Below are positions 1 to 40,616 of a DNA stretch of 40,616 nucleotides, in pieces. How positions within the stretch are numbered: the first letter of the stretch is position 1; every line of letters starts with the position of its first letter. Under the pieces are notes generated by a model. That model was given only the letters and a program-made list of their open reading frames with translations, did no database searches and was not told the origin of the DNA. This DNA comes from Treponema sp. (lineage in GTDB: Bacteria > Spirochaetota > Spirochaetia > Treponematales > Breznakiellaceae), in the NCBI GenBank assembly GCA_031286205.1, contig JAITUR010000122.1, forward strand, positions 1-40,616, read 5' to 3'. Made by a program: the position numbers and the translations under genes.

Positions 1-612
1 TGGAGAAAATACCTAAAACTAGACAGTATTTATGAAGTAACATTCTTTGTTGAAGCAGCATTTGACGATATTGGCAATGGTTATCTTGATCTGACATATC
101 TTTATTTATCGCAGGAAACTAATCGAAGAAATATACCGGCAGGGACAACGCCTGTTGATTATGATGACGGCGGAGAACCTGTGGTGGGTTTATACGGCGC
201 TTATAATAATAATCCGAATATGGGGCTTTCCAGCTCGGTTAACTACCAAATTGTAAATTTGCCTAATGATGCAAACCGAACCAATGTCTTTAAAGTTACA
301 AATCCCGCCGAATGGGCTGTAGCTCTTTATGATTTATCTGCTTATAAAAACAAGAGAATAACTATTAACTTCACTGCGCAAATTAAACGCGTAGGGGCGG
401 CAGGAACTTTAAACTGGACAATTAACAACAGTGATTATCCTTCAGCAAGTAGAATAGAAAATGCTACAGCAGGAATCTGGCACTCTATGAGCGGAACATG
501 GACGGGAACTCCAGCGACTGAGTATCCTGCATTTGTCCTAGATACCTACGAAAACAACAGCGCAAATACAATTTACTATATTGATAATTTTAATATTACA
601 ATAACAGAGTAA
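1..612 (+). CDS. Partial secreted protein, C-terminal carbohydrate-binding-like domains
   Basis: The frame is open from the first base of the window, so the gene starts outside it and only its last 203 codons are seen. The internal GTG at 181 is not needed as a start. The visible protein is rich in Asn, Thr, Tyr and aromatic residues. After an Asp/Gly-rich linker (about residues 52-60) comes a beta-rich module of about 140 residues ending in the pattern YYIDNFNITITE. That pattern resembles the last strand of CBM4/9/22-type jelly-roll carbohydrate-binding modules, and the first 40 residues look like the end of a preceding similar module. In that family such modules are appended to xylanases and other secreted glycosidases. 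The catalytic part, if there is one, is not visible. The binding function is an inference from fold-like pattern only. Confidence 0.6.
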   Translation, partial: WRKYLKLDSIYEVTFFVEAAFDDIGNGYLDLTYLYLSQETNRRNIPAGTTPVDYDDGGEPVVGLYGAYNNNPNMGLSSSVNYQIVNLPNDANRTNVFKVTNPAEWAVALYDLSAYKNKRITINFTAQIKRVGAAGTLNWTINNSDYPSASRIENATAGIWHSMSGTWTGTPATEYPAFVLDTYENNSANTIYYIDNFNITITE

Positions 613-618
613 AGGATT

Positions 619-1956
619 TTATTTGTGCTGAGTGATAAATGTCCCTATCGCATAAAGCGGGACAATTTTAATGCCGGGCAACTCCCCAAAATTCTCCAGC
701 GATGTGCGAATGCCAAAGGGAGGGCATTTTTCCTCCAAAAATAAACGCATGCTTTGCATTGCTCCTTTGGTACTGCTCTTTACCTCTATGGGAATAATAT
801 CATTTCCAATTTGTACGGCATAATCAACCTCGGCATTACTGCTTTTACTTTCGCGGTGCCAATAATACAGGTTTTTTTGTTCGTAACATGAAGCCGACTT
901 TAATATTTCCAAACCGGTAAATAATTCTGCAATATTTCCCCTGTTTACCAGGGCAAAATCACCGCTAATTAATAAATCAGTCAGGGGTAATCCCAATAAT
1001 CTTTGAAAAATACCTGTATCCAGCAAAAGAAGTTTTTGTTTTTTTATATCTATCTCCGCTCCCAAAGGAATTCTATTTGCAGCAGAATGAATAACAGGTA
1101 TAACAAGACCTGCCATTTTTAAAAGTTCCAGCCCTTCTTTTAACTGCCTGTGGGTGTAGTCCCTGGAAACATTTGCAAAAACAAATTTTTTCCCCATTTG
1201 AGCGGCAACGGAATCGAACACCGTCTGTATTTGTAATGTAGGAATTTTTTCCTTGTACTTGGAGAAATCCGCTCTTAACGAAATTACAAGATCGTTTAAA
1301 ATTTGCTGACAAGAAAGCAAATCATTAGTATTTACATAGTTTGATACAACTTCGGGCATTCCGCCCAGCAATAAAAACTTTCTTAAAAGTTCTATTGTTT
1401 TTTTATGCACTGTATCGGATAAAGGATTTTTACAATCTGCATTTAAAATTGCTTCCAGCAATAATTCATGATTACAGGCATTTAAAAATTCAAAAAAATT
1501 CATGGGATACATAAACATGGAACGAAGCCGCCCTACCCCAAAAGACGGCAAATCCTGCAAGGCAAATTCCAAAAGAGAACCTGCGGCTACAACATGCAAA
1601 TCTTTGTATCTTTCATAAAAAAAACGCAGCGAAGAAATTGCGGGCAAGGAGCTTTGAATTTCATCCAGAAACAATAAGGTTTTTCCCGGGATTATGGGCG
1701 TTTGGTAAATGGCGGCAAGTTCCTGGCACAATCTGTCGGGAGATAAATCGCCCCTTGCAAACATATCCCCTGCATCTTTATCCTGTTCAAAGTTAATTTC
1801 TATAAAATGATCAAATTGTTTAGCCAAATGCCTGATAGCGCTTGATTTTCCCACCTGTCTTGCGCCTCTAAGCAATAAGGGCTTACGATCGCTTTCTTTC
1901 ATCCAGGAGAGTAGATTGCTGTCAATTTTTCTATTAAAGTAAGTGTTTTTTGCCAT
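619..1956 (-). CDS. AAA-family ATPase with DUF4143-like C-terminal domain
   Basis: This 445-residue protein has a Walker A motif GARQVGKSS (residues 31-39) and a Walker B motif LLFLDE (94-99). The second half resembles the DUF4143 domain that follows AAA_14 ATPase domains. Near the C-terminus EVDYAVQIG...IPIEVKSS has the spacing of a PD-(D/E)XK nuclease-like core. Such proteins are widespread in bacteria and often strain-variable. Their role is not settled, and links to toxin-antitoxin or defence functions have been proposed. The ATG is preceded by GAGGGA. The gene converges with the partial gene on its left (6 bp apart) and diverges from pck. ATPase family membership is secure, cellular role unknown. 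Confidence 0.85.
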   Translation of the reverse strand: MAKNTYFNRKIDSNLLSWMKESDRKPLLLRGARQVGKSSAIRHLAKQFDHFIEINFEQDKDAGDMFARGDLSPDRLCQELAAIYQTPIIPGKTLLFLDEIQSSLPAISSLRFFYERYKDLHVVAAGSLLEFALQDLPSFGVGRLRSMFMYPMNFFEFLNACNHELLLEAILNADCKNPLSDTVHKKTIELLRKFLLLGGMPEVVSNYVNTNDLLSCQQILNDLVISLRADFSKYKEKIPTLQIQTVFDSVAAQMGKKFVFANVSRDYTHRQLKEGLELLKMAGLVIPVIHSAANRIPLGAEIDIKKQKLLLLDTGIFQRLLGLPLTDLLISGDFALVNRGNIAELFTGLEILKSASCYEQKNLYYWHRESKSSNAEVDYAVQIGNDIIPIEVKSSTKGAMQSMRLFLEEKCPPFGIRTSLENFGELPGIKIVPLYAIGTFITQHK

Positions 1957-1965
1957 TTTTTTCCC

Positions 1966-1994
1966 TCAATATGAGTTTAGCTTATTTTTGTCAA
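1966..1994 (-). promoter_or_regulatory. Possible promoter of the AAA ATPase gene
   Basis: On the minus strand a TTGACA (1994-1989) lies 17 bp from a weak TATTGA (1971-1966), nine bases before the ATG. The -35 hexamer is part of the first unit of the 33-bp tandem repeat. The -10 matches poorly, so this is tentative. Confidence 0.3.
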
Positions 1995-2077
1995 AAATAC
2001 AAGGCGAAAAACAGGGGTTTTTGTAAAAAATACAAGGCGGAAAACAGGGGTTTTTGTCAAAAATACAAGGCGGAAAA
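1985..2077. repeat. 33-bp tandem repeat, nearly three copies
   Basis: Units start at 1985, 2018 and 2051. The first two are full 33-mers differing at two positions, and the third matches for about 27 bases. Units 1 and 3 contain TTTTTG-T-CAAAAA, a perfect palindrome around one central base. In unit 2 the C is changed to A and the symmetry is lost. Each unit ends in a run of G after CGGAAAACA or a close variant. The repeat fills the space between the divergent AAA ATPase and pck genes. Confidence 0.9.
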
Positions 2078-2107
2078 ATATTATTTTTAACTATTATCAA
2101 AAAACAC

Positions 2108-2134
2108 TTGAATTTTTATCTTTTTTTCTATACC
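2108..2134 (+). promoter_or_regulatory. Possible pck promoter
   Basis: TTGAAT (2108-2113) and TATACC (2129-2134) are separated by only 15 bp. This is the best sigma-70-like pair between the repeats and pck, but both the spacing and the -10 are imperfect. Confidence 0.3.
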
Positions 2135-2146
2135 CTTAACATGAAA

Positions 2147-2164
2147 ATATGGAAATATCCATAT
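2147..2164. promoter_or_regulatory. Operator-like inverted repeat upstream of pck
   Basis: The arms ATATGGA and TCCATAT are perfect 7-bp inverted copies around AATA. The site lies between the candidate promoter and the ribosome binding site of pck, where a repressor would block transcription. The binding protein is unknown. Confidence 0.45.
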
Positions 2165-2205
2165 TGTCGCCATAGTGCGTAGAAATAACAAGTAAGGAGA
2201 TATTA

Positions 2206-4041
2206 ATGAAAATTGATGATTTAAAACACGCAAAACTGAAGGAATGGGTTCAATGGGCAGCAGATCTTATGACCCCAAACGAAGTCGTAATTTGTGACGG
2301 CAGCAAGGAAGAATACGATTCATCTATAAAAGCCCTGGTCGATGCCGGGTTAGGTATACCGCTTAAAAAACGGCCTAACAGCTACCTTTTCCGCTCAGAC
2401 CCGTCGGATGTAGCCCGCGCGGAAAGCCGCACATTTATTGCAGCCAAAAACAAGGACGAAGCCGGTCCCACCAATAACTGGATCGATCCTGTCGAGCTTA
2501 AAAAGACCATGACAGACTTGTACAGAGGCTGTATGAAGGGACGCATAATGTATGTAATCCCCTTCTCTATGGGTCCTGTTGGCTCGGATATTGCCAAAAT
2601 AGGCGTAGAAATAACCGACAGTGCGTATGTAGTCGTAAACATGCATATTATGACCAGAGTAGGCAAAAAGGTACTTGATGTACTTGGAACCGACGGTTTC
2701 TTTGTACCCTGTATCCATTCAATTGCCAAACCTTTGCAGCCCGGCGAAAGCGACGGCGGCAAATGGCCGTGCGAACCGGATGTAAACAAGAAGTACATTT
2801 CTCACTTCCCGGATACATACGAAATCTGGTCTTACGGATCAGGTTACGGCGGAAACGCCCTGCTCGGTAAAAAATGTCTTGCCCTGCGAATTGCCTCTGT
2901 ATTGGCAAGAGACGAAGGCTGGCTTGCCGAACATATGCTTATCCTTAAATTAACCAATCCCGATGGAAAAGTTAAATACATGGCGGGCGCTCTTCCGTCA
3001 GCCTGCGGTAAGACAAACCTTGCTATGTTGGTTCCCACTCTGCCCGGCTGGAAAGTCGAAGTTATCGGCGATGATATTGCCTGGATGAAATTCAAAAACG
3101 GACAATTATATGCCATTAACCCGGAAGCGGGCTTCTTTGGCGTAGCTCCCGGAACAAGCGAACAATCCAACTACAATGCCATGCAGTCAATCAAAGAAAA
3201 TTGTATTTTCTCTAACTGCGGTCTTACAGATGACGGCGATATATGGTGGGAACAGATTGGTTACCCTGCACCCGGCAAAACAGTTATCGACTGGAAAGGC
3301 AACGAAAGACCTTCTCCCCAGACCGATAAAGTTCCGAAAGAAGGCGAACCTATCGCGCATGTCAACGCTCGTTTTACAGCGCCTGCAAAACAGTGCCCCT
3401 GTATTGCAAGCGAATGGGAAGATCCTGCGGGAGTACCCATAAGCGCATTCCTGTTCGGCGGCCGCAGAGCTTCCACTATTCCATTAATTAACCAGAGCAA
3501 GAGCTGGATTCACGGTGTATTCATGGGTTCCATTACCGGTTCGGAAATTACCGCTGCCGCTCTCGATCTTAAAGCCGGATCAGTCCGCCGCGACCCGTTC
3601 GCCATGGTTCCGTTCTGCGGTTACAACATGGGCGATTATTTCGCGCACTGGATTAAACTTGGCAAAAAAGCAGAAGCCGAAGGCAATGGCGATAAGCTGC
3701 CCAAGATTTTCTTCTGCAACTGGTTCCGCAAAGATGCCGATGGTCATTTTATGTGGCCGGGCTTTGGCGAAAACTCCAGAGTTCTTTCGTGGATGTTCGA
3801 CCGCTGCGACGGCAAAGACAATGCTGTAGAAACAGCTATCGGCTTCCTGCCAAAACCGGATGCAATTACAGCCCCCGAAGGCGTAAAACCCGAAGTAATG
3901 GCAGAACTTATTAAAGTTGATACTGCCGGCTGGAAAGAAGAAATATCGTCAATTAGAGACGAACATTACGCAAAGTTCGGCGACAGGCTGCCGAAAGAGC
4001 TGTATGACGAACTCGACAAGATCGAAAAAGCATTAGCGTAA
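2206..4041 (+). CDS. pckG: Phosphoenolpyruvate carboxykinase (GTP)
   Basis: This cytosolic enzyme interconverts oxaloacetate plus GTP with phosphoenolpyruvate, CO2 and GDP. In fermentative bacteria it often runs toward oxaloacetate for succinate formation, in others toward gluconeogenesis. The 611-residue length fits the GTP-dependent family. The kinase P-loop PSACGKTN is at residues 264-271, VIGDDIAWM (287-295) provides the metal-binding Asp pair, RAESRT (71-76) matches the substrate-binding N-terminal motif, and FGGRRAST is present further on. The start has AAGGAG seven bases upstream. The gene is monocistronic, with its own terminator. Its leader holds an operator-like inverted repeat, so regulation is likely but the regulator is unknown. 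Confidence 0.97.
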
Positions 4042-4060
4042 TTTTGTAAATTGTTTTGTA

Positions 4061-4098
4061 AAAGCGGGGTAAGAAGCGATCTTCTTCCCCGCTTTTTT
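4061..4098 (+). terminator. Rho-independent terminator after pck
   Basis: The arm AAAGCGGGG-T-AAGAAG pairs with CTTCTTCCCCGCTTT across a CGAT loop, with one bulged T at 4070. A T-run follows. It lies 20 bp after the pck stop codon. Confidence 0.9.
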
Positions 4099-4120
4099 TG
4101 TGTTTGTGGGGGAAGGAATA

Positions 4121-4146
4121 GAAGTTGGATTCCAACCTCCAACTTC
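4121..4146. repeat. Short hairpin in the pck-hemerythrin gap
   Basis: GAAGTTGG and CCAACTTC form an 8-bp stem around a 10-base loop. No T-run follows, so it is not a typical terminator. Function unknown. Confidence 0.4.
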
Positions 4147-4241
4147 CCGCTTCCAAACTAAATGAGTATTGCGGACATAGTTATTTCTTTAAGATAATAT
4201 ATTAATCTTACAAAAAATAAAAAATATAGAAAGGAGTTATT

Positions 4242-4316
4242 ATGAAAAAGATTTTATCACTTATGTTTATGTTTATGTTTATGTTTATTTTGGGAACTGG
4301 TTTAGTATTCGCTTAA
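4242..4316 (+). pseudogene. 24-codon signal-peptide-only ORF, probably a truncated secreted protein
   Basis: AAGGAG stands five bases before an ATG that opens a 24-residue peptide. It begins MKKILSL, continues with four Met-Phe units encoded by an exact (ATGTTT)4 repeat, and ends GLVFA directly before TAA. This is a complete signal peptide with a plausible cleavage site and no mature protein. Reading past the stop gives FEINGIVK, which looks like the beginning of a mature chain, and then a second TAA. I infer a secreted-protein gene cut short by nonsense mutation or a remnant of one. A functional small hydrophobic peptide, possibly toxin-like, is the alternative. The 4042-4438 stretch otherwise holds only the pck terminator, a hairpin and the next promoter. 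Confidence 0.45.
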
Positions 4317-4389
4317 TTCGAGATTAATGGAATTGTTAAGTAAATGACGGTTTAAACCCGGCTTTTTAGCAAAAAAAGCTAATTAAATG

Positions 4390-4418
4390 TTGAAACAATG
4401 AAATTTTTGTGATATAAT
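4390..4418 (+). promoter_or_regulatory. Sigma-70 promoter of the hemerythrin gene
   Basis: TTGAAA (4390-4395) and a perfect TATAAT (4413-4418) are separated by 17 bp. The leader is about 14 bases from the predicted start site to the ATG and contains AAGGAG at 4427-4432. Confidence 0.85.
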
Positions 4419-4438
4419 CCTATTAAAAGGAGTATTAT

Positions 4439-4852
4439 ATGGCAAAGGGACTGATTTCTTGGAGTGATAATTATTCTGTAGGCAGCAAGGTTATCGATGA
4501 CCAGCATAAAGAACTGATCAAGTTAACTAATGAATTTTATGAGGGCTGCCAGGTGGGCGGGGTCATAGAAAAAGTTAGCTTTTTTAATACTGTTCAAGGT
4601 GCTATAAATTATATAAAGACTCATTTTGCTACAGAAGAAGAAATTTTAAGGAAGGTTGAATATCCGGCACTAGATGCTCATAAAAAGATGCATGAAGAAT
4701 TTATTTTTAAAGTGGTTGAACAAGTGCGTGCCTTTGAACAGGAAGACAGACCTAACCCCATTGATTTTATCAAGTTCCTTATGGAGTGGATAATGAAACA
4801 CATTGCTAATGCAGATAAATTATATATGCCGTACTTAGCTAAACTGAATTAA
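4439..4852 (+). CDS. Bacteriohemerythrin
   Basis: A small cytosolic four-helix protein that binds O2 at a non-haem di-iron site. Functions proposed for the family are oxygen sensing, storage or delivery and protection of anaerobes. All seven expected iron ligands can be placed: His23, His62 and Glu66 (HxxxE), His81 and His85 (HxxxH), His121 and Asp126 (HxxxxD). The N-terminal ISWSD...IDDQHKEL is typical. At 137 residues it is a single-domain form with no attached signalling domain. It is a monocistronic gene with its own strong promoter and an AAGGAG site. An oxygen-handling protein fits an anaerobic or microaerophilic host. Confidence 0.95.
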   Translation: MAKGLISWSDNYSVGSKVIDDQHKELIKLTNEFYEGCQVGGVIEKVSFFNTVQGAINYIKTHFATEEEILRKVEYPALDAHKKMHEEFIFKVVEQVRAFEQEDRPNPIDFIKFLMEWIMKHIANADKLYMPYLAKLN

Positions 4853-4895
4853 TAACAGCCTAAACAGAGCAGACTTCGTATAACTAGAAGAAAAA

Positions 4896-5126
4896 TTACA
4901 TTGCGGCAGCAATTCGTTCCCGTAACATCTCATTTACAATCTGATCTGGGGTTTTATGATCTGATAATGCTTTTGTCATTAAATAATCAGCACAAAGATT
5001 ATCTATGGCTACTAATTTAAATGATTTTTTTGCAAAACCACCATTTTTACGCGGGTCTACTCTTGGCGGGTTTTTTGTGTAATATTCGTCTAAAGCATCA
5101 GCTTCTTCATCGGTCATTGTCTTCAT
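4896..5126 (-). CDS. Putative antitoxin, BrnA-like ribbon-helix-helix
   Basis: This 76-residue protein starts with an acidic stretch containing DEEADALDEYY. A basic, Pro-rich middle follows, then a C-terminal segment (about 37-73) that reads as one beta strand and two helices, FKLVAIDN...TPDQIVNEMLRERI, as in ribbon-helix-helix repressors. It lies nine bases after the stop of the small upstream gene, has GGAG before its ATG, and would be cotranscribed with it. A toxin-first order with a ribbon-helix-helix partner is characteristic of BrnT/BrnA. Family assignment is by layout and secondary-structure pattern, not by a search. Confidence 0.6.
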   Translation of the reverse strand: MKTMTDEEADALDEYYTKNPPRVDPRKNGGFAKKSFKLVAIDNLCADYLMTKALSDHKTPDQIVNEMLRERIAAAM

Positions 5127-5135
5127 AATTTTCTC

Positions 5136-5387
5136 CTAACCATACAGTAATGGAATATAAATATCCCTTAAAGGCATTGCATGAAACACATGAACTTTAC
5201 CATCATCTAATTCATTATACATTATTTCAAGCGGGTTTCCTTTGGTGTTGAAACCTATAAGCAGACGCTTTTCCTCATCGTCTTCATCTGGAAGGTCATA
5301 CACTGCGGTAGTAAAAGCCCATCTTATATCTGCTTCTGTAACATCATGCTTAAAAGCAGAAGGTCTGCAAACTATATCCTGAAGCAT
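5136..5387 (-). CDS. Putative toxin, BrnT-like
   Basis: An 83-residue protein. The pattern FKHDVTEADIRWAF (12-25), then RLLIGFNTKGNPLEIMYNELDDGKVHVFHAMPLR, follows the order seen in BrnT-like RelE-fold ribonuclease toxins (KHGV, then a Gly-rich strand pair, then a final strand with an Ala-Met/Arg region). It is shorter at the N-terminus than typical BrnT. The putative antitoxin follows directly. No Shine-Dalgarno sequence precedes the ATG and a good promoter ends five bases before it, so translation is probably leaderless. No alternative in-frame start lies close by. Toxic activity is inferred only. Confidence 0.6.
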   Translation of the reverse strand: MLQDIVCRPSAFKHDVTEADIRWAFTTAVYDLPDEDDEEKRLLIGFNTKGNPLEIMYNELDDGKVHVFHAMPLRDIYIPLLYG

Positions 5388-5392
5388 AATTT

Positions 5393-5421
5393 AGTATAAA
5401 CCATATACATTTCTACTGCAA
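5393..5421 (-). promoter_or_regulatory. Promoter of the toxin-antitoxin pair, leaderless geometry
   Basis: On the minus strand TTGCAG (5421-5416) is 17 bp from TATACT (5398-5393), and AAATT then leads straight into ATG at 5387. Transcription would start at about the start codon. Confidence 0.65.
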
Positions 5422-5432
5422 GAGAATATTTA

Positions 5433-5557
5433 TTATGTTTCAAGGGCAAGGTAATTTGCAGAAACACCTGTCTTTTTAGCAAGTTTTTCCTGCGTTAAAC
5501 CGCATTTTTACCTATTTTCTTCAAATTATAGCCGTAAATTCCCTGTCTAAAGAATAC
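5433..5557 (-). pseudogene. Frameshifted remnant of an XRE-family regulator
   Basis: On the minus strand one frame reads FFRQGIYGYNLKKIGK and then breaks in a run of five A (plus-strand T at 5505-5509). The adjacent frame continues CGLTQEKLAKKTGVSANY and LALET before TAA at 5435-5433. Joined, they give the helix-turn-helix core of a Cro/CI-type repressor (NLKKIR-KK-GLTQEKLAKKTGVSANYL). One missing A would restore the frame. No start codon or dimerisation part is seen. It sits just after the stop of the membrane protein gene and before the toxin-antitoxin promoter, and may be left over from an older regulatory or toxin-antitoxin gene. Confidence 0.7.
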
Positions 5558-5565
5558 TTTTTTAG

Positions 5566-6480
5566 TTATTTCCCCAATATCTTCTTGGAAATAAATTTAG
5601 AAAGCCTGTACAAACCAATGCCGGAAAATATGGGTATTAGTATATATATAATTGTAAAAACAAGCAGGTAGGAAAAAGAATCTTTTATTACCGTATTAGA
5701 TAATCTTCTTGCAAATGTAATATGTCCCTGTATTACGGCAGAGCTTCTTTTTCCGCCGCGTAAATCTGCGTGTATTCTGCCGGCGCTTTTTTCGCTTTCT
5801 TCCAGCGAAGTTAAAATTTCGTTTACATTTTTAGAAAATACATAGTCGTCCGCCAAAATGGAGATTTTCATAATTACCGGCACTGCTATTGTAATAATAA
5901 GAGTTGTAACAACAGCGGCAATTACAATTCTGTGCATTCCTTTTTTATCGCCGCTTTTCCATAGGGCGGCAATATTTATAATCATAATAATAGGCACTAT
6001 AACCAAGCAAATTACAGGCACGGAAAACGAAAGTAATGTTTTTCCAAAAACAATTACCCACAGTGCAACTAAATATAAAAAAGAAATAACCTTGTGGTTG
6101 CTGTTATACGGAGCAAGAACTTCGCCGGGTTTTACGGACAAAGCGCCGTGATCCGCCGTTTGCAAAACATTAATTACGCCATGCACACTCTGCTGAGCTG
6201 CCCATGCTTTTAATACCTGGTTGGATTTTTCTGTAAGCGATATCTGTATTTTTTTAGGGGTAATTTTGCCGAGTATCGATTTTATTTGTTCTCCCAGTTT
6301 ACCGCCCTGAGAACTTCCGGCTTTGCCGGTTCTGCCGGCTGCGCCTGAGCCTGCGTCGGTTTCTGTTTTAGCATCCTGATCTTGCAGGGACGCAAACATA
6401 CCTGCGGGCTTTACAGCCATGCAAGAGTAAAAAATCCCTATTAATACCAATAAAACTGTAAAAATCCACCGCTTTGCCAT
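5566..6480 (-). CDS. Membrane protein of unknown function
   Basis: A 304-residue protein I do not recognise. It begins with a hydrophobic segment (7-20) ending in FYSC, a loose spirochaetal-type lipobox or signal anchor. A Gly/Ser/Lys-rich linker follows (about 40-62), then an extracytoplasmic stretch and three or four membrane segments (about 132-150, 153-173, 184-206 and 268-292), with a basic C-terminus. The start is supported by AAAGGA eight bases upstream and by a good promoter. It is divergent from coaE and its stop abuts the XRE remnant. Confidence 0.75.
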   Translation of the reverse strand: MAKRWIFTVLLVLIGIFYSCMAVKPAGMFASLQDQDAKTETDAGSGAAGRTGKAGSSQGGKLGEQIKSILGKITPKKIQISLTEKSNQVLKAWAAQQSVHGVINVLQTADHGALSVKPGEVLAPYNSNHKVISFLYLVALWVIVFGKTLLSFSVPVICLVIVPIIMIINIAALWKSGDKKGMHRIVIAAVVTTLIITIAVPVIMKISILADDYVFSKNVNEILTSLEESEKSAGRIHADLRGGKRSSAVIQGHITFARRLSNTVIKDSFSYLLVFTIIYILIPIFSGIGLYRLSKFISKKILGK

Positions 6481-6497
6481 AAAAAATCCTTTCTTTA

Positions 6498-6526
6498 ATT
6501 ATAACACAATCAAGTTAAAGTATCAA
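6498..6526 (-). promoter_or_regulatory. Promoter of the membrane protein gene
   Basis: On the minus strand TTGATA (6526-6521) is 17 bp from TATAAT (6503-6498). The leader contains AAAGGA. Confidence 0.75.
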
Positions 6527-6544
6527 ATTTGCCGATCTATAACT

Positions 6545-7144
6545 ATGTTGATTGAAAAACCCCAAAAGGGGCTGCTTATTGGTCTTACCGGAAAATACTG
6601 TGCCGGCAAAAATTATACAGCATCTTTATTGGAAAAAAGGGGGCTTTCCATCCTGGATGTCGATAAATTGGGATACCGGGCGCTGGAAGCCGAAAAAGAG
6701 GCTGTTTTTGCCCTGTTTGGCAGCGATATAAAACACCCGGACGGCTCTCTGGACAGACGGCTCCTTGGCAAAAAGGTTTTTGGCAATCCTCAAAAGCTCG
6801 CTGCCCTGGAAGATATAGTCCACCCTGCGGCAAACCGCCTTACAGAGGAATGGATCAAGGAGGCTTCGGGGACAGAACTTGTAATAAACGCCGCCCTTTT
6901 ACACCGTTCATCGGTTTTTAACCGGCTGGACAAAATAATCATTGTAAAAGCTCCTTTTTTAACGCGGTTATTCAGGGCACGCCGCCGCGACAAACTGCCT
7001 TGGGTATCTATTTTTAAGCGATTTGCCAGTCAAAAAGATTTCGACTCTCAATATTTAGCCGTAAACGCCGAAATTTATATAGTAGAGAACTCGAATAATA
7101 AACTTAAGCATCAAATTGATGCATTTTTAGAAGGGATCAAATAA
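6545..7144 (+). CDS. coaE: Dephospho-CoA kinase
   Basis: Catalyses the last step of coenzyme A synthesis, ATP-dependent phosphorylation of dephospho-CoA. The 199-residue protein has the P-loop GLTGKYCAGKN (13-23), followed by DVDKLG and then NPQKLAALEDIVHPAA, all typical of CoaE. The residue after the P-loop Lys is Asn where most kinases have Ser or Thr. The start codon ATG is not preceded by a Shine-Dalgarno site; TATAAC ends one base before it. The stop overlaps the next start by one base (TAATG), implying translational coupling with the SPOR protein gene. Confidence 0.9.
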   Translation: MLIEKPQKGLLIGLTGKYCAGKNYTASLLEKRGLSILDVDKLGYRALEAEKEAVFALFGSDIKHPDGSLDRRLLGKKVFGNPQKLAALEDIVHPAANRLTEEWIKEASGTELVINAALLHRSSVFNRLDKIIIVKAPFLTRLFRARRRDKLPWVSIFKRFASQKDFDSQYLAVNAEIYIVENSNNKLKHQIDAFLEGIK

Positions 7145-7854
7145 TGGAAAAAGAACAGAAAAAATTACTTTTAGTTGCCGTTTCAGTTGGGGTGTTTTTA
7201 CTTGTAACCATCACCATAGCAATATTTTTAATTACCCAAAAAACAGTACCGCAGGAAACGGCTGTTTCGTGGTCTAATACTCAAACGCCGGCTATTATTC
7301 CGCCCGCAGCTCCCCCTGTGATTGACCCCTTTATCGAACCTCTTACTACAGAATCTGCTGTTATAGAAGAAGAACCTTTTGATATTGATACTTCGGATGG
7401 AGACAGCTTAACTATTCGTATTCCAAGTCCCACTACAGCCGCCGTTCCGGATAATCCGCAAATTGTTAATATTGCACCAGCGGCGCCAAAACAGACGACA
7501 CCCGCAACTCCGCCTGCGGCAAGGCAGCCGGCAACACCCAGACAAACAACCTCCGGAACAACTGCTGCGGCAAGTTCGTCTAACAGACCTGCAACACCCA
7601 GAACAATAAACGATTTCTGGATTCAGACCGGCGCATTCGAAGCAAGAGTCAGGGCAGAAGACGCAAAAGATGTTTTGGAAAAAAAAGGTTTGGTTTCTAT
7701 TATAGAAAACCGCGAAATAAACGGCAAAGTTTGGTATCGTGTCCGCCTTGGACCTTACACTTCCCAGAAAGAAGCGGAGTACTGGCTTTCCCTTGTAAAA
7801 TCGATAGACGGCTTCGGGCAAAGTCAGGTTAGGCAAACCGCCAGAACACAATAA
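7144..7854 (+). CDS. SPOR-domain membrane protein
   Basis: A 236-residue protein with a short cytoplasmic N-terminus, one membrane helix (about 9-31), a long Pro/Thr/Ala-rich periplasmic linker (about 36-150) and a C-terminal SPOR domain (about 153-232, from FWIQTGAFEAR to the final strand). SPOR domains bind denuded glycan strands of septal peptidoglycan, so a role at the division site is likely. Translation is coupled to coaE through a one-base overlap. Confidence 0.9.
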   Translation: MEKEQKKLLLVAVSVGVFLLVTITIAIFLITQKTVPQETAVSWSNTQTPAIIPPAAPPVIDPFIEPLTTESAVIEEEPFDIDTSDGDSLTIRIPSPTTAAVPDNPQIVNIAPAAPKQTTPATPPAARQPATPRQTTSGTTAAASSSNRPATPRTINDFWIQTGAFEARVRAEDAKDVLEKKGLVSIIENREINGKVWYRVRLGPYTSQKEAEYWLSLVKSIDGFGQSQVRQTARTQ

Positions 7855-7869
7855 ACGATTTACACGGAT

Positions 7870-8301
7870 CTAAAATCTATATAATCGTATGGAAACCCGT
7901 CCTGTTGTACTGTTAAGCGGAATTTTTTGCCTGTCAAAATTTTTAGATGGAAAACCCTGGCCATTATAATTTGAAATCCCAACCAATTCTTTTGGAATAC
8001 CAAAGAGTCCGTAATCTAATTTTTGGTTATTATTGGCATCCTGAAATGCCGATATTACATAGTCGCCGGGCGGAACAGAAACTGTCTGAACCGCTACAGC
8101 GCTGTTATCGTTTAATTCAAAAGCAAAATCCGGCTGTTCCCTTCTAAAACTATCGGCATTGGAAAATAAAACCAGATACACTTTACCGCCATTAACCGTT
8201 AAATTAGTAACCTCTATGGTAATGCTTACATTCTGCGACTGAGAAAAACAATTAATTGCTGTAAAACTCAGCAAAAATAACAAGCCGATAAACTTTTTCA
8301 T
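7870..8301 (-). CDS. DUF2141 secreted protein
   Basis: A 143-residue exported protein with a signal peptide (1-21, ending CFSQS). The mature part has the DUF2141 pattern: GGKVYLVLFSNADSF, PPGDYVISAFQDANNNQKLD and GIPKELVGISN. This is a small beta-sandwich family of unknown function found in envelopes of many bacteria. It starts five bases after the stop of the aminotransferase gene, so it is the last gene of that operon, and it converges with the SPOR gene. Confidence 0.85.
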   Translation of the reverse strand: MKKFIGLLFLLSFTAINCFSQSQNVSITIEVTNLTVNGGKVYLVLFSNADSFRREQPDFAFELNDNSAVAVQTVSVPPGDYVISAFQDANNNQKLDYGLFGIPKELVGISNYNGQGFPSKNFDRQKIPLNSTTGRVSIRLYRF

Positions 8302-8306
8302 ATTTT

Positions 8307-9521
8307 TTACTCTTGCCTATATCCTTCCAGAAAGCTGCCCAGGCGTGTCATTGCATCTTTTAAGGTATCTTTATCCGGCAGGAAAATAATGCGGAAGTGA
8401 TCCGGTTCTTTGCAATTAAAACCTGTCCCGTGAACCATAAGCAGGCGTTTTTCCCGTAAAAGATCCAGCATAAACTTTTCGTCAGAGGTAATATTGAATC
8501 GCTTTGTATCGATTTTTGGGAAACAGTACAATGCGCCTTTGGGTTTTACTACAGAGATTCCGGGAATTTCCTTTGTCATATTGTATGCAATATCTCTTTG
8601 TTCAAGCAGGCGGCCGCCCGGCAAAAGCAGGTCTTTAATGCTTTGGTAGCCGCCAAGAGCAGTTTGAATCCCATACTGAGAAATCATATTGGGGCATAGA
8701 CGCATATTCGCAAGCATATCAAGCCCGTCTACATAATCGGCGGCTATTTTTTTATTGCCGGAAAGAACCATCCAGCCCGCGCGGAAACCGGCGGCACGGT
8801 ATGCCTTGCTAAGACCGTCAAAGGTAATTGTTAAAACATCCGCCGCAATAGTGGATATGGGAATAAAGACAGCATCGTCATAAGTAATACGACCGTAGAT
8901 TTCATCGGCATAGATAATCAATTTATTTTCTCTTGCTATTTGTACAATTCCTTCCAGTACGGAACGGTCGTAAACGGCTCCTGTCGGGTTATTCGGGTTT
9001 ATTACCACAATCGCCTTGGTGTTAGGTGTAATTTTAGAGCGAATATCGTCCAAATCGGGGTTCCAGTCTGCGGATTCATCGCAAATATAGTGAACCGCCT
9101 TGCCGGAAGAAAGAGTAACCGCGGCAGTCCAAAGAGGATAATCCGGCATGGGAATTAATATTTCGTCCCCGGGATTAAGAAGCGCCTGCATGGTCATCAT
9201 TATAAGTTCGCTTACGCCATTCCCAATAAAAATATCATCGATACGGACATCCATTACTCCCTTAATCTGAAAGTCCTGCATTACTGCTTTTCTGGCGGCA
9301 AAAAGCCCGCGGCCATCGCCATAGGCTTGCGCGCTGTGCAAATTTACAACAATATCGCGGAGAATTTCGTCCGGCGCGTTAAAGCCAAAAGCGGCAGGGT
9401 TTCCGGTATTTAGCTTAATAACCCTAAAGCCTTCTTCTTCGATTCTTTTGGCTTCTTTAAGAACCGGCCCGCGGATGTCGTAGCATACATTATCAAGTTT
9501 TTTTGATTTTATTATATTCAT
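8307..9521 (-). CDS. alaA: Alanine-type class I aminotransferase
   Basis: A cytosolic PLP enzyme, probably transferring the amino group between glutamate and pyruvate. The N-terminus KSKKLDNVCYDIRGPVLKEA and KLNTGNPAAFGF match the AlaA/YfbQ subgroup closely. NPNNPTG is at 175-181, YADEIYG at 204-210, and the PLP lysine is Lys239 in GLSKAYR. I chose the ATG at 9521 (404 residues) over an upstream in-frame start at 9590, because it forms an ATGA overlap with the preceding stop and has AGGAAA in front. It is cotranscribed with the membrane protein upstream and the DUF2141 gene downstream. Confidence 0.93.
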   Translation of the reverse strand: MNIIKSKKLDNVCYDIRGPVLKEAKRIEEEGFRVIKLNTGNPAAFGFNAPDEILRDIVVNLHSAQAYGDGRGLFAARKAVMQDFQIKGVMDVRIDDIFIGNGVSELIMMTMQALLNPGDEILIPMPDYPLWTAAVTLSSGKAVHYICDESADWNPDLDDIRSKITPNTKAIVVINPNNPTGAVYDRSVLEGIVQIARENKLIIYADEIYGRITYDDAVFIPISTIAADVLTITFDGLSKAYRAAGFRAGWMVLSGNKKIAADYVDGLDMLANMRLCPNMISQYGIQTALGGYQSIKDLLLPGGRLLEQRDIAYNMTKEIPGISVVKPKGALYCFPKIDTKRFNITSDEKFMLDLLREKRLLMVHGTGFNCKEPDHFRIIFLPDKDTLKDAMTRLGSFLEGYRQE

Positions 9522-10390
9522 AAATTTTCCTGTTCTGTTTCTTCTTTTATGTTTACTGTCTCCGGAGTATCCGGTTTTTGATACAGCCATAAACCTGCTT
9601 CATCTATATATTTTCTGACAATGGCTACATGCATATCTGTTCCCAGCCGGTCAGCTTCTTTTGTCCAATCATTGATATTTTTTAATGCGGCGTTTACCCT
9701 GCGGCGGCCAATATCGGCTATGGAGCAGCACTCTTCCTGTTTTAGGGAGTACTTTGCCAAAGACCCTTGCAGGAAGTACGAGCTTAATCCGGTAAGAATA
9801 GCATCGCTGGAAGCGGCAGCTATCGACATGAATTCCTTTTCCGAGGAATTAAACTCGCCGCCCAATAATTGGCAAAAGCCGTAAAACCAGTGCATCCATT
9901 GTCTTTCGTACCTGTTTCCTTTGTTCATATATGTATGAAAAAAGGCTGCCGCCCCCTTGTTGTCGCCGCCCAAAACCCTTGCTGCCCCGAAAACAAGGGC
10001 ATTTTTCTCTACAACCGAAGGTTTAGCAAGCATTGCCTTGCTTTCCAGCTTATTTACCGAGGCATAATCGGTAATAACCAGGTAAGAACTGGCTAAAAGC
10101 TTTACATTGCGGGCATTATACCTGTTTTTTACATAGATAATTTGCTCCAAATAATAGGATAAAGCAGGCCAATCTTCTCGCTCTAAAAGCGAAAGCAGCC
10201 GATAATTTAATAGGAAGAAAACAGTAATGAAAACAAGGAGAAGCCCCATAATGATTAATAGCGGCAATGTGATATATTGGAAACTTGCCGCAAATTCGGT
10301 ACCTGACATTATTGCAGGCATTAAAGCCGTAGCCAAAATAACAACGCTTATTATTGCGATAAAAGCTATTATAAGGTATTTGAATTTCAA
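9518..10390 (-). CDS. Conserved-looking membrane protein, TTG start
   Basis: A 290-residue protein I cannot assign. Two membrane helices lie at the N-terminus (about 5-25 and 39-63), followed by a cytosolic alpha-helical region rich in Ala, Tyr and Leu that could be a TPR-like fold (for example AAAFFHTYMNKGN and GGEFNSSEKEFMSIAAASS). The only reasonable start is TTG at 10390, with GGAG nine bases upstream. The stop overlaps the aminotransferase start by four bases. It diverges from the HD-GYP operon. Confidence 0.75.
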   Translation of the reverse strand: MKFKYLIIAFIAIISVVILATALMPAIMSGTEFAASFQYITLPLLIIMGLLLVFITVFFLLNYRLLSLLEREDWPALSYYLEQIIYVKNRYNARNVKLLASSYLVITDYASVNKLESKAMLAKPSVVEKNALVFGAARVLGGDNKGAAAFFHTYMNKGNRYERQWMHWFYGFCQLLGGEFNSSEKEFMSIAAASSDAILTGLSSYFLQGSLAKYSLKQEECCSIADIGRRRVNAALKNINDWTKEADRLGTDMHVAIVRKYIDEAGLWLYQKPDTPETVNIKEETEQENL

Positions 10391-10409
10391 TGTAAAGATC
10401 TCCTATAAT
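10380..10409 (+). promoter_or_regulatory. Promoter of the HD-GYP/CBS operon
   Basis: TTGAAT (10380-10385) and TATAAT (10404-10409) are separated by 18 bp. The -35 lies inside the first codons of the divergent membrane protein gene, and the -10 is part of the palindrome TATAATTATA, which could serve both directions. Confidence 0.65.
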
Positions 10410-10447
10410 TATAGTATATAGTAGAAGAAAGGAAGTATAAGGTCAAT

Positions 10448-11578
10448 ATGAAGGATTATTTGGTAAAGGGAATACCGCCTAACAGCTTTTTTACAAAAGC
10501 AGTTCTCCTTGACAAGGCGTTTATTTTAACTGCCCCGGAAATGCCGTTTACCCCGGAAATGTCCGAAATCCTGGAAAAATGGAGCTTTAGTACCGTTTAT
10601 TCCGAAGGCGACCAAAGCAGTGCTTCCGATGCTTCTGCGGCGGCAGATGACGGAGGGGCGTCTCTTACCCAGCAATCAGACTCTGAAAAAATGGAAAAAG
10701 CCACAGAATTTTACAAAGGCCTTCTGGCATATACCGAAATTATGTTTACAAAAGCCGCTGTGTCGGGAGATTTAGACTACAAAGATATAACCGATAGAAT
10801 TAAAGATATGGTAGAGTATGTAAAAGAAGATCGCCGTTTTTTAATGAGGGTATTAAAGAATGTCGAGCCCGCTCCGAGCAAAACCTATCTTGCAAGTCAT
10901 TCTGTCCGTTCGACCATAATTTCCATAATAATTGGAACATACTTAAAACTTCCCAACCACCGCCTTTTGGAATTGGCAATTGCCGCCCTTATACACGAAG
11001 TTGGAATGTTAAAACTTCCTACCGCAATTTTTATGAACGACAGGCCGCTAAACGACTCCGAAAAAAAAGCCATTGTTACCCATCCTGTTCTTGGCTACAG
11101 TATGTTAAAGTCTTTGGACTTTCCTTTGCCGATATGTCTTGCCGCGCTTGAACACCACGAAAGAGAAAATGGCGGAGGATATCCGCGCCGTTTATCCAGC
11201 GAAAAAATCAGCTTGTATTCTAAAATAATTGCCGTAGCCTGTTCTTACGAAGCGCTTAGCTCCAAAAGACCTCATAAAGAAGAAAAAGACGGCTATACCG
11301 GCATGCTGGAATTATTAAAAAACGAAGGCAAACAATATGACGATACCGTTGTAAAAGCGCTTGTACTATCTCTTTCTATTTATCCGATTGGTTTATATGT
11401 ATTATTATCCAACAATAAAAAAGGGCAGGTTATAGATGTAAATCCGGAAAACCCCAGATTCCCGATTGTTCAGATTTTTGGAGAAACATCGCCTGACGGA
11501 AGAATTATTACAATGCAGACTACTCAGGATGGATTAAATATTGTAAGGCCGCTTACCCGTGCGGAGATAGATGTTTAA
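10448..11578 (+). CDS. Degenerate HD-GYP domain protein
   Basis: A 376-residue cytosolic protein. Residues 1-80 form an undefined N-terminal region with an acidic Ser/Ala-rich linker. Residues 145-310 follow the HD-GYP fold: His151, LIHEVGMLKLP at 181-191, HPVLGYSML at 212-220, EHHERENGGGYP at 235-246 and IIAVACSYEALSSKRP at 260-275. HD-GYP enzymes hydrolyse cyclic di-GMP. Here the HD dyad is His183-Glu184, the usual Lys after it is Met, and the later metal-binding Asp is Cys265. Catalysis is therefore doubtful and a binding or sensory role is possible. The stop overlaps the start of the CBS protein. AAGG lies before the ATG. Confidence 0.85.
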   Translation: MKDYLVKGIPPNSFFTKAVLLDKAFILTAPEMPFTPEMSEILEKWSFSTVYSEGDQSSASDASAAADDGGASLTQQSDSEKMEKATEFYKGLLAYTEIMFTKAAVSGDLDYKDITDRIKDMVEYVKEDRRFLMRVLKNVEPAPSKTYLASHSVRSTIISIIIGTYLKLPNHRLLELAIAALIHEVGMLKLPTAIFMNDRPLNDSEKKAIVTHPVLGYSMLKSLDFPLPICLAALEHHERENGGGYPRRLSSEKISLYSKIIAVACSYEALSSKRPHKEEKDGYTGMLELLKNEGKQYDDTVVKALVLSLSIYPIGLYVLLSNNKKGQVIDVNPENPRFPIVQIFGETSPDGRIITMQTTQDGLNIVRPLTRAEIDV

Positions 11579-12392
11579 AATGGACTTTATAAAAAAGATT
11601 TTTTCCAAAGAAAAAAAAATAACGGAAGACGAATTACGCCAAACCCTTATAGACGGAGAAAAATCCGGCATTGTAGAAAGCAATGAACGAACAATGGTGG
11701 AAGGAGTTTTTTATCTTGGCGACCGCCATGTCAGCGCTTTTATGACGCATCGTTCAGAGATTCAATGGCTGGATGTTAACGATTCCTACGACGAAAACAA
11801 GGCAAAAGCCCTGGAATACCGCGCGCAAAGATGTTACCCCGTTGTAGACGGAAGCCCCGACGAAATTATTGGAGCAGTTTACCTGGAAGATATTATTTTG
11901 GATTATTTTGATGCCAATCCAAAGGGGTTACGCGCAATAATGAATAAAGCTGAATTTGTGCCAGAAACAATGTCCGCCCTTAAAGCATTTGAATCTTTTA
12001 AACAGGGTCAGGCAAATTTTTTATTTGTAATGGATGAATACGGCGGACTTGCCGGGGTTATTTCCATTAGGGCATTGGTCGAAGAAATTGTCGGAGAACT
12101 GTCTACTCCCGCTCAAAAAGAAGAGCCGTTTATTCGCAGGGAAGACGGAAGTTTCCTTGCAGAAGGAAGCCTGAATATTGACGATGCGGCAAAGGCGCTT
12201 TCTCTTACCGGTCTTGGCGACGACGAAACTGTTTCCGCCGGCGAATATCATACTCTTGCGGGTTTTATTTTATACCTTGCCGGCGAGCTGCCCCGCGTTG
12301 GGGACAGCTTCGAGTATCAAGGTTACCGGTTTAAGGTTGTAGAAATGGACGGAAACAGAATAGACAAAATTGATATTAGGAAGTTATCCTAA
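11571..12392 (+). CDS. CorC/HlyC-type CBS domain protein
   Basis: A 273-residue cytosolic protein. It has a CBS pair (about 55-180, with HVSAFMTHRSEI, GAVYLEDI and FLFVMDEYGGLAGVIS) and a C-terminal CorC_HlyC domain (about 195-272). It lacks the membrane DUF21 region of full CNNM/YtfL-type proteins, as CorC itself does. It is linked in families to Mg/Co resistance or, by name, haemolysin C, but function here is unproven. The ATG at 11571 overlaps the previous gene by eight bases; a second ATG at 11580 just outside that overlap is an alternative start. Confidence 0.9.
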   Translation: MFKMDFIKKIFSKEKKITEDELRQTLIDGEKSGIVESNERTMVEGVFYLGDRHVSAFMTHRSEIQWLDVNDSYDENKAKALEYRAQRCYPVVDGSPDEIIGAVYLEDIILDYFDANPKGLRAIMNKAEFVPETMSALKAFESFKQGQANFLFVMDEYGGLAGVISIRALVEEIVGELSTPAQKEEPFIRREDGSFLAEGSLNIDDAAKALSLTGLGDDETVSAGEYHTLAGFILYLAGELPRVGDSFEYQGYRFKVVEMDGNRIDKIDIRKLS

Positions 12393-13075
12393 AAATTTCC
12401 TCTGTAACCCGCTCTTTGAATACTTACTCTTGTACCAAGCGGAATTGCGGTACATCCATTAAAAGATAAATTGCCTATATTTCTGACTGTCGCCGGTATA
12501 TTAACAGTAACAATGGCGGCGCATCTATAAAACGCGCCTTGTCCAATTGTAATTACACCTTCGGGGAGAGCTACAGTTTCCAAAGCCGAACATTCCCTAA
12601 AAGTATAATCGCTTATAACGGAAGCGCCGGTAGGCCATGTTATAGATCTTAGGCCGGTATTGGCAAATGCGGTTACTCCGATTTCTGTAATGCTGTTTGG
12701 AAGGGTAATTGCGGTTAATGCGCCGCAGCCCTGGAAGGCATCTCTGCCTATTGTTTTAAGACTGCTGGGAAGAGTAACGCTATGCAAAGATTCCGAATTC
12801 TGAAACGCGGCATCTCCAATTACTGTAACTCCGTTAGGAATTACGATACTGGTAATTCTGCTTGTGCGAAATGCTCTTGTCCCAATTTCTTTTACGGGCA
12901 GCCCTTGAATATTTGCAGGAACCCTGACATCTCTTGCGCTACCGCCGTATCCTGTAACAATAACGCCGGAACCGTCCCTGGTAACGCTTACCAGAAAGCT
13001 GCCTTCGTCCTGAGCCATAACCGGAACAGCAATAATTGCGGTAATTATAAGAACAAATAAAATTTTCTTTTTCAT
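12389..13075 (-). CDS. Secreted leucine-rich-repeat protein, BspA-like
   Basis: A 228-residue exported protein with signal peptide MKKKILFVLIITAIIAVPVMAQ. Six or so tandem 23-residue LRR_5 repeats follow (IGTRAFRTSRITSIVIPNGV, IGDAAFQNSESLHSVTLPSS, and so on), as in BspA and Treponema LrrA-type adhesins. It is probably exposed on the cell surface or in the periplasm. AGGAG precedes the ATG. The promoter region contains a perfect inverted repeat, so expression is probably controlled. The stop overlaps the stop of the CBS gene. Confidence 0.88.
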   Translation of the reverse strand: MKKKILFVLIITAIIAVPVMAQDEGSFLVSVTRDGSGVIVTGYGGSARDVRVPANIQGLPVKEIGTRAFRTSRITSIVIPNGVTVIGDAAFQNSESLHSVTLPSSLKTIGRDAFQGCGALTAITLPNSITEIGVTAFANTGLRSITWPTGASVISDYTFRECSALETVALPEGVITIGQGAFYRCAAIVTVNIPATVRNIGNLSFNGCTAIPLGTRVSIQRAGYRGNF

Positions 13076-13102
13076 GAATATCTCCTTTATATAGTGTTTT
13101 TA

Positions 13103-13121
13103 GGTAGTAAAATATACTACC
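13103..13121. promoter_or_regulatory. Operator-like palindrome at the LRR gene promoter
   Basis: GGTAGTA and TACTACC are perfect 7-bp inverted arms around AAATA. The site overlaps the -10 element of the LRR gene promoter, which is the expected place for a repressor. Confidence 0.6.
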
Positions 13122-13142
13122 ATAGACTGAAAAAAAAGTCAA
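13114..13142 (-). promoter_or_regulatory. Promoter of the LRR protein gene
   Basis: On the minus strand TTGACT (13142-13137) is 17 bp from TAGTAT (13119-13114). Confidence 0.55.
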
Positions 13143-13196
13143 GGATTGCTGTCTGTTTGCCCAAAATCGGGCGTTTTACGGTATTCTCGCCTGAAG

Positions 13197-13226
13197 TTGA
13201 CAAAACCGCCCTTTTTGATATATTAT
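13197..13226 (+). promoter_or_regulatory. Promoter of the small lipoprotein gene
   Basis: A perfect TTGACA (13197-13202) is 18 bp from TATTAT (13221-13226); TATATT at 13219 with a 16-bp spacer is an equally good reading. Confidence 0.75.
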
Positions 13227-13247
13227 ATTCATTATAGAGAGGTTAAA

Positions 13248-13646
13248 ATGAGAATAATTATTATTTTAAAACCTTTTGTAATCATACAGATTTTATTAAT
13301 TTTGCTGTTTTCGTCTTGCGCTTCGAGCAGTCCATTTGTTTACGGGGAAAAAGTCAATACTGGCGCAGAAACAATCCAAAAACTGGGTTTTCTAGAAACT
13401 AAATACGAATATTCTCTTAGCTATGCTAGCGACAAAACATTGCTGGCAAGGTCTCATTTTGAATTATATAAGATTGCCCAAAAAGAATACGGAAGAGATG
13501 TAGAAATTGTAAATATAGTTATAAAAAAAGAAGGTTCATATAAGAATATTTTTTTAATTATACCATGGCTATTTGGTAATTATTTTGATGGTAGTTACAT
13601 GAACATTCATGCAAAGGGAGAAGTAATTAAATATCTAGAGCCTTAG
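13248..13646 (+). CDS. Small lipoprotein, unknown function
   Basis: A 132-residue protein with a hydrophobic signal and lipobox LLFSSC (Cys24), so it is probably a lipoprotein of the inner or outer membrane. The mature part has alternating polar and hydrophobic segments (ETKYEYSLSYASDKTLLARS, VEIVNIVIKKEGSY) but no domain I recognise. The start at 13248 follows a weak GAGAGG site and fits the strong promoter. An upstream in-frame start at 13146 would precede that promoter and is rejected. The gene overlaps the converging helicase gene by four bases. Confidence 0.75.
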   Translation: MRIIIILKPFVIIQILLILLFSSCASSSPFVYGEKVNTGAETIQKLGFLETKYEYSLSYASDKTLLARSHFELYKIAQKEYGRDVEIVNIVIKKEGSYKNIFLIIPWLFGNYFDGSYMNIHAKGEVIKYLEP

Positions 13647-14860
13647 TGTTCTTCCTGAAAATCAATTTCGCTAATCCGTCCGCCGTAGAGTTCTTTTGGG
13701 GTAATTTTTATTTTCAGCTTTTTTTCCAATGACGCAAGCAGGCGCATTTGAGTTTCATCGCCGATAGTTATCATTATGCCGCTCTTTCCCGCTCTTCCTG
13801 TGCGGCCGGCGCGGTGTATGTAAAATTCTCCGTCGGCAGGGACATCGAGTGCTACTACATGCGTTACGCCGCGGATATCCAAACCGCGGGCAGCAAGATC
13901 TGTCGCAACAAGAACCTGCACGCTGCCGTTACGGAAAGAATCCAGCGCCGCCTTGCGATCTTCGGCAGTTACCGGTTTTTTATTTACTTTGCCAATTAGA
14001 GCCGCAGCGGCAATTTTATGATGTACAAGACGCGAATAAATAAGAGCGGCATCGTCGTTTTTTCCCGTAAAAACAAGGATTTTTATTTTTGATTTTTTAC
14101 TCTTGCCTGTTTGATTATTTATTGCCGCCAAAAGAGATCGCAGGGTTTGTGTTTTTTTTCGTTTTTCGCTGAAAATAGCCCAATGCTTAATTTGATCGCG
14201 CAATATTTCGTGATCCTCGCTTTCTGCAAGTTCGGCATCCTTAAAAAGAACGCCTAATTGTTCGTAAGTTTTTTTCCCGACAGTAGCGGAACATCCAATT
14301 ACCTGTAAACGGGGAGCTTCCGGATTACGGCGGCCTGTTTCTCTTTTAATAATCGATAATAACCCTGTGGTATCTTCCAGGCATTCCTGCACTGTTAAAC
14401 GATCCGCTTCGTCTAAAATTAAAAAACTTAACAAGTTTAGTTTTAACTTGCCCATTTTTGCAAGAGCAAACAGGCGGCCGGGATTCCCAATAACAATTAA
14501 AGGCTTTTGCCTTTTTAATGTTTCTATCTGTTTGTCTATACTTGCAGAGCCAATCAATAACATTGGTTTTATATCCGGCAATAAAAATTCCACTTCGTTT
14601 TTTATTTGGGAACATAATTCAAGAGTAGGCGCGGCAATTAATATTGCCGGCCCCTGCTTTTTTTCTTCTATTAATTGTAATACAGGCAAAAGATACGCAA
14701 AAGTTTTTCCGGTTCCCGTAGCCGAACGGAATAAAATACTCTTGCCTTCCATTAATTTTGGAATAACAAGTTGTTGAATACCCGTAGGATTTTTTATATA
14801 CCTTTCGTTTAGTTTATTTATAAAATAAGAATTAACATTAATGTCTTCGAACCCTTGCAT
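13643..14860 (-). CDS. DEAD-box RNA helicase
   Basis: An ATP-dependent RNA-unwinding protein of 405 residues, probably working in ribosome assembly or mRNA turnover. The motifs are complete: Q motif near NPTGIQQ (24-30), motif I ATGTGKT (47-53), PTLELC (78-83), GNPGR (125-129), DEAD (150-153), SAT (191-193), then ARGLDIRGVTHVV and HRAGRTGRAG in the second RecA domain. There is no long basic C-terminal tail. The start has GAGGAAA upstream. It could correspond to RhlE, CsdA or a DbpA-like enzyme; I cannot say which. Confidence 0.93.
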   Translation of the reverse strand: MQGFEDINVNSYFINKLNERYIKNPTGIQQLVIPKLMEGKSILFRSATGTGKTFAYLLPVLQLIEEKKQGPAILIAAPTLELCSQIKNEVEFLLPDIKPMLLIGSASIDKQIETLKRQKPLIVIGNPGRLFALAKMGKLKLNLLSFLILDEADRLTVQECLEDTTGLLSIIKRETGRRNPEAPRLQVIGCSATVGKKTYEQLGVLFKDAELAESEDHEILRDQIKHWAIFSEKRKKTQTLRSLLAAINNQTGKSKKSKIKILVFTGKNDDAALIYSRLVHHKIAAAALIGKVNKKPVTAEDRKAALDSFRNGSVQVLVATDLAARGLDIRGVTHVVALDVPADGEFYIHRAGRTGRAGKSGIMITIGDETQMRLLASLEKKLKIKITPKELYGGRISEIDFQEEH

Positions 14861-14878
14861 ATCTTTCCTCGCTGCCTG

Positions 14879-15640
14879 TTACAATATACTTTGTAAAAAT
14901 TGTCTTGTTCGTTCGTACCGCGGATAAGAAAATATTTCCTGCGGTCTTCCCTCTTCCAGTATTCTTCCTTCGTACATAAAAGCCACCCTGTCGGCAACTT
15001 CGCGCGCAAAACCCATCTCGTGAGTCACAACCACCATAGTCATGCCTCCGCTTGCCAGCTGCTTCATAACGGCAAGTACTTCTCCTACAAGTTCCGGGTC
15101 AAGCGAGGAAGTCGGCTCGTCGAAAAGCATAATACGCGGTTCCATTGCAAGAGCGCGGGCAATAGCCACCCTTTGCTGCTGGCCGCCGGATAACTGCGAA
15201 GGATAAACATTTACCTTATCTCCCAATCCTACTCTTTCCATAATATTTAATGATTTTTTGTGCGCTTCTTCCAAGGGAAGTTTTCGTACATGAAGAGGAG
15301 CAAGCATTACATTTTCCAAAGCTGTTTTGTGCGGAAAAAGATTAAACCTCTGAAACACCATTCCAACTTCCAACAGGGTTTTATTTTTCTCGCTATTGCT
15401 CATTTTAACGCGATTTATTCCGTTATGGCAGTCAAACACAAGTTTATCTTCTATGTAAATTTGACCTTCATCTATTGTTTCCAGATGATTCAGAGTCCGC
15501 AAGAAAGTGGATTTTCCTGCACCGGAAGGGCCGATAATACAAACAACTTCGTTTCTTTTTACGGTAAAAGATATATCTTTTAATACTTCGATTGTCTTTT
15601 TAAAAGTTTTGCTTACTTTTACGGCTTTAATCATTGACAT
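14879..15640 (-). CDS. glnQ: Polar amino-acid ABC transporter ATPase
   Basis: ATP-binding subunit of a polar amino-acid uptake system, bound to the cytoplasmic face of the membrane. The 253-residue protein has Walker [10 protein letters not shown] (37-45), [16 protein letters not shown] after the Q-loop, signature LSGGQQQ (150-156) and Walker B IMLFDEP (170-176) with a following H-loop (VVTHEMGFA). It is the third gene of an operon with binding protein and permease, ten bases after the permease stop. Substrate (glutamine, histidine, cystine or similar) is not decided by sequence; the symbol is by family. Confidence 0.93.
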
Positions 15641-15650
15641 AAAGACTCTT

Positions 15651-16313
15651 TTATTCGTAAACCGAATATTTTTTTTCCAGTTTGCGGAAAATAAAGCTAA
15701 AGATGGCTGTGATGATTAAATAAAGAATCATTGCAGGAATAAAAACAAGAGTAGAGCCGGTAGAATCTTGTATTCTTCTTGTTGCCCTTGTTATGTCAAC
15801 CAGCGCAATTATTGATACAAGCGATGTATCTTTTAACATCATTATAAATTCATTTCCAACGGGCGGAATAAGCCTCCTGATTGACTGAGGAATTATAACA
15901 AGGCGCAAAGCCTGCATATAAGTAAGCCCCAGAGCGCGGGATGCCTCGAACTGTCCCTTGTCTATACTTTGAAGCGCCGCCCTGATAATTTCTGCAAGAT
16001 AGGCGGCGGCATTAAGCGAAAAAGCAATAAAAGCTGCAATAAAACGATTGTTAATTGTAAGCGCGGGAATAATCGTTGGCAATGCATAGTAAACAAAAAA
16101 TATTTGCATTAATAACGGAGTTCCGCGGAAAAAGAAAATATACGCACTGCATAATTTGCTTATAAAAGCATTTTTGGACATTTTACCCAATGCAAGGAAC
16201 AGGCTTAACACAAGACCGGCGCTTACTGCCAATACAGTAAGCAGTACCGTAATCTGCGCCCCCCTTAGAAGCTGAGGCATCCATGAAATAATTATTGTCT
16301 TTATTGTTTCCAT
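15651..16313 (-). CDS. Polar amino-acid ABC transporter permease
   Basis: A 220-residue inner-membrane permease of the HisM/GlnP type. About five membrane helices are visible, along with the cytoplasmic EAA-type loop, here [29 protein letters not shown], which contacts the ATPase. It sits 13 bases after the binding-protein stop, with no clear Shine-Dalgarno, and is followed by the ATPase gene, so the three form one operon. A single permease suggests a homodimeric channel. Confidence 0.93.
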
Positions 16314-16326
16314 CTGTTTTATTGTA

Positions 16327-17118
16327 TTATCTCTTTAACGCCGATACTAAATCCATACCGTTAAAATGTTCTTCGGAAAATTTTAACATGGTTCCATCTT
16401 CTAAAAGTTCGCTTATTGCATTGTTAACAGCATTAAAAAGATTGTTATTGTCTTTTTTAATAATAATGCCGAATTCTTCTTTGCCGCCCTGCCAGACAAT
16501 TTCATAAAAATCGGAACGGGCAAGATATTCGTAAGCAACTACAATATCTGTCATAATTGCATCTACTCTGCCAAGCCTAAGCTCGTCGAAACAGTACATT
16601 ACCTTGTCATAGGCGTATGGGGTAAAACGCAATCCCTCCTTTGCAAGATCCGCCATAATATACTCGGAAGTTGTGGCTTCCTGAAAAGCAACACCAAGAC
16701 CCCCAAGATCGGAAGGTGAGCTTACACGCCGCCTGGAATTTCTGGGAAGAACAATTGCAAGTGTATTTTGAATATATGGCTTGCTTACATTATAGTTTAT
16801 TATTCTTTCCGGTGTAATTGTAACAGACGAAATTATACAATCGTATCTTTTTGCATCGACTCCTGCAAAAATACCGTCCCATGCGGTATCTATAAATTCA
16901 ATTTTTAAATCCAGTTTTTCTCCGATTGCATTTGCCAGACTTATATCGAAACCTGCAGGATTTCCATTATCGTCGTAATACTCCATAGGAGGGTATCCAA
17001 TTTCTATACCTACCATTAAAACACCCTTTTTCAGAGTAAGACCATCGGTTTCTCTTAAACAACCGGAATAAAATACAAGAAAAAATATTATAAAAATATA
17101 AAATAAAACATTCTTCAT
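16327..17118 (-). CDS. Amino-acid-binding lipoprotein of the ABC transporter
   Basis: Family 3 solute-binding protein that captures the substrate outside the membrane and hands it to the permease. Residues 1-20 are a lipoprotein signal ending in FYSGC (Cys20). The mature part has LMVGIEIGYPPMEYYDDNGNPAGFDISLANAIGEKL and AWDGIFAGVDAKRYDCIISSVTITPERI, the family hallmarks. I chose ATG at 17118 (263 residues). The upstream in-frame ATG at 17154 lies between the -35 and -10 elements. The -10 TATAAT ends six bases before this ATG, so the message is probably leaderless despite an AAGGAC immediately upstream. Confidence 0.92.
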   Translation of the reverse strand: MKNVLFYIFIIFFLVFYSGCLRETDGLTLKKGVLMVGIEIGYPPMEYYDDNGNPAGFDISLANAIGEKLDLKIEFIDTAWDGIFAGVDAKRYDCIISSVTITPERIINYNVSKPYIQNTLAIVLPRNSRRRVSSPSDLGGLGVAFQEATTSEYIMADLAKEGLRFTPYAYDKVMYCFDELRLGRVDAIMTDIVVAYEYLARSDFYEIVWQGGKEEFGIIIKKDNNNLFNAVNNAISELLEDGTMLKFSEEHFNGMDLVSALKR

Positions 17119-17124
17119 GTCCTT

Positions 17125-17154
17125 ATTATAGCCGGAATACAAGCATGATGTCAA
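17125..17154 (-). promoter_or_regulatory. Consensus promoter of the ABC operon, six bases before ATG
   Basis: On the minus strand TTGACA (17154-17149) and TATAAT (17130-17125) are both perfect, with an 18-bp spacer. AAGGAC fills the six bases to the ATG at 17118, so transcription should start at about the start codon. Confidence 0.85.
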
Positions 17155-17179
17155 TTGTACAGAAAATGCCCGTAATGCC

Positions 17180-17208
17180 TTGACTTTATTGCCGCGTTAT
17201 TTTATATT
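17180..17208 (+). promoter_or_regulatory. Promoter of the LuxR-type regulator gene
   Basis: TTGACT (17180-17185) and TATATT (17203-17208) have a 17-bp spacer. The ATG at 17222 is 13 bases after the -10, leaving a leader of about seven bases without a Shine-Dalgarno. Confidence 0.65.
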
Positions 17209-17221
17209 TAAATACAATGTT

Positions 17222-19732
17222 ATGGATAATTCGAACCCTGTAATTCATTTTAATAGACCACGCTTGAATCAACTTTTTATGGAAGCCATAAAATATCCTT
17301 TAATTATTGTGTGTGCAGGAGCGGGTTACGGTAAAACAAGCGCAGTTTTAGACTTTATAAAAGAATACAAAGCTCTTAATATTTGGATACAGCTATCTGA
17401 AAAAGATAATATTGGGTCGCGTTTTTGGGAAAACTGCGCCAATACCATGGCTCCCATAAACAAAGCCCTTGTCGATGCCTGTGTTAAACTTGGATTCCCC
17501 GATACTCCCGAAAAAGTAAAACAATATATGGAGCTTGTTAATACTCTTGTCGATAAAAAACGGCGTCTTTTAATTTTTGACGATTTTCATTATATTCAAG
17601 AGCCGTCTGTTATTCGTTTTTTGGAAGAATGTGTTATTCACAGAATGCCGCCGGGAACTTCGATATTAATTATTTCCCGCTCCAGCCCCCAATTAAATAT
17701 TGCAAACATGATTTCCAAGGGATACATATATAACATAACGGAAAACGATCTTCGTTTTACAGAAAATGAACTTGCTCAATATTTTAACCAGCTTGATCTT
17801 TATCCGGATCAGAGTATTATTAACGAAATAATCCAGGATACAGAAGGCTGGGTTTTTGCGATTAATCTTATTGCTCATTCGTATAAAAAAGCGCCCGGTT
17901 ATAACGGCTACTTAAGAAATGCAATGAAGTTTAACATTTTTAAGCTGATGGAAACTGAAATTTGGAACGAAATTTCTCCTTCTTTGCAGACTTTTTTAAT
18001 ACGGCTTTCCTTAATAGAACATCTTTCTACAGAATTAATTTCACTTTTGGCAGGTAAAGAAAAAAATTTAATTAAAGAGCTGGAAAAACAAACTGCTTAT
18101 ATACGACAGGATCAATATATTAACGCGTATCTTATTCACCCTTTGTTTTTGGATTTCTTAAAAGATAAACAAAAATTGCTTTCCGAAAAACAAAAAAAAG
18201 AAACATATTCCGTTACAGGTGAATGGTGCAATAAAAACGGTTTTAAGATGGATGCGCTTTCTTATTACGAAAAAATTGGCGACTATAAATCCATTGCCTC
18301 TATTTTATATGCGCTGCCGCCGCAAATACCCCGCAATATTGTAAAATTCGCGGCGGATATTCTGGACAGAGCGCCAAAAGAAACGGCTGTATCCATAAAT
18401 AATTTTGCTTCCATGCATTTATCGACATATATGGGTCAGGGTCTTTGGGAAGACGCGCTTAAACTTGCGGAACGCTACGAAAAACTTTTTCTGAAACTGC
18501 CAAAAGGAAACCCTTTTAAGAATCAGGCGTTAAGCACAATTTACAATAGCTGGGGATACCTTCGTATTTTAATGAGCATAAAAGATGATATTTATGACTT
18601 CGATAAATACTTTATTAAATACTGCAAACATATCAAGCAGCCGCTTGATATGATAAGAATTTATAATCATGGGCCGGGTCCATGGATTAACGGAACAGGA
18701 ACTTCGCGAAAAGGCGCGCCGCAGGAATTTATAGATGCGCTTAAACGCTCGACAGATGCCGTAAAAAAACATTTAAAAGGATTTAAACCGGGCGATTCAG
18801 AAATTGCAATGGGAGAATTAAATTTTTACCGGGGTAATTTAAGCGAAGCTGAAACAGATATTATTATGGGGCTAGAACAGGCTCGTGAATGTAAGCAATA
18901 CGAAATTATGCACCGCGGTCTTTTTTATATGATGCGCCTAAGTTTTGTGCAGGGAAATTACGAAAAACTACAGACGGTTTTAAGAGAGATAAAGTCTCAT
19001 CTGGAAGAAACCGTTTATTTAAAACGGCATATAAATTACGATATTACAATGTGCTGGTACTATTGTCTTTTGGGTATGCCGGATAAAGTACCCGCCTGGC
19101 TTAAGGAAGGATTTTCTCCGTACGGACACGCCGCATTTATAGAAAACTTTGCAAACCAGATGAAGGCATGGTACTGTCTGGCGACAAGAAATTATCCTTC
19201 GTTATTATCATATATACAGGAATTAAAGCAAAGAGAATCGTACCTGTATGGGCGTATAGAAATGTTTGCTATGGAAGCGTGCGTGCATTATAAAATGAAA
19301 AATACTCAAAAAGCGCTTGTATCACTTAAAGATGCTTATAGCGAAGCGCACCCCAACGAACTTTTAATGCCATTTATAGAATTAGGCAAAGATATGAGGA
19401 CATTAAGTTCTTTTGCGCTTAAAAAAAACTGCGGTATTCCCAAAGCATGGCTGGAAACGGTTAATCGGAAATCCGCATCTTACGCAAAACGACAGGCTCA
19501 TATAATTACACATTATAAACAGGAACACAGTATTTCCGATATTTCCATATCGCCGCGGGAAGCGGAAGTTATCGCAGACCTCTCTCATGGGCTTTCTCGT
19601 ACAGAAATTGCCGCAAACAGGGGGCTTTCTATTAACACAATTAAAATGATAATTAACAGGGTGTACATGAAACTGGGTGCGGAAAATTTAGCGGATGCAA
19701 TTAGAATAGCGACAAGAAAAAAAATCCTGTAA
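17222..19732 (+). CDS. MalT-like LuxR-family transcriptional regulator
   Basis: An 836-residue STAND-type regulator. An ATP-binding domain has Walker A GAGYGKTS (33-40) and a Walker B-like LLIFDDFH. A winged-helix and long helical repeat region (about 330-740) follows that would receive an inducer. The C-terminal LuxR helix-turn-helix reads ISPREAEVIADLSHGLSRTEI and SINTIKMIINRVYMKLG. MalT-type proteins activate catabolic genes when bound to ATP and a sugar or other ligand. The ligand here is unknown. The ATG at 17222 is preferred to an upstream start at 17180, which would overlap the -35. It diverges from the ABC operon and ends one base before the converging STAS gene. Confidence 0.9.
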   Translation: MDNSNPVIHFNRPRLNQLFMEAIKYPLIIVCAGAGYGKTSAVLDFIKEYKALNIWIQLSEKDNIGSRFWENCANTMAPINKALVDACVKLGFPDTPEKVKQYMELVNTLVDKKRRLLIFDDFHYIQEPSVIRFLEECVIHRMPPGTSILIISRSSPQLNIANMISKGYIYNITENDLRFTENELAQYFNQLDLYPDQSIINEIIQDTEGWVFAINLIAHSYKKAPGYNGYLRNAMKFNIFKLMETEIWNEISPSLQTFLIRLSLIEHLSTELISLLAGKEKNLIKELEKQTAYIRQDQYINAYLIHPLFLDFLKDKQKLLSEKQKKETYSVTGEWCNKNGFKMDALSYYEKIGDYKSIASILYALPPQIPRNIVKFAADILDRAPKETAVSINNFASMHLSTYMGQGLWEDALKLAERYEKLFLKLPKGNPFKNQALSTIYNSWGYLRILMSIKDDIYDFDKYFIKYCKHIKQPLDMIRIYNHGPGPWINGTGTSRKGAPQEFIDALKRSTDAVKKHLKGFKPGDSEIAMGELNFYRGNLSEAETDIIMGLEQARECKQYEIMHRGLFYMMRLSFVQGNYEKLQTVLREIKSHLEETVYLKRHINYDITMCWYYCLLGMPDKVPAWLKEGFSPYGHAAFIENFANQMKAWYCLATRNYPSLLSYIQELKQRESYLYGRIEMFAMEACVHYKMKNTQKALVSLKDAYSEAHPNELLMPFIELGKDMRTLSSFALKKNCGIPKAWLETVNRKSASYAKRQAHIITHYKQEHSISDISISPREAEVIADLSHGLSRTEIAANRGLSINTIKMIINRVYMKLGAENLADAIRIATRKKIL

Positions 19733-20050
19733 TTACTTGTACAGCATTTCGTTTAATGCGATCATGCCAATAACATTCCTGACATTAACAGAAGGACTTT
19801 GAATATAAAACTCGCCGCCATTACTTTTTAGAATTTTGCTAAAAGAAAGAATTATCCGAATGCCTCCGGAGCTTAAAAATGTAACTCTGCTCATATTTAT
19901 AACGATATAGTTTTTTTTATTGCTTACAGCATCTTCCAGCTTCTTTTTTAGTTTTCCTGCAGTATCAGCGGTAATTTGACCTTTTGCTATAAGCCTTATG
20001 CTTTTCTCTCCGGTTTTTTCTTCGGTTATAGTTAAATTGTCATTAATCAT
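19733..20050 (-). CDS. STAS-domain anti-sigma factor antagonist (second copy)
   Basis: A 105-residue SpoIIAA/RsbV-like protein. The conserved site where the partner kinase phosphorylates a Ser is visible as VTFLSSGGIRIIL (about 57-69). It starts one base after the TAG of the phosphatase-kinase gene, with its GAGGAT inside the end of that gene, so translation is coupled. In partner switching, the unphosphorylated form binds the anti-sigma kinase and releases its target. N-terminal residues 1-30 are Lys/Thr-rich and less conserved. Confidence 0.88.
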   Translation of the reverse strand: MINDNLTITEEKTGEKSIRLIAKGQITADTAGKLKKKLEDAVSNKKNYIVINMSRVTFLSSGGIRIILSFSKILKSNGGEFYIQSPSVNVRNVIGMIALNEMLYK

Positions 20051-20051
20051 T

Positions 20052-22388
20052 CTATATCCTCTTTTTAATCGTTAGTATATTATTACCATTTTCATAAAGA
20101 TAATCAACTGTATCCATAAGTTTTTTTATCATAAAGATGCCTAAACCGCCAATATCGCGCTCTTCTATTGGAGTTATAATGTTAGGATCGTCCATTTCCA
20201 GGGGATTAAACCGGGTACCGCTGTCCTTAAATTGAATAATAATTTCGCTGCCCATGTCCATTTTTACAGTAACATTTCCTGTAAGAGGGGTATATGCATA
20301 ACTGGAAATGTTAACAAATACCTCTTCTACCGCTACTTTGATATTATTTTGCAATTCCATATTAATATTCTTTTTTTCCATTTCTACGCCGATAAAATCC
20401 ATAACAGAATCCAAATTTTCTATTTTAGCTTCTACTGTTATTTCTTTTGCTATAAAAGATATATAACCTTTATAATCCAATGCTAACATTGTAATATCAT
20501 CTGCCTGTTCAGCGCCGTTTGCAAAAGCATCTATATCTTTTTTTATATCATGCAGGAAATCTTTTAAATCTGCATTGGCGCATTTATTAACCGTTTTTAA
20601 CAGCCTGGCATCTGTAAAAAGCTCCCCCTTATTATTAAACGCTTCTGTAACGCCGTCTGTATATAAAAACAAAATATCGTTTTTATTTAATGTTATTTCA
20701 TCCTGTTTATATTGCGTATCTTCCATGCCTGCAAGGATAAGTTCGGGTCTAACGGGAAGCCATTCAAACTCTCCGTTTGCTCTTTTAATAAGCGGAGGAT
20801 TATGCCCTGCGCTTACATATGTAAATTTTCCTGTCGGTATATTCAGAAAACCCATAAACGCCGTAACAAACATACAGGCATCGTTATTTTCGCATAACAA
20901 ATTATTAACATTAATAAAAACATCCTGTGGGCTTTTGCCGGATTGCGCATTGTATTTTATTAATGTTTTTGCAACAACCATAAACAATGCGGAAGGAATT
21001 CCCTTGCCGGAAACATCAGCCATTACCAGGGCAAGCGTGTTTGAATCAATCATAAAAAAATCGTAAAAATCGCCGCCTACTATTCTTGCAGGTAGCATAC
21101 TTGCGTAAATATCAAACTCTGTTTTGTATGGAAAAGCCGGGAAAGAGCTGGGCAGCATATTTGACTGAATACTTGCAGCTACATTTAATTCTGCTTCCAA
21201 TGAATCTATAGGAAGGGCAATTTTAGCGGATAGTTTACTGGAAAAAATCGCAATAGCAGCCGCCACAGCAATAGACACTAAAATAAAAATTATGGATGTA
21301 AACATAATTATAGAATTAATAAAATCTCTTGTTCGCAAAGTCATATTGTCAATTACCGCATAGTTTTCCGTAACCATATTCATTATCTGCGAAACAGGCC
21401 GCACAGTTGCCAGGCTCCAGCCTGTTGTCTGAATCGGCGAATATGCAATTAACATTTCATCTTCTTCTACAATAATTCGCCTAAACCCCGATGCTCCAAG
21501 CGCTACTTCTTTTTTTATTTCGTTAAATACGGCATCGGAATAATTAATATTGCTGGAAGAAACAAGAGTTCTTTCAGAATCTATAATAAAAGCAAATCCG
21601 CTTACGCCAAGATCGTTATTTACAATGTTTGTAATTTCGCTGTAAAGGTCAGATAAAATAACATCAATTCCGGCAACTCCCATAAATACATTGTTTGCAT
21701 TATAAAAAGGCATTGAACAAGTTATAAAAAGTTCGCCGCTGACTGCTCCAATATACGGGGCAGTCCAATAAATATTTTGGGCAGATTTTGCGCCAATATA
21801 CCACGGACGCACACGAGGATCAAAAACCTGGCTGGTATCATCTGAAAAAGGATCATAAGAAATAAATAAACCGGATTCTGTTCCAAGAAAAACTGAAATG
21901 GTCATGTACTGCATACTGTGTTTATTACTTTCGAACAATGATTTTATATTTCCCAGTAAATTAGCTTCGCTTCTAAGACGCATATAATCTGCTCTGCCAT
22001 TTGCGCTTCTTAGCTGCATTGTCAGTGTTCCCCTGTTTTCCGATCTGCTGTATGGTATGGGTATGGCAGGAAGTTCGGAAGAATGTATATAAATTTCTTT
22101 AACAAAGTTGGATAAAAGAAGAGTATCCTTGGCAATATCTAAAAGGCGTTCGTTAATAATTAAAGATTGATCCCGCGCCTGTGCCATTAATCTGTTTAAT
22201 ACTTCTCTTTGCAAAAAACGGCTGCTGGTTGCTGCGGCAAATTCTCCAAGGTCTGCACTGGACTTTTGCACTTGCTCCCTAATACTAAGCAAACTCCAAA
22301 AAGATACAGCGCATAACACAACCAGCGACACTAAGGACACTCCAAGAATAATAAAAAATAATTTAAGTTTAATGCTTGTTATTTTCAT
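20052..22388 (-). CDS. Membrane sensor with PP2C (RsbU) and anti-sigma kinase (RsbW) domains
   Basis: A 778-residue protein carrying three modules. Residues 10-35 and 357-382 are membrane helices flanking a double-Cache sensor domain with DPRVRPWY (190-197). A SpoIIE/RsbU phosphatase follows (about 420-640), with metal-binding acidic residues in GGDFYD (Asp440), ADVSGKG (Asp458), YTDGVTEA (Asp578) and ADDITML (630-636). The C-terminus (650-778) is a GHKL kinase like RsbW/SpoIIAB, with VEEVFVNISSYAY, DSGTRFNP and GGLGI. It would both phosphorylate and dephosphorylate STAS antagonists in response to an extracellular ligand. It begins directly after the first STAS gene stop and is followed by the second STAS gene. 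Confidence 0.9.
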   Translation of the reverse strand: MKITSIKLKLFFIILGVSLVSLVVLCAVSFWSLLSIREQVQKSSADLGEFAAATSSRFLQREVLNRLMAQARDQSLIINERLLDIAKDTLLLSNFVKEIYIHSSELPAIPIPYSRSENRGTLTMQLRSANGRADYMRLRSEANLLGNIKSLFESNKHSMQYMTISVFLGTESGLFISYDPFSDDTSQVFDPRVRPWYIGAKSAQNIYWTAPYIGAVSGELFITCSMPFYNANNVFMGVAGIDVILSDLYSEITNIVNNDLGVSGFAFIIDSERTLVSSSNINYSDAVFNEIKKEVALGASGFRRIIVEEDEMLIAYSPIQTTGWSLATVRPVSQIMNMVTENYAVIDNMTLRTRDFINSIIMFTSIIFILVSIAVAAAIAIFSSKLSAKIALPIDSLEAELNVAASIQSNMLPSSFPAFPYKTEFDIYASMLPARIVGGDFYDFFMIDSNTLALVMADVSGKGIPSALFMVVAKTLIKYNAQSGKSPQDVFINVNNLLCENNDACMFVTAFMGFLNIPTGKFTYVSAGHNPPLIKRANGEFEWLPVRPELILAGMEDTQYKQDEITLNKNDILFLYTDGVTEAFNNKGELFTDARLLKTVNKCANADLKDFLHDIKKDIDAFANGAEQADDITMLALDYKGYISFIAKEITVEAKIENLDSVMDFIGVEMEKKNINMELQNNIKVAVEEVFVNISSYAYTPLTGNVTVKMDMGSEIIIQFKDSGTRFNPLEMDDPNIITPIEERDIGGLGIFMIKKLMDTVDYLYENGNNILTIKKRI

Positions 22389-22697
22389 TTACTCAATATT
22401 AAAAACATCTGCAAACCCGGTTATTTTAAGAATTTCTTTTACTCCATGGGTTACATTAATAAGCTTCATAAAAATATTTTTTGCCAAGGCTTTTTTGTGA
22501 CCAAGCAATAAAACGCGTAAACCTGACGAAGAAATATAGGTAAGTTTTTCTAAATCCAGCACAATGCAGCAATTATCGTCTGCCTCGTCAAAAACCGGGA
22601 TAAATTCAAGCTCAAACTTGGGAGACGAGTTTACATCCATTCTTCCTTCCAGGGTAAAAATAATATTTCCGTCTTTTTGGGTTTTATTAATAGTCAT
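22389..22697 (-). CDS. STAS-domain anti-sigma factor antagonist (first copy)
   Basis: A 102-residue RsbV/SpoIIAA-like protein, first gene of the partner-switching operon. The phosphorylatable segment is TYISSSGLRVLLL, and LDLEKL precedes it as in the family. The start ATG at 22697 has AGGAGA upstream; an in-frame start at 22751 would add a non-conserved tail and is rejected. The stop is immediately followed by the ATG of the sensor-phosphatase-kinase gene. The sigma factor or other target is not encoded in this window. Confidence 0.9.
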   Translation of the reverse strand: MTINKTQKDGNIIFTLEGRMDVNSSPKFELEFIPVFDEADDNCCIVLDLEKLTYISSSGLRVLLLGHKKALAKNIFMKLINVTHGVKEILKITGFADVFNIE

Positions 22698-22788
22698 AGT
22701 ATTTTCTCCTCTTGTCTTTAAGATTTTAACATAAAAATCACGAAAAAACATAGGTGGGATAGAGGTTGGAATTTAAAGCTCCGAGGTC

Positions 22789-22817
22789 TTGACAGGGTAT
22801 ATATCATGGTATATACT
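22789..22817 (+). promoter_or_regulatory. vapBC promoter
   Basis: A perfect TTGACA (22789-22794) and TATACT (22812-22817) are 17 bp apart. AGGAG follows in the leader before the ATG at 22836. Confidence 0.85.
22797..22816. promoter_or_regulatory. Operator-like palindrome overlapping the vapBC promoter
   Basis: GTATATA and TATATAC are perfect inverted arms around TCATGG. The site covers the spacer and -10 of the vapBC promoter, as expected for autorepression by a VapB-VapC complex. Confidence 0.75.
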
Positions 22818-22835
22818 AAATTATAGGAGAAAAAT

Positions 22836-23066
22836 ATGCAAACGGCTAAGTTATTTGTAAATGGAAGAAGTCAGGCAGTAAGGCTGCCAAAAGACTATCA
22901 ATTTAAAGGGGAAAATGTATATATAAAAAGGATAGGTGAGGCTGTAATGTTGTTTCCTGTAGATAAAGAGTGGGAAGTGTTTATGCACGGATTAAATAAT
23001 TTTTCAGATGATTTTATGGTAAATGGCAGGGTACAAGGATCTGCTCAAGAAAGGGAAGCCTTTTAA
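22836..23066 (+). CDS. vapB: VapB-type antitoxin
   Basis: A 76-residue protein. The N-terminal swapped-hairpin (AbrB/MazE/VapB) DNA-binding motif is clear in TAKLFVNGRSQAVRLPKDYQF (3-23). The C-terminal half would wrap the toxin. It overlaps vapC by one base (TAATG). It neutralises VapC and, with it, represses its own promoter. Confidence 0.93.
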   Translation: MQTAKLFVNGRSQAVRLPKDYQFKGENVYIKRIGEAVMLFPVDKEWEVFMHGLNNFSDDFMVNGRVQGSAQEREAF

Positions 23067-23467
23067 TGTATATACTTGATACTAACATTTGCATTTACAT
23101 AATAAAAAAGAAGTTCCCAAATATAATTAAAAAATTAATGATAAACAGGAAAAAAGGTCTTTTTATTTCCAGTATTACACTTGCAGAACTGGAATTTGGG
23201 ATAGAGAATGCAAATCCGGAATATGAAACTAAAAACCGAATAGCGTTAATGGAATTTTTATCAATATTTGAAATTAAAAATTTCGATGAAAATGCATCAA
23301 AGGAATATGGTAAAATTAAAAAAGACCTGAAAGACAGAAATTGTTTAATAGGACAAATGGATATGTTAATAGCGGCACATGCAAAAGCGTTAAAAATGAC
23401 ACTAGTAACAAATAATACAGACGAATTTAAAAGAGTAAAAGATTTAAAAATTGAAGACTGGAAATAA
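23066..23467 (+). CDS. vapC: VapC PIN-domain ribonuclease toxin
   Basis: A 133-residue PIN-domain nuclease that typically cuts tRNA or rRNA when VapB is degraded. The acidic site residues are Asp5 (ILDTNI), Glu41 (TLAELEFG) and Asp99 (GQMDMLIAAHA), followed by the TNNTDEF motif at 115-121. It is translationally coupled to vapB. All visible catalytic positions are intact, so it should be active. Confidence 0.93.
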   Translation: MYILDTNICIYIIKKKFPNIIKKLMINRKKGLFISSITLAELEFGIENANPEYETKNRIALMEFLSIFEIKNFDENASKEYGKIKKDLKDRNCLIGQMDMLIAAHAKALKMTLVTNNTDEFKRVKDLKIEDWK

Positions 23468-23503
23468 GGCATAATTTTCAGTTAAAAATCCCCCAAAACC
23501 CTG

Positions 23504-23532
23504 TTGCCTTTTTTATTCCAAGATGTTATATT
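23504..23532 (+). promoter_or_regulatory. Promoter of the efflux operon
   Basis: TTGCCT (23504-23509) and TATATT (23527-23532) are separated by 17 bp. The predicted start site falls inside the palindromic operator that follows. Confidence 0.65.
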
Positions 23533-23535
23533 TAT

Positions 23536-23555
23536 GTTAACGAACGGTCGGTAAC
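23536..23555. promoter_or_regulatory. TetR-type operator in front of the efflux operon
   Basis: The left half GTTAACGAAC and right half GGTCGGTAAC are inverted copies at 8 of 10 positions. The site spans +1 to the base before the TetR start codon, so the regulator would block its own transcription. Confidence 0.7.
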
Positions 23556-23556
23556 T

Positions 23557-24765
23557 ATGACTAAAACAGAGATAATTCAGGCGGCTTTCCGGGTATGGGG
23601 GCGCGATTTTTACAAAAACTCTTCTCTTTCTTCGCTTGCAAAGGAGCTAAAAGTAAGCAAACCTGCCCTTTATAGGCACTTTTTAAGCAAAGAAGCCCTG
23701 ACAAGCGCCATGACCGAGTATTTTTGCAAGGATTTGGCGGATTCAATCCGTATCGATTTTGAACAGGCTATGGCAGCCGCAGACCCGGACGAAGGGCTTT
23801 ATATCATAATAAAGGCGCTTTCCGGCTATTTTGGCAGAAATGTTTATTCTCTTGTCTTTAACCTTACAAATATTTACGAAAAAAAAATCGACGGCAAAAC
23901 AATATCCGAACGCATAAAATCCCACGGCGTCGATATGGAAATAATACGCCATGTTATAGAAAAAAAATACGATTCTTATCCATGCACCCTGCATCTGGTG
24001 CTTGCTACCCTTATTTTTAATTTATCGGTTTTTCATAAGACCAGCAATTCTATGGAAAATACGCCCACCGCAGAGCAAGTAGATGCAATAAGTCCCGCAA
24101 TATACGAGACATCAAAAAAAGGTTTGGGCTTGTCCCCGGATAAAATTGATTCTATCGACTACGAAAAATTGGAAGCTATCCTAAAGGACAAACTGGAAAT
24201 CAAAATAAAAAATGATCCTGTAGAACCTCTTTTTAAGGCTGTCGCCGAAGCAGTAGCCGAAGCAGGTCCGTGGAAGGCGACAATGGAAATGGTAGCCAAA
24301 CGCATGGGGCTTTCCAAAAGCAGTTTATACGGACATTTTAAAAATAAAAAAGATATGCTTCGCCGCTTGTTTATAAAAGAATTTAAGAGTATTATAGATT
24401 TTGCCCGCCAGAGTATTAGTCTGTCGCAGGATACCGAACAGCAGCTTTATCTTGGAATATATTCTATTGCCGTTTATCTGCGTTCCCGCCCGGAAATACT
24501 TATTGCCATGGACTGGATTCGTACGCGAAAATTGGACTTGGGCAAGCCGGAAAAAAATATGGAAATATTCAGGCTTTTTGAAGATCTAAATATCGAATCT
24601 ATGCAGAAAGTAAGCCAGGAAGAAAGACAGCAAATTTCCCATTGGATTTTATTTCTATTAATTAATGTGTTAACAAGGATGGAAAAAGAAGGGGCAGAAT
24701 ACACGCCCAGTATCCGTCATTTATATAAATTCATTACATTAGGACTTGGAGGCTTTAAGAAATGA
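23557..24765 (+). CDS. Double TetR-family regulator of the efflux operon
   Basis: A 402-residue protein with two complete TetR-type units in tandem. The first helix-turn-helix is at about 24-45 (SSLSSLAKELKVSKPALYRH), followed by a helical ligand-binding region to about 200. The second is at about 241-262 (MEMVAKRMGLSKSSLYGHF), with its own helical region to the end. TetR proteins are normally about 200 residues and dimerise, so this one is a covalent dimer-like form. No Shine-Dalgarno precedes the ATG, and a palindrome overlaps the leader. The stop overlaps the outer-membrane gene by four bases (ATGA), so it is probably an autoregulated repressor of the pump. Confidence 0.92.
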   Translation: MTKTEIIQAAFRVWGRDFYKNSSLSSLAKELKVSKPALYRHFLSKEALTSAMTEYFCKDLADSIRIDFEQAMAAADPDEGLYIIIKALSGYFGRNVYSLVFNLTNIYEKKIDGKTISERIKSHGVDMEIIRHVIEKKYDSYPCTLHLVLATLIFNLSVFHKTSNSMENTPTAEQVDAISPAIYETSKKGLGLSPDKIDSIDYEKLEAILKDKLEIKIKNDPVEPLFKAVAEAVAEAGPWKATMEMVAKRMGLSKSSLYGHFKNKKDMLRRLFIKEFKSIIDFARQSISLSQDTEQQLYLGIYSIAVYLRSRPEILIAMDWIRTRKLDLGKPEKNMEIFRLFEDLNIESMQKVSQEERQQISHWILFLLINVLTRMEKEGAEYTPSIRHLYKFITLGLGGFKK

Positions 24766-26141
24766 ATAAAAAACAAATAACAGGCATTTTAACAGCTTAT
24801 GTTATGTTGATGTTTTTATGCATCAATTTGCCGGCTCAGGAAGTTCCATCGCAGGGGCCTGTTCGTTTAAGCCCGGATGAAGCAGTAGAACTTGCGTATA
24901 AAAACAATCTTTCTCTGGAATCTTCGCGGATAGGTTTGTCAACAAGAAAAAGAGCATCGGACTTGTCTTGGAATCAATTTATTCCCAGTGTAACTGTTGC
25001 AGGAGCATACTCAAGGGATAATGAACCCAGCACGATTTCAGGAATAACTGTTATAGGCGGAGTACCTTTTCCCTATACTGTCGATGCTCCGCAATGGCGT
25101 ATATCTATTCCTTTTCAGATTCAGCTAAATCTTAATGCTGCCATGTTCGAAAATATGAATCGACTGCGTATAGATTACGAAACAGGGCGTATTAGTTATG
25201 AAAAGGCAAAGATTCAGTTGGAACGAGATGTAAGAAAAGCTTACCATAATATGCTTTTATTGCAGGAAAATATAGCGCTTCTTCGTGTAAGTTTTGCAAA
25301 TGTCGAACGGCAGGTGCAAATGGCGCAGGCAAATTATAACGCGGGTCTTGCGCCGGAACTGGTTTTGCTTCAGGCTCGTGTCGCAAGGGAAAATATGCGT
25401 CCCATAATTGATCAGGCGGAAAATGGGCTTAAACTTTCTATGGCGCAGTTTGCCATGTTTCTTGGAATGGATTACGATACAGAATTTGAATTTAATCCTA
25501 TTTCAGGAGATGTTGCTTTTGATCAATTTGATTTAACAGAAATGATCTCCAGGGCAAGCTCGGGAAAACCGGAAATTCGGGAATTACAGCAGAATATTAA
25601 AATGATGAACAGTGCCCGCATGGCTCAAATTTTAGCTCTTACTCCAAGTTTAAGTGTAGGGTGGAATACCGCTCCTACATATCTTGGAGACCCGTTAAAA
25701 GATTGGTTAAGCCCAAGACCGGGTTCTCTTTCCATAACACTGGCATTGCAGCTGCACAGCCTTATTCCGTTTAGTCAAAATTTTCAGGGAATTAAAAATC
25801 TTGATGATCAAATACGAACGGCAAATATTGGTCTTGCGCAGTTAATTAACGGAACAGAAATAGAAGTTTACAATATTGTTCTTGCGCTGGAAAGAACCCG
25901 TGTAAGCGCCAATGCACAGGCACAAACCGTACAATTAGCACAGCAGGCGTATCGTTTAACAGAACAGGCGTATCAGGCGGGTTTGCAGGATTATTTTCAG
26001 GTTCAAAATGCGCAGCAGTCTTTGCACCAGGCGCGGGTTCAAATGCTCGAACAGCAGTTTAATTATCTTAATGGTCTTATCGACCTTGAATATGCAATAG
26101 GAGTTCCGTTTGGAACTTTATCAAAAAGGAGTGTAGAATAA
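24762..26141 (+). CDS. TolC-like outer-membrane efflux protein
   Basis: A 459-residue exported protein with a signal peptide (about 1-26, ending PAQEV). Two helical-repeat halves follow, starting with LSPDEAVELAYKNNLSLESS and repeating in the second half, with AYHNMLLLQENIALLRVSF and QANYNAGLAPELVLLQARVA as hallmark segments. It would form the trimeric outer-membrane and periplasmic channel of the pump. It overlaps the TetR gene by four bases and the adaptor gene by one base. Confidence 0.93.
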   Translation: MNKKQITGILTAYVMLMFLCINLPAQEVPSQGPVRLSPDEAVELAYKNNLSLESSRIGLSTRKRASDLSWNQFIPSVTVAGAYSRDNEPSTISGITVIGGVPFPYTVDAPQWRISIPFQIQLNLNAAMFENMNRLRIDYETGRISYEKAKIQLERDVRKAYHNMLLLQENIALLRVSFANVERQVQMAQANYNAGLAPELVLLQARVARENMRPIIDQAENGLKLSMAQFAMFLGMDYDTEFEFNPISGDVAFDQFDLTEMISRASSGKPEIRELQQNIKMMNSARMAQILALTPSLSVGWNTAPTYLGDPLKDWLSPRPGSLSITLALQLHSLIPFSQNFQGIKNLDDQIRTANIGLAQLINGTEIEVYNIVLALERTRVSANAQAQTVQLAQQAYRLTEQAYQAGLQDYFQVQNAQQSLHQARVQMLEQQFNYLNGLIDLEYAIGVPFGTLSKRSVE

Positions 26142-27085
26142 TGAAAAAGTTTTTCTATGTAATGTTTATATTAATTGCTATTATACTTGTCAGTTGTAAT
26201 AGAAATAAAGACGGAGCCGCGGATTTGGAAGTGCCGGTTTTTGCGGTAAATACAACTCTGGCAGTACAAGGTCAGATACAGGATCATCTGGCTTTTGCGG
26301 GAGATATTCATGCAGGTTCTACTGTAGATGTATTTTCGGATGCTGCCGGAAAAATCGCGGAAATCCATACGGCAGTTGGCAGAAGAGTTAACAGAAACGA
26401 TCCTATCGCGGCGGTAGATCCTTCGCGCCCCGGCATGAATTTTCGTCATAGTATAGCAAGGGCTCCCATAAGCGGAACCGTAATTGCAATTCCTGCGCAA
26501 GTAGGGCAGACAATTTCCCAGGCAGTTCCGCTTGCGAGAATCTCCGGCGGCGGCGGACTGGAAGTTCGTCTTAATGTCGCAGAACGCTTTATTTCCAAGA
26601 TGGCGCTAAACTTGCCGTGCGAGATAACCCTTGATGCCTGGCCGGGCGAAATTTTCCAGGGCAGCATCAGCGAACTTTCGCCGACAGTAGACCTTGCGGC
26701 GCGCACAATGGAGATTCGTGTTAATGTCAACGACACAGATTCCAAGCTAAAAGCCGGTATGTTTGCAAAAGTCCGCATTATAACGGAACAAAAAGACAAT
26801 ATTGTAAAAATTCCCGCATCTGCCATTATAAACAGATTTGGCGAACAATATGTTTATGTAATTGCGCACGAAAAACAAGACGACGATACTATGGTTACAG
26901 TTGTAAATAAAAGAAATGTTAATCCCGGCATTATGATCGACGGTGTAGCTGAAATTTTATCCGGACTTGCTCCCAACGAAGAAATTGTACTGCGCGGGCA
27001 AACTTTGCTTGACGAAGGATCAAGAGTAAATATTATAGAGCAGGTAAACCCGTTGTCCGGCACTGCCGGGCAAGGAGCAAGATAA
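26141..27085 (+). CDS. RND efflux adaptor lipoprotein without helical hairpin
   Basis: A 314-residue membrane-fusion lipoprotein (lipobox ILVSC, Cys19). The two lipoyl halves (about 48-87 and 104-128) are joined directly through VDPSRPGMNFRHSIARAPISG, with no coiled-coil hairpin insert. A beta-barrel and membrane-proximal domain follow (LEVRLNVAERFISKM, DLAARTMEIRVNVND). Most RND adaptors have the hairpin that touches the TolC partner; BesA of Borrelia is the known exception. It overlaps tolC and the pump gene by one base each, in an operon dedicated to one export machine. Confidence 0.92.
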   Translation: MKKFFYVMFILIAIILVSCNRNKDGAADLEVPVFAVNTTLAVQGQIQDHLAFAGDIHAGSTVDVFSDAAGKIAEIHTAVGRRVNRNDPIAAVDPSRPGMNFRHSIARAPISGTVIAIPAQVGQTISQAVPLARISGGGGLEVRLNVAERFISKMALNLPCEITLDAWPGEIFQGSISELSPTVDLAARTMEIRVNVNDTDSKLKAGMFAKVRIITEQKDNIVKIPASAIINRFGEQYVYVIAHEKQDDDTMVTVVNKRNVNPGIMIDGVAEILSGLAPNEEIVLRGQTLLDEGSRVNIIEQVNPLSGTAGQGAR

Positions 27086-30000
27086 TGAGCATGGTAAAAA
27101 CGGTCGTTGGCCGCCCAACCACATTTTTTGTAGTTTTTGCCCTTCTTATTGGACTTGGTTTTTTTGCTTTGGCAAATCTGCCTATCGATCTTTATCCTGA
27201 AATTAATATGCCCATGCTGGTAGTATTTACTTCTTATTCAGGCGCAGGTCCGGAAGAAGTTGAACGGACAGTTTCCCGTCCATTGGAAGCGGTATTATCG
27301 GGTGTATCGGGTTTAGAAAATATAACTTCTATATCCAACAAGGGTTCCAGTATCGTTATTATGGAATTTACATACGGAACGGATTTATCGGATGCGTCTA
27401 ATTCTTTGCGCGACTCTCTGGAACGAATAAGAAATTATCTTCCTGCAAACGCGCAAACGCCAATCATCTTTAAAATTGATCCCGCTATGATGCCAATTAT
27501 GGGGCTTAGAGTAACATCGGACAGGCGAACACCGGAAGAATTGCGCGAAATTGCGGAAGATACCATTGTGCCGCGAATTGAACAAACTCCGGGCGTTGCG
27601 ACAGCATCCATAAACGGCGGCAGGGAAAAAATTATCCGTGTAGAAATTCCGCAAAACCGCCTGGAAGCATACGGTCTTACAATAACGCAAATTCAGCAGA
27701 TGCTTGCAATACAGAATATGCAGACAGCCGCAGGTACTATAACTGACGGAGGTATGTCATACATTCTTACAACAATGGGCGAATACACATCGCTGGAAGA
27801 AATAAAAAGCACTGTTGTTTCATACAGAGGCGGCGGTTTTGTAAATGGACGGGTTCAAATGCCTGTTCAAATTTTATTGCGGGATATTGCAGATGTTTAC
27901 GAAGGGTATAAGGACGAAACAAGTATTGTTTTGGTAAATAATCAGGCATCTGTTATGCTTATGGTTCAAAAACAAAGCGGAAAAAACTCTGTCCAAACCG
28001 CAAAAGATCTGCGCGTAAGACTGGAAAGAATGAAGGCAGAGCTTCCGCCCGATATTTTAATATCAGAAACTTTTAATTCCACAGATATTGTAGAAAATTC
28101 TCTTAGCCAGGTAACATCTGCGGCAGTTTCCGGAGCATTGCTTGCAGTACTTGTGCTTTTTTTATTCCTTCGTTCATTTAAACCGACATTAATTATAGGT
28201 ATCAGTATACCGGTTTCTATTATTGTAACCATTTTGTCAATGTACTTTGCCGGTCTTACTCTAAACCTTATGACAATGGCGGGGCTTGTGCTTGGTATAG
28301 GTATGCTTGTAGATAACTCCATAGTTATTCTGGAAAATATTTACCACTACAGGGAAAAAGGAGCAAAATTAAAAACTGCCGCAGTTTTGGGAACCTCGGA
28401 AATGATTGTCGCTATTACGGCATCTACAATAACAACTATCTGCGTATTTGCCCCTCTTGTAATGTTCCAGGGTCTTTTGGAAGTAGCGGGAGAAATGTTC
28501 GCAGGTCTTGCGTTTACCGTTGTAATTTCTTTGGGAATATCCCTTCTTACCGCGTTGTTTCTTGTACCAATACTTGCAAGCCATTATCTTCCTCTTGTAA
28601 CAAGAAAACAAAAACCGCTTACAGGCAAGCCGGCGGAATTAGACGAAAAATTCCAAAAGTTTTTTGCCTGGCTGGATTTAAAATATAAGGACGCTGTAAA
28701 AAAACTTCTTATGGGCGGTATTACCCTTAATATTCCTGTAAAAGACAAACAGACTAAAATAAAAAATTATAAAGAAATAAAAATAAAAAATAAGGTTTGG
28801 GTAATTGTTGTTTTACTTGTATTATTTGTAATTAGTATGTTATTAATTCCGGTTATTGGCTGGGAATTTATGCCGCAGCAGGAAGATGACAATGTAAGTA
28901 TTTCGGCAACCCTGCCTATGGGGACTCCCTTGCAGGAAACAGAAGCTGTTTTAAGGCAAATGCAGTTAATTGTAGAAAGAGAAGTTCAGAATTACGAAAG
29001 AATTGTTCTTAACGCAGGCGGCGGCGGATTTATGGGATTGGGCGGCGGCAGTAACTCCGGTTCGCTGCGAATCAGCCTTCCGCCGTTTTCGCAAAGAAAA
29101 GAAAGCGCCAACGATATAAAAGACAAGCTGCGTCCGTATTTTAATCAGTTCCCCGGTGTAAGTTTTAACTTTTCCAGCGGAATGATGGGATTCGGCGGCG
29201 GCAATGCTGTCGATATAATTATTCGTACAGATAACCTTGCAAAAGGTAAAGTTATTGGAGAACGAATATCAGAAGTTCTTAAAGCAAACCTTTCCGATAT
29301 GGTTACAGAACCCATGATCGGTCTAAATGACGGGCTTCCTCAGTATGAAATATTAATAGACCGCGAAAAAATGTATGCGCTTGGTCTTAATGCTTATACG
29401 GTTGGAAATGAAATTAAAGCGGCAGTTGACGGTGTTACAGCTACAAGATATAAATCCGGCGGCAAAGATTATGATGTCTTGCTTATATTGGCAGAAGCCG
29501 ACAGAAACACTTTGCCTGCTTTGGATAATATTTTTATTAACAGTCAGATGGCGGGAAGAGTTCCTCTTTCCAACTTTGTGTCGTATCAGCAAGGAACAGG
29601 TCCTCTTACAATTAGGCGCGAAAACCAAAGCCGTGTTATCCATGTTACAGCAGGCGCATTACCGGGGACAAAAAGAAATGTCTTGCAGCAACGAGTGGAA
29701 GATTTAATAAGGTCGGAAATCCCAATAGAAGACGATGTAATTATAGAATACGGCGGCGATAATACCCAGATGGTAAAAATATTCGGACGCTTTATATTAA
29801 TTTGTATTGTAGCAGTCTTTCTTGTTCTTGGTATTATGGCAAGCCTTTTCGAATCTTTCCGGGATCCGTTTATTATAGTTTTTACAATTCCGCTTTCCAT
29901 GATTGGTATTGTCGCGATATACCTTATAACAGGAACAATTTTTAATGTGCTTACGGCTGTGGGTCTTTTAGTTCTTCTTGGTGTAATTGTAAACAACGGC

Positions 30001-30354
30001 ATTATACTTGTGGACTACACAAACCTTCTTCGTAAACGCGGTTATTCAGTCGATGATGCCTGTATCGAGGCTGCCGGAAACCGTCTTCGCCCAATTTTAA
30101 TGACAACCTTAACTACTGTTCTGGGACTTTTGCCTATGGCATTCTTCCCCGGCGAAGGCTCCGAGCTTGTAGCCCCAATCGGAAAAACCGTTCTTGGCGG
30201 ACTTTCGTTTGGGACATTAATGACATTGTTCCTAATGCCTACAATATATTCAATAATGAATAAAAAATCGGATGCCCGTGACGCAAAAGCAAAAGCACGG
30301 CGCGAAAGTATTGCTGCAGGAGAAACCCGCGCTAAAAGAAAGGAGAAAATATGA
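27085..30354 (+). CDS. RND (HAE-1-type) efflux pump
   Basis: A 1089-residue inner-membrane transporter that exports drugs or other amphiphiles using the proton gradient. It has the duplicated RND layout. The N-terminus reads VGRPTTFFVVFALLIGLGFFALANLPIDLYPEI, the TM4 region GMLVDNSIVILENIYHYREKG, and large periplasmic loops come after TM1 and TM7. The second loop contains Gly-rich runs (GGGGFMGLGGGS and GMMGFGGGN) not usual in HAE-1 pumps. A Lys-rich, A-rich insert lies between TM6 and TM7 (28738-28795). It overlaps the adaptor by one base and the PII-like gene by four. Confidence 0.95.
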   Translation: MSMVKTVVGRPTTFFVVFALLIGLGFFALANLPIDLYPEINMPMLVVFTSYSGAGPEEVERTVSRPLEAVLSGVSGLENITSISNKGSSIVIMEFTYGTDLSDASNSLRDSLERIRNYLPANAQTPIIFKIDPAMMPIMGLRVTSDRRTPEELREIAEDTIVPRIEQTPGVATASINGGREKIIRVEIPQNRLEAYGLTITQIQQMLAIQNMQTAAGTITDGGMSYILTTMGEYTSLEEIKSTVVSYRGGGFVNGRVQMPVQILLRDIADVYEGYKDETSIVLVNNQASVMLMVQKQSGKNSVQTAKDLRVRLERMKAELPPDILISETFNSTDIVENSLSQVTSAAVSGALLAVLVLFLFLRSFKPTLIIGISIPVSIIVTILSMYFAGLTLNLMTMAGLVLGIGMLVDNSIVILENIYHYREKGAKLKTAAVLGTSEMIVAITASTITTICVFAPLVMFQGLLEVAGEMFAGLAFTVVISLGISLLTALFLVPILASHYLPLVTRKQKPLTGKPAELDEKFQKFFAWLDLKYKDAVKKLLMGGITLNIPVKDKQTKIKNYKEIKIKNKVWVIVVLLVLFVISMLLIPVIGWEFMPQQEDDNVSISATLPMGTPLQETEAVLRQMQLIVEREVQNYERIVLNAGGGGFMGLGGGSNSGSLRISLPPFSQRKESANDIKDKLRPYFNQFPGVSFNFSSGMMGFGGGNAVDIIIRTDNLAKGKVIGERISEVLKANLSDMVTEPMIGLNDGLPQYEILIDREKMYALGLNAYTVGNEIKAAVDGVTATRYKSGGKDYDVLLILAEADRNTLPALDNIFINSQMAGRVPLSNFVSYQQGTGPLTIRRENQSRVIHVTAGALPGTKRNVLQQRVEDLIRSEIPIEDDVIIEYGGDNTQMVKIFGRFILICIVAVFLVLGIMASLFESFRDPFIIVFTIPLSMIGIVAIYLITGTIFNVLTAVGLLVLLGVIVNNGIILVDYTNLLRKRGYSVDDACIEAAGNRLRPILMTTLTTVLGLLPMAFFPGEGSELVAPIGKTVLGGLSFGTLMTLFLMPTIYSIMNKKSDARDAKAKARRESIAAGETRAKRKEKI

Positions 30355-30623
30355 TACGCTTGGAAATAATTGCAAATAATTCTGTAGAAGAAAACATTAT
30401 GGATGCCCTTGCAAGGGAAAATACCGGAAAGTTTTACACAAAAATACCAAATGTTTTTGGGGTTGGCAATGCCGGCCCCAGAATGGGGGACGCAATATGG
30501 CCGGAAGAAAACTTCTCGCTTGTTATTTGGTGCGAAAAAGAAGAAGCCGATGCCGTTAAGCGGGCAATTAGTTCTGTAAAAGAAAAGTTTCCGGGAGAAG
30601 GTATAAAACTTTTTGGGGTTTAA
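30351..30623 (+). CDS. PII-like small protein, last gene of the efflux operon
   Basis: A 90-residue protein with the ferredoxin-like pattern of PII and DUF3240-type signalling proteins: MIRLEIIANNSVEENIMDALAREN, KIPNVFGVGNAGPRMGD, LVIWCEKEEADAVKRAISSVKEKFP. PII-like proteins of this kind are found next to RND pumps and may sense a small ligand. It overlaps the pump stop by four bases, so it is coupled to it. No T-loop uridylylation Tyr of classical GlnB is evident. Role in pump control is an inference from context. Confidence 0.75.
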   Translation: MIRLEIIANNSVEENIMDALARENTGKFYTKIPNVFGVGNAGPRMGDAIWPEENFSLVIWCEKEEADAVKRAISSVKEKFPGEGIKLFGV

Positions 30624-30627
30624 CCCT

Positions 30628-31671
30628 TTACTGAATACTTATTAATTCCATCTCGAAGACCAAAAAGCTGTTGGCAGGAATTACGCCTCCAACAGCACGG
30701 TCGCCGTAAGCAAGCTCCGGGGGAATAATGACAAGCCGCTTTTCGCCTACCTGCATATCCAGAATAATCTCGTCCCATCCTGCAATAACCCTGCCTGCTC
30801 CTGCCTGAAACTCCAGCGGTTTTCCCCTAAGAGTAGAATCGTCAAATACAGTGCCGTCCAACAGTTTGCCGGTATAATGCACGCTTACATTTCTGCCTCG
30901 TGCTGGTTTAGCGCCCGATCCCGTTTTTTGAACTATAAAACGAATACCGGAAGATGTCTGGCGTGTATTGGGATAATCTCTGGCAATTCTGCTAAGATCT
31001 GCCTGCCGTTGGGACTGTAATCTTCTTTCGTTTGCAGAACCTGCATCTCTTCTTAGTCTGTCAAAATTTTCCTGATCTGCCCTAAAAGCATTTGCGGCTG
31101 TCCCATTTCGGATTATTGTAACCCTTTCTATCTTGTCGCCCTGTCTGGTTGTATTAACAATATTCTGCCCATGTACAACCTGCCCAAAAACTGTATGCAG
31201 TCCATCCAGATGGGGAGTAGGCACTATGGTAATAAAAAACTGGCTTCCGTTTGTACCGGGTCCGGCATTTGCCATACTTAAAACACCCGGCTTGTCATGT
31301 TTTAGATTAGGATCGATTTCGTCCGGAAAATTATAACCGGGTCCGCCGCGCCCGTTTCCCTGCGGGCAGCCGCCCTGGATCATAAAATCCTGTGAATCTC
31401 CATTGGCTCTGGAAATAACACGATGGAAAACAAGCCCGTCGTAATAACGCCTGCCCCTGGTATTGCTCATATTGCCTTCGGCAAGAGCTACAAAATTACA
31501 AACCGTAAGGGGAGCGCGCTGGTATTCTAAACGCACAATAATATCACCCCTGTTGGTGGTAATCCTCGCAAAAAGCCCGTCGCCCAAATTCTGGGCATCT
31601 ACATCTTCTACAGCGCTCATAAATAATAAGACTCCAATCATTAAAATTAATATATATTTGATATTTTTCAT
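30628..31671 (-). CDS. Secreted cyclophilin-FKBP fusion peptidyl-prolyl isomerase
   Basis: A 347-residue exported protein. After a signal peptide (1-27) comes a cyclophilin domain (about 30-192: [56 protein letters not shown]), a helical charged linker (about 195-245), and an FKBP domain (about 240-347: [45 protein letters not shown]). Both classes speed up prolyl isomerisation and so aid folding outside the cytoplasm. Two unrelated PPIase folds in one chain are rare; such fusions have been described in a few bacteria, treponemes among them. The ATG at 31671 is preferred; TATAAT ends six bases before it. Confidence 0.93.
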
Positions 31672-31677
31672 ATTGAT

Positions 31678-31706
31678 ATTATAGCGGATCCAAAGCATAT
31701 TGACAA
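31678..31706 (-). promoter_or_regulatory. PPIase promoter, six bases before ATG
   Basis: On the minus strand TTGTCA (31706-31701) is 17 bp from a perfect TATAAT (31683-31678). The ATG is six bases beyond, with no Shine-Dalgarno. The -35 overlaps the opposite-strand murA -35. Confidence 0.8.
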
Positions 31707-31727
31707 TTGGTAAATAATCGTTACATT
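31700..31727 (+). promoter_or_regulatory. murA promoter, six bases before ATG
   Basis: A perfect TTGACA (31700-31705) is 16 bp from TACATT (31722-31727), and ATG follows after six bases. No Shine-Dalgarno is present. Confidence 0.7.
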
Positions 31728-31733
31728 CATTAT

Positions 31734-33011
31734 ATGAGCGAATATCATATTAATGGCGGAGTTCCGTTGAATGGGACAATAAAAGTCAGCGGGAACAAAA
31801 ATGCTGCCTTGCCCTGTATTGCGGCGGCAATTCTTACCGACGAGCCGGTAATTCTTAGAAATATCCCGGATATAGAAGATGTCCGGGTAATGCTTGCCGC
31901 CTTTGCCGCCCTTGGCGGAGAAGTAGAAAAGCTGGAGCCCAATGCCTATAAACTTCATTTAAAAGATATTAAATCCCCGGAAATTCCAAGAGAACACGCA
32001 AAAAAAATCCGAGCATCAATACTATTCGCAGGCCCATTGCTTGCGCGGCTGGGCAAGGTAATTCTTCCTCCTCCGGGCGGCGATGTTATTGGAAGAAGGC
32101 GGCTGGACACTCATTTTTTAGCGCTTATAGAGCTAGGATCAAAAGAAAAAATTGGCGAGGATTTTACCTTTACCACAAAACAACTGATTGGCGCAGATAT
32201 TTTCCTGGACGAAGCATCGGTAACTGCGACAGAAAATGCAATTATGGCGGCTTCTTTGGCAAAGGGGCGGACAATGTTAACAAATGCCGCAAGCGAACCC
32301 CATGTGCAGGATCTTTGCAATATGCTTGTAAATATGGGCGCTAAAATAGAAGGAATAGGCTCTAATATCTTAAAAATTGACGGCGCAGATAAGCTGCATG
32401 GCTGCGATTTCGAGATAGGCCCCGATTTTATGGAAGCAGGCTCTTTTATAGGATTGGCTGCCGCTACCGGAGGCGGGCTTCATATAGAAGGGGCAAGGGT
32501 ACAGGATATGCGCCCTTCTAAAATTGCCTTTGGCAAGCTGGGTATTGTTTGGGCGCACGAAGGAACCGTTATTCATGTTCCAAAGAATCAGCAAATGGAA
32601 GTAAACCATGATCTTGGCGGAATGATTCCAAAAATAGATGACGCGCCCTGGCCGGGTTTTCCGCCCGATCTTTTAAGCATTCTTTTGGTTGTTGCAACTC
32701 AGGTTAAAGGGACAGTTTTAATTCACGAAAAAATGTACGAATCCCGAAGGTTTTTTGTAGACAAGTTAATTGGAATGGGCGCACGCATTGTATTGTGCGA
32801 TCCGCACCGCGCCGTTGTTTCCGGCCCCGCAAAACTCCTGGGCTCCGATTTAATCAGCCCCGATGTCCGTGCCGGAATGGCTATGATTATTGCCGCTATG
32901 TGCGCCGACGGAAAAAGCATTATCCGCAATGTGTACCAGATTGAGCGCGGCTACGAAAACCTTGCCGACAGACTTGCCTTGCTTGGCGCGCGGATAGAAA
33001 GGAAAGAATAG
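31734..33011 (+). CDS. murA: UDP-N-acetylglucosamine 1-carboxyvinyltransferase, Asp-type
   Basis: First committed step of peptidoglycan synthesis, transfer of enolpyruvyl from PEP to UDP-GlcNAc in the cytosol. The 425-residue protein has GNKNAALP (20-27) and the catalytic loop [16 protein letters not shown] (112-127). The position of the usual Cys (Cys115 in E. coli) is Asp117. This Asp form is known in mycobacteria, chlamydiae and Borrelia and makes the enzyme insensitive to fosfomycin. The start at 31734 is preferred to 31707, which lies inside the promoter spacer. The RRRLDTH segment also departs from the common ARPVDLH. A MurA paralogue is possible but no second copy is visible here. Confidence 0.93.
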
Positions 33012-33051
33012 TTAAATTACCCGGCTATTGCATATAAAAGCCGGAATATAG

Positions 33052-33057
33052 TAAAAT
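33052..33057 (+). promoter_or_regulatory. -10 element of the tRNA-Leu promoter
   Basis: TAAAAT is preceded by TTGCAT (33028-33033) at 18 bp, giving a start about seven bases before the tRNA. The -35 lies in the loop of a 6-bp hairpin (CCGGCT/AGCCGG, 33021-33044) that follows murA. Confidence 0.55.
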
Positions 33058-33070
33058 TAAGTTGATACAA

Positions 33071-33153
33071 GCTGGCGTGGTGGAATGGCAGACACTGGGG
33101 ACTTAAAATCCCCTCCTAGCAATAGGGTATGAGTTCGAGTCTCATCGCCAGCA
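33071..33153 (+). tRNA. tRNA-Leu, anticodon TAA
   Basis: The acceptor arms GCTGGCG and CGCCAGC pair fully, with discriminator A at 33153. The anticodon stem GGGGA/TCCCC closes the loop CTTAAAA, anticodon TAA at 33104-33106, reading UUA. The long variable arm CCTAGCAATAGG is as expected for tRNA-Leu. The T arm TGAG-TTCGAGT-CTCA is intact. CCA is not encoded. Confidence 0.96.
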
Positions 33154-33176
33154 TACTCAAGGTTAAGGAGCAAAAT

Positions 33177-34556
33177 ATGAGTAAAAAAATCCCTACAAGA
33201 ATTTATCTATCAGAAGACGAGATTCCCAAAGCCTGGTACAACTTAAGGGCGGACATGAAAAACAAACCCGATCCCTTGCTGCATCCGGGAACCCTGCAGC
33301 CAATAACAGCCGACGACCTTGCGCCTGTATTCTGTAAGGGCGTTATCGAACAGGAATTGGATGACACTACCCGCTTTATTCCCATCCCGGACGAACTTTA
33401 CGATTTCTACCGCGCATATAGGCCGTCTCCGCTTGTCCGTGCATATTATTTGGAAAAGGAACTTGGGACACCGGCGGAAATTTATTACAAATTCGAAGGT
33501 ACAAATACCTCCGGATCGCACAAATTAAATTCGGCAGGGCCCCAGGCATACTATGCAAAAAAAGACGGGCTTACTTCTCTTACTACAGAAACAGGCGCTG
33601 GTCAGTGGGGAACAGCAATGTCAATGGCATGCGCTTTTTACGGAATCGAATTAATTGTATATATGGTAAAAATAAGCTCGGAACAAAAACCTTACCGCAA
33701 GGCGTTAATGGAAGCTTATGGCGCAAATCTTATTCCTTCTCCTTCCGACACAACAGAATCCGGAAGAAAAATTCTGGCAGCAGACCCCAACACCGGCGGA
33801 TCTCTTGGCTGCGCGATTACCGAAGCAATCGAAACTGCCGTTAAAACCGACAAGTGCCGTTATGTATTAGGCAGTGTCCTGAATCATGTGCTTCTGCATC
33901 AGTCGATAATAGGGCTGGAAGCAAAAGCAGCACTAGATAACTTTAATATTAAGCCCGATATTATAATCGGATGCGCAGGCGGCGGTTCTAATCTTGGCGG
34001 GCTTATTTCTCCGTTCATGGGCGAAAAACTTGCCGGAAAATTGGATGCCCGCTTTATTGCCATAGAGCCTGCTTCCTGCCCGTCGTTTACACGGGGCAAA
34101 TACGCTTACGATTTTGGCGACACCGGACAAACAACCCCGCTTATTAAAATGATGACTCTAGGAAACGGATTTATGCCGTCTTCGAATCATGCCGGAGGAC
34201 TGCGCTACCACGGAATGAACGCTATTCTGTCAAAATTGTATCAAGACGGTTTAATAGAAGCCAAGTCTGCCGTTCAAACCGAAGTGTTTGATGCCGCGCT
34301 CCGCTTTATGAAAGTAGAAGGCATACTACCCGCCCCCGAATCTTCGCACGCAATTAAAGCGGCAATAGACGAAGCATTGGAATGTAAAAAAACAGGGGAG
34401 AAAAAAGTTATCCTTTTTGGTTTAAGCGGCACGGGTTACTTTGACATGACAGCATACAGTTCGTACAACAATAAAACAATGAACGACCAAATACCAAGCG
34501 ATGCCGATCTGGAAAAAGGATTTGCCTCTATACCTAAGATTCCGCAGAACGGGTAA
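33177..34556 (+). CDS. trpB2: TrpB2-type tryptophan synthase beta-like PLP enzyme
   Basis: A 459-residue PLP enzyme of the TrpB-related (TrpB2) group, which joins serine and indole to tryptophan and often works without TrpA. RPSPLVRAYYLEKELG (82-97) leads to the PLP lysine Lys116 in NTSGSHKLNSA. It is followed by ETGAGQWG, TTESGRKILA, GCAGGGSNLGG and the C-terminal FGLSGTGYFD. The N-terminal extension of about 60 residues is typical of TrpB2. No trpA, trpC or other pathway gene is near, so indole salvage is plausible. AAGGAG precedes the ATG at 33177. The ATG lies 24 bases after the tRNA, and no promoter is visible between them. Confidence 0.93.
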   Translation: MSKKIPTRIYLSEDEIPKAWYNLRADMKNKPDPLLHPGTLQPITADDLAPVFCKGVIEQELDDTTRFIPIPDELYDFYRAYRPSPLVRAYYLEKELGTPAEIYYKFEGTNTSGSHKLNSAGPQAYYAKKDGLTSLTTETGAGQWGTAMSMACAFYGIELIVYMVKISSEQKPYRKALMEAYGANLIPSPSDTTESGRKILAADPNTGGSLGCAITEAIETAVKTDKCRYVLGSVLNHVLLHQSIIGLEAKAALDNFNIKPDIIIGCAGGGSNLGGLISPFMGEKLAGKLDARFIAIEPASCPSFTRGKYAYDFGDTGQTTPLIKMMTLGNGFMPSSNHAGGLRYHGMNAILSKLYQDGLIEAKSAVQTEVFDAALRFMKVEGILPAPESSHAIKAAIDEALECKKTGEKKVILFGLSGTGYFDMTAYSSYNNKTMNDQIPSDADLEKGFASIPKIPQNG

Positions 34557-35676
34557 TTCCTTTAATTAAGGAATCGCAGACAATATCAACATCCTCTTCT
34601 GTCATGCCGGGGTACAATGGCAGGGTTAGTTCGCGGGCGCTTACATATTCTGCTTTGGGGGTGCTTAATACTTTGTCCTTGTACGCCGTAAAACTTTTAA
34701 TTGCAGGATAATGTATGCTTGTTTGAACACCGTCGTTCTTCATGGATTCGATTAACGCCGCTCTGTCAATTTTTTCCGCAAGCAGAATGGGCATTATATG
34801 ATAACTGGAGCTGCCTCTGGAAAAATCTTTATACGGAATTGATATATGCGGAACACCGGACAACTGCTTGTTATAAAGTTCTACAAGTTTTTGGCGTTTA
34901 TTGTTGGCACCTTCCAGTTTAGAAAGCTGAACAAGACACAAAGCAGAAGCAATCTCGGTAATGCGATAATTTAATCCGGGTGCGCCTACATCGTAAGAGA
35001 CAGCCCTGCCATTGTAACGATCAAACGACAATACAGACATTCCGTGCGAACGCAGATTTTTTAATTTTTCGTACAACTCTGCATTTTGCGTTACTATCAT
35101 ACCGCCTTCGCCTGCGGCAATATTCTTATTGGCAAAAAAACTAAAAGCAGATATATCGCCAAAAGTACCAAGCGGTTTATTGTTATAACTTGCACCGGGA
35201 GTATGGGCACAATCTTCTATTAAAAATAAATTGCGCTTTTTACATAAAGCGGTAATGCTGTCCATATCGCAGGCATAACCCGCATAGTGTACAATCATTA
35301 TAGCTTTGGTTTTTTCGGTAATTTTTGATTCAATATCGCAAGGGTCAACCGACCAGTCTTCCATAGATGTAATATCCGCAAGCACATTTTTTGCGCCGCA
35401 CATTTCTACAACATTTTGATCCGCAATAAATGTCAGAGCGGGGGTAATTACTTCATCGCCCTGTTTAATGCCAAGGGCAAGGAGCGCCATGTGTAAAGCG
35501 CTGGTGCAGCTGGAAACGGCAAGGCACTTAGATCCATTTCCAAGAAAAGCGGAAAAACTAGATTCGAAATCGAAAGTTTTTTGACTCATTGTAAGCCAGC
35601 CGGAATTAAGCACTTCTCCAACCGCCTGATGCTCTCTTTCGTCGTAATTGTTTTTATAAAATTGTACGCGCCACAT
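34534..35676 (-). CDS. DegT/DnrJ/EryC1-family sugar aminotransferase
   Basis: A 380-residue PLP enzyme that aminates nucleotide-linked keto sugars, usually for surface glycans or glycosylation. The family patterns are FLGNGSKCLAVSSCTSALHMAL (44-65), DEVITPALTFIADQN (74-88), LIEDCAHTPGASYNNKPLGTFGDISAFSFFANKNIAAGEGG (152-192), with PLP lysine Lys184. Start at 35676 (MWRVQFYKNN) is chosen; the longer reading into the eda region has no family similarity. No Shine-Dalgarno is seen. Its 3' end overlaps the trpB2 end by 23 bases. Substrate unknown. The neighbouring eda gene points to sugar metabolism. Confidence 0.88.
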   Translation of the reverse strand: MWRVQFYKNNYDEREHQAVGEVLNSGWLTMSQKTFDFESSFSAFLGNGSKCLAVSSCTSALHMALLALGIKQGDEVITPALTFIADQNVVEMCGAKNVLADITSMEDWSVDPCDIESKITEKTKAIMIVHYAGYACDMDSITALCKKRNLFLIEDCAHTPGASYNNKPLGTFGDISAFSFFANKNIAAGEGGMIVTQNAELYEKLKNLRSHGMSVLSFDRYNGRAVSYDVGAPGLNYRITEIASALCLVQLSKLEGANNKRQKLVELYNKQLSGVPHISIPYKDFSRGSSSYHIMPILLAEKIDRAALIESMKNDGVQTSIHYPAIKSFTAYKDKVLSTPKAEYVSARELTLPLYPGMTEEDVDIVCDSLIKGITRSAES

Positions 35677-35678
35677 GG

Positions 35679-35707
35679 TTACAATAATAACACAAATCGT
35701 ATATATT
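35679..35707 (+). promoter_or_regulatory. eda promoter, six bases before ATG
   Basis: TTACAA (35679-35684) and TATATT (35702-35707) are 17 bp apart, and AATAAT leads directly into ATG at 35714. The -10-like TATTAT of the opposite gene (35689-35684, minus strand) overlaps this -35. Confidence 0.65.
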
Positions 35708-35713
35708 AATAAT

Positions 35714-36373
35714 ATGCTTACAATGACAAAAGAAGTACAGGAAAAAATAGCGCAAGAAGGCATTATTGCGGTTTTGGAAATGGAATCCGAGCAAAATGCA
35801 GTGCCGACAGCAAAAGCGCTTTTAGAAGGCGGAATTACCGTTATCGAACTTGCCCTGCGGACATCTGCAGCTATTCCATCAATCTCGCTTATTGCAAAAG
35901 AAGTGCCGCAATTATACATTGGCATTGGCACAATAATAGAGCCTGGGCAGGCAGCGGCGGTTAAAGCGCAAAGCGGCGTAAGTTTTGGCGTTTCCCCGGG
36001 AATTAACCCGGTAATTGTAAAGGAAGCTATAACCGCAGGTTTGCCCTTTGCGCCCGGCATTGCAACCCCAAGCGATATAGAACAGGCAATTTCTTTGGGC
36101 TGCCGCGTTGTTAAATTTTTTCCCGCAGAAGGCATGGGCGGTTTAAGCTACTTAAAAAGCATTAATGCTCCTTACAACCATTTGGGAATTAAATACATCC
36201 CGCTGGGCGGCGTTACGCCAAACAATCTTCCCGATTACGCAAAGTTTGATCGTATCCTTGCAATTGGCGGAAGCTGGATTGCAAATAAAGAACTAATCAA
36301 AGCGCAGGACTGGAAAGAAATTACCAAAAGAGCGCGGGAAGCAAAAGAAATTTGGAACGCTAACCGCGGATAA
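35714..36373 (+). CDS. eda: KDPG/KHG aldolase
   Basis: This 219-residue class I aldolase splits 2-keto-3-deoxy-6-phosphogluconate into pyruvate and glyceraldehyde-3-phosphate (Entner-Doudoroff or uronate breakdown). Glu45 in VIELALRT and Schiff-base Lys134 in RVVKFFPAE are both present, with GIGTIIEPGQA and GIATPSDIEQA between them. Start at 35714 is the first ATG after the -10; a second ATG at 35723 is possible. It is probably cotranscribed with the Aat-like gene three bases downstream. Confidence 0.93.
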   Translation: MLTMTKEVQEKIAQEGIIAVLEMESEQNAVPTAKALLEGGITVIELALRTSAAIPSISLIAKEVPQLYIGIGTIIEPGQAAAVKAQSGVSFGVSPGINPVIVKEAITAGLPFAPGIATPSDIEQAISLGCRVVKFFPAEGMGGLSYLKSINAPYNHLGIKYIPLGGVTPNNLPDYAKFDRILAIGGSWIANKELIKAQDWKEITKRAREAKEIWNANRG

Positions 36374-36376
36374 AAA

Positions 36377-37093
36377 ATGCTGCTTCGTTACACCAGTGCC
36401 GGATTTCTGATAATTAAACCCGAAGATAATTGTCATGCAATAGTAGATGCTATGCTTGCTACAGGGTACAATGAAGAATTTTGTATTGCCCTTGACTTTG
36501 ACCCCGAATTTACCGCAAGGCTTATGGATGCCGGATTTCTGGTAATGTCTGCCGATATTGCGGAAATAGACGAAGAAGAACCGTTCTATATATCAATGCC
36601 AAAATTGCATTTGGAAAGATCAGCCCTGTTTTTTGAAAATCTGCATATTAAAAAATCAGTAAAGCGATTATTAAACAAGTATGAATTAAAAGTAGATACC
36701 GATTTTAATTTTTTAATTGATCGCTGTATAGAAAAACACGGTTCCGGCTGGCTTACTCCCCCTCTTGTTGAATGTATAAAAGAAATACGGCGAACAAGAC
36801 CTACGGGAAACGCTTATCCAACTTCTTTTTCGCTGTACCGTAACGGCTCTTTGGTTGCCGGCGAATTCGGCATTATCTGCGGCAAGGTTTACACAAGCTA
36901 CTCCGGCTATTACGACGAGTCAAATGCCGGCACAGTGCAGCTTATTCTTCTTGCTAAATATCTTCAGGAACAGGGATTTTTATTTTTTGATCTAGGAATG
37001 CCTATTAATTATAAGTTTGATCTTGGGGCTGTAAATATTACACCGGAAAAGTTTGTTTCTCTTTTTAGAGCAGCCAACCCCCGGCACGAATAA
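36377..37093 (+). CDS. Aat-like leucyl/phenylalanyl-tRNA protein transferase family
   Basis: A 238-residue protein, close to the usual length of Aat (about 234). The matching segments are HGSGWLTPPLVECIKEIRRT (115-134), SLYRNGSLVAGEFGIICGKVYTSYSGYYDESNAGTVQLILLAKYLQEQGFLFFDLG (about 147-202) and NYKFDLGAVNITPEKFVSLFR near the end, in the order of Aat. Aat adds Leu or Phe to protein N-termini for N-end-rule degradation. Several core residues differ from E. coli, so activity or substrate may differ. It begins three bases after the eda stop with no Shine-Dalgarno and converges with the 98-residue membrane protein gene. Confidence 0.75.
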   Translation: MLLRYTSAGFLIIKPEDNCHAIVDAMLATGYNEEFCIALDFDPEFTARLMDAGFLVMSADIAEIDEEEPFYISMPKLHLERSALFFENLHIKKSVKRLLNKYELKVDTDFNFLIDRCIEKHGSGWLTPPLVECIKEIRRTRPTGNAYPTSFSLYRNGSLVAGEFGIICGKVYTSYSGYYDESNAGTVQLILLAKYLQEQGFLFFDLGMPINYKFDLGAVNITPEKFVSLFRAANPRHE

Positions 37094-37390
37094 TTAATTT
37101 TTTTTATCGATCTGCCTTTTGTGCTTGTTTATAAAAATAGGATCAAAGTATTTTTCTATATCGATTTTTTTAAGCAAAAATTTTAATACCACCCGGTAAA
37201 CCCCAATAGAGACTGCAAGACAAGCTAAAAATACAAGTGTAAAGCCCCAGCTATAACTTGATTCCGGTATAACCGGTATTATAAACTTTCTAAAAATAAT
37301 GTAAAACAGAAAAAAAGATATTATAGCGACAATAACATTAAATAAAGTTGCTCCCAAAATAAATAAAATTGTATTAAGTTTCTTGTTCAT
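37094..37390 (-). CDS. Small membrane protein, unknown
   Basis: A 98-residue protein with two or three hydrophobic segments (about 8-33, 36-48 and 50-71) and a highly basic C-terminal tail ending RQIDKKN. No family recognised. Its start overlaps the lspA end by 17 bases, with AAGGTGG about eight bases upstream inside lspA, so it is translated from the lspA message. Confidence 0.7.
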   Translation of the reverse strand: MNKKLNTILFILGATLFNVIVAIISFFLFYIIFRKFIIPVIPESSYSWGFTLVFLACLAVSIGVYRVVLKFLLKKIDIEKYFDPIFINKHKRQIDKKN

Positions 37391-37949
37391 CTATTTCCAC
37401 CTTTACCTTTGCTTTTTCTTTGCCGTAAGATATAAAAATTGTTATAAACAATAAAATACAGCACACCACCACAGATGAGTCTGCAACATTAAAAGTAGGC
37501 CACCTTTCCATTCCAAAAAGTCCGTAAATTCTTACGCTGATAAAATCTACAACTCCATCTGGACGGAAAATACGGTCTAAAATATTTCCAATTCCGCCGC
37601 CAATTATGCCGGCAACCGCCCATTTTTGAACATTGTTAAATTCATCGGATGTAAAATAATACCACAAAAGGAAGCCCAAAACCAAAATGGGAAAAACAAT
37701 AAAAGCTATTGGTTTAATAATTTCCGGAAGATTTTCTCCCAGACTAAACGCTATTGCCTTGTTGCGAACATGAACAATGTGCAAAAACCCGTTTTCGAAA
37801 ACATCTTTAATAAACCTAAAAAAAACACCTTCGGGGATAGGCCATTTTTTTGCTATTATGGCTTTTGTAATTTGATCCAAAAGCACAACACCTGCCGTTA
37901 ATGATAATGGCAATACCTTTTCTTTGGTAAAATATTTTTGTAAATTCAT
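37374..37949 (-). CDS. lspA: Lipoprotein signal peptidase (SPase II)
   Basis: This inner-membrane aspartyl protease cuts the signal peptides of diacylglyceryl-modified prolipoproteins, so it processes the several lipoproteins coded in this window. The 191-residue protein has four membrane segments, LLDQITKAII (23-32), Asp125 in GGGIGNILDR and Asp157 in FNVADS, the two catalytic aspartates. The start ATG at 37949 has GGAG six bases upstream; an in-frame TTG at 37961 is not used. It follows NIF3 by 15 bases, so it is in the same operon. Confidence 0.95.
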   Translation of the reverse strand: MNLQKYFTKEKVLPLSLTAGVVLLDQITKAIIAKKWPIPEGVFFRFIKDVFENGFLHIVHVRNKAIAFSLGENLPEIIKPIAFIVFPILVLGFLLWYYFTSDEFNNVQKWAVAGIIGGGIGNILDRIFRPDGVVDFISVRIYGLFGMERWPTFNVADSSVVVCCILLFITIFISYGKEKAKVKVEIDEQET

Positions 37950-37964
37950 TTTATACTCCAATTT

Positions 37965-38735
37965 TTATAGTCCCGTAGGGGCATCGATAAATTCAACATC
38001 TATTCCAAGTTCTTTTTTACAATGTTCCATAACGGCACGCACGCCCCACACTTCTGTACAATAGTGGCCGCCGCAAAGCAGGTTCATTTTTCCTTCCAGA
38101 CATTCGTGATATATATTGTGCGAGCTTTCGCCTGTTACAAATAAATCCACGCCGTTTTCTATTGCATCCCTTGCATTGGGTGCAGCCCCGCCGGACATAA
38201 TTGCGGCGGTTTGGTTTTCTTTTTTTCCAAATGGAAACACACCAATAGGAGGCCTGTTCATAAAATCGATTTTTTTAGCGGCTTCGTCTATAGTAATGGG
38301 TTTGGGAAAAGTTCCTTTGTAACCGACTTTTTTGCCGTGGTATCCGCCAAAAGGTTCGATATTTTCCAGCCCCAAAAGCTGCGCCAAAATACCATTATTG
38401 CCAAACTGCAAATGCTGATCCAAAGGCAGGTGAACCCCGTACAAACAAATATTGTGATCCAGTAAAAACTTAATTCTTTGTCTTAGGACTTTTTCTATTC
38501 TTGCCGGATTACCCCAAAAAAGCCCGTGGTGAACAAAGAGAATTCCGGCATTTATGGCGCTTGCCTGCTCGAAGGTTTCCATAGCGGCATCTACGGCAAA
38601 GGCTATTTTACGAACAGCCGAACCGTCATTGTCTACCTGTATCCCGTTCAGAGAGTTGTCTGCCGATATAAACCCTTCGATGTCAAGAAATCCTTTTATA
38701 AATGTATCAAATTTAGCTGTTGTTATTTCGCTCAT
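37965..38735 (-). CDS. NIF3-like dinuclear metal protein
   Basis: A 256-residue member of the NIF3/YbgI family, cytosolic metal-binding proteins of uncertain reaction (a GTP cyclohydrolase I type 2 role is often assigned by annotation only). The family metal ligands are visible in LFVHHGLFW, YGVHLPLDQH, VTGESSHNIYHEC and GGHYCTEVWGV. Start at 38735 (MSEITTAKF) is preferred because the promoter -10 ends six bases before it; an in-frame start at 38774 lies upstream of the -35. It heads the operon with lspA and the small membrane protein. Confidence 0.9.
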   Translation of the reverse strand: MSEITTAKFDTFIKGFLDIEGFISADNSLNGIQVDNDGSAVRKIAFAVDAAMETFEQASAINAGILFVHHGLFWGNPARIEKVLRQRIKFLLDHNICLYGVHLPLDQHLQFGNNGILAQLLGLENIEPFGGYHGKKVGYKGTFPKPITIDEAAKKIDFMNRPPIGVFPFGKKENQTAAIMSGGAAPNARDAIENGVDLFVTGESSHNIYHECLEGKMNLLCGGHYCTEVWGVRAVMEHCKKELGIDVEFIDAPTGL

Positions 38736-38741
38736 AGAAAA

Positions 38742-38770
38742 AGTGTAGCAAAAAGCGGGATAAGAAACAA
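38742..38770 (-). promoter_or_regulatory. NIF3-lspA operon promoter, six bases before ATG
   Basis: On the minus strand TTGTTT (38770-38765) is 17 bp from TACACT (38747-38742). TTTTCT fills the six bases to the ATG, and there is no Shine-Dalgarno. Confidence 0.65.
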
Positions 38771-38793
38771 CCACATATCCGCCCTAACCGGCA

Positions 38794-40008
38794 CTAAAAC
38801 CTTAACCTAAGCCTTGCCGTACAATTAAAAACAAAATTACCATTGTCAAAAACATCTCTGTTTAGGGGAGCCTGCGCCATTATTGTTAAGGCTGCTCCCT
38901 GAAAAAGCTCATTGCTAAAAGTAATAATGGGAATAAACGATGTTTTATCCAGGCAGGATATTAACCCAAAATTAATATTTGTAAAATCGTTAATTAGCAA
39001 GGTAAAACTGCTAAACAGATAATGCCTGTCGGGCATACCTAAAATATTTTTTTCATTTAATGAGGTTGATGATGTTTTGCCGTTATAAAGATATTCTAAC
39101 ATAACAATTAATTTACCCTTAAAAAAAGAATAATCCGCACCCGCGCTAAGAGAGAGTCCGTCCAGCTTCGTGCCCGCCTCGTGATTATATATATAAAGAG
39201 CATCCAGTACAAACCCTGCTTCTATATCGGCCTTAACAGAAAGCCCCGCATGGTGAATACCGTATTTAGATCCATTGTTATTGGGTGTTTCGTAGGAATA
39301 AAGCGCCTGAATACTTGCCTTGTTCCAGTGATTTTCGAAAGAAAGACCTGCAAGAATACCGCTGCCGTCATTTAAATAAGGATTACGGGGAGCCGCTGTA
39401 AAACCAATCAATTTAATATCGTCTTTGGGATACAAAGAAACCGCAGCACCCAAAATACCGCGCGGGCGGGCATCCGGCTTTAGGGGATTCCTAGGGTTAA
39501 GAAAATCCGACGAACCCCATATCTGGCTGTATCCAAACGGCAAGCGAAAGAGCCCTCCGTCAAAATTTGCCGATTCAAAATTTAGACGGAAGTACAGCCG
39601 TTCAAGTTCTATGCCTGCGATATAGTTTTCTCCATAAACATATGCAGTAAAAGGTAAACCGGCAGGGGCATTAGTTATAACATACTCTTCCTGCTCAATA
39701 TCGTCATGATCTATGTATTTAATCCATTTACCTTCAGGTACAGGAAGCATTAAAGCGGTAAGCGCGGCATAATCTCCGGCAGCGGCAATAAGATTCACCG
39801 CACCGTAAACTACAGCCTTGTTGTCCCTAAGCCGTGATTGAAACCGAATATTTGCATACTCCTCCACCCCAAAGGAAAACTTCTGCATATCTCCCGTACC
39901 CGCAGTCATGGAAGCAGAGGAATCCAGAATACCATTTACCGTTAATTGCGCGGAAAGAGGAATTTTAGTTAATACCAGAAAAAAAATAATTAAAACTAAT
40001 CTTTTCAT
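38794..40008 (-). CDS. Outer-membrane beta-barrel protein
   Basis: A 404-residue exported protein with a signal peptide (about 1-19, ending IPLSAQ). Long alternating beta strands follow, with many aromatic residues (for example FSFGVEEYANIRFQSRL and LEYLYNGKTSS) and a C-terminal aromatic strand FVFNCTARLRLRF, as in barrels folded by BamA. It resembles porin-like proteins of spirochaetes, but no specific family is recognised. The ATG at 40008 has GGGGG about nine bases upstream; an upstream in-frame ATG at 40023 is less likely. It lies upstream of no obvious partner. Confidence 0.78.
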   Translation of the reverse strand: MKRLVLIIFFLVLTKIPLSAQLTVNGILDSSASMTAGTGDMQKFSFGVEEYANIRFQSRLRDNKAVVYGAVNLIAAAGDYAALTALMLPVPEGKWIKYIDHDDIEQEEYVITNAPAGLPFTAYVYGENYIAGIELERLYFRLNFESANFDGGLFRLPFGYSQIWGSSDFLNPRNPLKPDARPRGILGAAVSLYPKDDIKLIGFTAAPRNPYLNDGSGILAGLSFENHWNKASIQALYSYETPNNNGSKYGIHHAGLSVKADIEAGFVLDALYIYNHEAGTKLDGLSLSAGADYSFFKGKLIVMLEYLYNGKTSSTSLNEKNILGMPDRHYLFSSFTLLINDFTNINFGLISCLDKTSFIPIITFSNELFQGAALTIMAQAPLNRDVFDNGNFVFNCTARLRLRF

Positions 40009-40090
40009 AAAACATACCCCCATATTATTCTTACGAAGTATCCGGTGCCCAAAAATTCAAACGCCGGACACTCTGTAAGAAACAATCAAA

Positions 40091-40616
40091 TTATCTTTCC
40101 AGATGCCGCATACTAAAAATAGATTCCAAAATTGGTCTATCTATTACGACATTTTTCATTATCATCGTAGTTTTTGAATCTCTGCGTAAAAGGTCGCGGA
40201 CTTCAATTTCTACGGGAAAACGCCTTCCCGCGATATTTTCTATCCGTATCATTCTGTATTCCTTAAGCTTTGCTCCGGAAAGAGCGAACAGCTCGTAACG
40301 CAAACAATCTTCTGTCTGCTTGTCTATCCACAATTTTCGCGTAGGATAACTTTCTGTTCTTCTTCTTGCGGTTAACGAAAGTACCCAGCAATCCCTGCCA
40401 TCAATAACTTCCGATCCAGATGTAACTGCATTGTAACGGCTGGATAATGGTTCGTTGTCCATAGAATCTTCGTAAGACATATCCGAGCCCATCATGGATT
40501 CTCGCAGCATATGGCCGGAGATTAGCATTACTTCTTCGTTGTCCGGCGAAAAAACCCACAACCTGCCGTCCCTGCGCAGATATCTGGTTCCCGCATCTTC
40601 ACGATTCGTAAATTCG
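40091..40616 (-). CDS. Partial outer-membrane lipoprotein-sorting (LolA-like) protein
   Basis: The frame is open to the right edge, so the N-terminus lies beyond the window; 174 codons plus stop are visible. The readable part starts EFTNREDAGTRYLRRDGRLW followed by VFSPDNEEVMLISGHMLRESMMGSD and GRDCWVLSLTARRRTESYPTRKLWIDKQTEDCLRYELF. This is the C-terminal half of the LolA-like family whose members carry or sort outer-membrane lipoproteins or assist RND systems. It precedes the beta-barrel gene by 82 bases in the same direction, so they may share an envelope role. Confidence 0.75.
   Translation of the reverse strand, partial: EFTNREDAGTRYLRRDGRLWVFSPDNEEVMLISGHMLRESMMGSDMSYEDSMDNEPLSSRYNAVTSGSEVIDGRDCWVLSLTARRRTESYPTRKLWIDKQTEDCLRYELFALSGAKLKEYRMIRIENIAGRRFPVEIEVRDLLRRDSKTTMIMKNVVIDRPILESIFSMRHLER

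Follow-up and report, generated by a model that had tools for sequence, protein, structure and literature searches.

TANNNT six bases before the start codon marks putative leaderless genes in a Treponema genome and its order

In a Treponema genome and relatives from its order, genes that begin operons carry a -10 hexamer of the form TANNNT exactly six bases before the ATG far more often than chance predicts, together with other promoter elements, and for some genes the geometry recurs among orthologues. We consider it most probable, at roughly 0.86, that these sites are sigma-70 promoters yielding leaderless mRNAs. In such a promoter, a -35 element and often an extended -10 (TGn) would precede the TANNNT hexamer, +1 would fall on the A of the start codon or within about one base of it, and the mRNA would lack a 5' leader and begin with AUG. 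The ribosome would then recognise the 5'-terminal AUG via fMet-tRNA and IF2, as described for leaderless mRNAs in other systems, and not by Shine-Dalgarno (SD) pairing. The position of the transcript 5' end at the ATG and the mode of translation are what we infer from sequence, and leaders of 1-3 nt are indistinguishable from zero by an analysis of spacers, i.e., of the number of bases between hexamer and ATG.

Promoter-like sites in the window

The window is the whole stretch of DNA analysed, 40,616 nucleotides of contig JAITUR010000122.1. An earlier sequence-only reading had claimed that five of its genes share one layout, and on re-reading the sequence the -10, six bases and ATG are exact at all five. 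The sites, with one further candidate, are as follows.

17119..17130, reverse strand: -10 TATAAT (17130-17125) followed by AAGGAC, before the ATG at 17118 of the amino-acid-binding protein gene (SBP; Pfam SBP_bac_3)
17149..17154, reverse strand: SBP -35, TTGACA, 18 bp from the -10
31672..31683, reverse strand: -10 TATAAT (31683-31678) followed by ATCAAT, before the ATG at 31671 of the cyclophilin/FKBP PPIase gene
31701..31706, reverse strand: PPIase -35, TTGTCA, 17 bp from the -10
31700..31705, forward strand: murA -35, TTGACA, 16 bp from the -10
31722..31733, forward strand: -10 TACATT (31722-31727) followed by CATTAT, before the ATG of murA at 31734
35702..35713, forward strand: -10-like TATATT (35702-35707) followed by AATAAT, before the ATG of eda at 35714; the weakest of the five
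38736..38747, reverse strand: -10 TACACT (38747-38742) followed by TTTTCT, before the ATG of NIF3 at 38735
35677..35689, reverse strand: -10-like TATTAT (35689-35684) followed by seven bases, before the ATG at 35676 of a DegT-family gene; a sixth candidate

Pfam agrees with the gene identities, as does NCBIfam for murA, NIF3 and eda. The -35-like hexamers, read by eye, that had been placed 16-18 bp from the -10 hold up in all five spacings but less well in sequence: those of eda (GTTACA, 16 bp) and NIF3 (TTGTTT, 17 bp) are weak because they match at only four and three of six positions. The -35 elements of murA and PPIase share 5 bp on opposite strands. At SBP, an AAGGA lies one base before the ATG, closer than the usual SD spacing of this genome, which peaks at 5-8 bases. 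Taken by itself, the window shows a modest excess, with the layout at five of 36 listed starts against a 4% background (P ~0.016, calculated by hand). The DegT-family site was not part of the sequence-only reading; two relatives (L174 and L176) have TATAAT and six bases before the same ATG.

Genome-wide counts and promoter signals

The layout was counted across 777 kb of the same Treponema genome, with starts picked blind to the upstream sequence. Genes were called with a home-made three-periodic Markov model, which replaced a caller based on single-codon usage that found 3 genes in the window, almost nothing. Tested on a stretch of E. coli, the model recovered only 30 of the 41 annotated starts tried (the stretch has 43 complete coding genes, of which two short ones were omitted), and operon-first or operon-internal status was inferred from strand and distance only. 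Among operon-first genes starting with ATG, 36 of 258 have TANNNT at spacer 6, against 10.05 expected from the mean over spacers 12-30; the chance of a match at any given spacer is ~4%. The sequence-only reading had proposed a comparison with shuffled upstream regions, in which the lack of an excess would have told against it; there is an excess, as 100 shuffles gave a mean of 9.1 and a maximum of 16. A stricter definition of the -10 gives 26 sites against 4.3 expected.

The excess extends to other genomes of the order. Pooling seven genomes gives 79/765 at spacer 6 against ~23, and the six without our own give 43/478 against ~12 (both backgrounds averaged by hand). Individual genomes range from 6/75 versus 0.6 in G027, which has 69% GC, through a weak excess in G021 (7/68 versus 2.9) to none in G037, the one such genome of the seven (1/86 versus 1.3). 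The E. coli control is flat (1/99 versus 1.5). Strong in operon-first genes, the excess is mild in operon-internal ones, at 8/209 versus 5.4 expected in our genome and 14/503 versus ~8 in the pooled set; this mild internal excess is not predicted by the leaderless reading. Two further peaks in our genome are only partly explained. At spacer 0, TANNNT occurs in 22 of 258 genes against 10, of which 13 also have it at spacers 5-7 and 6 have an SD; spacer 0 is high in E. coli too (5/99 versus 1.5). At spacer 11 there are 27 of 258, comprising 14 that also have TANNNT at spacer 6, 9 with an SD and 4 with neither, so that most but not all of this peak is accounted for. A recount ruled out that the spacer-11 peak consists entirely of extended -10 elements, as only 10 of the 27 read TATGnT. 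Pfam was run on forty genes with spacer 6 (30 from a list of 32 in our genome beyond the window, and 10 from a list of 17 in G036), and their domains resemble those of what we take to be dnaX, thrS, alr, trmB, glyA, cheR, a Clp ATPase, coaD and others, coaD being the only one of these names checked (with NCBIfam).

The spacer-6 hexamers are accompanied by other promoter elements. An extended -10 TGn precedes 15 of 34 sites in our genome versus 25 of 216 control TANNNT sites, and 15 of 43 versus 21 of 227 in the other six. Hexamers resembling TTGACA, spaced 15-19 bp from the -10, are likewise enriched, with at least four matches in 19/34 versus 59/204 controls in our genome (P 0.003) and in 19/43 versus 59/213 elsewhere (P 0.045). 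A pyrimidine occupies position -1 in 64 of 77 spacer-6 genes versus 207 of 314 SD genes (P 0.004). These signals bear on the idea that the AT-rich hexamer acts in translation, as an unstructured or S1-binding leader, and is not a promoter. An AT-rich bias at -20 to -10 of non-SD genes has indeed been ascribed, as an alternative, to S1 (PMC5397173), but here the main peak is confined to one spacer and specific to TANNNT, the hexamer is tied to a -35 and TGn at promoter spacing, and the peak appears even in the genome with 69% GC, all of which makes an S1 explanation very improbable.

In the pooled set, 77 of 79 spacer-6 genes lack an SD. SD genes almost never carry TANNNT at that position (2 of 314), and the hexamer is scarcer in them at each spacer from 2 to 10. 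This avoidance does not count as independent support, since SD and hexamer compete for the same bases and the effect is partly steric. No 16S gene, the source of the anti-SD, was found in this Treponema assembly. It is also conceivable that the start codons are wrong, and that true starts lie slightly downstream behind an SD so that the promoters give ordinary short leaders. Start prediction is imperfect, as the E. coli stretch shows; yet an in-frame start with an SD within codons 5-20 is no commoner in spacer-6 genes (3/77) than in SD-led genes (10/314) or the rest (22/374). Furthermore, most protein matches for murA and coaD start at query residue 1 (for PPIase, in only 11 of 30 loci). Profile matches from the first position in murA and from the second in coaD (NCBIfam TIGR01510, above cut-off) support those start codons. 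Misplaced starts therefore seem about as improbable an explanation as S1 binding.

Orthologues gene by gene

The order-wide orthologue counts cover 30 loci per search, own copy included; of the 39 genomes searched, 37 had a match for NIF3, all 39 for PPIase and 34 for coaD. The pattern is clearest in coaD, where TANNNT stands at spacer 6 in 18 of the 30 loci, at spacer 7 in 5 and at spacer 5 in 3 (26 of 30 at spacers 5-7), with none in the other 4. All ten loci outside the genus have it at spacer 6 or 7, although across the 30 loci no columns but -35, -34 and -12 rise above 0.6 bit. These data help to weigh a reading in which the ATG-adjoining -10 is real but most translation comes from leadered transcripts of an extra promoter upstream, the leaderless start being secondary. 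The AT-rich intergenic regions do hold further promoter-like hexamers, such as a TACAAT farther upstream of eda. However, no SD was seen at any of the 30 coaD loci, and therefore a longer coaD transcript would lack one too, while the gap between murA and PPIase is only 62 bp and accommodates both -35/-10 pairs. We regard a dominant upstream promoter as unlikely, though less so than the S1 or misplaced-start readings.

For NIF3, 29 loci were read within the order, window copy included; 18 have spacer 6 and 24 have spacers 5-7 (one further locus, L170, gave no start). Among loci drawn from the phylum, spacer 6 occurs in 3 of 28 (L231, L240 and L241) and 25 are without it, and it occurs in none of the six loci from family f3, which lies within the order. 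Because of these counts, the presumed leaderless state of NIF3 would be neither phylum-wide nor present in every family of the order. In murA, a near group (L061-L093, of which L080 and L093 lack the start) has spacer 6 in 23 of 31 loci and spacers 5-7 in 24, many with TTGACA at the same place. Outside it, 8 of 47 are at spacer 6, 12 of 47 at spacers 6-7, and 25 have an SD; beyond the near group, most murA genes are not of the TANNNT spacer-6 kind. Of the 18 PPIase loci read within the genus, window copy included, 12 have spacer 6 (L216-L218 are excluded because the match started inside the protein); outside the genus, 7 of 9 loci have an SD.

The case of eda is different. A start could be read in 11 close orthologues (L182 and L199 gave none); an SD leads 6 of them, and a single one has TANNNT at spacer 6. 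Its TANNNT could be a chance match, with another promoter or another kind of leader in use, and its poor -35 and the ~4% chance match per spacer at operon-first starts fit this view. On the other hand, the window copy has no SD, and initiation type can switch among orthologues, as in murA. A chance match is thus a serious contender, a little short of an even bet, and we place the leaderless reading of eda at about even, since SD leaders prevail among its close relatives. For murA, NIF3 and PPIase our confidence in a leaderless start is high, and for SBP, from the window copy, fairly high. Altogether, the spacer-6 excess, the promoter signals and the recurrence among orthologues support the leaderless class that the sequence-only reading had proposed.

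It is tempting to see coaD and NIF3 (both in much of the order) and murA (in its near group) as a small core of housekeeping genes under selection to remain leaderless, but we hold this only as a speculative and rather unlikely idea. If true, synthesis of their products would track the initiation machinery, e.g., the IF2/IF3 balance or 70S initiation, and not SD strength, and the promoter-to-AUG distance would itself be a conserved regulatory element. The coaD promoter offers a way to ask if selection maintains leaderlessness or if it is simply inherited.

Relation to known leaderless systems

These results would extend a known mode of translation start to a large, mostly uncultured bacterial group. 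They offer coaD, NIF3 and murA as concrete genes whose leaderless state could be tested in cultured relatives, and TANNNT-N6-ATG may mark starts without an SD, an aid to annotation in these genomes.

The sequence-only reading had known of no detailed description of leaderless genes in these spirochaetes. A literature search likewise found no report for termite Treponema, but at the level of the phylum such genes are not new, having been predicted (PMC3160421) and mapped in Leptospira (PMC5243855), and the kind is already known in bacteria. Zheng et al. (2011) predicted leaderless genes in 6 of 18 spirochaete genomes, averaging 3.9% of genes (1.8-6.9), from the same TANNNT motif ~12 bp before the start and by the same inference (PMC3160421). 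Their main text does not name Leptospira, Treponema or Borrelia, whereas the present analysis traces individual genes across an order. In Leptospira interrogans, also a spirochaete, dRNA-seq in 2017 placed start sites within 10 nt of the start codon for 430-450 genes, and exactly at it for 184 and 170 at two temperatures (PMC5243855). Leaderless ends were thus measured there, whereas ours are predicted; conversely, that study found sigma-54 sites and no other promoter motif, whereas -35, extended -10 and -10 elements are visible here. In Deinococcus-Thermus, experiments published in 2025 showed that TANNNT serves leaderless genes as a genuine -10 and must lie at a set distance from the ORF (PMC12340547). 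Those authors also scanned other bacterial phyla, although the string "Spiroch" does not occur in the main text. Leaderless genes make up ~30% of ORFs in Deinococcus-Thermus, compared to an excess here of ~7-9% of operon-first genes.

Candidate promoter sites in the window

The window lies in contig 26 (C26:1-40616) of a 2.34-Mb draft genome in 126 contigs (G000), in which no 16S rRNA gene was found. The closest named murA genes encode proteins with 81-86% identity to that of the window and come mostly from MAGs titled Treponema sp.; the isolate codes of these relatives (Emb289, Co191, Th196, and others) we take to be termite-gut samples. The codes Lab288 and Emb289 occur in a study that describes 589 higher-termite gut MAGs (PMC7024585).

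A -10 hexamer exactly six bases before the ATG had been claimed for five genes, and the sequences of all five agree. Their products are a family-3 solute-binding protein (ATG 17118, minus strand), a cyclophilin-FKBP fusion (PPIase; 31671, minus), MurA (31734, plus), a KDPG/KHG aldolase (eda; 35714, plus), and a DUF34/NIF3 protein (38735, minus). The divergent murA and PPIase genes have their ATGs 62 bases apart, and their -35 hexamers overlap by five bases (within 31700-31706), giving two complete back-to-back promoters, each terminating at its own start codon. Because of this overlap, the two promoters may compete for polymerase. A DegT-family gene outside the five is a sixth candidate.

31700-31705, plus strand, murA -35 (TTGACA)
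31706-31701, minus strand, PPIase -35 (TTGTCA)
35676, minus strand, ATG of the DegT-family gene, preceded by TATTAT and seven bases

In two relatives (L174 and L176), TATAAT and six bases precede the same DegT-family ATG. The longest DegT-family ORF (34534-36135) has a Pfam match beginning only at residue 164 of 533; this ORF is probably overcalled, with 35676 as the conserved ATG. Elsewhere in the window, a tRNA-Leu gene (anticodon taa) lies at 33071-33153, between murA and the PALP/trpB2 gene. The longest-ORF start of PALP/trpB2 (33129) falls inside this tRNA gene, and a start led by a Shine-Dalgarno (SD) sequence at 33177 is more likely.

Excess of the six-base spacer over chance

We call spacer the number of bases between a TANNNT -10 hexamer and the start codon. 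In the window alone, 5 of 36 listed starts have the layout (P ∼0.016, by hand, with a 4% background). A far stronger test is the count in a 777-kb sample of the source genome (about one-third of it, window included), with gene starts picked from the coding score and the type of start codon, cut back where genes overlapped, and blind to upstream motifs. The sequence-only reading had proposed counting TANNNT genome-wide and against shuffled upstream regions. In this sample, 36 of 258 operon-first ATG genes are at spacer 6, versus a background of 10.05 (the mean over spacers 12-30) and a shuffled mean of 9.1 (maximum, 16 in 100 shuffles). With a stricter -10, the count is 26 versus 4.3. Neighboring spacers 4, 5, and 7 hold 16, 16, and 15 of the 258, and operon-internal ATG genes reach 8/209 at spacer 6 versus 5.4.

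Smaller excesses occur at spacers 0 (22/258) and 11 (27/258) over a background of ∼10, and these sites coincide largely, not wholly, with spacer 5-7 sites and SD genes. Of the 22 spacer-0 sites, 13 are accompanied by a TANNNT at 5-7 and 6 by an SD, which explains part of them; Escherichia coli has a similar bump (5/99). In 200 kb of E. coli K-12 run through the same caller, there is no excess at spacer 6 (1/99 versus 1.5). Of 41 annotated starts compared in one E. coli stretch, the caller recovered 30; the counts for the spirochaetes may therefore be too low.

Operon-first genes at spacer 6 in six other genomes of the order, versus background
G036: 17/98 versus 3.4
G007: 8/76 versus 2.5
G021: 7/68 versus 2.9
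G027 (69% GC): 6/75 versus 0.6
G024: 4/75 versus 1.2
G037: 1/86 versus 1.3 (no excess)

With the source genome included, six of seven genomes are above background. Pooled, 79/765 operon-first genes are at spacer 6 versus ∼23, and operon-internal genes show a mild excess (14/503 versus ∼8), both backgrounds being averaged by hand. The excess amounts to ∼9% of operon-first genes in the source genome and ∼7% in the pool, which corresponds to a few percent of the full gene set. The spacer-6 genes of G036 (L299-L307) have a variant flavor of the layout, often with TATACT as the -10 and GC just before the ATG.

Promoter signals, start codons, and orthologues

Further promoter signals accompany the spacer-6 sites. 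An extended -10 (TGn) is present at 15/34 of them in the source genome, versus 25/216 TANNNT sites at other distances, and at 15/43 versus 21/227 in the other six genomes. A -35 with at least 4/6 matches is found at 19/34 versus 59/204 and at 19/43 versus 59/213, respectively. In E. coli, the -10 lies six bases from +1, with a preference for a pyrimidine at -1 and a purine at +1. Pooled, a pyrimidine precedes the ATG in 64/77 spacer-6 genes, versus 207/314 SD genes and 226/374 others, the pattern predicted for +1 at the A of the ATG; in the source genome alone the bias is not significant (27/34 versus 63/98; P = 0.14).

An SD is missing from 77 of 79 spacer-6 genes, which is partly forced because the hexamer sits at the SD position, and at each of the spacers 2-10 SD genes have TANNNT less often. 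Misplaced start codons might also create such a class, but this explanation is weakened since in-frame, SD-preceded starts within codons 5-20 are no more common in it (3/77) than elsewhere (10/314 and 22/374).

Orthologue starts were taken as the start codon closest to the aligned first residue, with preference given to ATG; the source genome's own copy was counted for coaD, NIF3, and PPIase and left out for murA. For coaD, a further spacer-6 gene, 30 loci from 30 genomes have spacer 6 (18), 7 (5), 5 (3), or none (4), with an SD in 0/30; all ten loci outside the genus are at spacer 6 or 7. In the 30-locus alignment, just three columns (-35, -34, and -12) rise above 0.6 bit; the region has therefore diverged for the most part. 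Many coaD loci (among L319-L348), inside and outside the genus, have a -35 of CTTGA(C/T) despite diverged spacer bases. The 29 NIF3 loci have spacer 6 (18), 7 (4), 5 (2), 8 (1), or none (4), with an SD in 2; in a wider draw from the phylum, only 3/28 are at spacer 6. Seven NIF3 loci (L144, L146, L149, L152, L154, L158, and L159) keep the six-base geometry with GTG, not ATG, as the start. Near murA loci (L061-L093) are at spacer 6 in 23/31 cases, 5 having an SD, versus 8/47 and 25 among other murA loci. PPIase is at spacer 6 in 12/18 same-genus loci and has an SD in 7/9 loci outside the genus. Judged from these counts and those for eda, the layout is stable in some genes and switches in others.

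The best reading of these sequences is that the genes are leaderless: sigma-70 transcripts would begin with the A of the start codon, and ribosomes would initiate on the 5'-terminal AUG. The earlier proposal of a leaderless class is supported overall, with eda doubtful (a start could be read in 11 of its close orthologues, of which 6 are SD-led and 1 is at spacer 6).

Relation to known leaderless genes

Leaderless mRNAs generally have their 5' AUG recognized via initiator tRNA and IF2 (PMC10783764), and a Deinococcus -10 motif has been experimentally tested (PMC12340547). The sequence-only reading knew of no detailed description in these spirochaetes. Among the matches listed from the open-licence literature, none is on leaderless genes in Treponema by title or abstract opening; a T. 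pallidum peptide paper uses "leaderless" 8 times (PMC9200625). In spirochaetes more broadly, leaderless genes are known (PMC3160421, PMC5243855). The gene type will not surprise a specialist; what the analysis adds is that specific genes show the layout again and again in related genomes, and the coaD, NIF3, and murA cases are usable. Zheng (2011) had already reported this motif at this position, counting 6/18 spirochaete genomes with it, and the few percent of all genes estimated here agrees with the range of 1.8-6.9% given there for spirochaetes (PMC3160421). In Leptospira, leaderless transcripts have been measured (PMC5243855), whereas the layout here is known from sequence.
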